From contig BDDD01001497.1 of the NCBI GenBank assembly GCA_001972305.1, positions 222,669 through 286,668 on the forward strand: 64,000 nucleotides of DNA, read 5' to 3'. A program made the position numbers and the translations under genes. The notes beneath the pieces were generated by a model. The model was not told where the DNA came from, ran no database searches, and saw nothing but the letters and a program-made list of their open reading frames with translations. The DNA is from Cephalotus follicularis. Taxonomy: Eukaryota; Streptophyta; Magnoliopsida; Oxalidales; Cephalotaceae. Positions 1 through 64,000 of this stretch are shown in pieces (position 1 is the stretch's first letter; every line of letters starts with the position of its first letter).

Positions 1-1584
1 TTGAATGCTTATATGAAAGATATTGCATCTTTTATATTTTTGTGCTTCGAGGGACTTTTAAAATTGTTGATCAATTCATCTATGTTTGTTGTGATCGCAT
101 AAGGTACGGATTTTTTGTTCTTGGATTATTCCTTCAGTTTTACTGAAATAAATTCAAATGTGATTCCTGTTGTTTTATGAACTTGGCTATGTTTTTATGA
201 TTCGATACGATTTTGAAAATAAAAGTCAGTTCACATTTTGCGAAGTAAATGTTCTTGACTTTATTCTTATGCTATGATATGTTAAGAAATATGATACGAT
301 CATCTCTTTATAGTGGAAAAATAAATGAGTTGATGCTATGTAATGATTTTTGCTATGTCCAGAAAATGTTTAGAAAATGTGTTTACGTTTTTAAATTGTT
401 TTTTAGAAATAAAGCAATGTTTTTGAAAAAGGATATATACAGAGATATTTCCTACCTATGGAGGTACAATAGGCACATCGTGGGCATGGCACGGGGACGT
501 GACACTTTCGTAGCGGTGTGATTTGACTACGACGTCTCTCTTTGTTTTGAATAAATCCCATGAGGTGGATTTACGGATCTGATTTTGTGATAGAGGCGTA
601 TGGGTATACTCTAGTTTTTGTAATGTTAAGGAATCGGATTTTGGGGATTGATTGTGTAGTGCCGTACACGTCTTTCCGTTGGGCATGTGGGCCATGCAAA
701 CCCCTTGTAACTTCGCATATGTGTATCCGCTTTGGATCTCGGTAATGAGATTTCAGAATCGGATAAGTCTCTATTATATGTTTGGATCTCTATGATGAGA
801 TTTTGGAATCGGATAGGTTTTTATTTTAAAAACTTTAATTTGTTTTCGTTAAAGTAATTTGAACGTTTGATTTGGATACGGTTTTGAACTTAGATTATGT
901 TTTGAAATTGAATAACGCTTTGAAAATTCGATATTCGTTTTGAATTGATTGTATGACTACTTACCTTCGCTTTTGAAAATCATATTAAATTATTTTATGC
1001 ATAAGGTATATGATATTTAAAGATTCAGGTATTCTCTATCTTTTAAATTATCGTTTTATGTTTTATGATTCTATATCCGTACTGAGGTTTGCTCAGCCGC
1101 ATTTTTGTTTCCATGCGGCAGGTATTCTGGGACAACATCCGGGCAATGTGTGATAAGCGAGATGTCACCTATGATAAGGATCGTGTAGGAGATGGAACCA
1201 TTTATGTTTAGTTATTTTATGGTCATGCTAGAACCCTTATTTGAGCAATATTATGCTTTTCAGTTTTGACTTAGAATTATGTTTAAGCTTTTGGTTTATG
1301 TTTAACATTCCAGAGCATGTTTAAGTTTTAGATTATGAATAAAGTTTTTAGACTATTTATTAGATTATATATGTTACGTTTAGACCATCACGCAATTTGA
1401 ATTAAAGATGAGTTAATAATTTGATAGTAAGTATAAAGGCGAACTTTGATTTATAGTTAAATAGGAATATATGCTAAGTTAATATTTTGATAAAAAGGAT
1501 TAAAATTGAGCCATGTTATAAGATCGGTTATGCTTAGTCTCGGATTAGGAACCGTAACGAATTCCGCCGTTCGGGGGTGTTACA
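1..1584 (+). mobile_element. E1 5' LTR (Ty3/gypsy), left end outside window
   Basis: This is the right part of a long terminal repeat. It ends in TGTTACA directly before a primer binding site, and the last 85 bp recur at 11066-11150 and at the end of the LTR copy at 13852. The whole stretch aligns with 11964-13852, sharing phrases such as GTGCTTCGAGGGACTTTTAA near both left ends. The right copy is about 300 bp longer because it has extra units of a 74-bp tandem repeat; this copy has only one unit (about 103-180). Short open frames in 249-745 lie inside the LTR and are not conserved as protein. The LTR start is not in the window, so its full length is unknown. Confidence 0.85.
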
Positions 1585-1588
1585 GATA

Positions 1589-1600
1589 TGGTATCAGAGA
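1589..1600 (+). promoter_or_regulatory. Primer binding site of E1
   Basis: TGGTATCAGAGA lies 4 bp after the LTR end. It matches the usual plant primer binding site complementary to the 3' end of initiator methionine tRNA, except at the last base. Confidence 0.85.
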
Positions 1601-1759
1601 ATAGGTTTTGCTTCCTTAGAAGACCGATCTAGGTTTGACCTGTGAGATTGGGTAGACCTTGGGTTAAGGTATTTTGTTGTGATCTTTCTGACGTGTTTGT
1701 TGTTTCGACCTTGGTTTCTTTGTTGTTGTTGTGTTATGTTTTGGATTTATGTTTCGTAG

Positions 1760-2959
1760 ATGGTACGAACAAGGAATACCCCACAAGGAAATGAGCCAAC
1801 TGAGACTCGTGAAGAAGTGCGAAATGAGCCTACGGTTGAAGAGTTAGTGTGACAGGTAGTTGCTCAAGAAATAGATCGACTGATTCATGCTATGCAAAAT
1901 CAAGGGCAAGGACGCCAAGAGCGAGTCGCGGCGGAAAATGCACCGGCTAATGTTCAGGTTGATAGGGAAACTAGGGACCGACCCGACACTCCTGCATATG
2001 TCTGGCTTGAACGGTTCCAAAAGCAGAGACCGCAGTCATTTAGTCCAGCCCTCACCCCTGTAGAGGCTAAACACTGGATTGCGCACATGGAGAAAATTTT
2101 CAATGTGATAGGGTGTGATGACGAACAAAAGGTAAGGTTGGCAGCTTATAAATTGGAAGGGGATGCTCAAAAGTGGTGGCAAACTTTGAAGTTAGCTAAG
2201 GGAGGACACTACATTGATGCCCTGACCTGGTTTGAATTCTGTGAAGTTTTCTATCAGCAGTATTTCCCCACTGCTGACAAAGAAGCTTACGCAAGGGAGT
2301 TTGTTAACACTAGGCAGAAGGATGGTGAATCAGTCACCGAGTTTTTGGCCCGGTTCACTATGTTAGCGGATTTTGCAGGATCCGTGGCGGGGTCTGCATT
2401 GGAGCAAGCAGAGAGGTTCAAATGGAAATTGCATTACCAGCTTAGAGGGAAACTGATAAACTCCAGGTTTGCTGACGTGGCGGAAGTAGCAAATGCTGCG
2501 AAGAATATTGAATTGGAGAGGTTGGACTTTCAGGCAGCTCGGCAAGATGGAGAAAAGAAACGGAATAGGAGTGATTTCCGAGGACAGAATTCTTAACAAC
2601 AAGGTGAAGGTAAACAGACGAAAAGGGATCATAATGAGAATAAGGATGGGGGTAACTCCAATGTTCAGATTTCCGTGTGTGATACGTGTGGGAAGCGACA
2701 TCCGATTGGGACATGTTACAATGCCACTGGGGCATGTTTCGCTTGTGGACAAAAGGGTCATCTCTTTAAGGATTGTCCGAATCCTCGTACGAGAAATAAA
2801 GGAGAAAATGGATATGATGTGGAGCAACGTAATGTGGGAGGTAGAGTTTTCGCCTTAACAACGCATCAGACTGCGAACGCACCAGGTATTGTTTCGGTTT
2901 TGTTTTGTTTTGATAACTATAAGAAGTTTGATTTGTTGGTAAGTCAACTTATTATGTGA
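1760..2959 (+). pseudogene. gag: E1 gag, broken, with no pol behind it
   Basis: One reading frame starts at ATG 1760 (MVRTRNTPQ) and runs to 2959 with two in-frame stops, TGA at 1850 and TAA at 2594. The middle holds a typical gypsy Retrotrans_gag domain (WIAHMEKIF, QKWWQTL and FYQQYFP, about 2060-2270). The C-terminal part has two zinc knuckles: CX2CX3HX4C (CDTCGKRHPIGTC) and CX2CX4HX4C (CFACGQKGHLFKDC), about 2675-2780. Gag coats the RNA and forms the virus-like particle. The frame passes the usual gag-protease linker (RVFALT) and then runs into unrelated sequence near 2890. The polypurine tract follows only about 150 bp later, so protease, reverse transcriptase, RNase H and integrase are all absent. 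Confidence 0.85.
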
Positions 2960-3043
2960 TAACAACGTTATTTTGTTATGCATATTGAGTTGTTCTTCTG
3001 TATTTGATTCGGATTGGTTAAGATTTCGGGACGAAATCTTTTT

Positions 3044-3056
3044 AAGGGGGGAAGGA
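3044..3056 (+). promoter_or_regulatory. Polypurine tract of E1
   Basis: AAGGGGGGAAGGA sits directly before the LTR start TGTAATACCCC. It follows GGACGAAAT, a phrase usual just upstream of the 3' LTR in this type of gypsy element. It would prime plus-strand DNA synthesis. Confidence 0.85.
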
Positions 3057-3428
3057 TGTAATACCCCGATTTTCGTGTGCTTATGTTCGGATTATTGTTT
3101 GATTTTATGTTGGTGTGCATATTTTGGAATTTTATCTTATTATATGGTTGGTCAATTTAAATTGGATTTTTATGTTTTAGGCTTAAAGACGTTAATTTTG
3201 GGCTGTTGAATATTTGTTGGACTATGTACATGAATAAGTAAAATTAATTGAATTATATTTTGTATAAATATAATATCAGTTTTTATTATTATTATTTCGG
3301 TCTATTTTAATTTATGACATATATGATATTATACTTTTTGGGTTTTTATGACTTAGGCTAAATAAATACCATCTTTGGGCTTTTGATAAATTATTGGAAT
3401 AGGGATTATGGGAAAGATAAAATCAATT
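3057..3428 (+). mobile_element. E1 3' LTR, first part
   Basis: The LTR begins with TGTAATACCCC after the polypurine tract. It stops near 3428, where sequence identical to the end of the E2 LTR begins. The final 85 bp of an E1-type LTR lie beyond E2 at 11066-11150. The simplest reading is that E2 landed near the end of this LTR and a later deletion removed the rest of the LTR and most of the E2 5' LTR. The stretch is AT-rich and has no coding content. Confidence 0.7.
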
Positions 3429-3551
3429 TGGCTTATTGAATGCTTCCGCATATTATTTTATGATTTGTTAAATGAATGCTGGAATATATTCAATTACTGA
3501 TATCACCACATATGCTTGTCTTAATGTAAACCGAAATAACGGGGTGTGACA
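3429..3551 (+). mobile_element. E2 5' LTR, 123-bp remnant
   Basis: These 123 bp match 10943-11065, the end of the E2 3' LTR, with one visible difference (AATG for AACG near 3530). The remnant ends TGTGACA. The other 2.66 kb of the 5' LTR are missing. The near identity suggests E2 is fairly young. Confidence 0.85.
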
Positions 3552-3554
3552 GCA

Positions 3555-3566
3555 TGGTATCAGAGC
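3555..3566 (+). promoter_or_regulatory. Primer binding site of E2
   Basis: TGGTATCAGAGC, a perfect initiator-methionine tRNA type primer site, lies 3 bp after the LTR end. Confidence 0.9.
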
Positions 3567-3656
3567 ATATTCCATATATGGTAAGCTGGGATAAGTTTCT
3601 CAGAAATTAAGTAAATTGTTTCCTAATGATTTTTGTCATTCCATATAGGAAACAGA

Positions 3657-4661
3657 ATGGACCTACGAAGGGGAAGAAGGGGAAGGCGTAGAGCCGACGA
3701 GGGAATCAATGCTCTGCCAGTACCTGAAAATGTTTCGCAAATGAATGAAGGAGTGAATGTTCCTCCGGCGCATGACGAGAGGAGTAATTTGGACCACCTG
3801 GCAAATCTTTTCCGACAGCATATGCAAGAAAATGCAGCGAACATGGAACAGATCCGGCAAATGTATGAAGCTAACCGGGCATATCAGCAAGCACCCGATG
3901 CTTGTCATGCTGATGGTTTTGGCAGAGATTTGGAGCAGTTCATGCGACAGAATCCTCCGACATTCAATGGTGAACGGAATGCTACTGTTGCCGAGCGGTG
4001 GATAAGAGACTTGGAGAAGATATTTGCTGTTCTGGAATGTACTGATGACCAGAAGCTCAATTTTGCTGTGCACCGCTTGTGGGGCGAGGCGACTTATTGG
4101 TGGGAGAGAACTGAAGCAAAATGGGAAGCCCGTGGACTTGACAGGACTTGGGACAGATTTCAGTCCGAGTTTCTTGATGCTTATGTGCCACAGATTGAGC
4201 GTGATCGATGGGAGACAGAGTTGATGGAGTTACGTCAAGGAGATATGATGGTAGCTCAGTACCAGACTAGATTTGTGGAGCTGGCAAGACACACGCCTTA
4301 TCTTGTGGAGGGTGAGTCACGGATGATCCGAAGGTTCCTGGAAGGCCTTGGACCAGACATCAGGTCTAAATTGTTGAAGTTGTAGCTGACGTCGTTTGTT
4401 GAAGTTGCTGAGAGAGCGACGATTTTGGAAGTCGATGCTAATGAGAGAAGGACAGAACGGACTCGTACTAATCAATCGAGGGCCGTACAGTCACAAGGGC
4501 AGCGAAGCAATAATCCTGCTAAGTCAAACAAGTCTGATAACAGAGGGCAAGGTGGTTCTCGACGCACACGATCAAGGACACCTGGCCGAAACAATCAACA
4601 GAATGCTAGTGGATGTACTTTTTGTGGTCGTCCGAATCATGATGAGACAGAGTGCTGGTAG
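3657..4661 (+). pseudogene. gag: E2 gag, broken
   Basis: The frame is read from M at 3657 (MDLRRGRRGRRR, a basic start usual for this family); an in-frame M also lies at 3633. The Retrotrans_gag domain covers about 3940-4380 (WIRDLEKIF, ATYWWERTE, FLDAYVP, FLEGLGPDIR). A TAG at 4383 cuts the frame, which resumes with a basic linker and the zinc knuckle CTFCGRPNHDETEC at about 4614-4655. A second TAG follows at 4659. The stops lie in one continuous frame with pol, so they are point mutations, not frame changes. Gag would form the particle and bind the element RNA. Confidence 0.88.
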
Positions 4662-4664
4662 AAG

Positions 4665-7600
4665 ATGGGAAAATGCTTGAGGTGTGGTTCACAAGATCAC
4701 ATGGTGAGTGGTTGCCCAGTGATGAGGGATCATGCACGCGGCCAACAGGGAAGTGCTGGTGCTAGTGGTAGTGTTGCGGCGGCTCAACCACGGAGAGACA
4801 CCGGAAAGGGGATTGTGAAAGGTAGGGTCTACACCTTATCTAAAGATGATGTGCCAGAATCTACTACTATTGTAGGAGGTACTATTCATATATCTGGCAT
4901 ATTAGCTCATGTGTTGATTGACCCTGGTGCGACGCATTCATTCATTGCACCTGAATTTGCTCATAATTTGCATGGTATTACTTCTAGACTACCTTATGTT
5001 TTGGAGGTGAGTACTCCTGCGGGTACTTGTCTTTTATCTGACACTGTTATGAACGATTGTGAGATCGTGGTAGCTAGGATTGAATTATCTGCTGACCTGA
5101 TAGTGTTACCTATCCGGGATTTTGATGTAATCTTGGGGATGGACTGGCTGTATGCACATCATGCTTGTGTTGATTGCTACAACAAGATGATGACGTTTTA
5201 TTTACAAGATGGGACTGAGTGCAAGTTTTTCGAGGAGAAGAATGTTACTGCTCTGATTATTTCATATACACGAGCACAGAAATATCTCAAGCAAGGATGC
5301 GAAGGCTATTTGGCGTATGTGATTCATCATACGAAAGGTACGCCCAGTATTGAACAAGTGCCTGTTGTATGTGATTTTCCTGATGTGTTTCCAGATGAAC
5401 TCACTTCGTTGCCACCGAAGAGAGATGTAGAGTTCAGCATTGAGCTATTGCCTGGAACTGCTCCTATATCCAGAGCACCGTACCGAATGGCTCCTGCCGA
5501 ACTGAAGGAGTTGAAAGTTCAATTGCAGGATTATCTTGACAATGGCTTTATCAGACTGAGTGTATCACCGTGGGGAGCACCGGTTCTGTTTGTGAAAAAG
5601 AAGGATGGATCGATGCAGCTATGCATTGATTACAGGCTGCTGAATCAGGTGACGGTAAAGAACAAGTATCCTCTGGCACATATTGAGGATTTGTTCGATC
5701 AATTGAAAGGCTCAACTGTATTCTCCAAGCTTGACCTAAGAACAGGATATCATCAGTTGAGGATCCGAGAAGGTGATGTGGAGAAGACTGCATTTCGAAC
5801 CAAATATGGGCACTACGAGTTTCTGATACTGCCATTTGGTTTGACGAATGCTCCTGCAGCCTTTATGTGTCTGATGAACAGAGTGTTCCAGCCTTATCTT
5901 GACCAGTTTGTCGTTATATTCCTGGACGACATCCTGATCTACTCAAATAGCGTTGAGGAACACATGCTGCATTTGAGGATTGTACTGCAGACACTACAAA
6001 AGGAACAACTGTACGCCAAATTCAGCAAGTGCGAATTTTGGCTGGATCATGTGACGTTCCTAGGTCACATTGTGTCGAGTGAAGGATTGTCGGTGGATCC
6101 TTCGAAGATTGAGAGAATTGTTGATTGGCCCCAACCGAGGAACGTTACGGAGGTTCGTAGTTTCTTGGGATTGGCTGGCTATTACCGGAGATTCATTGAG
6201 GGATTTTCGAAGTTTGTTGTACCACTGACACAGTTGACTCAAAAGAAGTCCAGCTTTGTGTGGGATGATTCTTGTGAGGCAAGTTTCCAAGAATTGAAAA
6301 GTCGGTTGATTTCGGATCCAGTGTTGGCATTACCGGAGGGTAATGAGGGATTTACTGTCTACACTGATGCTTCTGGGAAAGGATTGGGATGCGTTCTTAT
6401 GCAACATGGTAGGGTGATTGCATACGCATCAAGGAAGTTGAAGTCGTACGAGGAAAATTATCCCGTACACGATCTTGAGTTTGCATCCATAGTGTTTGCT
6501 TTGAAGAAATGGAGGCACTATCTCTATGGATCTCAGTTTGAGATCTTTATTGACCACAAAAGTTTGAAGTATTTGTTTTCCCAAAACAAGCTCAACATGA
6601 GACAGGGGCGATGGGTGGAATTCTTCAATGACTATAACTGCAATATTCAATACCACCCGGGAAAGGCAAATGTAGTGGTTGATGCGCTGAGTCGCAAGGC
6701 GATGATTGCTAGAGCTATGGTTACACAGTGGAAGCTATTGGAGGAATTTCAGAGATGGAATCCGTTCATGGTTTCCCGAGGAGTTATTGTGCCAAGTATG
6801 AGAGCACAATCAGAACTTCTGGAACGTATTCTGACTACTCAGTATAGTGATTTTGAATTGTGGAGTATTCGTGAGAACCTGGACTCTGATTCTGAGTTCT
6901 CCGTTCATACTGATGGCATATTGAGGTTCCGGGGGAGGATATGTGTTCCGGTTGATTAGAGCATCAAGAATGAGCTACTGCAACAAGCTCACAAATCGAG
7001 ATACAGTGTTCACCCTGGGAGTTCCAAGATGTGGCACGACCTGAAGAAGAATTACTGGTGGAGTGGAATGAAACGGGAGATTGCTGAATATGTAGCAAAA
7101 TGTTTGACCTGTCAGTGAGTGAAGGCTAAACATCAGAAACCTCCGGGACTGCTACAATCGCTACCAGTGGTTGAATGGAAATGGGAGCACGTGACCATGG
7201 ACTTCGTGTCGGGATTATCGACGTCACGAAACCAGCATGAGGCTGTGTGGGTAGTAGTGGACAGACGCCCTAAGTCTGCACACTTTCTTCCGATGAACAT
7301 GACATATTCTATCGAGAAGCTTGCTCTATTATATATCCGGGAGATGGTGAGATTGCATGGGGTGCCGGTCAGTATTGTTTGCGACCGAGATGCTAGATTT
7401 ACTTCAAGGTTCTGGAAGAAGTTCCAAACAGCGATGGGAACAACCTTGAACTTTAGCACTGCATTTCACCCACAGACTGACGGACAGTCCGAGCGTACGA
7501 TTTAGACTCTGGAGGATATGTTACGGGCTTGTATGATTGATTTTGCTGGGAGTTGGGAGGATCATCTATCATTGATTGAGTTCTCCTACAACAACAGTTT

Positions 7601-8239
7601 CCACACCAGCATTGGAATGGATCCGTATGAAGCCTTGTATGGGAGAAAGTGCAGATCACCTATTTGCTGGGACGAGGTAGGTGAGAGACAAGTGCTTGGA
7701 CCGGACTTGGTGCAAGAGACCACTGATAAAGTGGAGATGATCAAGAAGAGACTGCTAGCTGCACAGAGTCGGCAGAAGAGTTACGCCGACAGCAAGAGAA
7801 GGAAGCTGGAGTTTGAGAAGGGAGATCATGTTTTCCTAAAGATCTCACCTTCGAAAGGGATATACCGTTTTGGCCTCAAAGGAAGTTAGTTCCAAGGTAT
7901 ATTGGACTTTAGGAGATACTGGAGAGAGTGGAGGAGGTAGCATACCAGGTTGCACTACCGCCTAGTTTATCGGATGTGCATAACGTATTTCATGTTTCCA
8001 TGTTACGGAAATACGTACCCGACCCATCTCACATTTTGACCTATGACCCTGGATTCATTAGCCCTAGATTGACTTATGAAGAAAGGCCGACGAGGATTAT
8101 GGATCGCACGGAAAAGGTTTTGAGGAACAAGACCATCCCTATGGTCAAAGTGCTGTGGCGTTTTCACGGTGCAGAGGAAGCTACGTGGGAGCGTGAGGAA
8201 GAAATGGGGGAGACATTTCCCCACCTATTCGGAATGTAA
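4665..8239 (+). pseudogene. pol: E2 pol: protease, RT, RNase H, integrase, chromodomain-like end
   Basis: The order PR-RT-RH-IN marks Ty3/gypsy. After a second knuckle ([14 protein letters not shown], 4674) the protease site near 4920 reads D-P-G instead of D-S/T-G, probably inactivating it. RT has [10 protein letters not shown] and FLDDILIYS (catalytic DD about 5925). RNase H starts near 6360 (TDASGKGLG) and ends in DALSRK. Integrase shows the HHCC finger, catalytic D at 7200, D at about 7382 and E at 7491 (HPQTDGQSER). The C-terminus (VKVLWRFHGAEEATWE, about 8140) is typical of Tekay/Del chromoviruses. Breaks: TAG 6957, TGA 7116, TAG 7503, a one-base frameshift near 7880 and a further TAG near 7911. 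It cannot make full Pol. Confidence 0.9.
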
Positions 8240-8272
8240 TGTAAGGGCTGAATTCGAGGACGAATTTTCTTT

Positions 8273-8285
8273 AAGGAGGGGGGAA
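8273..8285 (+). promoter_or_regulatory. Polypurine tract of E2
   Basis: AAGGAGGGGGGAA directly precedes the 3' LTR start TGTAATAACC and follows the phrase GAGGACGAATTT. Confidence 0.88.
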
Positions 8286-8454
8286 TGTAATAACCGCAAA
8301 TTCAATTCGTGTACATTGTAATATTGATTAATAAAATGTGCACTCATTTGAATTTAATGTCCAATATTATAATTTGTGATTGGTAATTGCTTGGGATGAA
8401 TGGAGATGCAATTTGGTGAAAATCAAACTTAAGAAACCCTAAAACAACCATTGA

Positions 8455-8582
8455 CAGCCGACTGCCACAGGGAGGAAGTCGACTGCCTGGTTTATGAAGG
8501 GACAGCCGACTGTCACAGGGGAGCAGTCGACTGCCTGATGCGTGTTGTGGACAGTCGACTGGCCAATGCATCCAGTCGACTT
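8455..8582 (+). repeat. Palindrome array 1 (CAGTCGACTG type), E2 LTR left array
   Basis: Six copies start at 8455, 8476, 8503, 8524, 8552 and 8573 (CAGCCGACTG, AAGTCGACTG, CAGCCGACTG, CAGTCGACTG twice, CAGTCGACTT). Steps are 21, 27, 21, 28 and 21 bp, so units are grouped in pairs with a 48-49 bp pair period. Spacer sequences differ, so this is not a simple tandem duplication. Confidence 0.9.
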
Positions 8583-9628
8583 GATCGGTACAGAACAGGT
8601 GTCTGTGCATGCCTGTTAAACTGAACCAAGAGGAGATTGCATGGTGGGCAGGTGTCACACGAGACAGGAGCTGCCAGAGCATGCAAAAAGGCATCCTTGC
8701 ATGTCCTCTATTCCCCCTGCAATTTCAGACCTGCAACCTGCAAGAATCAAAAGAGAGAAAGGTGAGAAAGAGATAGAAAAGAGGAGAGAAAAGAAATGCA
8801 TGTGATGAGAGAAGTTGAGTAAATGAACTATGGCGAATTCAAGGCTTATATCAACTGTTGAGTTGTGAGATGAGTGTTAGAAACACTGAATATTTAGGAG
8901 AGTTGCTGGGATTATTGGAGCTTGCATTGGAAGGGTTAGAGAACTCAAGGAAAGAGGATTGAAGCTTTGGACTCTTGGTAAGTTTCTAAATTCGAACTTA
9001 CTGTTATTGTAATGATAGTGTAAACTGGGAGGATGTTCAATATCTTCTGCTAATGTTTAAAGTTAACAATCTTTAAATGGAATTAGAATTGATATTGAAA
9101 AGGAGTAGGAAATATGGAAATGGAGCTTAGAGAATTGTTACTAGGCCTATGATTCGATTAGGGTTGTTGTTATAATTGTCTCTAAGCATGTGTATACTGG
9201 CTAAACACATATACACTTCTGTAACATGAAACATGGTGGTAACTAGAAGCAGAAGTGAATAATAGGAATGTATTGATAATGGAAGTTTAAGACTTAAGGA
9301 ACTAGTTATAAGCTACTGTTGAAGTAGTATTGCATCTGGATAACTAGTTAATCTACTGGTTAATGACTGAACCTTAATGCATGTACTGTATAGAGTAATC
9401 TTGCGGGAATTAAAATATTGTTGGAGAAGGACTTTGGAAACCCAAAGAGATAGACCATTCCAATTGATCTTGGGATAAGCTTTTGAGGTAGGGGTAATGA
9501 TATGTTATGGAAGATATAGTATGCATATCGTGTATGTCTATTTTCTGCATGATTACATGTGTTGAAATTGATTGGAAATTGAACTTGAATTTCATGACCT
9601 GCTACTGCCTGCATTCTTTGGGCAGAAG

Positions 9629-9741
9629 CAGTCGACTATTCTTCATGACAGTCGACTACTCAACCTATCCAGTCGACTGCCAAGGCAAAGCAGTCGACTA
9701 CTCAACCAAGGCAGCCGGCTATTCTTGAAGGCAGCCGATTG
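9629..9741 (+). repeat. Palindrome array 2 (CAGTCGACTG type), E2 LTR right array
   Basis: Six copies start at 9629, 9649, 9670, 9691, 9712 and 9732, with steps of 20, 21, 21, 21 and 20 bp. Two are variants (CAGCCGGCTA, CAGCCGATTG). The array lies about 1.1 kb downstream of array 1 in the same LTR. Confidence 0.9.
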
Positions 9742-11065
9742 TTCTGGGTAAATTTACTGATATAAGGCCTGTTAAGGCCTCAATTTTGAATGTAAATGAC
9801 TTGGCTTCCATATGGATGACTAGAACAGTTAATCCTGGCCTCATATACAATTACATTCCAAAACTAAACATTGTACGCACTCCTTGTGAGAGTTGCATAT
9901 GAAAGACTTTGAATGCTATTATTGTGAATCCTTGCATTGCTACTGATTTGTGATATTGTTACTGAATATGCTACTGTCATATTAGTATAAACTATTTTGG
10001 TGTCATTTAACACCACAACCACTTGTATTTCAATAATTGAATCCAACTATGGGCTATGTACCCAAATTATGATATCAACTATCATTTTCAATGAAACCTA
10101 TTGTTTAAAAGAAATTATTGATTTTCTCCTAAGAGAGATACCATCTGTTTTGTTTCCAAATTGGAAACCACTACTGTACTGATATCGTTTTCCTCATATG
10201 AGATGTACGATAATTGACTTATTATATGTTTCTAAAGAAAACAACTTTTATATTGCATATTATTGATATATGTAATATTATTATTGAAATGCTTGAATTG
10301 TTTGTTTATGCTACTGCCGTAACTTAGTGATGGAGGATATCACTGACTACGGATGTGATTCTGGCTGCCAGGAGTTGCCCAGAGCATCACCCAAACTTAT
10401 TTGCATTGCAGATCTTATTTGTTAAACTACCCGCCAACGTCGGTAGTAAATGTTACCTGCCTGTCATCTTCGGAGCGAAGGTGATAGTTAGGTGGTGCAC
10501 AGTTGGTGCTAGGAGTTAGCGACCTGTGTCACCCAACCACTGTATGAATTGCTTGTACCCTTGTGCAGTATTCCTGCATATGTATTGTCTATGGCCACTT
10601 GGCTTGGTTGCTTATATATTGGCTCATTAAATGTTATTTTGATATAAACTATCATACATGTTGCATTCATATATTCCTTAGCATGTATTATCTTCCTACT
10701 TAGCCAAGTGAGGACAACGGCTAACCCCTACAATTTCAGATTAAGCGAAGACGTTGGAGTTGCTGCTGAAGCTTGGGGAGCTTCTTATTTTCGATTCAAG
10801 GTTGTTATTTTTGTGATGTTGTACTGCTTTGTATTGAACGGTTCATACCTCATTAATGTTGTACTTCCGCTTGTAAGGATAATTTATTTGAATTGTAACC
10901 ACACGTAGTATGGGATGCGTGCGGATGACTTATATTATATTCTGGCTTATTGAATGCTTCCGCATATTATTTTATGATTTGTTAAATGAATGCTGGAATA
11001 TATTCAATTACTGATATCACCACATATGCTTGTCTTAACGTAAACCGAAATAACGGGGTGTGACA

Positions 11066-11150
11066 AAAATTGAGCCATGTTATAAGATCGGTTATGCTTA
11101 GTCTCGCATTAGGAACCGTAACGACTCCCGCCGTTCGGGGGGGTGTTACA
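11066..11150 (+). mobile_element. Terminal 85 bp of an E1-type LTR
   Basis: It starts AAAATTGAGCCATG directly after E2 and ends GGTGTTACA. It matches 1500-1584 and the end of the copy at 13852. It marks the right flank of the E2 insertion and shows that E2 lies inside an E1-family LTR. Confidence 0.85.
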
Positions 11151-11685
11151 GTATATGTATGCTATTATCCATTGTTTGTGCCTCCATTGGTCGTTTCTCT
11201 CCTAGTAGCCGAAATTTGCAAGCATTAGAGCCTGTTTTTGTCTTCTTTGCTTCACTGAATCAGGTTTGTTCCTCTGTTATTATGGTTTAACAATTAAATT
11301 AGTTTAATGACAGACGAATTTTATTGCATGTTGGTTGCTAGCATGTTTTGTCTTAATCCCTGCCATGTATGCTTGGTTAATGTTTCTGATATTGTTAGCA
11401 AGCCTTGCAGTGTCTTGTAATGGTTATAAACAGATTGTGAAACTAGAAATTGGTATATGACAGAAATTGATCACATAGTTATGCATATAAAGAATTGGAA
11501 CTTGCTTCTCTTTAAAAGTGTGATCACCAATTGCATGAACCTTTTGAGTCAGGATGTTTACATGCAACTGTTAAGTCACATAAGACCTAGGTAAGTGTTT
11601 AAGGTTATCTGGAAAAGTGATAAAAACGATTTTGACAGAAAATTGGCATAGGTTTGTTAGATTTTGGCTGTTCTGTCGCCCAGAA

Positions 11686-11850
11686 CAGTCGACTGCCTCT
11701 TGAAACAGTCGACTGTTTTGCCTTGCACAGTCGACTGGACCCCTTCTCACAGTCGACTGGATTCATACCCAGTTTGAGTAGTCGGCTGCCTATGCCACAC
11801 AGTCGACTGCCACCTTTGAGTAGTCGACTGGATCTTGATACAGCCGACTG
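11686..11850 (+). repeat. Palindrome array 3 (CAGTCGACTG type)
   Basis: Eight copies start at 11686, 11706, 11728, 11750, 11779, 11800, 11821 and 11841, with steps of 20, 22, 22, 29, 21, 21 and 20 bp. Four are perfect CAGTCGACTG with the same internal orientation, and one is CAGTCGACTG followed by a C. Variants are TAGTCGGCTG, TAGTCGACTG and CAGCCGACTG. Confidence 0.9.
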
Positions 11851-12067
11851 GTTTTGTCCAGTGAATTTTTTGGTTTTAAGTTTTGTAATCTGTTTGATCG
11901 TTTAATGATTTGTAGATTGTTTTAAACACTATTAAATTACTGTTTGATGTTTGGAAGTGATTTTTGAATCCTTATATAAATGGTATTGTATCTTTTAGAT
12001 TTTTGTGCTTCGAGGGACTTTTAAAATTGTTGATCAATTCGTCTAAACTTTGTTGTGATCACTTAAG

Positions 12068-12440
12068 GTACAGATTTTTCGTTCCTTGATATACTCTGAT
12101 GATTTTATTAAAATAAATCAGTTATATGTTTTTGTGAAAATGTAAGGATTTTTCGTTCTTCGATATCTCCTTCGGTTTTATCTGAATAAATTCAGTTTTA
12201 TATTTTTATGAATAACATACGAATCTTCGTTCCTTGATACCCTCCTATTGGTTTTACTGTAGTAAATAAAAATATAGTTTTACTTTATGAATAACGTACG
12301 AATTTTTTGTTCTTTGGCTGTCTGATTTTATTGAAACTGTCCCGTTTTACTTTTTGTAAAAATGTACGTATTCTTCGTTCTTAGCTTATTCCGTTGGTTT
12401 TACTGAAATGAATTCAAATGTGATTCCTGTTGTTTTATGA
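12068..12440 (+). repeat. About 74-bp tandem repeat, five units
   Basis: Units begin near 12068, 12142, 12217, 12296 and 12364 (steps 74, 75, 79, 68), each opening with GTACGNATTTTTCGTTC-like sequence followed by a T-rich part and TGAATAA-like ends. The matching place in the E1 5' LTR (about 103-180) has one unit. Confidence 0.8.
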
Positions 12441-13852
12441 ACTTGGCTATGTTTTTATGATTCGATACGATTTTGAAAATAAAAGTCAGTTGACATTTTA
12501 CGAAGTTAATGTTCTGGACTTTATTCTTATGCTATGATATGTTAAGAAATATGATACGATCATCTCTTTATAGTGGAAAAATAAATGAGTTGATGCTATG
12601 TAATGATTTTTGCTATGTCCAGAAAATGTTTCGAAAATGTGTTTACGTTTTTAAATTGTTTCTAGAAATAAAGCAATATTTTTGAAAAAGGCTATACACA
12701 GAGATATTTCCTACCAATGGAGGTACCATAGGCATCTCGTAGGCCTGGCACGGGGACATCCACTTCCGTAGCGGTGTGATTTGACTACGGCGTCTCTCTT
12801 TGTTTTGAATAAATCCCATGAGGTGGATTTATGGATCCGATTTTGTGATAGAGGCGTATGGGTATACTCTAATATCTGATATGTTAAGGATTCGGATTTT
12901 GGGGATTGATTGTGTAGTGCCGTACACGTCTTTCCGTTTGGCATGTCGGCCTTACAAACCCCTTGCAACTTCGCATATGTGTATGCGCTTTGGATCTCTG
13001 GAATGAAATATCGGAATCGGATAAGTCTTTGTGATATGTTTGGATCTCTATGATGAGATTTTGGAATCGGATAGGTTTTTATTTTGAAAACTTTAATTTG
13101 CTGACGTTAAAGTAATTCGAACGTTTGATTTGGATATTGTTTTGAACTTGGCTTATGTTTTGAAATTGAATAACGCTTTAAAAATTAGATATTCATTTTG
13201 AATTGATTGTATGATTACTTACTTTCGCTTTTGAAAATCATATTAAATTATTTCATGTATAAGGTACATGATATTTGAAATTTCAGGTATTTTCTATCTT
13301 TTAAATTATCGTTTTATGTTTTATGATTCTATATCCGTACTGAGGTTTGCTCAGCCGCATTTTTGTTTCCATGTGGCAGGTATTCTGGGACAGCATCCGG
13401 GCAATGTGTGATGAGTGAGATGTCACCTATGATAAGGACCACCTAGGAGATGGAACCGTTTATGCTTAGTTATTTTATGGTCATGTTAGAACCCCTATTT
13501 GAACAATATTATGTCTTTTAGTTTATGACTTTGGATTATGTTTAAGTTTGGGTTATGTTTAAGTTTTCATATTATGAATAAAGTTCTAGACCATGTTTTT
13601 AGATTTTGATTAAAGATGCTAGACCACTATTAGATTATATATATATATTGACCATCACGCAATTTGAATTAAAGATGAGTTAATAATTTGATAGTAAGAA
13701 TAAAGGCGAACCTTGGTTTATAGTTAAATAGGAATATATGCTAAGTTAATAAATTGATAAAAAGGAATAAAATTGAGCCATGTTATATGATAGGTTATGT
13801 TTAGTCTCGGATTAGGAACCGTAACGACTCCCGCCGTTCGGGGGGTGTTACA

Positions 13853-15350
13853 GTTTGTTTCGCTTGTGAGACCGCGGCTCCTTGGCTTGTGCTACAGCCC
13901 TATTATTATCGCAGTATATTACAACTGGATTAATAATGGATGGAACAACTCCTAGTTCAGTAATGAATTTGTGCATCCATACACCCTCCTTGGCGGCATC
14001 TGAGGCTGCTATGTACTCGACTTCTGTGGTAGAATCTGCAATAGTCCCTTGCTTTGAACTGCGCCAGCTCACAGCTCCACCATTCAGTACAAAAACGTAC
14101 CCAGAGACAGATTTGTAATCATCCGGATCACTATCAAAACTGGAGTCTGTAAAGCCCTCCAATTTCAGCTCACTATCTTTTCCATAGATCAAGAACATAT
14201 CCTGAGTCCTCCTAAGGTACTTCAGGATTCCCTTGACCAGTTCCCAGTGCTTCTCACTGGGATTAGACTGAAAACAACTTGCCATACCCAGGGCACGTGC
14301 GACATCAGACCTAGTACATAACATGGCATACACGATCGACCCTACTGCCGAAGCATAAGGTATCTGACTCATGCGTGCTCTCTCTTCAAATTTCTGAGGA
14401 GAAATCTTTTGACAAAGATGAATTCCTTCGCCTATTGCCAATAGGCCTCTCTTGGAATTCTCCATGCTAAACCTCTTCAGCACCTTGGTGGTGTACTGGC
14501 TTTGGGAAAGCCCAAGCAACCTATTGGATCTATCCTTGAAGATCCTAATACCCAGTATATAGGTGGCTTCTCCCAAATAAATCATGGAAAAATTCTTAGT
14601 TAGCCATATCTTTACAGACTGTAACATCCCTACATCATTCCCAATGAGTAGGATGTCATCTACATATAGCACTACGAAAGTGATACTAGGTCCCTCTTGC
14701 TTTTGGTAAACACAGGGCTCATCCACATTTTTAATGAAGTCAAAAGCTTTGACTGCTCTGTCAAAACGTAGATTCTAGCTACGAGATGCTTGCTTTAGTC
14801 CATAAATGGACTATTCGAGCTTGCACACCATGTGCGGGTGCAAGGAAGATGTAAACCCCTCGGGTTGGGACATATAAATATCCACTTCAAGACGCCCATT
14901 TAAGAATGTCGTCTTGACATCCATTTGCCATATCTCATAATCATAATGAGCGGCAATAGTAAGCAAGATCCTAATGGATTTAAGCATGGCGACAGGTGAG
15001 AAAGTTTCAGTATAGTCGACTCCATGTCATTGCCTATACCCTTTCGCCACTAATCGAGCTATATAAGTCTCAATTTTTCCATCTGCATTCATCTTCTTCT
15101 AGAAGATCCATTTGCAGCCAATAGGCACTATGCCTTCGGGTGCTTCAACCAAATTCCTTACTTGGTTGGAGTACATGGAATCCATTTCGGATTTCATGGC
15201 TCCTAGCCACACTTCAGATTCAGTGCCTTGTACTGCCTCTAGATAGCAGGCAGGCTCGTCATCTTCAATTACATTTATCTCATCAGTACCATTAATGAGG
15301 AAACCATACATCTTAGGTGCTAATGGGATTCTGCCTGATCTCCTCAAAGG
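13853..15350 (-). pseudogene. pol: E3 copia reverse transcriptase-RNase H, truncated
   Basis: Read on the minus strand, the frame runs from the integrase-RT linker (SGRIPLAPKMYG) through RT with the copia catalytic motif YVDDILLIGND (about 14655) to RNase H (DSSFDSDPDDYKSVSGY, WRSSKQGTIADSTTEVEY). It stops at 13853, where the E1-type LTR ends, so the RNase H tail, polypurine tract and 3' LTR are lost. Stops interrupt the RT N-terminal third, for example near 15105 and 14775; the stretch 13853-14726 is open. RT copies element RNA and RNase H removes the template. The gag-PR-IN-RT order identifies Ty1/copia. E5 and E7 carry clearly related copies. Confidence 0.9.
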
Positions 15351-15530
15351 AGCTCTGCCTAATTGACAACCATTCTCAGCCTAAGATCCAATCTCAGTTG
15401 TTTCTGTTGAAGGTCTAACCTCCAACTCCTCCATCTCCTGTGTGGTTTCTACCTGTGGCAACTCCTTGAGTTCCACCTTACTCCCACTGTTTCCTTCAAG
15501 AAGGTATTCCTTCTCTAGGAACACAGCATT

Positions 15531-16274
15531 TCACGAAATAAATATCTTTTGTTCGCTAGGGTGGTAGAAGTAGTATCCTTTAGTTTCTTTAGGATACCCT
15601 ACAAACCTGCAACGGTTCGACCGCGGTTCCAACTTATCTGCGTCAAGCCTCTTGACATAAGTATAACAACCCCAAACCTTCAAATGGCGCAGGCTGGGTT
15701 TCCTCCCTGACCATACCTGGTATGGAGTAGAAGGCATAGATTTTGAAGGAATTTGATTCAAGATATAAGCAGTTTTATCTAGGGCATAACCCCAGAGATA
15801 GGTAGGAAGGTCTGTAAAAGACATCATTGATCGAACCATGTCTAACAAAGTCCGATTCCTCCTTTCTGACACACCATTATGCTGTGGTGTTCCAGGAGGA
15901 GTCCACTGAGATAAAATTTCGTTATCTCTAAGATAACCTAGGAATTCAGTTGACAAGTATTCATCACCTCGGTCTGACCGAAGTATTTTAATTGATTTAC
16001 CTGTCGGTTTTTCTACTTCAAGTCTAAACTCCTTAAATTTCTCAAAGGATTCTGACTTGTGTTTCATCAGATATACATAACCATACCTAGATAAATCATC
16101 AGTAAAGGTTATGAAGTAGATATAACCACATCACGCACTGACTGACATAGGACCACATACGTCAGTATGGACTAAACCCAGTAAGTCCATAGCCCTTTCT
16201 CCTTGACCAGAGAAGGGTGATTTGATCATCTTTCCCAATAAACAGGATTCACAAGTTGGATAGGACTCCAAGTC
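15531..16274 (-). pseudogene. pol: E3 copia integrase
   Basis: The core holds the catalytic triad: D in LVHTDVCGPM (about 16165), D in LRSDRGDEY (about 15975) and E in VSERRNRT (about 15865). It is followed by the copia C-terminal region ending PSEQKIFIS at 15531. An in-frame stop lies at the upstream join near 16275 and another near 16130, so the frame is not continuous with gag-PR. Integrase would insert the cDNA into chromosomes. Confidence 0.88.
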
Positions 16275-17709
16275 CTAGACATCATGCAGATCATCCTTAA
16301 CCAACTGTGATAGCCTAGCATCACTAAGATGCCCAAGTTTACAATGCCAAGTGTAGGATTTATTTAGCTCAGTTTCTCTTTGTCTTTTCTTATTATTTCT
16401 TTGCTCAATGGACAAGATATTTGATTGTGAAGTATTTAAGACATATAATCCATTGTTGATAACACCATTACCAACACAAACATTGTTCGAATGTATATGA
16501 CATCCAATGTCTTGGGATTTAAGCTCCAAGCCCAAACCACATAAGTGAGAAACACTTATAATATTCCTTACAATATTCATAACAAAGTAGCATGGATCCA
16601 AAGTCAATACATAACCATTACATAAATTAACATCACAAATTCCAACAGCTTGAGCAATGATCCTAGATCCATCACCAAGCCTCAAGTCCAGGTCTCCTGC
16701 TCCAAGATTTCTAACTTTTCTTAGTCCCTGCAATGAATTGCAAAGGTTAGTTCCACATCCAGTATCTAATACCCATGAAGAACTACTATTCAAAGTTAGA
16801 TTAAGTTCAATCATGAACATACCTGATGTACTTGCACCATGCGGGTTATCAGCAGAGACTGTAGCAACAGCAACACGACAATCCTTTTTCCAGTGCCCGG
16901 TCTTACCGCACTGGAAACAAGCACCTTCAGCAGCTAACTTCTTCATCCGATCTTTGGCAACATTCCCACTAGCTCCAAGCTTCCCCTTCTTCTTCTTTTG
17001 CTTCTTCTTACCCTTGCCTTTTGTGTTGACAGGCATGAGCACGCTCTTCCCTCTAGAGGAAGATGAGGCACTGCCCTTTCCTTGGGCAGACCTAGAAGAA
17101 GGAAGAAGTAGGGAGTGGGTCTTTGACTTCCCATAGTCAAAATTGGCCTCAACCATCCTCAACATATCTATCAGCTCAGATAGAGTCACTTCTATCTTGT
17201 TCATATGGAAGTTCACCAAAAACTGTGAGAACGACTTAGGAAGGGACGTCAAAATAAGATCTACATATAGACCATGGTCCATGACAAACCCTAATTGAAC
17301 CAGCTGCTCAATCATCTCTATCATCTTTAATCCATGCTTATTGACTCAAGCTCCCTCTTGCATCTGAGCCTTATAAAGTTTGCATGATAGATTGAACCTT
17401 TAAGTCCTAGACTCAGCTCCATACATCTCTTGGAGATGGAGTAGTATAGCAGATAAGGTCCCAATCATCTCATTTTGACGCTGAAGTTCAGGTGTCATCC
17501 CAAGAAGGGCAAGACATCTAGCATGCTCGTCATCTTCCAGTCATTTCTCTAGTCGCTCACTCTCTTCGGGTGTCGGATCTTCACCCAGTGAAGGAGGCCC
17601 CCCAGTCATCACATAGGCCATTTTATTGGCCGTAAGGACAATCTTGAGGTTACGGTGCCAATCGTTGAAGTTGGGCCCCTCAAGTTTGTTTGTCTCAAGT
17701 ATACGAGAC
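16275..17709 (-). pseudogene. gag: E3 copia gag, protease and pre-integrase domain
   Basis: The minus-strand frame begins near 17709 with ILETNKLEGPNFNDW, the usual N-terminal copia gag (UBN2-type) signature. It has three stops before 17340, then an open stretch 17324-16275. That stretch holds the rest of gag, a lysine-rich linker, one zinc knuckle CFQCGKTGHWKKDC (about 16880-16920), the protease site LDTGCGTNLC (about 16770) and the pre-integrase motif WHCKLGHLSDARL. The annotated start methionine is uncertain because S1 cuts the sequence at 17710. Open frames on the opposite strand here are shadows. Confidence 0.88.
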
Positions 17710-18555
17710 TGTCACACCCCGTTTTAAGAGAAATGACAATTAAGCAGTAAAGGCAATTAACATAAAGTACAGCTCATGCAAAACCCATAAAAATTAAACT
17801 TTTTCAAGAACATCAGTTGCGGAAGCATAACAAAACATAAGCTGTAAACTCGTAACGTACATCCCATACTGTACGCTACCCAAGTATAAGTCATCATAGT
17901 TAATCGCCCACAAAACGGAGCGTGAATCACAGTACAAGTTTAAAATCCCACCAGTAAACAACTTAGTAACGTTAGTTATTACAAGACAGGAGAGTAGTAA
18001 AACTAAGAACAACATAATCTTGCTCTTCGTCCAGGCCAATCGAACAGGTCCACTGCATCAATCTGTAAAGTAGGGGGTTAGCCTTTCTCCTCACTCGGCT
18101 AAGTCATAAAAGCAGTTCTGGATTAAAATTAAATGTATGTCATGATATGGATGCATGGATGATGCAGTACAGTAGAAAATCCGGTTTATATATATACGAA
18201 AATATATATATTTAACAGTACCGTAAAATATCAGTGGGTACATATATAAGAAAATATGTGTATGCAGGAACAGTACAGTAGTAACCAGGCCAGGGCTACA
18301 TCAACCAACACAGTAATGTCCGAGAATGACCAACAGGCAGTACAGGATGTCCACATAGGACCACAACAATAGGCAGTATGTGTAGCGCCGCCAACTCCAG
18401 GCCCCACGCTACACTCTCACTCCGGTCCCTGCTCCAGGCAACCGAGCGAGGCAACAGTACAGTGAGTTACCTAGCCATGCTCCTGGCCCCTAGGTCAACC
18501 CTACCACTAGCCGGCGCTGGCAGCCTCTACCATGCAACTAGTGGCTCAAGCACAA

Positions 18556-19161
18556 TGTCACACCCCGTCTTTCCACAACATAAAAGTGGTAAAGCAATCA
18601 ACAAATAAATCCGGCTTATGCAAAAATACCATAAAATTTAAACTTTTCTTATCAGAAAACATCTCGCGGAAGCATCAAATATAAGTCCATGTGAGGACAT
18701 GTTCTGGGCATCCCTGGCAATACACAGACATGCACACACGTTGAATCGCACCAGAAAAGGCGTTAGGTAGCCCTTAAACAATTCCCCCCCTGCATGATGT
18801 TCTGTCGACGAAGAACATGCTGTCCATTCGCACAAAAGGCGTCGACGTCTTCCCTTAAACGTCGATGTCTTTTCAAGTTGGTAAGAAGGTGTCGAGGCTT
18901 CCTTCCCGAGTCGACGTGCATGCCCATGCATTCACGTGTGCCCTGGCTCGCAAAGGAGTCGACGTCTTTCCAAAAGACGTCGATGTCTTTTTGCCAAAAC
19001 AGCGCCGTTTCAAGCTTAATCATACACACTCCCTTTCTAAGTCCATAACTAGGGTTTGTAAGCATCTTTTGAGTCCAAAACTCAACATTCTCATTAAATA
19101 AAGTTCAATGATTACATCATAAATCCAAAATATTACATCCAAGAAAATACCGGGCGTTACA
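18556..19161 (-). mobile_element. S2, 606-bp shortened LTR inside S1
   Basis: It begins TGTCACACCCCG and ends CGGGCGTTACA and is flanked by a perfect 5-bp duplication, CACAA, at 18551-18555 and 19162-19166. S1 sequence continues on both sides. It belongs to the S3/S6 family but lacks about 2 kb of the middle; only both ends and the left (U3) palindrome array remain. Confidence 0.92.
18802..18986 (-). repeat. Palindrome array 4 (GCGTCGACGC type) in S2
   Basis: GTCGAC-like cores are centred near 18806, 18843, 18863, 18893, 18912, 18960 and 18981 (steps 37, 20, 30, 19, 48, 21). The last five steps equal those of array 9 in S3 within 1 bp. Confidence 0.88.
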
Positions 19162-19580
19162 CACAAACACATAACAATTCACAGAGCAAACAGTGAATTC
19201 AAGCAGTAACAGTACAGTAAACAGGACAGTAGTGATCATTTAGATCCACAACAGGCAGTTGTTTTCCAAAATGTTTCCAAAAGTGACAACATTTGAAAAT
19301 AGGTATTTTCAGTAGAAAATACTTTTAAACAGTACAATAGTGGAAATCGTTTTCCAAAGATATTTGAAAATACGATATCAATATTCGTTTTGTACTCAAA
19401 CTAGCAGTTTCAATTCATATATGCATTTCTAAAGTAACAACACATTAGAAATCATAATCCGAGTATAATCAGTACAAATAGGCAGTAAAACAGTACATAT
19501 GCAATGCATACAAATGCTCAAGTGCATCCTAGCAGGAATCGGGATCGTTTCGCATGGTTTTAGGCAAACAGCAGTCCAAC

Positions 19581-19838
19581 CAGTCGGCTGGAATCCTCAC
19601 CAGTCGACTGTTCTGGGTCTAGCAATATCAGTAGTCGACTGGTTCCTTCTATCAGTCGACTGTCCACTAGGCAGTCGGCTATTGTTCTTCAACAGTCAAC
19701 TGTTACAGTACACCTACACAAGAACATTCCCAGATTACCATCTTCTGGGCAGTACGAAGTATGAATGGTCGACTGCTTTCCATTGGCAGTCGACTGGTCT
19801 CATTGAGTAGTCGACTGTCTTCCTTCGACAGTCGGCTG
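19581..19838 (-). repeat. Palindrome array 5 (CAGTCGACTG type) in S1, U5 side
   Basis: Ten cores are centred near 19585, 19605, 19636, 19657, 19676, 19697, 19770, 19791, 19812 and 19833 (steps 20, 31, 21, 19, 21, 73, 21, 21, 21). Perfect CAGTCGACTG occurs several times; CAGTCGGCTG and CAGTCAACTG are variants. Confidence 0.9.
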
Positions 19839-20653
19839 CTCTGCGAACTAGTGGCATGCAAATCGATCTAACTACTCCAATGAATCATGGTAAGCAGATA
19901 AATCACGTTCAGGGATAGGAATATAACCACAGGATGTAATATTATCCATATAACAACACGTTCAACACATTTCAACATGCAACCAATTCCATGTTAAGGT
20001 TCAACATGCATACATTTGATCACATTTGATTCGCAGTAACAAGCATAACCAACGGGAAACAGTAGTGACCACATCCTAAACTCAGTAGTTATAACTCATA
20101 CAACCAGGCATTTCGATTCATGAAGCATGCAGTAACTTTAACTCAAAACACCATTACAACTTCCCCTACCTTTGATTCCAAGTTAGGAATCTGTAAGTCC
20201 AACTCTTTTCGTTCCAATCAGTGACGTTCTGAGCTCCTCAGAAGCTCCAACTCCAAGCCCAGCAGCTCCAAGGACAGCTCCCACCTTGAGCTCCAAGCTT
20301 CAACAATGGACAACACTCCTCTTCCCTCTTTTCTTTGTGGTTTCTCTCTACTGTCTCTGTGATTCTCAAACTTAACAGTACCCGGATGAGAGGGAATGAG
20401 TGGCACGTTTTTATGCAGAGTCTTTCCTCCTCTTCCTCCTTCACTCCTCACATGGCACTAAATGCCACACACTCCCACTCACATGCATGCACACACACAC
20501 ACAAAGCCAATTTCTCTGCCCCATGAAGTCTTGCATGATTCACAGGTGTCTCTTCCTTACATTCTTCTGGCTGCATGAGGCACAGATGGCACCTTCTTCC
20601 AATGCCAGTTGTAACATGTGATTTCTGTCACATGCAACAAACAGAGCATGATC

Positions 20654-20804
20654 CAGTCGGCTGCCTTTCCCTGGCAGTCGGCTGTTCGCCTGGCAGTCTG
20701 TTGCCAAGTGTCATGACAGTTGGCCCGTCGACTAGTTCATCCTACCAGTCGACTGCCCCCATATGCAGTCATCTAGTCGGCTGGTCCTCCATACCAGTCG
20801 ACTG
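20654..20804 (-). repeat. Palindrome array 6 (CAGTCGACTG type) in S1, U3 side
   Basis: Cores are centred near 20658, 20679, 20698, 20729, 20750, 20778 and 20799 (steps 21, 19, 31, 21, 28, 21). It occupies the place where S2 and S3 have the GCGTCGACGC type. Confidence 0.88.
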
Positions 20805-20980
20805 CCTCCAGTATAATTATCAAGAAATCACACTTCTAAGTATATAATTGGTTAAAATCAACATAATCATAGTTTGGGAAAACATCATCAAATTCGGAAA
20901 AGTCCATCATTCTATTAATTCCACAAATAAGGTACAATTACATTGTGAAATTACAGTACATGAAAATTACGGGCGTTACA

Positions 20981-22739
20981 GGGCATTGGATTTGATAAAG
21001 CCATACTACCAATCTAGATAAGGAAATATAATCATGAGTTAGCATTTATTCCAATTTTAATATATGACAACCAGAACACTTGGTCTTTAGTGCTTATGGT
21101 TCCTCCCACTATTCTAATCGTATCCCATACCCTCATATGGAACTCGATAAGTCTAACTTCCTAGTGGGGATTGGAATCCATTGCAATCATATTATAGCCT
21201 CATCTAAGGCATGACAAACTATAATATATCCAATGGGTAGGCTTTCTTGCCAATTTGTATCTAATACAAGATCCAATCATAGTATTCGGCCTTAGATTCA
21301 ATACGGCCTCAGCTAGGGCATGACAAACCATCAAAATCTTGATAAGTCAAATACCCACAATTTTCATTGGAATGCACTAGTTTTAACACCCACACGTAGG
21401 CGTCTCCAAGTGCTAAAACATAACCACCCTTTGCGGTGCCCAACACCGACGTTGACATAATATCCCCAAGTTCTCAGCGTCAGCTAGGGCGTGAAAAACC
21501 AACAACCTAGGAACACTACTCAACGAAAATTGTGGAAGGCCACGGGGAACCACTCCATGGGTTCCTACGTTAAGACTTATTATTAAGGTGAGGGAATTTG
21601 CGGTCTCAAATTTTAATCACCGAGCCATTAATTAATTCATTGGTTGTATTAGCCAATTCAAATTAATTACGGCTTAGCATGCAAGACGTGTATCGTATGC
21701 ACCTTAGACATATTTCTAAAATATGTCAATGGATTGGCAAGGACTTTATTAGTCGTGACTTGAGGCCAAAATCACTACTAGGTCTTCCTAGGTGTTTAGA
21801 TATAAAATTTATCTATTACAAGAAATACCATGCATACATGGCCTTCAAAAATCTTGTACTCCATTTCTCCTTTCCTCCATCTCTCCTTGTAAGGTCTTAT
21901 TTTACAAAAAGAACTTTACATTTTCGAAAGAAAAATTACATTTAAAATTACAAGGAAAAATTACAAAAGAAAGGAAAAATAAATGGTGCACGCAGGCACT
22001 TTATTACAGACCTTTAAAAATAATAAATAAATAACATCCATCCACACATAGAAAACCATAAACTAGGTCAATGTCCTTTTTCGGGCCATCCATTGTGCAT
22101 AAGACTTATATTATATCCAATATAATAAAACCACAAAATAACAAACGCCATAAATAATAACTATTTATAAAATTTAATTTAAGGATTGTTAATAATGGTT
22201 AAACTCCCACTAAATCAAGCAATGATTTTGATTTTCTGAGTGCCACAATGTATAAAAACTAATTTTATTAAAAACATATTTTTTTTTTTAACTTTGGCTA
22301 AAGCGTCGACGCTTCCCATAAGGCATCGACGCTTACCTCTAAGGCGCGAAAAATACAAAAATTGAATAAGTGTCGACGCTATGCCAAGACGTCAACGCAG
22401 TAACAACTCATTGGCACAAGCGTCGACGTTTTATCCCCCTGGACAGTTTCTGCAATTCGACAACTGCAGAAAATATAGTTTGAACATTAAGCATACATAC
22501 ATCCAGTCATTATCTGACAATATGCAGCCTTAATCTACACTATGTAGGTTTCCAAAATATGTTCAAATTCCATTTTAACATAATCTCCAAGATTAATTAA
22601 CTATGAAATCCAATTTCATATAAAAATCATTAAGGCACTTTGAAAATTAGTTTAACCAAAAGCAACACATCCTCTAATTAAACCTTATAAAATAGTACAT
22701 CATTCATAGCACAAAATTCAATTAAGGATGATGTGAGTC
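20981..22739 (-). mobile_element. E3 copia untranslated leader
   Basis: This 1.76-kb stretch lies between the E3 primer site and gag and has no believable coding sequence. On the minus strand it holds three spaced copies of a TTTGTCATGCC-like module followed by AGCTGAGGC-like sequence (about 21198-21225, 21302-21330, 21478-21505). The E7 leader has related modules near 55718 and 55842. Palindrome array 7 lies near its 5' end. Small plus-strand open frames at 21679-22034 are unsupported. Confidence 0.7.
22303..22429 (-). repeat. Palindrome array 7 (AAGCGTCGACGCTT type) in E3 leader
   Basis: Cores are centred near 22307, 22327, 22347 (GGCGCG, decayed), 22374, 22393 and 22424, with steps of 20, 20, 27, 19 and 31 bp. 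This array lies about 310-440 bp downstream of a copia primer site, not in a gypsy LTR. Confidence 0.85.
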
Positions 22740-22751
22740 GCTCTGATGCCA
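22740..22751 (-). promoter_or_regulatory. Primer binding site of E3
   Basis: The plus-strand GCTCTGATGCCA is the reverse of TGGCATCAGAGC, one base off the initiator-methionine tRNA site. It lies just inside the LTR that starts at 22753. Confidence 0.85.
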
Positions 22752-22752
22752 C

Positions 22753-23484
22753 TGTTGGAATCGTCTTAACCAAATCCAATGCCATAAATGGACTAAGGTA
22801 TGTAGGGTGTAGAACAAAACTTAAAATATACAAATATGGCAGCGGAAGAACACCCAACAAATGGAAAAATAGTCCATTATGGCATGACCACAAGCCACAT
22901 GGATCACCACATCAACACTTTAATTGAAAAGATGTCACCATTGCATTCAATGGTGACATGGTAGCAAAGTAATAAGAGAGGGAGGCAAAGCAATATACCA
23001 AAGGGTGTTGGCTCCTCCTTTCTTTGCCAGTTCAAGCTTGTGAAGACTTCTCCTCCGTTGTACTCCAAATCGTTATGCTACTGCTCCAAGCAAGAACAAC
23101 TACTGTCCACCAATGACACAATAAAACCAGGCTATATTTTTCACTCTCTCTTCTTCACAATGCTCACAAAGGGTGCATTGGTGTTGACAAGGTTTGTCAA
23201 TGTCAATCCACCCTAGATAAGCTACAATGCTTGGTGTATAATCACAGAAGGAATGCCAAGAGAACCAGAGAACACACTCCTATTTTGCCCAGCCAAAAAA
23301 AAACTTGATTAAAAATGCTCTCCTGGAAAAGGGTTAAGTTTGTAATACTAGGCAGGGATTGACTTTTGGCAAATCATGCTAGTATTGACTGTTTCAAGAA
23401 AGGGGTTAAGTTTGTTATACGTGAGAAACCGGAGTTGTTTACTAGAGCGCGGACGTCAGTAAACCCCTAAGTTTCATATCAACA
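22753..23484 (-). mobile_element. E3 5' LTR (copia, 732 bp)
   Basis: On the minus strand it starts TGTTGATATG and ends GATTCCAACA, giving TGTTG/CAACA ends, followed by the primer site. Its right edge cuts straight into gypsy pol of E4 at 23485, so E3 was inserted in E4. A minus-strand TATA-like AAAATATAGCC lies near 23130-23140. It is much shorter than the 2.45-kb LTRs of E5 and E7 although the pol sequences are related. Confidence 0.8.
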
Positions 23485-24765
23485 ATTCAAGCGAAATGAT
23501 TGTTCGGGAGTGGATGCGAAGGTTACCTCGCATATGTAATGGACACCAAGGAAGAGAAGATGAGGATGGAAGATGTTTACATTGTTAAGGAGTTTACGGA
23601 TATATTTCCTGAAGATCCACCTGGCATACCACCCGATCGAAAAGTAGAATTTGCAATTGACATAGTTCCTGGAACAGTTCATATTTCAAAGAGTCCCTAT
23701 CGTATGATGCCAGCTGAGTTAAATGAATTGAAGAGTCAGTCGCAAGAACTTTTGGATAAGGGATTTATCCAATCGAGTGTATCACCATGGGGTGCGTCGG
23801 TGTTGTTCGTAAAGATGAAAGACGTGACAATGAGACTCTGCATCGATTATCGAGTATTAAATCGAGTCACCATCAAGAATAAATACCCACTGCCAAGGAT
23901 CGATGATCTATTTGATTAGCTCCAGAATGCTCGATACTTCTCAAAGATTGATCTTCGATCGGGCTATCATCAAGTGAAGGTTAAGAAATATGAGATACCA
24001 AAGACAGCTTTTCAGACAAGATATGGACATTATGAGTTTTTGGTACTGCCGTTTGGATTGACAAACGCTCCTGCTGTATTTATGGACTTGATGAATAGGA
24101 TATTCAATGAATTTTTTGGACCAATTCATGATAGTTTTCATTGATGATATACTGGTGTATTGAAGGAGTCAAGAGGAGCATGAAGAATATTTGACAAGTG
24201 TGTTGCAAACGCTGCGGAGGGAACAACTTTATGCTAAGATCAACAAGTGCCAGTTTTGGATGAAGGAGGTATCCTTCTTAGGTCATGTAATTTCAAGAGA
24301 CAGCATTTTACTGGACCCTCATACGATTAAGGCAATAAGAGGATGGAAAAGACTAATGTTGGTAACGGAGATACGAAGTTTTCTTGGATTTGAAAGAAAG
24401 GAAAACTTAGTCCAAGGTATATTGGACCATTCGAGATTCTATAAAGAATTGGAGAGATTGCGTATAGGCTTGCACTGCCACCAAATCTCTCTCACGTTCA
24501 CGATGTTTTTCATATATCACTTCTTTGAAAATATATGGCCAACCCATCTCATGTTCTAAGAGCTGAACCGATACAAGTGCATAACAACTTATCCTACAAC
24601 GAGCAACCGATGGAAATTCTGGATCATAAGGAACAAATTCTAAGGACCAAAATAGATCCCTTAGTAAAAGTGTTGTGGAAAAATCATGGGGTTGAAGAAG
24701 CTACGTGGGAATTGGAAGAGACAATGAGACAAGAGTACCCTCATCTTTTTGAGTCTGTTGAATAA
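23485..24765 (+). pseudogene. pol: E4 gypsy pol fragment: RT and integrase C-terminus
   Basis: The frame starts inside the protease-RT linker ([12 protein letters not shown]), cut on the left by E3. RT follows with [33 protein letters not shown] and the catalytic FIDDILVY (about 24140-24160). Breaks are TAG at 23917, an extra base near 24112 and TGA near 24163. Near 24392, after RSFLGF, sequence jumps to the integrase C-terminal region, so RNase H and most of integrase are deleted. The last part (24535-24765) carries the Tekay-type end VKVLWKNHGVEEATWE. Nothing functional can be made. Confidence 0.88.
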
Positions 24766-24791
24766 GCAAATTTCGAGGACAAAATTTTTGT

Positions 24792-24804
24792 AAGGAGGGT
24801 AGAA
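24792..24804 (+). promoter_or_regulatory. Polypurine tract of E4
   Basis: AAGGAGGGTAGAA precedes TGTAAT, the first six bases of the E4 3' LTR. Confidence 0.8.
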
Positions 24805-26127
24805 TGTAATTGTCACGCCCCGGTTTCAGGTAAACACACATAAAGGTGGTAAAGGCAATTAACACAAAGATTCAGCTCATGTAAATACCATAAAATTTAA
24901 ACTTTTCAGATAAAATATCAGTTGCGGAAGCATTAAACCCATAAGCTGAAAAACACGTAACGTGCATCCCATACTGCACGCTACTCAAAGCATTTATTTC
25001 ATTGTTAAAAGCCCACAAAACGGAGCGTGATCCATATACATTAACCCAAAAGTGAAGTACAACAGATAACCGTCAGTACAGTACATCAGTAGTCCTTAAG
25101 ACAAAACCAGTTTATTACAATTCAGAAGAATATAAACCAACAACAATAACATAAAGGCTTGTTCTTCGTCCATGCTAGTCGAACACCGGTCCACTGCGTC
25201 AATCTGTAAAGTAGGGGGTTAGCCTTTGTCCTTACTCGGCTAAGTCATAAGAGTAGTTCGGGATCAACATTAAATGCATGTCATGAAATGGATGCATAAT
25301 GATGCAGTGTAGTAGAAAATCGGTTTATATATACGAAAATATATATATGTTTAACAGTACAGTAAAATATCAGTAAGGACATATATAGGAAAATATATGT
25401 ATGCAATGATAGTACAGTAGTAACCCGGCCAGCGCTACATCACAGGCACAATAGTGTCCGAATAGGACCAGTAAACAGTACAAAGTCCACAAAGGGACCA
25501 CAACAGGCAGGCAGTGTGTGTAACACCGCCAACTCCTGGACCCACGCTACACTCCCACTGTAGTCCCTTCTCCAGACAACCAAGCAAGGCAATAGTACAG
25601 TACAGTGAGTTACCCAGCCAACTCCTGGCTCCTAGGTCAACCCTGCCACTAGCCAGTGCTGGCAGTCTCCGCCATGCAACTAGTGGCTCGAGTACAAACA
25701 CAGTAAATTCACAGAGCAACAGTGAATGGTCATTGTAAACAGTGCAGTAAACAGTACAATAATGATCGTTAGATCAACAACAGGCAGTTCATTTCCAAAT
25801 ATTTTCAAAAGTGATAACATTTGAAATATGTATTTCTAATAGATAGAAAGTACTTTAAACCGTTCAGTAGTGGAAATCGCTTTCCAAAGATGTTAGAAAA
25901 TATAACAATATTCATTTTATATTTTTGCATTCAACATAGTGGTTTTCAACTCGTATATGCACTTCTAATGTGGCAATACTTAGAAAATCATAATCAATTT
26001 ATAAACAGTCGATAAACAGGCAGTAAACAGTACATATGCAATGCATACAAATGCTCGAATGCATCCTAAGAGGAATCAGGATCGTTTCATATCGTTAAAC
26101 AAGAAAACTCCGAAACAGTACAAGAAG

Positions 26128-26390
26128 GCGTCGATGTCTATTACTAGGCGTCGATGTCTTTGTCCCTCAGCGTCGACGCTCAAGTCCTTAGCGTCAGCGC
26201 TTTACACTGTTTGAAGACGTCGATGTCCATCTTTATAAGCATCGATGCTCAAGGTATGGAACCTTAAACGTCAGTGTATTGCTTAAGACGTCGACGCGTT
26301 AAGGTAGGAACCTTAGGCGTTGACGTATAATACATCAATATCCAAGGAGATAACCCCAAAGGCGTCGATGTTCTTCAAAGACATCGACGT
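26128..26390 (-). repeat. Palindrome array 8 (GCGTCGACGC type) in S3, U5 side
   Basis: Twelve cores are centred near 26132, 26152, 26174, 26195, 26221, 26243, 26272, 26292, 26321, 26336, 26366 and 26385 (steps 20, 22, 21, 26, 22, 29, 20, 29, 15, 30, 19). Many are decayed to GTCGAT, GTCAGC or GTTGAC. The steps match array 12 in S6 read backwards. Confidence 0.9.
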
Positions 26391-27023
26391 GTTTCGAGAA
26401 CCAGTCATCTTCTTGCTTACGACGTGACAAGCAGTGACCATCAAAATCCACATACATGCAAGATAACATGTAATCAAGGCAGGAAACCAACATGCAGATA
26501 CATATAACATACCCAGCATAACATGGCATTGATCCAGTGATCAAAAACATTTCAATAATCATGCAATCTATGCACCAAAATCATAGTCCAGGCATGAACA
26601 TTAATCTCAAGAATACAATTATGGCTTCCCCTACCTTTTTGTTCCAAGTTAGGAACAAGAAAGTCCACCTCTTTAAGTCCTACAACCGGCCACAGCAGCT
26701 CCAAGGATCGTCCCGTTGCTGCTAGCCCACAAGCTTCAAGTTCCAAGCTCTAAAATGCTTAACAATGGTGGAATCTCTCTCCTTGTTCGCACTCAAGTGT
26801 TTTTAGCCAAACCAATGGGGAGAAGAGGAGCATTTATCTCTCAGCCTGCATGCACAGCCAAGTGTCATGCCGTCTCTTCTCTTCTAGCCCCTGCATGCCT
26901 GGTAACATACCATCATGCTCAAAATGTAATGTCCGTGCCCCAAGGCACCTGCAAAGTGACCTTAAGTTGTCACCTTGCACGTTATTCTATCAGCAGAAGA
27001 ACGTGTCTGTCATTTGTCGCTAA

Positions 27024-27172
27024 ACGTCGACATTTTTATGCAGGCGTCGATGCTTATAGCGTTTTACCTGAAAGGCGTTGATACTATTCATAGGCGTCGA
27101 CGTGCATGCACATGCATTCATGTGCGTCTCTTTGTTTCAAAGGCGTCAATGCTTTCAAAAGGGCATCGACGC
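27024..27172 (-). repeat. Palindrome array 9 (GCGTCGACGC type) in S3, U3 side
   Basis: Cores are centred near 27028, 27048, 27079, 27098, 27146 and 27167 (steps 20, 31, 19, 48, 21), the same layout as array 4 in S2. Confidence 0.88.
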
Positions 27173-27459
27173 GTTTCTCCCAAAACAGCGTCGTTTTACT
27201 TCAAATTGCCCTTTTTAACATTTCTTTAACATTTTTTTTCTCCAAAATTAATATCATTAGAGTTTGGAAAACATCATCAAAGTTGGGAAATCCATCATTC
27301 TATTAATTTCACAATAAAAGTACATTTACATCATGAAATTACAACATATGAAAATCCCGGGCGTTACAGTAATGACCGGAAATTTTGTTGAAGTTATTGT
27401 TTATGGAAATATGGTTGTTCTAAGTATTTTATGGTGTGTTAGGCATTTTGTAGCATTGA

Positions 27460-27841
27460 AAGCCTCGACTATCTAATTTTAAAGCGTCGATGGTTAGTCT
27501 TCAGTGCATACAAAGCGTCGACTATTTTCGTACCAAAGCTACACCAAACTTATTAACTAAAGCGTCGACGGTTTGTTATAGCGTTGAGGAAAAAGTGGCG
27601 ACGCTTTTAAGTCTTATTTTAGTAACTAAAGCGTCGACGTTTTTTTTATAGTGTAAGGAGAAAGCGGAGATGCTTAAGTGTTATAACCAACGACGCTTAT
27701 TTCCTTTTTCTTCAACGTTTTAAGCCTTATATCCTTTGTTAAAAGCGCTCAGCTGGTGACGCTTAGTGTAAAAGCGGCAGCGCTTTGAGGTTAAAGCGTT
27801 GAGCCTTAGTGAGAACAATGCTTGAAAGCATCGACGCTTAT
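27460..27841 (+). repeat. Palindrome array 10 (AAGCGTCGACGCTT type) in the E4 LTR
   Basis: About 13 recognisable but degenerate units lie here, for example near 27488, 27519, 27566, 27635, 27778, 27800 and 27832. Full AGCGTCGACG cores occur at 27561 and 27630. Steps range from 14 to 47 bp, many of 19-23 or 31-36. The array ends about 230 bp before the TATA box at 28068. Confidence 0.82.
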
Positions 27842-28067
27842 CTCGTTTTTTTTTTTATCATTTAGTGAATTAATTATGTTAATTATGGACGCATGTCGAC
27901 TACCGGATGAAGAATTGAGATTTTTTACCTAACTGTTATTATTTCAAGATAAAAAGAGGACAAGTATCATTTAATCTGAGGAAGAAAATTTAACAATGTG
28001 GGAGGCGTATAACATGGACGACGTAACCAGCTGACGCACGACAGTAAGAAGCCTGTGTTAAACTGCC

Positions 28068-28075
28068 TATAAATA
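28068..28075 (+). promoter_or_regulatory. TATA box of the E4 LTR
   Basis: TATAAATA is followed about 30 bp later by GAGAGATCAG and a GA-rich stretch, the usual layout of a plant LTR promoter and transcript start. Confidence 0.65.
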
Positions 28076-28594
28076 TGGGTAACTGTAACAATTGAGAGAT
28101 CAGTAATCTTCTCCCAAAAAATTACTGATTGAGAGACTGGGAGAGAAAAGAAAGAAAGAAAGAATGAGAGAAGAGGAGAGCGGAGAAAAGAAGGAGGATT
28201 TTGCTGAGATTTTATTGTCGAAATTATTGCAGTGTAGGAAAGGAAAGAAGGAGATTAAAGCAATGTAGGGAAAATTTTTACTCACTTTCTCAAAGTATTT
28301 TATACTTTTATGCCAAAATACTTTATGTTCATTTTTATGTCGAAGTAACTTATGTTATTTCTGGAAATTATACAGTAAATTGTTATGTTTTACGTAATTC
28401 GAATTTCTGCCAAATTCTTGATGAAATTCTATGTTTAAAATTATTGCTCATGTTCTACAATTATTTTCAATGAAAATTATGATTTTATGATTTTAAAATT
28501 TTTGAAATGTTTGCTATAATTTTATCGTTATTTCAGTTTTTACAAATGTTGTACTAATTTATTTTTACGAATACTTTGAGCTGATCACTCAAAG

Positions 28595-31132
28595 TGTCAC
28601 GCCCGGACCCAGCCCCACTGGAATCCGTCACTCCCGCTACGAGGCCAAGTCTCCCATCGGAGACTCACCTCGTAGGTTCAGCAGAACAGAGATTCAGAAA
28701 ATACATTTATAACAGAAAATCTCTTCAAAACATAAAGAAAACAGAAAAGTTTCTTGAAAAACTTGAAAATAATTCTAACTCTTAAAATTTTTCGAAAATG
28801 GGGCATGTAGTATTCATTTATAGGACTATGCCCCCTGTAAAGAAAAACACAGTTTTTATAAATCACACTCCCGAAGGAGGAAACAGTTTGAAATGGGCTC
28901 AGCCCTCAACAGATCACACTCCCGAAGGAGGAAACAGTTTATAAAATGGGCTCAGCCCTCAGCAGATCATAATTTAAAAGCAGAAAACCAGTAATGGATT
29001 GGGCTCTGCCTCAACCATATTAACATAATATAAAGCTAAAGTAGGGCTCCGCCCTTTAAAACAAAACAAAAATAGTTATATAAAACCATAAGAAATGTAG
29101 AATTTAAAATGTTTATGCAATGATGCTATGCATGTGTTGACCGTGGTAGCATGTCCTTTATGGTCTCACCTCAGCAGACAGACAGACTCCAGCTGACAGA
29201 GCGCAGCAGACTAACCTGTCAGAACTAAAAACAGAAAACAGAAGAGAGGGTTAGTCCACAGGACTAGTGAGATGGAACAAAAAGACTCCGCGGAGTTTTG
29301 CTCGCATATAAATATCTTTACAGAAATGTAAAACAAAAGTATAAAATAACTTAAACGGAAGTTGCAGAAACAGAATTTAAGTCCAAAATATGACTTATAA
29401 AACAGATCAAAAACAACTTAAACAGAATATAAATCTAAAACCGATTTATAAAACCAAAGTTTCCCGAAAGCAACAGAAAACCAGATCAGAAAATCATATC
29501 AGACCATTTCTTTCAAACAGATTCAAATCCTCAGATTTTTCTTACATATAATAGTAACAGAGTTTAAACAGAAAAATATATAAAGATGCCATGGGGTCTA
29601 CTAAGTAAGGTCGACGCCTGGGCCCCGTCGGGCCGAACGTCCAGCAGAAATAGTGGCAAGGACACCGTCGTGTCCAAGCATCAGTAGAAAGTCATACACA
29701 TGTAGACAAGCCTCTCATGGGCATCAGATACATATATATATACAATACCGAGATCGCCATGCATCTAAACATATTTAAACAGATTTCAGAAAACAGAATT
29801 TCAGATTGCGGAATACAGAATACAGAATACAGAGACTCATCCGAGTCATCAAAATAGATTTCAGATATCATCGTCATAAAAACATATTTAAAACAGATTT
29901 AAACAGATAGAGGAATCATTTTCCTCATCGTATACAGATATAGCAGAAAATAGTGTCATAGTATGACTATAACCGTGCGAGCATTTGAAAATAGTAAAAG
30001 AAAGTTTCAGACATTAAAACTTAAACAGATTTTAGAACAGAAACAGATTCAAATTTCATTCATATACGGAAAGCAAAACGTAAAGCGTTTTGAAACATTC
30101 AAACCATTTAAAGCATTTCAGAAATAAACGGTTAAAGAAAGGCGTTCCAATCACAGTACAGACGAGCGAGTCCCTCGACTGGTCGCCTCCATGGATGACC
30201 TCAAAGGCAGGATCGTCTACCAACAGACAGACAGACAGATAACAGACTATCAGAACTCAGACAGACAACAGACTACATACCTATCAGACTCAAACACGTA
30301 CAAAGACGTGAAAAGCTTTATGCAATGAAATGCGTGCAGATGTCAGAAAACTATAACCGATCAATCCGGTTAACAGAACAGAAGTACGGATCCGGGGCGC
30401 GTTGGGTCTGGCGCCGCCGCGTTTGGCCGGAACGGCCGCGTTGACCGCGGCTGTCTTCGCCGGTGATTTTCGATTCCGACGTCATCACGGGTCGGGGCCG
30501 GTACCTCTCGAATGGCCGTGACGCTAGGAGTCCGAATATGTGGTTGCCCTTTCGAGCTGATCACCGGAGAGGGAGAAACGACGCCAAACAGTTCCAGGAG
30601 AGAGAAGACGTCGCACATGCCGGAGGAGACGTCGGCCAGTGCAGGGGAGGGGCTCGGCGTGCTCGGGAGGACGAGACGGTCCCGTTGGTACCCTCGCCAG
30701 CATCAGATTGGCACTGACGCCGACGGCAGAAGGGTGACAGCAGAGAGAGACGGGAGAGAGGAGAGAGAGAGCGGGAGAGATGGGAGAGAAAGGCAAAATT
30801 TTCTTTAAAAATTTTGCATTTTTTATATATATAACCCAAAACGGACTGGGTTTTTGCTCAGAATTTAACCGTTACGGACAGAAATTGGATGTTTAGGACA
30901 TACCACTTGGGCTATTTTTCCGAATCAGCAGTCATTTCAGAAAAACATCATTTAATTTACGGAAAAGAAAAATCAATTTCTTATGCAGAAAACCATCAGA
31001 ATAAAATCGTAAAAATTCAAATAATGCCATGATGCACATCATAAATGCCAGAAAATAAATTAACAGACCGACAGACAAACAGAAGCCACATAGGCTCACA
31101 GACACAGACCGTACAAGGACACGGATGTCACA
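28595..31132 (-). mobile_element. S4, solo LTR (2538 bp) of another gypsy family
   Basis: It starts TGTCACGCCCGG and ends GGATGTCACA on the plus strand, so in its own sense it is TGTGACATCC...CGGGCGTGACA. A perfect CAAAG duplication flanks it (28590-28594 and 31133-31137). It is not homologous to S1-S3 and lacks GTCGAC arrays. A minus-strand TATA-like TATATATAAAA lies at 30821-30832, followed by a CT-rich leader and a GC-rich part (30380-30720). The overlapping open frames at 30370-30839 come from that GC-rich part and are not genes. A direct repeat of about 55 bp (CACACTCCCGAAGGAGGAAA) lies near 28863-28965, and a GACA microsatellite near 30221-30275. Confidence 0.92.
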
Positions 31133-32197
31133 CAAAGTATTGAGAAATGTTTTATGAAATGTGAAAATGTAATGAACTGAGATGAACAACTATTGGATTG
31201 CGATCCTAGGAGGATTAATCCAGCAAGGATTAATGTTATGAGCGGATAGTGCTCACGGATATGCATGTGATTAAGGATAGTAATCGGGGAGTGCACAATG
31301 CCCAGGTGAAGCAATGGTTCAATTGGGTTCTTTATGTTTTTTTATACAACCCCTCAGTTATTTATGAAATGTTCTGATTCATGAGATATGATCAGAAAAA
31401 GAAATGAAAAGTTCAATTTCATGAGATATGAACAGAAAAGAAAATGAAGGTGAAATGTGCTGGTTTTTATAAAAATATACCATAAAATGGTTTTCAATGA
31501 TGTTTTGTTTTCAAGTATGACTGGGTTATATACCAGAAAAATGTATAAATTGGAAATGTTTTGATAAAACAATTATCAAAAATGGATTTCGATAATGTTT
31601 TTACGACTATGATTCTTATTGGGCTATTTGAGCTCACTCCTTTCAATGTTTTGTTTTCAAATAAATTTTTCCAGGAAATGGTTGAACGTGGAATTTCGAG
31701 CTTTAAAGGAAGTTCGGAAAAGATGTTTTGGAAATGAAGTATTTATGAAATGATGGTTTTATGATAAGTTAATGTTTTCCGTTGTGTAATGTATTATGAC
31801 AGATGATGTATAGATGTAAATGTATAGAAATGAATGCTATAGTATATGATATTTTGATGTTAGTATTGAAAGTTGTAAGACACGTTTGAGATTATGAGAA
31901 ATCAATGAAAGACGTTAGCAATAATTCAAGATTTTGATATATAACGGTTTCAATTAAGAGTATGATGATTTTAAAGTTTAGTCTTCAAAGTTCTAAGTAT
32001 ATTTTGAAGTTATGAGGTTATTGAATAGGATATAATATCGAGGTTGTTAAATGAGCTAATGGTTTGAAGATGATAGAAACAGACAAGATCGTTAAATTGA
32101 TTAAACGATTTAATGGTTAATGGTTCCCCCCAAGTAACGCACCAATTCTTCGAAGCTCGCTTTGAGCATAAAGCAAACTCGCATCGGGGGCGATACA

Positions 32198-33104
32198 ATG
32201 TAGGCATGTTACAGTCCGTTAAAGTACGGTTAGCCAAGAACTTCTCCATGAAGGATTTGGGAAAGGCTTCTTACATATTGGGAATAAAGATCTATAGAGA
32301 TAGATCTAGTAGGTTGCTTGGGCTTTCCCAAAGCAAGTACATCAGCAGGGTGCTGAAACAGTATGGCCTCGAGAATTCCAAAGTTGGCATGCTGCCAATT
32401 GGCCAAGGAATTCACCTTTCTAAGAGGATGTCACCATAGACGTCTAAGGAGAGGACACGCGTGAGTAGGCAGCCCTATGCTTTGGCTGTGGGCTCCATCA
32501 TGTATGTCATGCTTTGTACTAGGCCTGATGTCGCATATGCCTTGGGTATGGCAAGTCGATTTCAGTCCGATGCTGGAGAGAAGCACTGGGAAGTTGTCAA
32601 GGGGATTCTTAAATACCGAAGGACGATTCAGGATACCTTCTTGACATATGGAGGAGATAGTGAGTTGAGACTGGAGGGTCATACAAATTCTAGTTTCAAC
32701 AGTGATCTGGATTATCATAAGTTTGTTTAAGGATATGTGTTTGTCCTTAATGGCGGTGTTGTGAGTTGAAGGAGTTCCATGCAGGAGACAACTATAAACT
32801 CCACCACGGAAGCAATGTTGCAGCCTCTGATGCTGCAAAAGAAGCTATTTGGATGTGGAAGTTCAGTGCAGAACTTGCTGTGGTTCCATCCATCGTTTTT
32901 CCAATTGTAGTGCACTGTGACAACGATAGGGCTGTTTCACAAGCCAAGGAACCCATGTCTCATCACCACTCTAAACATATACAGCGAAGGTATCATTTGA
33001 ACAGGGAGATCATAAATAGAGGAGACAACACCCTTGAGAGAGTTGCTTGGAAAACAAATTTAGCAGACCCACTAACCAAAGCCATGAGCAGTGTAGTACT
33101 CTAG
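32198..33104 (+). pseudogene. pol: E5 copia RT C-terminus and RNase H
   Basis: The frame starts at VGMLQSVKVRLAKNFSM, cut on the left by the E4 LTR, and is closely related to E3. RNase H follows (HTNSSFNSD, VHCDNDRAV) and ends with HIQRRYHLNREI and NLADPLTKAM, the usual copia C-terminus. Breaks are a TAG after RMSP near 32437, a TAA near 32728, a TGA near 32767 and a frame change near 32810. It is the 3' remnant of a copia element interrupted by E4. Confidence 0.88.
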
Positions 33105-33156
33105 ATTCATAGGAGTACGATGGGCTTAGGCTATAGGTCTTCATGACTTGAGGTCC

Positions 33157-33167
33157 AAGTGGGAGAT
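33157..33167 (+). promoter_or_regulatory. Polypurine tract of E5
   Basis: AAGTGGGAGAT directly precedes the LTR start TGTTTGATTAGG. This is the usual copia layout behind RNase H. Confidence 0.85.
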
Positions 33168-35597
33168 TGTTTGATTAGGGGCGTCCTTACAAGCCACGAG
33201 GTGGCTGCAATTATATGTAATACACCCTTATTAAAGAACCTTCTTAGTTCCATTTATGTTTTAATGTGCATATTCCTATAACAATGGCATCTGCTATATG
33301 TATATCCCAAACCATCACTATGGATCAGCTTAATTAACAAATTAACTGAATACACATGTAGCACCCTGTCTATCAAAGGGTTGGATCTCGTGCCTGGGAG
33401 GTTATGAGAATGAGATCCTTACTCCCTTCTGAAAAAATGTTCCAAGTCGTAGGTTCACTTTCTTAGGGAAATTGATGAACCGGATAGACTTGTTGTGTTA
33501 TCCTTGCTCCCAGTTTTAATGGAAGATGGATCATCCCATTGACATTTGGGTTTACCCTAAAACTGATACGGCGTGAATGCCTGGTGCATGGTCATCGAAC
33601 CGACCTACCATAGGAAACATTTTTTGGATAGTCATTACCCCTGCCAATAGGATTCCAATAGATCTTGCTATTGTATAGTTAATGGTGACTAGTAGGCCAT
33701 GCCTGACCTGCGTTGTTTCATTAGACCTGAGTGACTGGCTTGCATCGGATAGTAAAAGTCTGGCTTTGATTTTCGCCTTCCTTATCTCTAGCCACGAGCT
33801 GGCAAAGGGGTTGTCTTTGGGCCTTGTGGGAGCTACATTGGTGTATGGGAGAGTTAGCACAACAAGGGATTGTCACTCGTATAATGAGGGTAACTGGCTC
33901 TATAATATCTTTTTCCATTGCAAACTTGTAAATACCTAGCCAGGTGCAGGAGGACTGGAAACGGGGTTTTCGGGGAGGTCCGACGATACTCACAATGTGT
34001 TCATAGATTTATTGTTATCACAGCTTTACCTAGGGTTGACATTTATCTGTCCCTAGGCCGCGGTCGGAGCCAAGGATGAAGAGGGATACACTGCATGCAA
34101 ACCGATGATAAGATAAAGTACCGATTAACTGGATATCGACTAATAGATGTGGTAGTAAATTCCACGAATATGGGGGATGATTAGGATCATACCATGGCTA
34201 TTTTGATAGTTGGGGACTATCAGGATGATCGTACCAGAATCATGGGATGTTCTGGAAAATTTATCGTCGTACAGGACTCCAATAGGGATTTCGGGTCCCA
34301 AATTATTTTTGGAACATGTTGACATGTAGGGACACGTGTCATTTAGTTAAAGGATAGCATCTGGGAGATGTTACTTTGAAAGAGAATATTTTATTTGCTA
34401 GACACATATCTCCTCCTTTAGGTGAGTCCAAGCATCACCATAATAAAATATTCCAGTCAAAGGGTTGAGTGTTGAACAAGTAATTAACTTAGAGAGAGAG
34501 GATTGGGGTGGCTAGGGCTTACCCTATGCCACATTGGGTCGAACCCTAACCTTTTAAATGGCATAGGTTTGGCCACCCCCTTCCCATTAGTAGCCCACAA
34601 TATTTGAAATGTAAAATGCCCATATGTTGATAATTTAAACCAAGTCAAACTTTGAGTGTGTCATACTCAAAGTTATGACAAGGTGTGGGGGCACATGACA
34701 CAAACATGGGGAAAGGCACGGTGCCTCATGTTGCTTGTGTCATGCGTCGAGTTGCATAAAGAAAGAGATAAATGGTGTCTCACATTACACCCAACATATG
34801 AAATAACTCTAGCACACTTCTCTCTTTCTCTCTTCACCCATGGGAATAGCTCTCTCTTTCTTCCTTTCATCCGTCTCTCTCTTGTCCTCCATTAAAGGAC
34901 TCCAAAAGCTTCAAGCTTTTGAAGAAAGAACAACACCATAACCTCCTCTTACCCTCCATAATCACAATAGGTTGAGACATCTCACATATTGAATTCTATC
35001 TTTACTTGTCGTGATTGTTAGTTTAGGCTACAAAACACTTTAAGCCTCCTTCCACAAAGTCCTTTGTACCCGTGGGTCTTTGGATCTTTATTGGAGGAGA
35101 TTAAATCTTGGATCTAAAGTGTGGAGGGAGCTCTAGAAGGAATGATTTGAAGACTTTTGTAATGGCCTTTAAACCTTCTTCTTCCTCCCTTTTTGTTTTT
35201 GGTGTTTTCAGGTTCAAGCTAGGGTTTGTAACCCTAGCCGAACCCTTGAGGTTCCAAGAGGGAACCCTAGCAAACGCTTAGAGTTTGTCCTCCTTGAGGT
35301 CACAGATAAATGGGGATAGCTATAAGGTTTTTGTTTGCAAACCCTAAGCAATTTTGTGTGTGGGCCAAAGCTAAGGTTAAGGAAACCCTAGCTCAACTCA
35401 TGCCCTCTATGCTTGTTTGGTGCTTTAATGGTTCAATTGATTGCATAATTAGAGATCCTTGGCATTAATTGCGACAATTATGGACATGGATGTTAGGGTG
35501 TACCTTTTCTATGGAGAAGATTGGACATTTTTTTTAAAATTAATACCCTAAAGCAGTTATGCCCTAAATTGCTCCATACCCCGCTTATAGCTTAACA
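33168..35597 (+). mobile_element. E5 3' LTR (copia, about 2.43 kb)
   Basis: It starts TGTTTGATTAGG after the polypurine tract and ends CTTAACA. It is homologous along its length to the two-part E7 5' LTR and to the minus-strand fragments at 45405-46692 and 60771-61691 (for example GGTTATGAGAATG, TGGGTTTACCCTAAA). A CT-rich transcript start region lies near 34818-34880. Directly after it comes ATCAGAGCC, the tail of a gypsy primer site, so E5 probably landed in the E6 primer site. Confidence 0.85.
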
Positions 35598-36766
35598 ATC
35601 AGAGCCTAAGTTGGCTATGCCAAGGCAAGATCCTTGGATATTGTAATTAAAGTTATGGATAAGATTATTATTGATCAGTTTATTTTGGAGTTGTGGTTAA
35701 GATAAATGGATATCTAGCCCTTTTTCTCTTATATAAGGTAGATATGGATAGGCGACGTGGAGGAACTACTAGAAGATAAAAAGTAGACAGTCAACCAGAT
35801 GAACCAGAGCTAGTATGAGTGTTAAAGAACTAGAAGATAGTAATGTGGCACTAGATGTTGCATCAACTCAAGAGGAGCCAGTAGATTATTTAAGAGAGAT
35901 GCATACCCCTATGGCCTAGATGAGCAAACTCTTACAGCAGCAAGTAGCTGCATCAAGTCAAGCCACAGCTACCAGAACAGCTGAATGTGCAGAGGCAGCA
36001 GAGAGACCAGTTGGTCGTACTACAAATAGGGAGAATTCTTTGATCAGATTCTTGAAGCTGAATCCTCCAGCTTTTATGGGAGATTCTGATGTTATGGCCT
36101 TTGAGAGATGGTTGATGTAGATAGAGAAAATCTTTGGGGTCTTGGAATGTTTTGACTCACAGAAGATTGCTTTTGCCACTGATATGCTGCAGGGTGAGGC
36201 AGAGCATTGGTGGAGCATGGTTGAATCCTTATGGGTGGAATCAGGGATAGAGAAGTCTTGTGATATGTTTGTAACAGAGTTCAATGAAAAATACTTTCCC
36301 GAGACTGAAATTGACAGGAATGGGGCTGAATCCCTGGCCTAGTGCAAGGCAACATTACAGTGGCCCAGTACGAGGCCAAGTTTATTGAGTTGGCAAGGAT
36401 AGATCCTCACATGGTTGGCACGAAAGCAAGGAAGGCTGATGAGTTTCTTGGTGGGCTTAGACCAGACATCAGGCAGAAGTTAGTACCGCTTCGGCTGAGA
36501 TCCTTCTTCAAGTTCACTAGTAGAGCCAGAGAGCTTGAGTCGATGTCTGAAGAACTACAGAATTTAAGCATTTAGACTGATAGTAGCAGACCTAATTCTT
36601 TGGATTGGCAGTCAAGGTGGAGTTCTGGGAGCAGTAACAAGTCCCAGAGATCAAGGAACAGCAGCATGAGTCAGGGTGGTTCACCTCAAAGTATCGGCAG
36701 TCCACTCAGTTTTTTAGGGCAAACGGGAGAGTTTAGAGGCTCACAGCAAAGGCGTAGGGGGCAAGG
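35598..36766 (+). pseudogene. gag: E6 gypsy leader and gag fragment
   Basis: The sequence begins with ATCAGAGCCTAAGTTGGC, matching the primer site and leader of E8 minus its first bases. Gag starts at ATG 35745 (MDRRRGGTTRR) and is related to E8 gag. It contains FLKLNPPAFMGDSD, EAEHWWSMVE and the later part MVGTKARKADEFLGGLRPDIRQ. Many stops (35796, 36118 and 36340 among others) and a frame change near 36341 break it. It ends at 36766, where the E7 copia LTR starts. The knuckles and all of pol are missing. Confidence 0.85.
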
Positions 36767-37411
36767 TGTTAGGTAGGAGTGTCCCTGCATACCATGAAGT
36801 GGCTTTATGCTTGTATATATACACTCTTTATTTATAACATTCTTAGTTCCATTCATGTTCAATGTGCATATTAAATTCAAAATGGCATTTACTATATGTA
36901 TTATCCCAACCATAACTATGGAATCATATTAATTAATACATTAATTGAATACACATATAGTGCCCTGTCGAACAAGGGTTGCATCTCATGCCTGGGAGGT
37001 TATGAGAATTCGATCCTTACTCCCTTCTGATAAAACTTTCCAAGTCATAGGTTCTATTTCTTAGGGCAGTCGATGAACCATAAATACTTGCCATTTTATG
37101 TTTGCTCCTGGTTATGTGGAGGATGGATTCTCTTATTGCCATTTGGGTTTACCCTAAAGATGATATGGGGTGCATGCTGGGAAGCATGACACTGAACCAA
37201 CCCACCATAGGAAACCTATCTGGATAGTCAATACCTTTGTCGATAGGATTCCTATAGTCTCGGTAGTGTATAGTCAACGGTGACTAGCAGGCCATACTTG
37301 ACTTGCTTTGTGTCCTTAGACCTGAGCTGTTGCATGCATTGTACAGTAACTGCTTGGCTTTGATTTTTGCCTTCCCCTACACTAGCCACGTGCTGGCAAA
37401 CGATTTGTCTT
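36767..37411 (+). mobile_element. E7 5' LTR, part 1
   Basis: It starts TGTTAGGTAGG directly in E6 gag and follows the E5 LTR sequence to TTTGTCTT, where E8 begins. The LTR resumes after E8 at 52161 with TGGGCC, exactly the continuation seen in E5 near 33810. Confidence 0.9.
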
Positions 37412-38545
37412 TGTAAGCCCCGGATCTTGTACAATTATTTTACATTAAAGATTAGTTTATTATATTGGATAATTATGATTTGGGCTTGAGAGTTTTCTTC
37501 TCTTGAGCCAAACTTTTACTGCGGAAGAAATGTAAGTTGTTGGACTGAACTTGGACATGGAAGGAGAAAAGAATGTTAGCCTTATCACTGTGAAGAAAGT
37601 TGCTGAAGTGTGGTTCTAGAGTCTTCCACTCTAATAAATACGATACTTGTAGTAAGTGGCACCACATTGTCTCATAATTTTGGTAGAGACAAAGGAAACA
37701 CCTTTGTCGACAGAGTTCAACACTCTCTTTACGCTTATTTTATCCCCTCATTCCTGGATCTGGAGGGAGACAGTGAGAAAGAAAATTTGAGAGAGAAAGC
37801 TTGGAGTGGAGCAAAGAAAGGGGTCGGTGATCTCGCAGCAGCGTATAAAGCTTAAAGGAAGGATGGAATTGAGAGTCTAGCAGTAGATTCTTCAAAATCT
37901 GCAAACGTTTCTAGCAGCAAGTTCTTCTGGATTCATAGCTAAACATCCTTGAGGTAGGTTCTACTCTTATGCCTTGAGCTGATATATGTTTATGTATATA
38001 TATCTGTTGTGATGTTCAATGTTATTGTGAATTGATAGATCGTATTGTTATAAATTAATATGTGGTGCTGCTATGAACTGATTTGATCATGATTATGGTT
38101 AGAATCGATCATTGGGGCTTCTGACTCTACTGAATCGAATGACTGATTGCCTGAAATGGACTGGGATTGTAGATGAGCTGTTTAACAGCTATAGTTCATC
38201 ATTCTGCTAAGTCTTTAGATCGTAGACATCTCTAATTAGAGTGTTCACGCTTTACCGGGGTGTACCTCAATACTAGAGACAGACCTTGAACTTGAAGGTG
38301 AGACCTTACTACTAGAAGGCAGACCTCCTACCTGAGGGAAATTGAATTGTTACATCTTGTACCAAAGAATCCCTGTGCCACATGAATGCATAGCAGACTT
38401 GTCCACGAGGCGGCAGAGAAGACCTATGCTATAAGGCTACAGAGTAGGCCTGTCCACAAGGCCGCAGAGCAGACCTGCGCCTATGTCGCAGAGAAGAGCA
38501 AACCTGCGCTAATAGCATTGAATAATAGAGTAAAGCAGTCTTTAA
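37412..38545 (+). mobile_element. E8 5' LTR, part a
   Basis: It starts TGTAAGCCCCGG and matches the E8 3' LTR from 47113 onward, then leaves that match near 38540. The 5-bp target GTCTT (37407-37411) corresponds to ATCTT at 52156-52160. It contains about two units of a 51-bp tandem repeat (38367-38515). The rest of this LTR lies reversed at 44311-45404, because the piece between was inverted. Confidence 0.85.
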
Positions 38546-39771
38546 TTAATTGGGAGAAAAACATATTTAATTAATTGAGAGAATTATTAAACATGTGGGA
38601 TAAACAAAATCATAAAAATTGAAAGAGATTTGAATGATTAAGAAGGAGAATAAGACAAAATAGAGACTTTGTCTTTAAGGTGACATTACACGCCAAAAAC
38701 GCGCACAACGCATTTTGTGAGAGAGAAGCGCACGGTGTGCGCCAGCGTGCAGGGGATGCCCGTTCATCCGGAGAAGACGCCGGCTCTTCGCGCCGATGAC
38801 CGGGATGAGGCATCCGTTCATCCCTAGTATGTCTCTCCCCTTCTGTCTCTCGTTTTTCTCCTTCTCTCTCCATGTTTCTTCTCCCTAGCGGCAGATTGTG
38901 TTTTCTGCCACCGCTTGCTCCCGATGCCTCTTCCACCACCAGTGATCACAGTGGGTGGAGCCAATCAATGGCTCTATCCATTTTGATCTTAGTTTAGTGT
39001 TTTCCTGGTCATTTTTTGACCGGTTTCCGTGCGTTGAGTCGACCCTGTTTACTCAGTGCGCTTTGCACTGTGGCTTGGCGTTCTGGCCCGAGTCACGGCG
39101 AGTCTAGGGTGTAGGTGTGTCGGGCTGAAGGAGTTGAGGTGTTTGGTGGTTTGGCGGCTGCTAATGGTGAACGGAGAGTCAACTCCGTGACTCGCCGTCG
39201 GCCATTCTCTGCGTTCATGGCCGAGTCTCGCCGAGTCTCGGCCACCGGTGTGAAGATCGGGTGGTTAACGTCCACATATCTCAAGACCGGTCAAAGGCGA
39301 GTTGACCGAGACTCACTGAGTCTGAACTCAGTGAGTCACCGCCACTGTTCACAGTGTTCTGGCGCGATTCCCGATGTGTCTCCGGCAACAATGGGTAGAG
39401 CAGATTTTTTGGAGTCCGGTGGTGTCAAGATCGGACCTTACGTGGACTGTCCGAAATCCGGCGATGGTACCGGTGACTGGCTGTTGCTTCGACAAGCGTG
39501 TAGGGGCAAAGTGGTGGAGCCTCCAACGTTGGTATGGTCGCTTCCCTTATGCTTTTATATATACCGATATGGTTTCAGTTTATTTTATATGTATGCTTGA
39601 TTTCGTAATTGTTCGATTGAACATTAAACAGAGATCCTCGGCTTTTCTATTTGGTACTAAGATGTCAGTGTGAATCTTGACTTCCTGTCTTGGTGTTTTT
39701 GAAAAATTAAAATTATACACACTAGTGTCCTAGGACCAAATCGACCGAGAACTCTTGCCAGGTTTCCAACA
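38546..39771 (+). mobile_element. S5 part 1: distal part of a copia solo LTR, inside the inverted segment
   Basis: This GC-richer stretch has a CT-rich block (38822-38885) like the transcript start region of the E5 and E7 LTRs and ends GGTTTCCAACA, like the E7 LTR end GGTTTCAACA. It is followed by TGATC (39772-39776) and then reversed E8 integrase. Joined in reverse to 45405-46692 it gives about 2.51 kb, close to the 2.43-2.45 kb of E5 and E7. I therefore read it as half of one copia solo LTR split by an inversion. The 161-codon frame at 39115-39600 lies in this LTR and is not a gene. Confidence 0.75.
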
Positions 39772-39776
39772 TGATC

Positions 39777-42700
39777 TTCCAAGACGAACTCTAATTCTCG
39801 CTGACGATAGTCAGGAAAACTCTTTTGTCTACTATGAGCTGTCAGAAGCCTTTCCTAATGACTTTAGCCTTCTGCGTTGTCTCTTGTACCAACTTTTGTC
39901 CCAATAGACTCTGTTCGGCAACTTCAAACCAACAAATCAAGGTTATACATTTTCGTCCATAGAGAGCCTTGAATGGTGTCATTCCAATACTTGAATGATA
40001 ACTGTTATCGTACGAGTACTCTACTAACGGCAGATGTGCATCCCAACTGCCTCCCCAATCCATCACGCATGCTTGAAGCATGTCCTCCAGAGTTTGAATA
40101 GTCATCTCAGACTAACCATCAGTCTGGGGATGAAAAGTTATCCTAAAACTCAGCTGGGTACGAAAAGCTGCTTGAAGTTTCTTCCAAAACCACAATATGA
40201 ACCAGGGGTCACTGTTGGACACCACACTAACTGGTACAACATGGAGTTTAACAATCTCTCCAACATACAAGGTCGCTAACCATTCAAGAGAATAAGTCGT
40301 TTTTATCGCTAGAAAATGAGTGGATTCAGTAAAGCGATCTACAATGATCCATATGGTATCACGGTTAGTTCTTGTCCTTGGAAATCCAGTTACAAAATCC
40401 ATGGTGACGTGTTTCCGTTTCCATTATGCCACAGGCAATGGTTGAAGAAATCCAACTGGTCTCTGGTGTTCTGCCTTAATTTGCTGACATGCCAGGCAAG
40501 AAACAACATATTCAGCTATCTCCCTTTTCCTATTACTCCACCAGTAGTTGAGCTTTAAGTCTCCATACATCTTGGTACTCCCCGGATGTACTGAGAAACT
40601 AGAGTGATGTGCCTGTGACAAAAGTTCATCCTTCAATTCTTTATTGCTGGGAACACAAACTCTACCACGCTATCTGATCAATCCATCACCCCGAATGGAA
40701 AATTCAGGTTTCAATCCTCCTTGACCATCTAATGCCATCCTAATCAAGTTTCCATCCATACCTTGGGCTTCACTAATTCTGTCCAACAACCATGGAAATG
40801 CCTGAATCTGAGATATGATTAAGCAAGCTAATCGGTGACTCAAAGCGTCTGCAACCACATTAGCTTTACTTGGATGGTACTGTATCTCACAATTATAATA
40901 ATTTAATAATTTCATCCATCTTTGTTGCCTCATATTCAGGTCTTTCTGGGAGAATAAATGCTTCAAACTTTAGTGATCGGTATATACATCCAACTTTGTG
41001 CCATATAAATTGTGCATCCATTTGCATAGTCAAAGACTATCATTGCGAACTCGACGTCATGAGTTGGATAATTCTCCTTATGAGGCATCAATTTCCTCGA
41101 GGCATACGCGATCACTTTTCCATTTTGCATCATAACACATCTCAAACCATTTCCTGATGCATCACTAAATACAATAAAGTCTTCATTGCCTTCTAGCAAG
41201 GCCAAAATCGCCGCGAAAATCAAACGATGTTTCAACTCTGGGAAACTCCGTTCACAATCATCATCCCATACAAACACGGTCTATTTCTGCATCAATCGGG
41301 TCAGAGGTGTGGAAATCTGTGAAAATCCCTCGACAAAACGGCGGTAATACCCCGCTAAGCCTAAGAAACTTCGGACTTCTGTGACGTTCATCGGTCTTTT
41401 CCAGTGCTTTATTGCTTCTATCTTTTTTGGATCTACCGATAAACGGGCACAAGAGATAACGTGACCAAGAAAAATCACATCAGACAACCAAAATGCACAT
41501 TTATTAAACTTGGCATACAATCAATGCCCTCTTAAAATCTACAATGTCAAGTGTAAATGCTCTCCATGTTACTCCGTACACTTGGAATACACCAAGATAT
41601 CATCAATGAAGACCACAATAAATTGGTCAAGATATGGGCTAAACACCCTGTTCATCAAGATCATGAATGCCGCAGGGGCATTAGTCACCCCAAACAGCAT
41701 CACCATAAACTCATAATGTCCATACTGTGACCTAAAAGCTGTCTTCGGAATGTCTTCGGCTCTAACTCTAAGCTGATGATATCTTGATCTCAAATCCAAT
41801 TTTGATAATACTAACGATCCTCTTAGCTAATCAAACAATTCATCAATACGTGGCAGCGGGTACTTATTCTTTATTGTGACTTTATTGAGCTGCCGATAAT
41901 CAATACACATTCGTAACTATCCATCCTTCTTTTTAACAAATAAGATAGGTGCTCCGCCCGGGGAAACACTCGGTCTAATGAAACCTTTATCGAGTAACTC
42001 CTGCAATTGCAATTTCAATTCCTTTAATTCAAAAGGGGCCATAAGATAAGGAGCTCTCCATATAGGTGTTGTCCCTGGCAGAAGATCTATAACAAACTCC
42101 ACATCTCTATCAGGAGGTAAGGATGTCAATTCTTCTGGAAACACATCCGGATACTCATAAACAACTGGAACATCCTCTAACCTCGGTATCCATTTCCTGC
42201 CAACTGTCACATGTGCTAGGTAACTGCTACAACCCTTTCTCAAAAGCCTATCAGCATGCATAGAAGAAATCATTTGAATTGTCTAGTGCTCCAAGGTTCC
42301 AACAAACTGGAACTGAGACTGGCATGGCGTATTGAAGGTTACAACCTTCCTATAACAATCCACATAAGCATGATGTGTCAATAACCAATCCATTCAAAGA
42401 ATGACATTCAGTTTACCCATTGGTAACACAATAAAATCCGCCAATAAAGCACGATCGGCGATCTCGATGGCACAAGACTTACACACCCATTTGGAAGTAA
42501 CAGACTTTCCTATAGGTGTGCTAACTTCTATTACAAAAGGTAAAGGCTCTGGCTCCACATCCAAATAACATATAAAATGTGATGCAATGTATGAATGGGA
42601 TGAGCCTGAATCTATGAGAGTCTGTGCGATATGTTGAGATATATGAATAGTACCTCCAATAACTGAGGCAGATCCCGTAGCGGCTCCCTGATCCATGGCA

Positions 42701-42849
42701 TAAACTCTACCCTGTATAGTAGGTGCTGATCCCATAGGTTGTTTGCCAAGTTCTCCTCGCCCTGTAGAAGGCAAACTGGTGCTAGGGTGACATTGATATT
42801 GTGACCCAGAACCACAACTCTGCTGAGAACCTCCCTGTGATCGAGCCAA
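39777..42849 (-). pseudogene. pol: E8 pol: protease to integrase, reversed by inversion
   Basis: On the minus strand the order is protease (LIDSGSSHSY, intact D-S-G, about 42610), RT ([18 protein letters not shown] near 41600), RNase H ([18 protein letters not shown]), integrase zinc finger (AHHSSFSVHPG...CLACQ) and integrase core (MDFVTGF...HPQTDG). The second catalytic position of integrase reads SNSDPWF, with N where D is expected. Frame breaks lie near 40112, 40420, 41070, 41280, 41545, 41830 and 42393. It ends at EDHV at 39777, where S5 was inserted; the remaining C-terminus is at 46693-47069 on the plus strand. Confidence 0.88.
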
Positions 42850-44160
42850 ACTATGTCCTGGCTAATTCCCCGAACCATATCTATTACGAGGACACTCCGC
42901 AGCCAAATAATCCATAGCTCCACATACCATGCATCTTTTGGACCTCCACCAACAATCATCTAAAGCAGGGTTTCTGCGCTGACAATATATACATGTCTCA
43001 TAAGGGGCTTGACCACTATCACCGGGAAGCTTAAAGTGACTTCCCTATGGTGACAATCTCCTCTGGCGCCTTAGCCGAGATCCATGACCTCCTCTCCTCT
43101 ACTGGGAACGATGAGACTGTCCTCCTTGCCTTGAGAATTCGGATGGACTACCAATGCCTTGAGGAGATCCTCCTGGACTCGGGCTGCTTATGTTCCCTGA
43201 TCTCGGGGATTTATTGCTGCTCCTAGAACTCCTTCCTGGGGAAACTGGTCTCCTACTGCCAGCCTGAATTCTCAAGTTGCTTAGCTCCTCAGCCACCACC
43301 TCAATATCTCTGGTTCTATTGGCCAACTCAATGAAGGATCTCAATCGTAAAGGTACTGGCCTCTGTCTAATATCCGGCCTAAGCCCACCAAGAAACCTCT
43401 TGTACTTCCTTGCTTCAGTGCCAACCATATGAGGAGCTGTCCTTGACAATTCCATAAACATGGCCTCATACTGGGCCACTGTCATGTTGCCTTGGGTTAA
43501 GGCAATAAATTCAGCCTCCCACTTATCAATTTCAGCCTCGGGATAGTACTGCTTATTAAACTCTGTTATGAACATGTCCCATGAATTCGGTATCCCCGAT
43601 TCTTCCCAGTTGGCTGCAACCATTCTCCACCAATGTTATGCTCCTCCCTGTAGCATATAAATGGCGAAGGCAACCTTCTCAGAGTCTGGACACCCCAAGA
43701 CTCTGAATATTTTCTCAATCTACATCAACCATCTCTTAGTAGTAACAGCATCAGGGTCTCCCGTAAAAGCTCGAGGATTTAACCTCAAAAACCTGATCAA
43801 GGGATCCTCGCTAAGTGTTGGTAGATGAACTGATCCCCTTGATGCTTCTGCCTAACTAGCTGGTCTTATAGCTGGGGTTTGCTCTGGTGCTTCTACTGCA
43901 CGCCTAGCCGGCATTGCAGCTGGGGGTTGTTGAACTGTAGCCGCTTGCCATTGCATTAATTCATTCATTTGGCTCATCATGTCATACATCTTCCTCAGAA
44001 AACCTCTAGGTTCTCTTTAGTCAGGAACAATAAATTCTATTTCTTGGCCCACATTATGTTCCTTTTGTTCATCAACATCTCTATTGGCTTGGGTACATCT
44101 TGTCGATGGCCCTACCTTATCTCTTCTAGCAGTTCCTCTTCGACGACCATCGATATCTAC
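42850..44160 (-). pseudogene. gag: E8 gag, reversed by inversion
   Basis: The minus-strand frame holds a gypsy gag domain (DMFITEFNKQYYPEAEIDKWEAE split over two motifs, LGGLRPDIRQ), a Ser/Arg-rich linker and two degenerate knuckles near 42900-42990: CIYCQRRNPALDDC, lacking the H, and CMVCGAMDYLAAEC, with Y for H. The expected start codon near 44155 reads ATC where E6 has ATG. Several stops occur (for example near 43855, 43720, 43640 and 43050). Only 43099-43623 stays open. Confidence 0.85.
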
Positions 44161-44291
44161 CTTGTATAAGAAAAGAATTGTTAATATCAACTTATCATTC
44201 TACAACTCCAACATAATCAATCAATATTCTCATTCGCATCAATCAATTTCCAAAGCCAAGGACCCTATCCAGGCATAGCCAACTTAGCGTG

Positions 44292-44303
44292 GATCTGATA
44301 CCA
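44292..44303 (-). promoter_or_regulatory. Primer binding site of E8
   Basis: The plus-strand sequence reverses to TGGTATCAGATC, one base off the initiator-methionine tRNA site, 7 bp inside the LTR end at 44311. Confidence 0.82.
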
Positions 44304-44310
44304 CCTAAAC

Positions 44311-45404
44311 TGTCACATCCCAAACCATGAGGAGGACCCCACGGTCCAACAAGTGACGTGCCGTCCATAACAATCCATTTCCATCAACCCAAAATCTGCA
44401 ATAAATTTAAAACTTTAAATTAACCAGACAATGCAAGCAGAATAATCAATATTTATATATTGCGTGGGTACCCATTCATACACAACAATGTTTCATAACA
44501 CAGCTCTGCCACAAGCCGGCGGGTCAAATATAATTGCTTTACAACATCCTTTTCATTATACACGGTAGGACGTACGAAACTGCTTGCGAAGCTCTACTCT
44601 ATGATCTAGTCCCTCGAATCACTGCATTGCATCACCTAAACCTGACTCATTCAGAGAATGGGTCAGCAACCCATGGTTGTGTAGGTACTACTATATGCAG
44701 AGCATGAGGATGCATGATATGCGAGATGCATAATGAAACAATACATATAACAATTACAATTCCATGCCCCCTTCAGCGTTCATATCATTCCAAAATCATT
44801 TCAGGGCATATATGAGCTCTCCTCGGGCTCCCTTGCTGAGGTAGCAGACCACTAAACATTTCCATAGCAATCAATATCATCTCAGGGCGCATATAAACTA
44901 TCCTCAGCCTTCCTTGTTGAGGTAGAGCAGGTTAGGCATTCTTAATGTCCAAGGTAGATATCAAAACTCTACTGGGAGACTAGGGTGACATTTATAAGTA
45001 GAGCAGAGATTATGAATATCCACCTGGTCAGACCATCCATAACACTAGTCTCTATAGGGTAGTGATCGCAATATAATCACAATCAATAACCATATTTATT
45101 TATATGTACACATAGAATATACACACATATATTCATAATCAATAACCATACACAATCAATACCCCTCACGGTCATATCGGTTGGTGACCCTCACAGTCAT
45201 CTCATTCGGTGACTTTTTCGGTCATCTCAATTGGTCGTGACCTCTGCGGTCATCTCCATGGCGGTAACCTTTTCAGTCATCTCTATGGATGGTGACCTAC
45301 ACGGTCATCTCAGTTGTGATGACCTCTAGGGTTCCTAACTATACAATCCAATACAATAAAATTTCTTACCATACAATTTCTTTGGAAAAGGTCTCTCTCT
45401 TTAA
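44311..45404 (-). mobile_element. E8 5' LTR, part b (inverted)
   Basis: On the plus strand it starts TGTCACATCCCAAACC, the reverse of the E8 LTR end, and matches the second half of the E8 3' LTR (48330-48970 and 51666-52155) in reverse. It includes the GGTCACC/GATGACC repeats (about 45160-45330). With part a it makes a 2.23-kb LTR; the 3' LTR is 2.34 kb, and two missing 51-bp units explain most of the gap. Confidence 0.85.
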
Positions 45405-46692
45405 TTAATTTGATTTAATAAAATTAAATCGTGCTCCGACATTTAATCACTATATATTAAAAAGGCAAATTGCGGAGAGAGGAACAACCCACAAATGTCG
45501 AATTAATATATACTAGTTAAAAACTAGTTTTACCACCAAGCGAGCATATGTGCAGCATGCGTCACTTTTCCAATAATCGTGATGGACCCGAAAGCCTGTC
45601 GTTCTCCAGTATGATGATAAATTCCCAGAGCACCCCGTCATCTGGTATGACTACTTTAATAGTCACCAACTACTAGAGTAGCCCCAGTGTGATTTCCAGT
45701 CACCCCCCGGATCCGTGTATTACCACGTCTATCAATCAGGGACTGAATAGCCAGTGGCTTTGTCCAGTCATCGGCATATGTGTAGTGTTTCCCTTGTCAT
45801 ACGTAGCTCTGATCAATGGTCTAGGGTTTGAATGAATGTCACCCCTAGATTTAGCCGTGATACTAAATATCTATGATCGCACTGAGACTGTGACAGACCT
45901 CCCATGGAAACTACCCCGTCTCCGGTCCGTCTATAACCTGATCAAGATTTTAAGTCTGCAACGTACATAGATAAATATAACTGGTCACCCTCTGCCCGGG
46001 TGTGACGATTCCTTGTTGCGCGCTCGCTCATACATATCAATGCAGCTTCGACAAGACCCAAAGACAACCCTTTTGCCAGCACGTGGCTAGTGCTGGGGAA
46101 GGCGGAAATCAAAGTCAAGCGGTCACCACACAATGCATGCTAGCTGCTCAGGTCAAAGGAACATCGTAGGCATGGACCTACTAGTCACCATAGACTATAC
46201 ACTACCGAGACCATTGGAACCCCTATTGACATGGGTATAGACTATCCAAATATGGATCCTATTGGTGGGTTTGTTCAGCATCATGTAATCGCGCACGCAC
46301 CCCACATTAGCTTTAGGATAATACCGAATGGTCCATGAGATGATCCATCCTCCCTCCTTGGGAGCAAGCGTAATGTGGCAAGTCTTTATCACGATTCTAC
46401 AATGGCCCAAAGATTGTGAACCTATGACTTGGAACAAGTTTAGTCACAGGGAATAAGGATCTTATTCTCATGGCCTCCCTGGCAAGAGATCCAACCTTTT
46501 GATGTGACACGACAATATATGGCATACAGTTAATTAATAATAATTATTCTGTTCCTTTTGGTTGGTTGGGATGAGCCATATATTCTTGACAATATAAATA
46601 AATTTGCACATAGAACATAATTGGAACTAAGAACGTTGAATCAGAGTGTACATATAGCCTCCCGTGGCTTGCAGGGATACCCAATTCCAACA
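45405..46692 (-). mobile_element. S5 part 2: proximal part of the copia solo LTR
   Basis: It matches the first half of the E5 and E7 LTRs in reverse and ends CCAATTCCAACA, that is, an LTR start TGTTGGAATTGG. AATCA follows at 46693-46697, matching GATCA (reverse of TGATC at 39772) except for one base. It sits inside E8 integrase. Confidence 0.8.
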
Positions 46693-47069
46693 AATCATGT
46701 ATTCCTCAAGGTCTCACTGACCGAAGGAATCATGAGGTTCAACAAGAAAGGGAAATTAGCCCCTTGATTCATAGGACCTTTCGAGATCCTTGAGAGAGTA
46801 GGTGCGGTTGCATACAAACTTGCCTTACCGCCCAGTTTATTGAATGTGCATATCCAGGTCCTTCTGACGTGCTACAGTATGAGTTGTTGGAGTTGAGGAT
46901 GGATATGAGCTATGAAGAGGCACCTATCCAGATCCTTGACCACCGAATTAAACAGTTAAGAAGCAAGGCTATTCAATTGGTAAAAGTGCTATGGCAATAT
47001 CATGGACTTGAAGAAGCCACATGGGAACGTGAGGAAGAAATGAAAGTATTGTACCCTCGCTTGTTTTAA
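46693..47069 (+). pseudogene. pol: E8 integrase C-terminus with chromodomain-like end
   Basis: The frame begins HVFLKVSLTEG, exactly where the reversed E8 pol stops (EDHV at 39777). It continues with FIGPFEILERVG and LALPPSL, has a TGA near 46767 and a small deletion near 46860, and ends with SKAIQLVKVLWQYHGLEEATWE and a TAA at 47067. This is the usual Tekay/Del C-terminus. It supports a single E8 element split by S5 and the inversion. Confidence 0.88.
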
Positions 47070-47099
47070 CCTTAGAGAATCTCGGGATGAGTTTTTTGT

Positions 47100-47112
47100 A
47101 AGGAGGGGAGGA
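47100..47112 (+). promoter_or_regulatory. Polypurine tract of E8
   Basis: AAGGAGGGGAGGA directly precedes the 3' LTR, which here starts TATAAGCCCC instead of TGTAAGCCCC. Confidence 0.85.
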
Positions 47113-48049
47113 TATAAGCCCCGGATCTTGTACAATTATTTTGCATTAAAGAATATTATATTATGTTGGATAATTGTGATTTGGGCTTAAGAGTTTTCTT
47201 CTCTTGGTCCAAACTTTGGCTATGGAAGAAATTTAAATTGTTGGACTGAACTTGGACATGGAAGGAGAAAAGAATGTTAGCCCGGTCACTATGTGGTTCT
47301 AGAGTCTTTCGCTTCAATAAATAGGATAGTTGTAGTAAGTTGGGACCTCATTGTCTCATAATTCCAGAAGAGACAAAGGAAACACCTTTGTCTAGAGAGT
47401 TCGACACTCTCTCTACGCTTATTTTATCTCCTCGTCCCCGGATCTAGAGGGAGACAGTGAGAGAGCAAATTTGGGAGAGAAAGCTTGGAGTGGAGCAAAG
47501 AAAGGGGTTGCTGATCTCACGGCAGTGTATAGAGCTTAAATGAAGGATCAAATTGAGAGTCTAGCAACAGATTCTTCCAAATCTGCAAACGGTTCTAGCA
47601 GCAAGTTCTTTCGGAGTCATAGTTGAACATCCTTGAGGTAGGTTCTTCTCATATGCCTTGAGCTGATAAATGTTTATGTATATATATCTACTGTGATGTT
47701 ATATGTCATTGTGAATTGACAGATCGTATTGTTATAAATTAATATGTGGTGCTGCTATGAACTGATTTGATCAGGATTATGGTTAGAATCGATCATTGGG
47801 GCTTATGACTCAATTGAATAGAATGATTGATTGCCTGAAATGGACTAGGGTTGTAGATGAGTTGTTTAACAGCTATAGTTCATCATTCTGCTAAATCTTC
47901 ATATCATAGATATCTCCAATTAGAGCGTTCACGCTTTACCAGGGCGTACCTCAGTACTAGAGGTAGACCTAGTACTTGAAGGCAAGACCTCGGTACTAAA
48001 AGGCAGACCTCGTACAAAAGGGCAATTGTATTGTTACATCTTGTACCAT

Positions 48050-48270
48050 AGAAGACCTGCGCCACAAGACTACAGAGCTGACTTGTCCATGAGGCTGTAG
48101 AGAAGACCTGCACCAAAAGACTGAAGAGCAGACTTGTCCAAGAGGCGACAGAGAAGACCTGCGCCACAAGACTGTAGAGCAGACTTGTCCATACGATGGC
48201 AGAGAAGACCTACCCTATAAGGCTGCAGAGCAGGCCTGTCCACATGGCCGCAGAGCAGACCTATGCCTAG
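48050..48270 (+). repeat. 51-bp tandem repeat, about 4.3 units
   Basis: Units opening AGAAGACCTGC begin near 48050, 48101, 48152, 48203 and 48253, an exact 51-bp period. Each carries AGAGCAGACTTGTCC-like sequence. The E8 5' LTR has about 2.3 units (38367-38515). Confidence 0.88.
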
Positions 48271-48376
48271 GTCGCAGAGAAGAGTGAACCTGTGCTAATA
48301 GCATTGAATAAGATAGTAGAGTAGACCTGTTCCAAAGAAATTGTATAGTATTTGATTTAATTGTTAGGAACCTTAC

Positions 48377-48540
48377 AGGTCACCACAACTAAGATGACCG
48401 TGTAGGTCACCATCGATAGAGATGACCAAAAAGGTCACCTCTAATAGAGATTACCTCAGAGGTCACCCCCAATTGAGATGACCGTAAAAGTCACCAAATG
48501 ATATGACTATGAGGGTCACCAACCGATATGACCATGAGGG
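48377..48540 (+). repeat. 27-28 bp dyad repeat, about six units
   Basis: AGGTCACC begins near 48377, 48404, 48432, 48460, 48487 and 48513. Each unit also contains GATGACC or a variant, so each has GGTCA and its inverse TGACC separated by about 14 bp. The inverted E8 5' LTR has the same array near 45160-45330. Confidence 0.82.
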
Positions 48541-49164
48541 CTATTGATTGTGCATGGTTATTGATTGTGAATGTATATGTGTATATTCTATGTGTACACA
48601 TATATAAATACGGTTATTGATTGTGATTGTATTGTGATCGCTACCCTATAGAGACTAGTGTTAGGAATGGTCTGACCAGGTGAATATTCACCTTCTCTGC
48701 TTTACTTATAAATGTTACCCTAGTCTGCCAGTAGAGTATTGTTATATGCCTAGGACATTAAGAATACCTAGCTTGCTCTACCTTGGTGGAGGAGGCCGAG
48801 GATAGTTTATATGCTTCCTAAGATGATATTGATTGATGTGGAAACATTTAGTGGTTGGTTGCCTCGGCAGAGGATCCCGATGAGAGCTCATGTATGCCTC
48901 GAAATGATTTTGGAATGATATGGACGCTGAAGGGGGTATGGAATTGTATTATTATGGTTATGGTATGGAATTGTAACACCCGAGATTTTCCTATGTTGTA
49001 ATTTCACAATGTAAAAGTGTTTTTATTGTGGGATTAATAAAGTGATGAATTTCCAAGGCTTTGATGATGTTTTCAAAACTCTAATAGTGTTAATTTTAGA
49101 GTAAAAATGTTAAAGAAATGTTAAAAGGGCAAATTGATGTGAAACGGCGTGTTTTGGGAAAAAC

Positions 49165-49313
49165 GCGTCGACGCCTTTCAGAACGCATCGATGCCTTTGG
49201 AACTGAGAGATGCACGTAACTGCATGCACATGCACATCCATGCAGGCGAGGACATCGATGCCCTCGCGTAAAAATGGAAAAGACGTTGACATCTTTTAAG
49301 AATACGTCGATGC
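49165..49313 (+). repeat. Palindrome array 11 (GCGTCGACGC type) in S6, U3 side
   Basis: Cores are centred near 49169 (GCGTCGACGC), 49189 (GCATCGATGC), 49256, 49287 and 49308 (steps 20, 67, 31, 21). Read backwards this equals the 20-31-19-48-21 layout of arrays 4 and 9 with one unit lost (67 = 19 + 48). Confidence 0.88.
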
Positions 49314-50085
49314 GTAACATCAAATGTCAAGCACATTACTCTGCTGACAAAATAACGTACAATGGGGCACTATCCAGGCATCTTAACATGCAGTTCATGA
49401 CGTGTTGAGCATGCATTATGGTACCCTGAACTGCTAGGACTGAAATGACAGAAGTGGGAAGGCATGTGAGAGCATGCAAAGGCCTTGGCAGCAAAGGGGA
49501 GCCACCTGGTGCGCCATGCAACCAGGTGTGAAGAAGGTATGAAGAAGGAGAGAGACTTGGCATTTAGGCAGATGAAAACAAAACTAAATCTGCATAAAAC
49601 ATCTTGTTCTTCCTGAAATGAACTGAGAGAAGAATAAGAGAAACACTGTGAGAAGACGAGATAAGAAACCAATGAGTGAAAGAGTTAGAGAGAGAGGCTA
49701 AAAACCTCCATTGTCGAACTTGTTTAGAGCTTCGAGTTTGAAGCTTATGGCTAGCATCAACGGGACGATCCTTGAAGCTGCTGAGGACGATTCTAGGACT
49801 GAAAGAGGTGGACTTTCTAGTTCCAAACTTGGAACAAAAAGGTAGGGGAAGCCATGACTGTACTCTTGAGATTAATATTCATGCATGAACTATGGTTTTG
49901 GTGTATATATTGCATGATTACTGGATTGTTGTTGCTCACTGGATCAATGCCATGTTATGCTAGATATGTAATATGTATCTGCATGTTGGTTTCCTGCCTT
50001 GATTACATGTTATCTTGCATGTATGTGGTTTGTAATGGTCACTGTTTGTCACGTCGAGAGGAAGAAGATGACTGATACACGAAAC

Positions 50086-50348
50086 ACGTCGATGCCTTTT
50101 AAGAACATCGACGCCTTTGGGTTATCTGCTTGAATACTGACGTGAAACACGTCGACGCCTACGGTTCCTGCCTTGACGCGTCGACGCCGTAAGAAATACG
50201 CTGACGTTTAAAGGTTCTAGACCTTGAACGTCGACGCGTATGAAGATGGACATCGATGTCTTCAAAGAGTGGAACACGCTGACGCTAAGGACTTGAGCGT
50301 CGACGCTGAGGGACAAAGACATCGACGCCTTTTGATAGATATCGACGC
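50086..50348 (+). repeat. Palindrome array 12 (GCGTCGACGC type) in S6, U5 side
   Basis: Eleven cores are centred near 50090, 50109, 50153, 50182, 50202, 50232, 50254, 50280, 50301, 50323 and 50343 (steps 19, 44, 29, 20, 30, 22, 26, 21, 22, 20). Confidence 0.9.
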
Positions 50349-52160
50349 CTTCTGGTACTCTTTGGGATTTTCCTTATTTAAACGATGCGAAACAATCCCG
50401 ACTCCTATTAGGGTGCATTTGAGCATTTGTATGCATTGTATATACACTTTTACTGCCTGTTTGTTTACTATTTGGAAATCGTTTAAGATTTCTAAAGTTA
50501 TGATATTTAGAAATGTATATGTGAACTCGGAATACGCTATTTTGAGTATGAAAATATATATTGGTTAATAACGTAATTTCGAACGAACTGGAAAACGATT
50601 TCCACTACTGAATTGTTAAAGTATTTTCTATCTATTAGAAATGCATATTTCAAATGTTATCACTTTCAAAAATATTTGAAAATGAACTGCCTGTTGTCGA
50701 TCTAAACGATCACTACTGTACTGTTTACTACACTGTTTACTGTTTTGATTCACTGTTTGCTCTGTGAAATTACTGTGTTTGTGCTTGAGCCACTAGTTGC
50801 ATGGCGGAGACTGCCAACGCCGGCTAGTGGTAGGGTTGACCTAGGAGCTAGGAGTTGGCTGGGTAACTCACTGTACTGTACTGTTGTCTCGCTTGGTTGC
50901 CTGGAGTAGGGACCGAAGTGAGAGTGAATGTGGGGCCAGGAGTTGGCGGCGTTACACATACTGCCTGCCTGTTGTGGTCCTTTGTGGACTTACTGTACTG
51001 CCTGTTGGTCCTTCTCGGACATTACTGTGCCTGTGATGTAGCTCTGGCCAGGTTACTACTGTACTGTTGTTGCATACATATATTTTCATATATATGTCCT
51101 TACTCATATTTTACTGTACTGTTAAAATATATATGTTTTTCGTATATATATATAAATCATTACTGCATCATCTGTGCATACATTACATGTCATGCATGCA
51201 ATGTTGATCCCAAGCGACCTATATGACTTAGCTGAGTGAGGACAAAGGCTAACCCCCTACTTTACAGATTGATGCAGTGGACCGGTTGGCCTAGCTTGGA
51301 TGAAGACCAAGCCCTTATGTTGTTGTTGGTTTTAATTCTCCTGTTTTGTAATAAGCTGGTTTTGTCTTAAGGATACTGAAGTACTGTACTAATGTTTATC
51401 TGTTGTACCGTACCTTTGGCTTTGTTTAACAATGGGTTGTATTAATTGTTTTATGGATCACGCTCCGTTTTGTTAACAACGACAGATTTGGTTTGAGTAG
51501 CGTGCAGTATGGGATGCACGTTACGTGCTTTCAGCTTATGTGTTTAATGCTTCCGCAACTGATATTGTTTAAAAGTTTAAATTTTATGGTTTAGCATGAG
51601 CTGAATCTTATATGTTAATTGCCTTTACTGCTTTAATGTTGTCTTACTGAAACCGGGGCGTGACAGGAATTGTCATGGTTATATGTATTGTTGCATTATG
51701 CATCTCGCATGTCATGCATCCTCGTGCTTTGTATATAGAAGCACCTACACAACCATGGGTTGTTGACCCATTCTCTGAATGGGTCAGGTTCAGGTGATGC
51801 AGCGCAGTGATTCGAGGGACTAGATCGCAGAGTAGAGCTTCTTCAGCAAGCAGTTCCATACAACTTACCTTGTATAATGAAATGGATGTTGTAAAGCAAT
51901 TATATTTGACCTGTCGGCTTATTGTAGATGTGTGTTATGAAACATTGTCGTATATGAATGGGTACCCACGCGAAACATTGTAGTATATGAATGGGTACCC
52001 ACGCGATATATATATATTGATTATTCTGCTTTCATTTTCTGGTTAATTTAAAGTTTTAAATTTCTTGCATATTTTGGGTTGATGGAAATGGCTTGTTATG
52101 GATGGCACGTCAGGTATCGGACCGTGGCGTCCTCCTCGTGGTTCAAGGCATGACAATCTT

Positions 52161-53961
52161 TGGGCCTTGTAAGAGCTACATTGAGATGTATGGGCGAGTG
52201 TGCAACAGGGGATCGTCACGCCCGTATTGACGGTGATAGGCTCTATAATATCTTTGTCAGGGAAACTAGAAATGGGGTTTCCAGGGAGGTTTACCTATAG
52301 TCTCAGTGTGTACATAGATTTGTAGTTATCACGGAATTTATCTAGGGTTGACATTTATCAAAACCCTAGGCCTTAGTCGAAGCCAAGGATGTCGAAGGAT
52401 ACATGACAAATAAGCTGAAGACGGGATTAAAGTACTGGCTAACCGACTAACGAATGATAGACATGGAAGTTCGGTCCATGGATCCGGGGGATGATTCGGA
52501 ATCATACCAGTGCTATTTTAATAGTCGGGGCTAGGATGGTCGTACCATAACTCTAGGATGTTCTGGGAAATTTATCATTGTACCGACATCCAACTGGGCT
52601 TTCAGGCCCCATCTGATTTTGGAGCACATGTATGGGACACATGTCATTTGGTGAGAGATTAGCATCTGGGAGATGTTACTTTGCTAGTGTACATTTTATT
52701 TGCTGAACATATATCATTTCTTTAGAAGTGAGTTCATGCATCGCCATAATAGAATGTTCCGTGCAAAGGGTTGTTTGTTTAACTAGTAAGTACGTTAGGC
52801 ATTTACTTCTGGAGAGAGCAAGTGGGCTTTGTAGCATGTTGGGCTTGGGATTTACTTCCTCGAGTGGGCCGAAAATTGGGCTTTGATTAGCCTTGAATTG
52901 GGCCTTTTCATTTGCAAGAGAATGCTTAGCCCAAAGTTTGTTTCTAAGACTACTATTATTGACTTTTCAACCATGGAATTGTCTCTTTCATTTGGGCATC
53001 AAATGACACCATTTTGAGTCATGTGTGGCCGGCCAAATGAAGAGAAAAAGAGAGTGTTTTGATGAGTCATGTTAGCTTATGTGAGAAGCTTAAATTGATG
53101 ACTCATTGTTAAGATATTTTAACTTAACTTTCATAACACACTTCATCACACTCTCACATTCTCTCTTCACCCGTCCGCTCTCTCTTCTCTTTCCCCGTGT
53201 GCTCTCTCTTCTCTTTCTCTCCTTTCTATGCCATGAGCTTTCTTCTCCATTGAAGAACTTGAATGAGCTTTGAAGCTCTGTGAGAGAAAACAACCCTACA
53301 ATCATCTTCTCAACCTCCAATTTCTTTGTAGGTGGAAATATTTTCTTCCATGGATTATATCTTTACTTGTAAAGATTTTTAGTTTAGCTTTAAACACTTC
53401 AAGCCTTCACAAAGTCTTCTAGTCGTGTGTATTGGAAGATCTTTTGTGAAGACAATAGCTTTGGTTCCAAGTTAGAAGTAACACACAAAAGGGAGGAGGG
53501 CGAAGAATTAGGTAAAGGTTTCCAATTCATCTCCTTTATGTTTATGTGTTCTTTGTGATTGTTTTGTTGAGTTGTGGTGTCGGGTTTAAGGGCTAGGATT
53601 TCCATCCTAGCTGTGCCCTTTTCTTGTAGATTTGGTACCCTAGAAAACCCTAAGGGTTTGGTTAGGTTACGGTTTTTCAGGTGGAGCATCATGTGTTATC
53701 GTTTTTGGTGTGCTACCCTAATGCATTTTGGGAGAGATCAAAACTAGGGTTTAGGTAACCCTAGCTCTATCCCGTCCCTTTCATGCTTGGAATGTTTAAA
53801 TGGTTCATTTGATAACCTAATTACAGACCCTAGGGTCTATTGGAACAATTACGGACTTATCATTTACGGTATCTCGCTGCTTGGGGATTAAAAAATTTTA
53901 AAAGTTACCCCAAAACCCTAATTCCCTAATTGTTCCAGACCTCTTTAGAGTGGTTTCAACA
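52161..53961 (+). mobile_element. E7 5' LTR, part 2
   Basis: It resumes with TGGGCCTTGT after the E8 target repeat and runs to GGTTTCAACA at 53961, just before a primer site. With 36767-37411 the E7 LTR is about 2.45 kb. A CT-rich transcript start region lies at 53155-53230. Confidence 0.9.
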
Positions 53962-53963
53962 AG

Positions 53964-53975
53964 TGGTATCAGAGC
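53964..53975 (+). promoter_or_regulatory. Primer binding site of E7
   Basis: TGGTATCAGAGC lies 2 bp after the LTR end, a perfect initiator-methionine tRNA type site. Confidence 0.9.
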
Positions 53976-56107
53976 CCTTGATTAGGCTCAATTCGACCTG
54001 GTTTTAGTGTTTAGTGAGTTGCCTTTATGTGTCTTAATGTTGGCCCTAAGAGTGAAATTGGAAAATTTAGGTCATTTGGAATGTTCAATTTCAAGTGATT
54101 TTTCTAATTGTTAGAACTAGTGATAATGACTAATTAAATGGATAGTTTGGTGATCCAAAGATCAATACATTGGACGTTAATGATACAAGGGAGCATTCTA
54201 ACATCTTCGTGTATGATTTAAGATTTCAATCGGACCTTGAAAAGTCATTAAACGAGCGTTTAAAAGTGTCGTGAATTTTAGTTCGAAAGTTGGTTACGTG
54301 CGGGATTTCTGCATAGATTTTTTGCAGTAGTGAGTGCAGATTATCTGCCAGTTGCCCAAAGCAGAAAATTGCACTGGTTAGTGACAGTATGAGTGCAGGA
54401 ATATTCTGGATAGTTTCTTACAGTCCTTGCTAATATTCTGACAGTTTTATGCACTCTTACCGACATTTTTCAGCACAATTACTACTAGTTGCCTAAAAGT
54501 TTCCTGCAAGCTTCCGGCCAGCTTTTAAATGCAGTTTTTGTGCATTCTTCGCACAGTTACTGGCATGAATACTTTATGGATTACATATGTACGTACCAGG
54601 GCATTCGGGAAAAGATTCAATTCACTTATACACATAGCTCTTTCATTAATGCAATTTATTCAAGTGGAATATTTAATATTAGTTTTTATTAATATTTATA
54701 TTGCATTATTTTTCTCTCTAATAAATAATATGGTGGGACCATGTAATTAAATATAGTAAAAGGCTATATTTAGGGACACTATATTTTATTGTATCTAGTG
54801 GGAGTCGGATTTTATTTAGGCTGATAGATAAACGGTAAATCATTAAATATTCAAATTGTCACGTGTTTATTGATTAAATATATAGTGATTATATTTTTTG
54901 AATTTCTTGTGCATGCTGATAGACTTGGGACTAGACCTAGTTTTTTGGTTTCTTTTACGGATGTTATTTAATTTCTTTACTGTTGTGGAATTCATTTGGT
55001 TTGTAATAAGGTTGCCTGCGTGTGCCATTAATTTTTCTTATCTATTAAATTCTTAAGAGTAGAATTTCTCTTCTCCCTCAAATTGTATTCTTATTCTTTC
55101 GTTATACAAATGTAATATTTATAAGAAGAGATGCAATCAAGCTTGAAGAGAGGATCAAGAAGAATACAAGACCAAGTGAAGACCATGTAATCATGGTGTG
55201 AATGCTGTAATAAAGTAGTTGTTAAATAATATCTCCTAGGAAACCAAGTGGTCACGTTTGGCTCACGTGATCACTTAATCGTTAGAGTCCCAAGTCAGGC
55301 CATTTTTTTTAGGATGCATAAGATGGATGAAATTTTTATTTTTTCCAAATACGTCCAAGCATGTAAGCCGTTGCAAATGAGATTTGAAGATAAAATTTAT
55401 CTTAATAACGGCTTTGGTAATATTTAAAATATGATGAGACCAAATTCCTCCAAATTGCAAAATAATAAATCCGTAAGCGGTGGGGCACAAGGGTGTCCTG
55501 TCGTTGGCCTTCCACAGCCTTCGTTGAATGGAGTGGGCATATTGGGGATAGCACAGCACAGTTGAGGTCCTCTATATGATCATTTCCATTCCATTTCAAT
55601 GTGAGGTGCACTGGAAGGAAATAACCATGTTTTGGCACTCTGACAGTCTCCTTTGTGGGTATCAAAATGGGTTGATTTCTTTGAGGATTGTGGGTTTGGA
55701 TTTATACCGAGATCATATAGTTTGTCATGCCAACAGCTAAGACCATATGGGCCGGGAGGCCGAATGTTGTATAGGATCTTGCATTTCAAGGGCAGGGCCC
55801 TAATGCAAATTGACACTTGTGTCTACCTATCTTAATATTGTGGTTTGTCATGCCAACAACTGAGGCCATGATAGGCGAGATAGATTTCGATCCCAACTAG
55901 GATGCGGGCCTTCCCGAATTCCACTCGGATGTGTGGGATACAATTAGAATAATGGGAGTAGCCATAGTTACTAAAGACCACGAATTATGGTAATAACTTG
56001 TTTGGAATGAAATTGATAATTTTCTTTGTCATTTGTTTCCTCTTATAGGTTGCTAGTCTTATATACTCTTCAAGAATACTAGAAACCAACAAGCTGGATG
56101 GTCCAAA
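53976..56107 (+). mobile_element. E7 copia untranslated leader
   Basis: This 2.1-kb stretch between primer site and gag has no believable coding sequence. It contains two TTTGTCATGCCAACA modules (55718 and 55842), related to the E3 leader modules. CCTCTTATAG at about 56039-56048, just before the gag region, resembles a 3' splice site. Open frames at 54489-55835 are short and unsupported. Confidence 0.7.
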
Positions 56108-56940
56108 CATTTTGGATTTGTAGCGCAACCTACCCCTAGTACTCACGAGCATGAAACTAGCTCATGTGATGATTGATACTACCCCAGTTTTGGGAGTGTA
56201 CCCAACCGAAGAGCATAAGGCCAATGTGGCCAAATGGTTTGACAAGGATGAGCAAGCTCATTGCTTAGAGATTGCGGGTATGGTCCCGGAACTGCAAAGA
56301 CAGTACGAGAATCTTGATACCTTGGGCCCCATACTTCTTAGGCTTAAGGAGTCATATGGTGCCAGGTTGAGGACCAAGAGGTTTAACTTGTCCCGTCAGC
56401 TCTTCTGGTTGAAAATGCCTGAGGGGGCCATAAGTCCATGCTCATGGGCTGAAGATGATTGATCTCATTGAGCAACTAGCTCAACTAGATCCAATCATGG
56501 ATGATGGTTACTACATTGACCTTATGCTAGCATCCCTCCCTCGGACATTCTCCCAATTCATCACAAATTTTCACATGAACAAGGTGGAGTGCTCTCTACC
56601 TGAAATTGTGGAAATGCTTCGTACAGCCGAAGCAGACATGGACCATGGAAAGTCCAAGTCACATATGATGATGCTTCCTTCTTCTTCCTTCTGGATAGCC
56701 CCTAAAAAGGGTGGATCTAGTGGATCCAAGTCCAAGGGAAAGGGCAAGGCGCCCATGAAAAAGAAAGGGAAGAAAGGGAAGAAACCACTTCCAGTGGTGG
56801 GGGATGCCTTCAAGAGTAGGATCCGATAGCTTTCGGATGATAAGGCTTGCTTTTACTGTTGAAAGAAAGGCCATTGGAGATCATAGTGCAGTGAGTTTCA
56901 AAACTCCACAGCAGGAAATGCCTCGGGGTCAGGTATTTTT
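56108..56940 (+). pseudogene. gag: E7 copia gag
   Basis: It starts in the signature ILETNKLDGPN near 56080, has a TAG near 56119, then an open stretch to 56462 (FDKDEQAHCLEIAGM, LRLKESYGARL). A frame change leads to 56455-56829 (FHMNKVECSLPEIVEML and a Lys/Gly-rich linker). The single zinc knuckle near 56846-56890 keeps its C-C-H-C residues but has TGA and TAG inside it. The protein is closely related to E3 gag. Confidence 0.87.
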
Positions 56941-58317
56941 ATGATTGAATCTTTTTTAGCTTATAATGTTAGTTCAACTTGGGTAGTTGACTCAGGTTAT
57001 GGGACTAACATTTGTAACTCTTTGCAGAGGCTAAGAGGGACTAAACAGCTAGAAGCTGAAGATGCTTTGGACTTGCGCCTAGGTGATGGTTCGAGGATCC
57101 ACACTTCTTTTGTTGCTATTTTTTAGTTGTCTATTACTTCTGGCCATGTACTAAAACTTGATCCACGCTATTTTGTAAAGAACCTTGTATGAAATGTAAT
57201 TTATGTTTCTTATTTGTATAAGATGGGCTGGGAGCTCACTTTTTCTACCAACTCTTGTAGTCTTATACATAACAATGTTCTTGTTTGTGCAGGGCACTTA
57301 GACAATGGCATATATGTTTTAGACACTAAACAACAAATGGCCAGGAAAATTCAAACAGGAACCACTAATAAATGACAAAGAGAAAATGATGATGTAAACC
57401 CTTCTTACATATGGCATTGTAGATTAGGTCATCCTAGCGAGGCTAGAGTCACACGATTGGTTAGGGATGGTCTTTTGGACATCAAGGACATGGAGTCCTT
57501 TCCAACTTGTGAGCCATGTTTGATTGGCAAGATGACCAAATCTCCCTTCTTTGGGGAAGGAGAAAGGGCAGTGCACATACTGGGACTTGTCCACACTGAC
57601 GTCTACGAACCTATGTCAGTCAATGCTAAGGGAGGTTTTCCCTACTTCATTACATTCACCGATGATTTATCACGGTTTGGGTACACGTTTCTAATGAAAC
57701 ACAAATCTGAGTCCTTTAAGAGGTTCAAGGAATTCATGTAAGAAGTAGAGAAACAAATAAGGAAGCCCATTAAAATACTTTGGTTGGACCGAGGGGGCGA
57801 ATGCCTATCTGCTGAATTCTAGGGTTATCTGAGAGATAACAAAATTCTCTCTTAATTGACACCTTCAGGTACACCATAGCATAATAGTGTGTCCGAACGG
57901 AAGAATCAGACCTTGATGAATATGGTCCAGTCCATGATGTCTTTTACTGATGTTCCAATATCTTTATGGGGTTATGCGCTACAAGCGGCAGCGTACATCC
58001 TAACCAGGATTCCTTCGAAATATGTCCCCTCCATACCTTACGAGGTATATAAAGGGAGGACACCCAGCCTAAACCATTTGAGGGTTTGGGGCTGTCCAGC
58101 TTATGTTAGAAGGCAGGAACCTTCTAAGCTGGAGGCACGAGCGAATCGCTGCCGGTTTGTGGGGTATCCTAAGGAAACAAGAGGATACTATTTTTACCTT
58201 CCCAGTGAACAAAAAGTGTTTGTTTCGTGAACTGATACTTTCTTGGAAATGGAATACCTGCTTGCAGGAAGCAGTGCAAGTAACATGGAACTGAGAGAGT
58301 TACCACCAGGTGAAAGA
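56941..58317 (+). pseudogene. pol: E7 copia protease and integrase
   Basis: Protease has WVVDSGYGTNIC (D-S-G, about 56985). The pre-integrase domain WHCRLGHPSEARV (about 57413) is followed by integrase with D in VHTDVYEPM, D in LWLDRGGE (about 57787) and E in VSERKNQT (about 57896), ending PSEQKVFVS at 58227. Stops occur near 57124, 57190, 57374, 57739, 57821, 57854 and 57878. S7 interrupts the integrase-RT linker at 58317. Confidence 0.88.
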
Positions 58318-58513
58318 TGTTCGGCATAAAAATGTGTTGTTTTTAATGATATAATTGTTATATTTTTATGCTTGGAACATATTACTTTGGTTGTGTTTAA
58401 CTAACTTTCAGGTAAGATGCCAAAAATATAAAATTGCGGAAACATGAGTCAAATTGGCTCAAATTGAGAGCAAGGACATCAAAGATTGAAAAATTCTACA
58501 GAAACAGAGTGAA

Positions 58514-58801
58514 GCGTCGACGCCTTGCTTGTAAGCGTCGACGCTTAACCAAAAAGCGCCAACAGTTAAGGTCAAAGCGTCGAAGCTTTAGTATAGAAAG
58601 TTAAAAATCAAATTACACCCTTTAAGCGTCAATGTTCTCATTATAGCGTCGACGCTTAGCTTCAAAGCACTGACTGTTTCAGAGAAAGCGTCGACGCTTA
58701 AAACTGTAGTTCAATTATTCAAGTAGACGCCAAACATTAAAGGAAGCGCATCTCGGCACAACACACCAAAGCATCGAAGCCCAAGACTTAAGCGTCGACG
58801 C
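58514..58801 (+). repeat. Palindrome array 13 (AAGCGTCGACGCTT type) in S7
   Basis: Cores are centred near 58518, 58539, 58560, 58581, 58630, 58650, 58671, 58692, 58775 and 58796 (steps 21, 21, 21, 49, 20, 21, 21, 83, 21). Perfect AGCGTCGACGCT units lie at 58539, 58650, 58692 and 58796. Confidence 0.92.
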
Positions 58802-58896
58802 TTACGACATATCAGGCGACAAATTTGGAATGTTTTTACAGTTTTAATCAGATTGTAATAGTTAGATTTTTTCCATTTTTCTGCATTAGGTTAGAG

Positions 58897-58904
58897 TATA
58901 AAAA
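58897..58904 (+). promoter_or_regulatory. TATA box of S7
   Basis: TATAAAAA lies about 95 bp downstream of the last palindrome of array 13, so the array sits in the U3 enhancer position. Confidence 0.65.
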
Positions 58905-59699
58905 GGAAACACTAAGTCAGTCATAGGGAGGCTGGTGAACGTGAAATAAAAAGAATAAAAGGTGGTTGCTGGATGAAGAATTCTTTGAAGATTATTGTAG
59001 CTACCATCGTCACGACCGGCTAAGTTTCTTAATCCTTGGATGTAGATGAACCCATGTACATGTTTCAAATTCTAGTTTTCTGGTTTAATAGCATGTTTGT
59101 AAGATAATCTTTTCTTGTTAATGTATATGGAACATTGATGAGAAGGAATTTTAATGATATAAAATACGTTTTCATGTTTTAGTGTTTGTAGCTCTAATTC
59201 ATTTAATCATGCAATGATTCTTAATCTTTCTATGTGATTGCACCAAAGACATCATTTAACCAATCATCCTTTCGAGAGTATCAAGGTTTGACAGGATAGG
59301 GTGTCCCTAGGCTAAATCATTATTTTTTTTTTTGTGATGCTGCATTAAACTAGAATTTATGTCATGAATTTGAGTGTAAATATACATGCGGGGATTCTCA
59401 CATCCAAGGACTGTTTTCTCACATCAATTTCATATTTATATTTTCATATTACATTAGATATTTAATTTGTTCAGTTTCTCATTACCATAGTTTAATTCAA
59501 ATCAATTCTCTTTTGAAGTTTCTCTATTTACATTGTTTGCTTAGTTAATTAATTTAGTGCTTGTTATTTTTGTTTAAGTATTCTAAGTTCATTTTTATAG
59601 CATATTATCATAGCTATTCGTGGGAACGATCCCTACTTTCCATTTGCTAATTGTTAGATTAGGATAATTTTGAATCGGTTCAACGACACGAACAAAAGC

Positions 59700-60180
59700 C
59701 CATAGGACGACGAGGAATTAGAGGAGGGACCCTCTAGAGACACTTTTGGGGAAGGATCACAACCTGAGATGGCATCTCAGATAGGCGCACCTCAGGTGAG
59801 GAAATCAGGCAGGGTTTCGACAGCGCCTAAGAGATATGTTTTTCTCATGGAAGGCATTGACGAACCCAATGACGTCGATGATGATGAGCCTGTCACCTAC
59901 TAGGAAGCAGTGAAGAGCACTGATTCCAGGGCATGGCTAGAAGCCATGAAATCTGGATGGACTCCATGTACGCCAACCAAGTGTGAAACTAGGTAGATGC
60001 ACCCGAAGGGGTTAACCCTATTGGTTGCGAATGGATCTTCAAGAGGAAGATTGGCGTTGATGGTATGATAGAGACTTATAAAGTGCGATTGATCGCGAAA
60101 AGGTATAGGCAAAGACATGGGATTGACTATACCGAAACTTTCTCATCAGTCACTATGCTTAAGTCCATCCGGTTACTGCT
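59700..60180 (+). pseudogene. pol: E7 copia RT N-terminal part
   Basis: After S7 the frame continues DDEELEEGPS, then KSGRVSTAPKRY, an acidic stretch (DVDDDEPVTY, then TAG near 59900) and, in shifted frames, GCEWIFKRKIG, VRLIAKRYRQRHG and TFSSVTMLKSIRLL. It stops at 60180, where copia LTR sequence follows, so most RT and all RNase H are deleted. Confidence 0.82.
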
Positions 60181-60276
60181 CCTGAGTTATGTGGAGGATG
60201 AATTCTCTCATTGTCATTTGGGTTTACCCTAAAGCTGATATATGGTGCATGCTAGGAAGCATGACACTAAACCGGC
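60181..60276 (+). mobile_element. Copia LTR fragment (E7 3' LTR remnant)
   Basis: CTCCTGAGTTATGTGGAGG to ACACTAAACC matches 37105-37200 of the E7 5' LTR. It follows RT directly, so a deletion joined RT to the middle of an LTR. Confidence 0.75.
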
Positions 60277-60770
60277 CGTAATACCCCGTTTTTTCGTATA
60301 AAATTTTCGGGCTCTTTAAGCTACTTCATGTGGACTGTCTATTTAAATTGGTATGTGGACTACCCGTTTTCTGATATGTCTTGGATTGGGCTATTGGGCT
60401 TTAGCCTTGGCCTTATGGGTATGTGTTAGTAAGTAATTTAGTTACAATATTTTCCTAGTAGGTTTAGAATTAGAAGTTATGCCTTTGAATTAATAAAACC
60501 CTATTTTTCCTATTATTATTTTTATCTCTCTCTTTTATCTCTCTCTATTTTCTCTTTTCTCTCCCATTTTCTATCTCTCTCGCTGCCACCCTCTCTCACT
60601 CCCTCTCTCGGCTCGTGCCATCGGCGTCACTGCCAAAGTGACGTCAGTGAAGGCACTAGTAGGAACCCCCATGGCCTACTGAGCACACCGAATGCCATCT
60701 CCCCGCCGGCCAACGGCCCCTGTGCGCGCACGATTGACTTCTCTCTCCCGCCTATGTTTTGCGTCGATTA
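60277..60770 (+). mobile_element. Gypsy-type LTR fragment, left end
   Basis: It starts CGTAATACCCCG, close to the E1 LTR start TGTAATACCCCG with the first base changed. A long CT-rich tract (60520-60610) and GC-rich sequence follow. It stops near 60770 at copia LTR sequence. No gene is seen. Confidence 0.6.
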
Positions 60771-61691
60771 TGTTTCCCTCGTCATACTTGGGTCCAATCA
60801 TAACTTAGGGTTTGGATGAATGTCACCCCTAGTATTGCTACGATAACTATGAATCTATAATTCCACTTAGACTATCGGTAGACCTCCCATGAGAACCTTT
60901 GGTTCCCAGTCCACCTATGCCTGATCAGGAATTTTAAGTCTACAACGTACATAGATAAATAGAGCCGGTCACCCTCAGCCCGGGTGTGACGATCCCCTAT
61001 TGCGCACTCGCCCATACATCTCAATGCAGCTCCCACAAAACCGAAAGACAACCCTTTTGCCAGCACGTGACTAGTGTTGGGGAAGGCGAAAATCAAAGTT
61101 AAGCAGTCACCACACAATGCATGTCAGCCGCTCAGTTCAAAGGAGACAACGCAAGCTATAGACCTACTAGTCACCATAGACTATACACTACCGAGACCAT
61201 AGGAATCCTATTGACATTGGGTATTGACTATCCAAATAGGTTTCCTATTGGTGGGTCTATTCGGTGTCATGCTCTCTAGCATACACCTCACATTTAGTTT
61301 TAGGGATAAACCCAAATGGCTACGAGATAACCATCCTCCACTGCTAACCCGGGAGCAAGCTTAACGCGACAAGTCTTCACGGTTATTCAATGACCTAAAG
61401 AAAGTGAACCTATGACTTGGAACATTTATCACAGGGAGTAAAGATCTCATTCTCATAGTCTCCTTGGCATGAGATCCAACCATTTGGCGTGACAGTGTGC
61501 TTTATGACATACAGTTAATTACGAATAATTATTATGTTCCTTTTGGTTGGTGGGGATGAGCCATATAGCCTTGCCAATAAATAGAATATGCACATGAAAT
61601 ATTAATGAAATTCAGAATTGTATAAATCAATAGTGTATATATGCAAACAACGAGTCATATCGTGGCATACAGGGACACCCCTAACCTAACA
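60771..61691 (-). mobile_element. Copia LTR fragment, minus strand
   Basis: It matches the first 0.9 kb of the E5, E7 and S5 LTRs in reverse and ends ACCTAACA, that is, an LTR start TGTTAGGTTAGG. The minus-strand frame 60872-61117 has relatives in other copies of this LTR, but the upstream frame is broken. Confidence 0.82.
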
Positions 61692-61925
61692 ATGTTATCA
61701 TATGTGCATATGCATGCGTTCATTTAGCATATCTTTTCTAGAAAAGACGTTGATAGATGACCATCTCAAACTTCAAGATTTTTCAATTTGGCTGAAGTAA
61801 TCCAAGCATTTGTACGAAATGCTTTCGTGTGCTTTCAAGATTATCGGACTTATGCCCGCACTTCAACTCGGGCAACTCTATTTTTCCTAGTTTACAAAAT
61901 GAGCCCAATTTTGGCAACTCAAAAT
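61692..61925 (+). pseudogene. pol: E10 gypsy integrase C-terminal fragment (Tat-like)
   Basis: The frame 61788-61925 contains FQDYRTYARTSTRATLFFLVYKM, a degenerate form of the motif near the end of Tat/Athila-type integrases (YRT, T-S-T-x-A-T, LVY). It is short, and the residues before and after are not recognisable. The assignment rests on this motif plus the 3' UTR minisatellites and the LTR start downstream. Confidence 0.65.
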
Positions 61926-62394
61926 AACATCATTTCTTATCATCACTACCCCCTCCCAAGTAAACACATACACGCACCTACATCATGACATTCTCACATG
62001 TGTGACACCATGACATATGCCTAAATAAGGGGCATGTGCATTGTATCATGATATTTTCATATGTCCCATCATAACAGTTTCGTATGTATGACATCATAAA
62101 CAAGGGGCATATATATCAATCATGACATTTTCACATGCATGACATCATAAATTTTTACAATGCATAATAAATCAATAGGATGCATTCATTTATCTCATAA
62201 AACACAAGCACGTGCCTAACATATCATGCATACATTCGTGATAAAATCTTTTGCAGGAAAATTCAACTGATGAAGGATTGCCCTCAGTAAAAAGAAGTCA
62301 CAAATTCGTTGAAGTCCTCTATCATGATTTGCTAAGGAATATCGAGTTGATTCAAAATGTAAGTTCTTGATTCTCTAAATTTTGTTCACTTCTT
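61926..62394 (+). other. E10 3' untranslated region, unassigned part
   Basis: This AT-rich stretch has degenerate repeats of TGACATTTTCACATG-like sequence and AAGGGGCAT (61984-62150). TTTTGCAG at 62248-62256 resembles a 3' splice site. I see no coding sequence. Confidence 0.5.
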
Positions 62395-62650
62395 ACTGAT
62401 GGTGCTTTGCCAATTCGGTTCCTTAAATTTCGTTTCTACTGATGGTGTTTTGGCTGATTCGATTCTTCAAATTCTATTTCAATTGATGGTGTTTTGGCTG
62501 ATTCAGTTCTTTGAATTATGTTTTAAGCGAGGGTGTTATGCCGATTAGCTTCTTTAATTTTCGTATCAAGCGAGGATTCTTTGCCGATTCGCTTCTTTAA
62601 ATTTTGTATCCACCGAGGGTGTTTTTGCCCATTCAAATCTTTTAAATTTT
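62395..62650 (+). repeat. 43-44 bp minisatellite, six units, E10 3' UTR
   Basis: Units begin at 62395, 62438, 62482, 62526, 62569 and 62612, opening ACTGATGGTG or AGCGAGGGTG and containing GCTGATTCG-like and CTTTAAATTT-like parts. A partial unit precedes it (62364-62394). Confidence 0.88.
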
Positions 62651-62956
62651 CAATGGTTGTCTATAATGACCAACCGAATATTCTCTATGGTTGTCTATAA
62701 TGATCGATTGAATCCTCTCAATGGTTGTCTATTATGACCGACTAAACCTTATCAATGGTTTTCTATAATGACAGACCGAATCCTCTCAATGGTTGTCAAT
62801 AATGACCAACCGAATATTCTCAATGGTTATCTATAATGACTGACCGAATCCTCTCAAAGGTTGTCTGCAATGACCGACCGAATATTCTCAATGGTTGTCT
62901 ACAATGACCGATCGAATCCTCTTAATGGTTGCCTATAATGATCGACCAAACCTGTT
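62651..62956 (+). repeat. 34-bp minisatellite, nine units, E10 3' UTR
   Basis: Units opening CAATGGTTGTC begin at 62651, 62685, 62719, 62753, 62787, 62821, 62855, 62889 and 62923, an exact 34-bp period with no insertions or deletions. A decayed tenth unit follows to about 62995. Confidence 0.93.
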
Positions 62957-63106
62957 TTTAAATCCATTTGGTTTTCTATAATGACTGGCTGACTCATCTT
63001 TATATTTTTCGATAATAGCCTACTAACCAAAACTAAAAAACAAAACAAAATTTTTTGTTGCATTAGTTATTTTCTGTCGATCAAACTCGGATTTACGTAA
63101 CATACT

Positions 63107-63118
63107 AAGAGGGGTAAC
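63107..63118 (+). promoter_or_regulatory. Polypurine tract of E10
   Basis: AAGAGGGGTAAC directly precedes the LTR start TGTTGACACTCG. Confidence 0.8.
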
Positions 63119-64000
63119 TGTTGACACTCGATTTTGTCCGACTTCGTATCATGTCGCTTGCACCATTAATTAAATTGATATTTAGATATTGTTTAATAAA
63201 GTGTCGTTTTTTCTAATTTATCATTGGTAGTTTTTTCCTATTTAATTTGTTATTTTATTTTATTTGACTTGATTTGTTTTTATTTGATTTAATTTAATTT
63301 AATTTGACTTAACTTTATTTTATTCAATTTTATTTGATTTTATTCAATCTATTGATTCTTATATATATTTAATTGAGTTTTAGATCGACCTAGATGTTTT
63401 ATTAAGATTCTCTAAAATATTTGATTTTTATTCATAAAAGTATTTGATTTTGATTTAACATTAATACTTTTTTTAATCCGTAATCTAAAATCAATGTTAA
63501 AATCTTAGACTTTTCTTTCATATAAAAGAGGCTATTTTCTCTTCTTTTTTTTTGCTTTCACGGTTGTAGTTAAATGCTTCGTTTGTTTTTCCGTTTTATA
63601 TTGGCGATCTGCTAGCCAAGTTGTTTGCTTTTCTTGTTTGCTGTTCTTTGACCATCTGTCTCCTTGGAATTAAATAATAATTAAAAAAAAAACACAAAAT
63701 GCTGCGTGTTGATACAGAAATCCTTCTCTCAACAGTATCCTACGTGGAGGACTTTGATTTGTTAAGAGAAACGCTTTGTCACTGATGCCTGGAGGAAGAA
63801 TCCGATCTCGGACACCTGCAAAAATAGCAACAATGGTGAAGGTCCAGGAGGTTGTTCTCCCGGGGACACTCCGACGCTCAAGTTAGACCAGTGTAGATGA
63901 AAATAATGTACTCTCTTTAATGTAAAAATTGCTGACCTTTGTTCAGTGTGTTGAACTTGTATTTATAGTGGATTATTGTAACTGGATGAGCGTGTGAATG
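63119..64000 (+). mobile_element. E10 3' LTR, cut by the window end
   Basis: It starts TGTTGACACTCGATTTTG, a start usual in Tat-type elements. The first 400 bp are very T-rich (TTTGATTTAATTTAA-like). A TATA box lies at 63521-63528 (TATAAAAG), followed by a T-rich transcript start region. No gene is seen; the LTR end is outside the window. Confidence 0.8.
63521..63528 (+). promoter_or_regulatory. TATA box of the E10 LTR
   Basis: TATAAAAG lies 403 bp into the LTR, followed by CTATTTTCTCTTC, a likely transcript start region. Confidence 0.6.

Follow-up and report, generated by a model that had tools for sequence, protein, structure and literature searches.

The window (the whole 64-kb stretch of DNA that was analysed) contains LTR retrotransposons and solo LTRs that carry 13 arrays of palindromic units centred on GTCGAC (Table 1). 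In total, 95 units were identified in these arrays at the thresholds used, which skip some weak units and two exact cores (18804 and 18910); the preliminary description of this DNA had given the same number of arrays, which stands, but about 110 units, which does not. A scan of the 64-kb window revealed no further GTCGAC array. E2 and E4 are Ty3/gypsy elements: Retrotrans_gag, Ty3_capsid, RVP_2, RVT_1, and RT_RNaseH domains were identified in gag/pol of E2, and both elements gave chromodomain matches (21.1 bits in E2 and 23.1 bits in E4) that lie under the gathering score of 25.1. F1, F2, and F3 belong to one family. X58, whose ends and TSD were read by eye (an automatic search found no exact TSD), is nested in the pol region of the copia element E3, and it is this solo LTR, not the E3 leader as first described, that contains the array at 58.5 kb. 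Rfam searches at gathering thresholds and a tRNA scan yielded no match.

Table 1. LTRs, GTCGAC arrays, and associated motifs in the window
Feature	Position	Strand	Details
E2 3' LTR, Ty3/gypsy element	8289..11065	+	ends TGTAATAACCG...GGGGTGTGACA
E2 5' LTR end	3551		followed by PBS TGGTATCAGAGC
Array E2a	8455..8583	+	type A (CAGTCGACTG), 6 units, gaps 21, 27, 21, 28, 21
Array E2b	9629..9741	+	type A, 5 units at threshold, gaps 20, 21, 21, 41
Array E1	11686..11851	+	type A, 8 units, in E1-type LTR region
TATATAAA TATA motif	about 11973		122 bp downstream of array E1
F1, F-family LTR	17710..20980	-	includes nested short F-like LTR (18556-19161)
Array F1n	18790..19000	-	type B variant, 5 units at threshold, in nested LTR
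Array F1b	19581..19840	-	type A, 10 units
Array F1a	20654..20806	-	type A, 6 units
Array X22	22302..22431	.	type B, 5 units, leader of minus-strand copia
PBS of minus-strand copia carrying X22	22750		
F2 solo LTR	24811..27368	-	TSD GTAAT; inserted just inside E4 LTR start
Array F2b	26105..26400	-	type B, 9 units at threshold (12 core variants by eye)
Array F2a	27005..27185	-	type B, 6 units
Array X27, in E4 LTR	27450..27850	+	type B, 12 units
TATAAATA TATA motif	about 28068		228 bp downstream of array X27 (E4)
F3 solo LTR	48972..51665	+	TSD ATTCC
Array F3a	49140..49330	+	type B, 3 units at threshold
Array F3b	50070..50360	+	type B, 10 units
X58 solo LTR	58319..59694	+	TGTTCG...CGAACA, imperfect TSD AAAGA/AAAGC
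Array X58	58513..58803	+	type B, 10 units
TATAAAAAG TATA motif	about 58897		94 bp downstream of array X58

The presence of genuine GTCGAC arrays, as initially described, was confirmed by their enrichment and clustering against both shuffled sequence and other 6-mers. Exact GTCGAC occurs 52 times in the 64 kb, compared with a mean of 5.6 and a maximum of 10 in 30 order-1 Markov shuffles, and the comparison with shuffled sequence that had been proposed for the arrays gave 10 clusters (at least three sites within 150 bp) in the window and 0 across the 30 shuffles. Among 604 strand-collapsed CpG-containing 6-mers, GTCGAC has the highest cluster count, and ranks 2-9 are occupied by fragments of the same motif, which also accounts for all of the top 8 over-represented 8-mers (among those with at least 14 occurrences, both strands summed). 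Perfect palindromes of at least 10 bp have a GTCGAC centre in 23 cases, the runner-up core reaching only 4. With analyst-defined limits for the leader and an analyst-defined start for the E1-type LTR, 48 of the 52 exact sites fall within LTRs or the single copia leader; the other four (15015, 29610, 37706, and 39038) are solitary. Outside the window, scans for type A only found pairs of palindromes, separated by 8-13 bp, in 13 stretches of microbial genome contigs and in no viral contigs.

The units were classified into two arm flavours, namely type A and type B (AAGCGTCGACGCTT), with arms CAG..CTG or GCG..CGC. Conservation extends from core offset -5 to +10 (~16 bp) and is roughly symmetric around the dyad. 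Unit gaps are mostly 19-23 bp, about two helical turns (45 of 73), or 27-33 bp (13 of 73); none of the 73 measures 12-18 or 24-26 bp, though 12 bp was permitted, and the by-eye list for F2b differs in including single gaps of 15 and 26 bp. Type B arrays (n = 8) have CpG observed/expected ratios of 1.33-1.72 and type A arrays (n = 5) ratios of 0.59-0.71, compared with 0.60 outside the arrays in six LTRs.

Half-intact cores retain the GAC half only in 30 and the GTC half only in 9 of the 90 oriented units (25 and 7, respectively, without F3), and the corresponding P-value of 0.001 is optimistic, given that some units are tandem copies of others and that F3 repeats F2. This sense-strand GAC bias suggests that the dyad site has polarity, and the units thus seem not to be simply symmetric. 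The sense sequence RYCGAC is present in 61 of the 90 oriented units (42 as the palindrome GTCGAC and 9 as GCCGAC) and its mirror GTCGRY in 48; GCCGAC accounts for 9 of the 12 deviating type A units. The sense direction of X58 was assigned from its TATA motif.

The host families had been described as unrelated. This holds for E1, E4, X58, and X22, which share essentially the arrays: in plus-strand blastn (E 1e-3), they matched other LTRs only within arrays apart from one 37-bp F3-E4 match, and many LTR pairs gave no match at all. It does not hold for the three F copies or for E2 and F, which have a 45-bp block in common and are distant kin. E2 and F also share a layout in which the first array is close to the start of the LTR and the other lies about 1 kb deeper. 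Array positions are constant within the F family but the arms differ, being type A in F1 and type B in F2 and F3. Between F2 and F3, array b retains the central TCGA in 9 of 10 cases, compared with 0 of 8 outside the arrays, and CpG in 24 of 34, compared with 15 of 48 for the 3' domain, whereas array a is not conserved (identity, 67%; TCGA, 2 of 6; CpG, 6 of 29). Identity in F2b/F3b is not significantly higher at sites than in spacers (0.896 vs 0.837, P = 0.16). A site-by-site replacement of type A by type B was rejected for F1b and F2b, as the best register aligns 5 units, no better than shuffled gap orders (n = 500; best 4 in 350, 5 in 141, and 6 in 9). A protein-coding origin was also rejected, since gaps of 20, 22, 28, and 29 bp disrupt the frame; the 73-aa frame across the E1 array gave no candidate with three shared 5-residue words, which is weak evidence. 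A dyad of another sequence, GGTCACC, is also arrayed in the window, repeating every 25-28 bp in a separate LTR segment.

Taken as promoter features, the arrays probably represent multimerised transcription-factor binding sites of the LTRs, a reading to which we assign a probability of roughly 60% from sequence features. Each unit would constitute a ~16-bp dyad with central GTCGAC that is bound by a host protein; with most neighbouring units separated by two helical turns, the bound proteins would lie along the same side of the helix and might bind cooperatively. The arrays of E1, E4, and X58 may serve as upstream activating arrays just 5' of a TATA motif. TATA distances are raw values without a chance control, TATAWAW being frequent in AT-rich DNA: the motif lies 94-228 bp downstream of the array in these three LTRs and also 133 bp downstream of X22, although X22 sits in a leader, while the nearest TATAWAW downstream of array a is at 564 bp in F3 and at >1 kb in E2, F1, and F2. 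The location of X22 in a leader, not in U3, counts against the promoter reading, as do the long TATAWAW distances of array a, the poor conservation of array a between F2 and F3, the non-significant difference between sites and spacers in F2b/F3b, and the non-significant arm covariation within arrays; the retention of TCGA and CpG in array b favours it. A dimeric DNA-binding protein had been proposed from the preliminary inspection; the symmetric conservation over ~16 bp and the two-turn spacing are consistent with this proposal, which the apparent polarity of the units qualifies. Many deviating units keep a sense RYCGAC (ATCGAC or GCCGAC, the latter being the CRT/DRE core), and this retention points to a CBF/DREB-type AP2/ERF protein as a candidate, an assignment that is possible but tentative. 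In general terms, these rows of motifs in otherwise dissimilar plant retrotransposons are probably docking sites of a host gene-switch protein.

The arrays might instead be degenerate minisatellites, ~21-bp tandem repeats produced by replication slippage in which the palindrome has no function. TRF detected 19-21-bp tandem repeats at 9628-9721 (E2b), 19768-19840 (part of F1b), 20654-20705 (part of F1a), and 22298-22345 (part of X22), E2a holds a duplicated unit of ~49 bp, and the match between E2b and F1b (58 bp at 84%) includes the spacers. Spacer identity is also slightly higher within than between arrays (0.362 vs 0.292 in type A and 0.412 vs 0.380 in type B). The earlier statement that only the palindromes repeat is correct on the whole, with spacers close to chance, but not for the E2a duplication and the four TRF repeats. 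Slippage is nevertheless an unlikely origin: within arrays, identity beyond +11 is 0.25-0.33 versus 0.29 expected (81 hand-listed units in 11 arrays, without F3), whereas identity at the core and its neighbouring positions is mostly 0.6-0.9, the core values being inflated because units were picked by their core; in addition, the footprint is symmetric and the same core occurs in LTRs that are otherwise dissimilar. An RNA-level role, in which array transcripts form hairpins that lead to small RNAs and silencing or to RNA dimerisation, appears rather unlikely too. All 13 arrays out-fold dinucleotide shuffles on both strands (z of -2.3 to -7.3, 60 shuffles each; 0.3 to -2.5 in four control stretches), and palindromes in maize Sirevirus LTRs have reportedly been linked to an epigenetic response. 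However, deviations on the sense strand generate more A.C mismatches than G.U wobbles (41 vs 23 in type A, P = 0.03; 54 vs 34 in type B, P = 0.04, or 40 vs 25 without F3, P = 0.08), the opposite of what conservation of RNA pairs would produce. The more negative z is on the antisense strand in 9 of the 13 arrays and on the sense strand in 4 (the minus strand being taken as sense for X22), and arrays 5' of a TATA box would be outside the transcript of that promoter. Compensatory arm changes in type B gave P-values of 0.0005 to 0.024 when shuffled across arrays (0.73 to 0.86 in type A), but this reading was dropped because significance was lost in within-array shuffles (P = 0.095 to 0.66).

The least probable of the explanations weighed, by analogy with VANC, is that the arrays are targets of a protein that recognises a specific sequence and counteracts silencing or activates the element, the motif diversifying together with it. 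The two fixed array places with differing arms in the F family and the GGTCACC array would fit such a protein. In the available parts of the VANDAL reports (PMC5735166 and PMC10398659), a TE-encoded binder is known and the motifs are YAGTATTAY and AGTTGTCC; VANC targets are described as short motifs in tandem whose sequence varies among related TEs (PMC5735166), and they resemble the present arrays in that short motifs are arrayed in the non-coding parts of TEs. The VANDAL motifs given there are, however, non-palindromic and belong to DNA transposons, whereas the present hosts are LTR elements, of which only the gag/pol frames were scanned. A broader and improbable idea is that several LTR retrotransposon superfamilies share a recognition system whose unchanging centre is GTCGAC and whose arms would encode specificity and track diverging host-factor paralogues or a transposon-encoded anti-silencing protein; related LTRs with fixed array places but swapped arms are expected under such tracking. 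Returning to the binding-site reading, if one host factor reads GTCGAC, it would couple several retrotransposon families to a single common signal, and DAP-seq could identify it directly. The arm change at fixed LTR positions offers a route to study the co-evolution of transposons and their regulators.

Repeated regulatory motifs are present in other plant LTR promoters, such as the BII boxes of Tnt1 and the heat-shock elements of ONSEN, but these motifs differ from the GTCGAC dyad. The CRT core RCCGAC and CBFHV RYCGAC are among the cis-elements listed in the available part of PMC4482647, and the sense RYCGAC of the present units resembles them; the CRT/DRE as given there is not a dyad, whereas the units are. 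For the Rider LTR, the sections available of PMC6762207 report multiple DREs together with a site for CBF binding, but not an array of dyads; Rider showed no response to cold.

The closest precedent, judged from the accessible portion of Bousios et al. 2010 (PMC2829016), is the palindromic repeated-motif (RM) boxes of Sirevirus (Ty1/copia) LTRs. These are described there as occurring in at least 8 copies, mostly in the upper LTR half and 5' of the TATA box, as CpG-rich with divergent flanks, and as near-identical in elements of low homology; they are termed Sirevirus-specific and missing from classic Ty1/copia elements. The RM box of Vitis, CGGTCGACCG, is centred on GTCGAC; this class of motif, although not recognised from any described LTR in the preliminary inspection, is thus already known. 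A literature word search on the hexamer and the type A palindrome retrieved no paper on an LTR motif, as judged by titles and the opening lines of abstracts; such searches miss cases like the Vitis RM box, which contains the hexamer, and we therefore do not claim that the motif is unpublished. The present arrays share with RM boxes a palindromic repeated motif, dyad symmetry, and divergent flanks, and contain 11 (E2), 8 (E1), 16 (F1; 21 including the nested LTR), 15 (F2), 13 (F3), 12 (E4), 10 (X58), and only 5 (X22) units per element. They differ from the RM boxes described in that source in lacking the CGG-CCG core signature, in not being CpG-rich in type A, and in the location of one array (X22) in a copia leader instead of an LTR; moreover, E2 and E4 are not Sireviruses. 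Within a single genome region, an RM-like architecture with a common GTCGAC core occurs both in LTRs of Ty3/gypsy elements and in the leader of a copia element, and what is new relative to RM boxes is the Ty3/gypsy hosts and the arm switch.

In total, 52 GTCGAC sites were found in the window, whereas 30 order-1 Markov shuffles contained 5.6 on average and never more than 10, and 10 clusters of at least three sites within 150 bp were identified, with none in any of the 30 shuffles; for this window, the earlier claim of GTCGAC arrays is thus borne out. GTCGAC formed the most clusters among 604 CpG-containing 6-mers, the eight most over-represented 8-mers (among those seen at least 14 times) are all fragments of its motif, and 23 perfect palindromes of at least 10 bp are centred on it, with only 4 for the next core. 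Nearly all exact copies (48/52) lie inside the 17.6 kb assigned to LTRs or leader. Units, i.e. dyads with a GTCGAC centre and one of two arm types, were scored within array stretches as type A (at most 2 mismatches to CAGTCGACTG) or type B (at most 5 to AAGCGTCGACGCTT), which gave 5 arrays with 35 type A units and 8 with 60 type B units, array edges and thresholds being picked once the data had been seen. The preliminary description counted thirteen arrays and about 110 units; the arrays number 13, and the units 95 at these thresholds. All results refer to one 64-kb window.

Pairwise identity within arrays was profiled from 81 hand-listed units of 11 arrays (F3 left out). Raised identity spans from five bases 5' of the core to ~10 past its first base and is roughly symmetric around the dyad; the core value is inflated because units were chosen by their core, and the flanks were selected to a lesser degree. 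Past +11, identity is 0.25–0.33, compared with 0.29 expected from composition, so that the spacers do not generally repeat. The notion that only the palindromes repeat nevertheless needs qualifying, because a 49-bp piece is repeated within array E2a and TRF detected 19–21-bp tandem repeats at 9628–9721, 19768–19840, 20654–20705, and 22298–22345. Among 73 gaps (minimum allowed, 12 bp; F3b left out as a homologue of F2b), 45 measure 19–23 bp, 13 measure 27–33 bp, and none 12–18 or 24–26 bp; many longer gaps are sums of the two classes. A by-eye list of F2b including weaker units contains one 15-bp and one 26-bp gap.

The window is made up of plant LTR retrotransposons nested in one another. E2 is a Ty3/gypsy element by its gag/pol domains and also contains an integrase zinc-binding domain; the chromodomain matches of E2 (21.1 bits) and the Ty3/gypsy element E4 (23.1 bits) are under the gathering score of 25.1. 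The E2 reverse transcriptase frame matches plant retrotransposon proteins (top identity among the matches listed, 72%), and among the best 120 of 8000 scored candidates, nearly all that are named come from flowering plants and one from an alga. F1, F2, and F3 are LTRs of a single family. The F2 insertion (24806–27374) adjoins the E4 LTR at its TGTAAT start, and the TSD of F2 belongs to that LTR end.

Coordinates of the elements and LTRs in the window
Feature	Description	Position	Remarks
E2	Retrotrans_gag and Ty3_capsid	3630–4385	
E2	RVP_2, RVT_1, and RT_RNaseH	4662–6959	
F1	LTR of F family	17710–20980	
F2	LTR of F family	24811–27368	TSD GTAAT
F3	LTR of F family	48972–51665	TSD ATTCC
X58	Solo LTR (TGTTCG...CGAACA) inside pol of copia E3	58319–59694	Ends and imperfect TSD read by eye

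Each F LTR carries one array (a) ~170–370 bp and another (b) ~1.0–1.4 kb from its start, and E2 has the same layout (166–294 and 1340–1452). E2 and F also have similar LTR ends and share, close to the 3' end, a block of 45 bp (E2 10698–10742), and the E2b–F1b match (58 bp at 84%) includes spacers. At both positions, F1 carries type A, like E2, and F2 and F3 carry type B. For E1, E4, X58, and X22 (an array within the leader of a copia element on the minus strand), many LTR-to-LTR comparisons gave no match, and any matches are confined to the arrays (E1–F1, E4–X58, and X58–X22), apart from one of 37 bp between F3 and E4. The host LTRs had been described as unrelated families, which largely holds for these four but not for F1, F2, and F3 or, given the shared block, for E2 and F; the array formerly placed in the E3 leader lies in solo LTR X58. 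This 45-bp block (10698–10742 and 51226–51270), common to LTRs of E2 and F that are dissimilar elsewhere, resembles a 3' splice site (TTTCAG/TTTACAG), and donor-like GTAAGT/GTAGGG lies upstream; these sequences, read by eye, suggest a putative LTR intron, which would enclose array b. Candidate TATA motifs lie downstream of the arrays of E1 (122 bp), E4 (228 bp), and X58 (94 bp) and also 133 bp after X22; past array a, the nearest is at 564 bp in F3 and >1 kb in E2, F1, and F2.

A comparison of F2 with F3 showed the TCGA centre retained at 9/10 sites in array b and 0/8 outside arrays (p=0.0004), and CpG at 24/34 in array b and 15/48 in the 3' domain (p=0.0007), these p-values and those for polarity being optimistic because units are not independent. 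CpG retention outside arrays including the middle region was 20/59; array a, with an identity of just 67%, retained 2/6 TCGA and 6/29 CpG. The site-versus-spacer identity difference between F2b and F3b was not significant (p=0.16). A protein-binding array would fit the symmetry of the footprint, a spacing of two turns, the cores retained in array b, and the location upstream of a TATA motif in three LTRs. RNA structure is a poorer fit: sense-strand deviations yield A.C mismatches more often than G.U (41 v 23, p=0.03; 54 v 34, p=0.04), folding z is lower on the antisense strand in 9/13 arrays, and within-array compensation is not significant. As for the protein that might bind, among 90 sense-oriented units (X22 left out), 30 keep GAC alone and 9 GTC alone (p=0.001; 25 and 7 without F3), and RYCGAC occurs in 61 and its mirror in 48. 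Deviating type A units carry GCCGAC, a CRT/DRE core, in 9/12 cases and GTCGGC in 1/12. By motif resemblance, a CBF/DREB factor is a candidate binder (parts of PMC4482647); the Rider LTR, according to parts of PMC6762207, has a CBF site yet no cold response.

Inverted copies of another LTR segment (45150–45340 and 48330–48550) carry a GGTCACC/GATGACC dyad array with a period of mostly 25–28 bp and variable spacers, similar in form to the GTCGAC arrays but different in motif; family-specific dyad arrays may therefore be common in the window. A repeated segment (37414–38532 and 47115–48318) contains 25–51-bp tandem arrays of the AGAAGACCTG/AGCAGACTTGTCC type at 38388–38477 and 48050–48262, and a 34-bp tandem repeat of ~8.8 copies including ATGACCGACCGAAT lies at 62650–62947.

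Related LTRs differ in motif in a way that recalls the targets of VANC, a protein of VANDAL DNA transposons, as presented in parts of PMC5735166 and PMC10398659. Sirevirus LTRs contain palindromic RM boxes in at least 8 copies, upstream of the TATA box, mostly in CpG islands and between flanks that diverge; in Vitis, the RM reads CGGTCGACCG, and the authors regard RMs as Sirevirus-specific, with a CGG-CCG core except in Tnd-1 (parts of PMC2829016). The GTCGAC arrays would act alike but differ in two defining traits, the core signature and the host element. Because they are RM-like and yet differ in both, they are filed as a variant of the RM-box kind.
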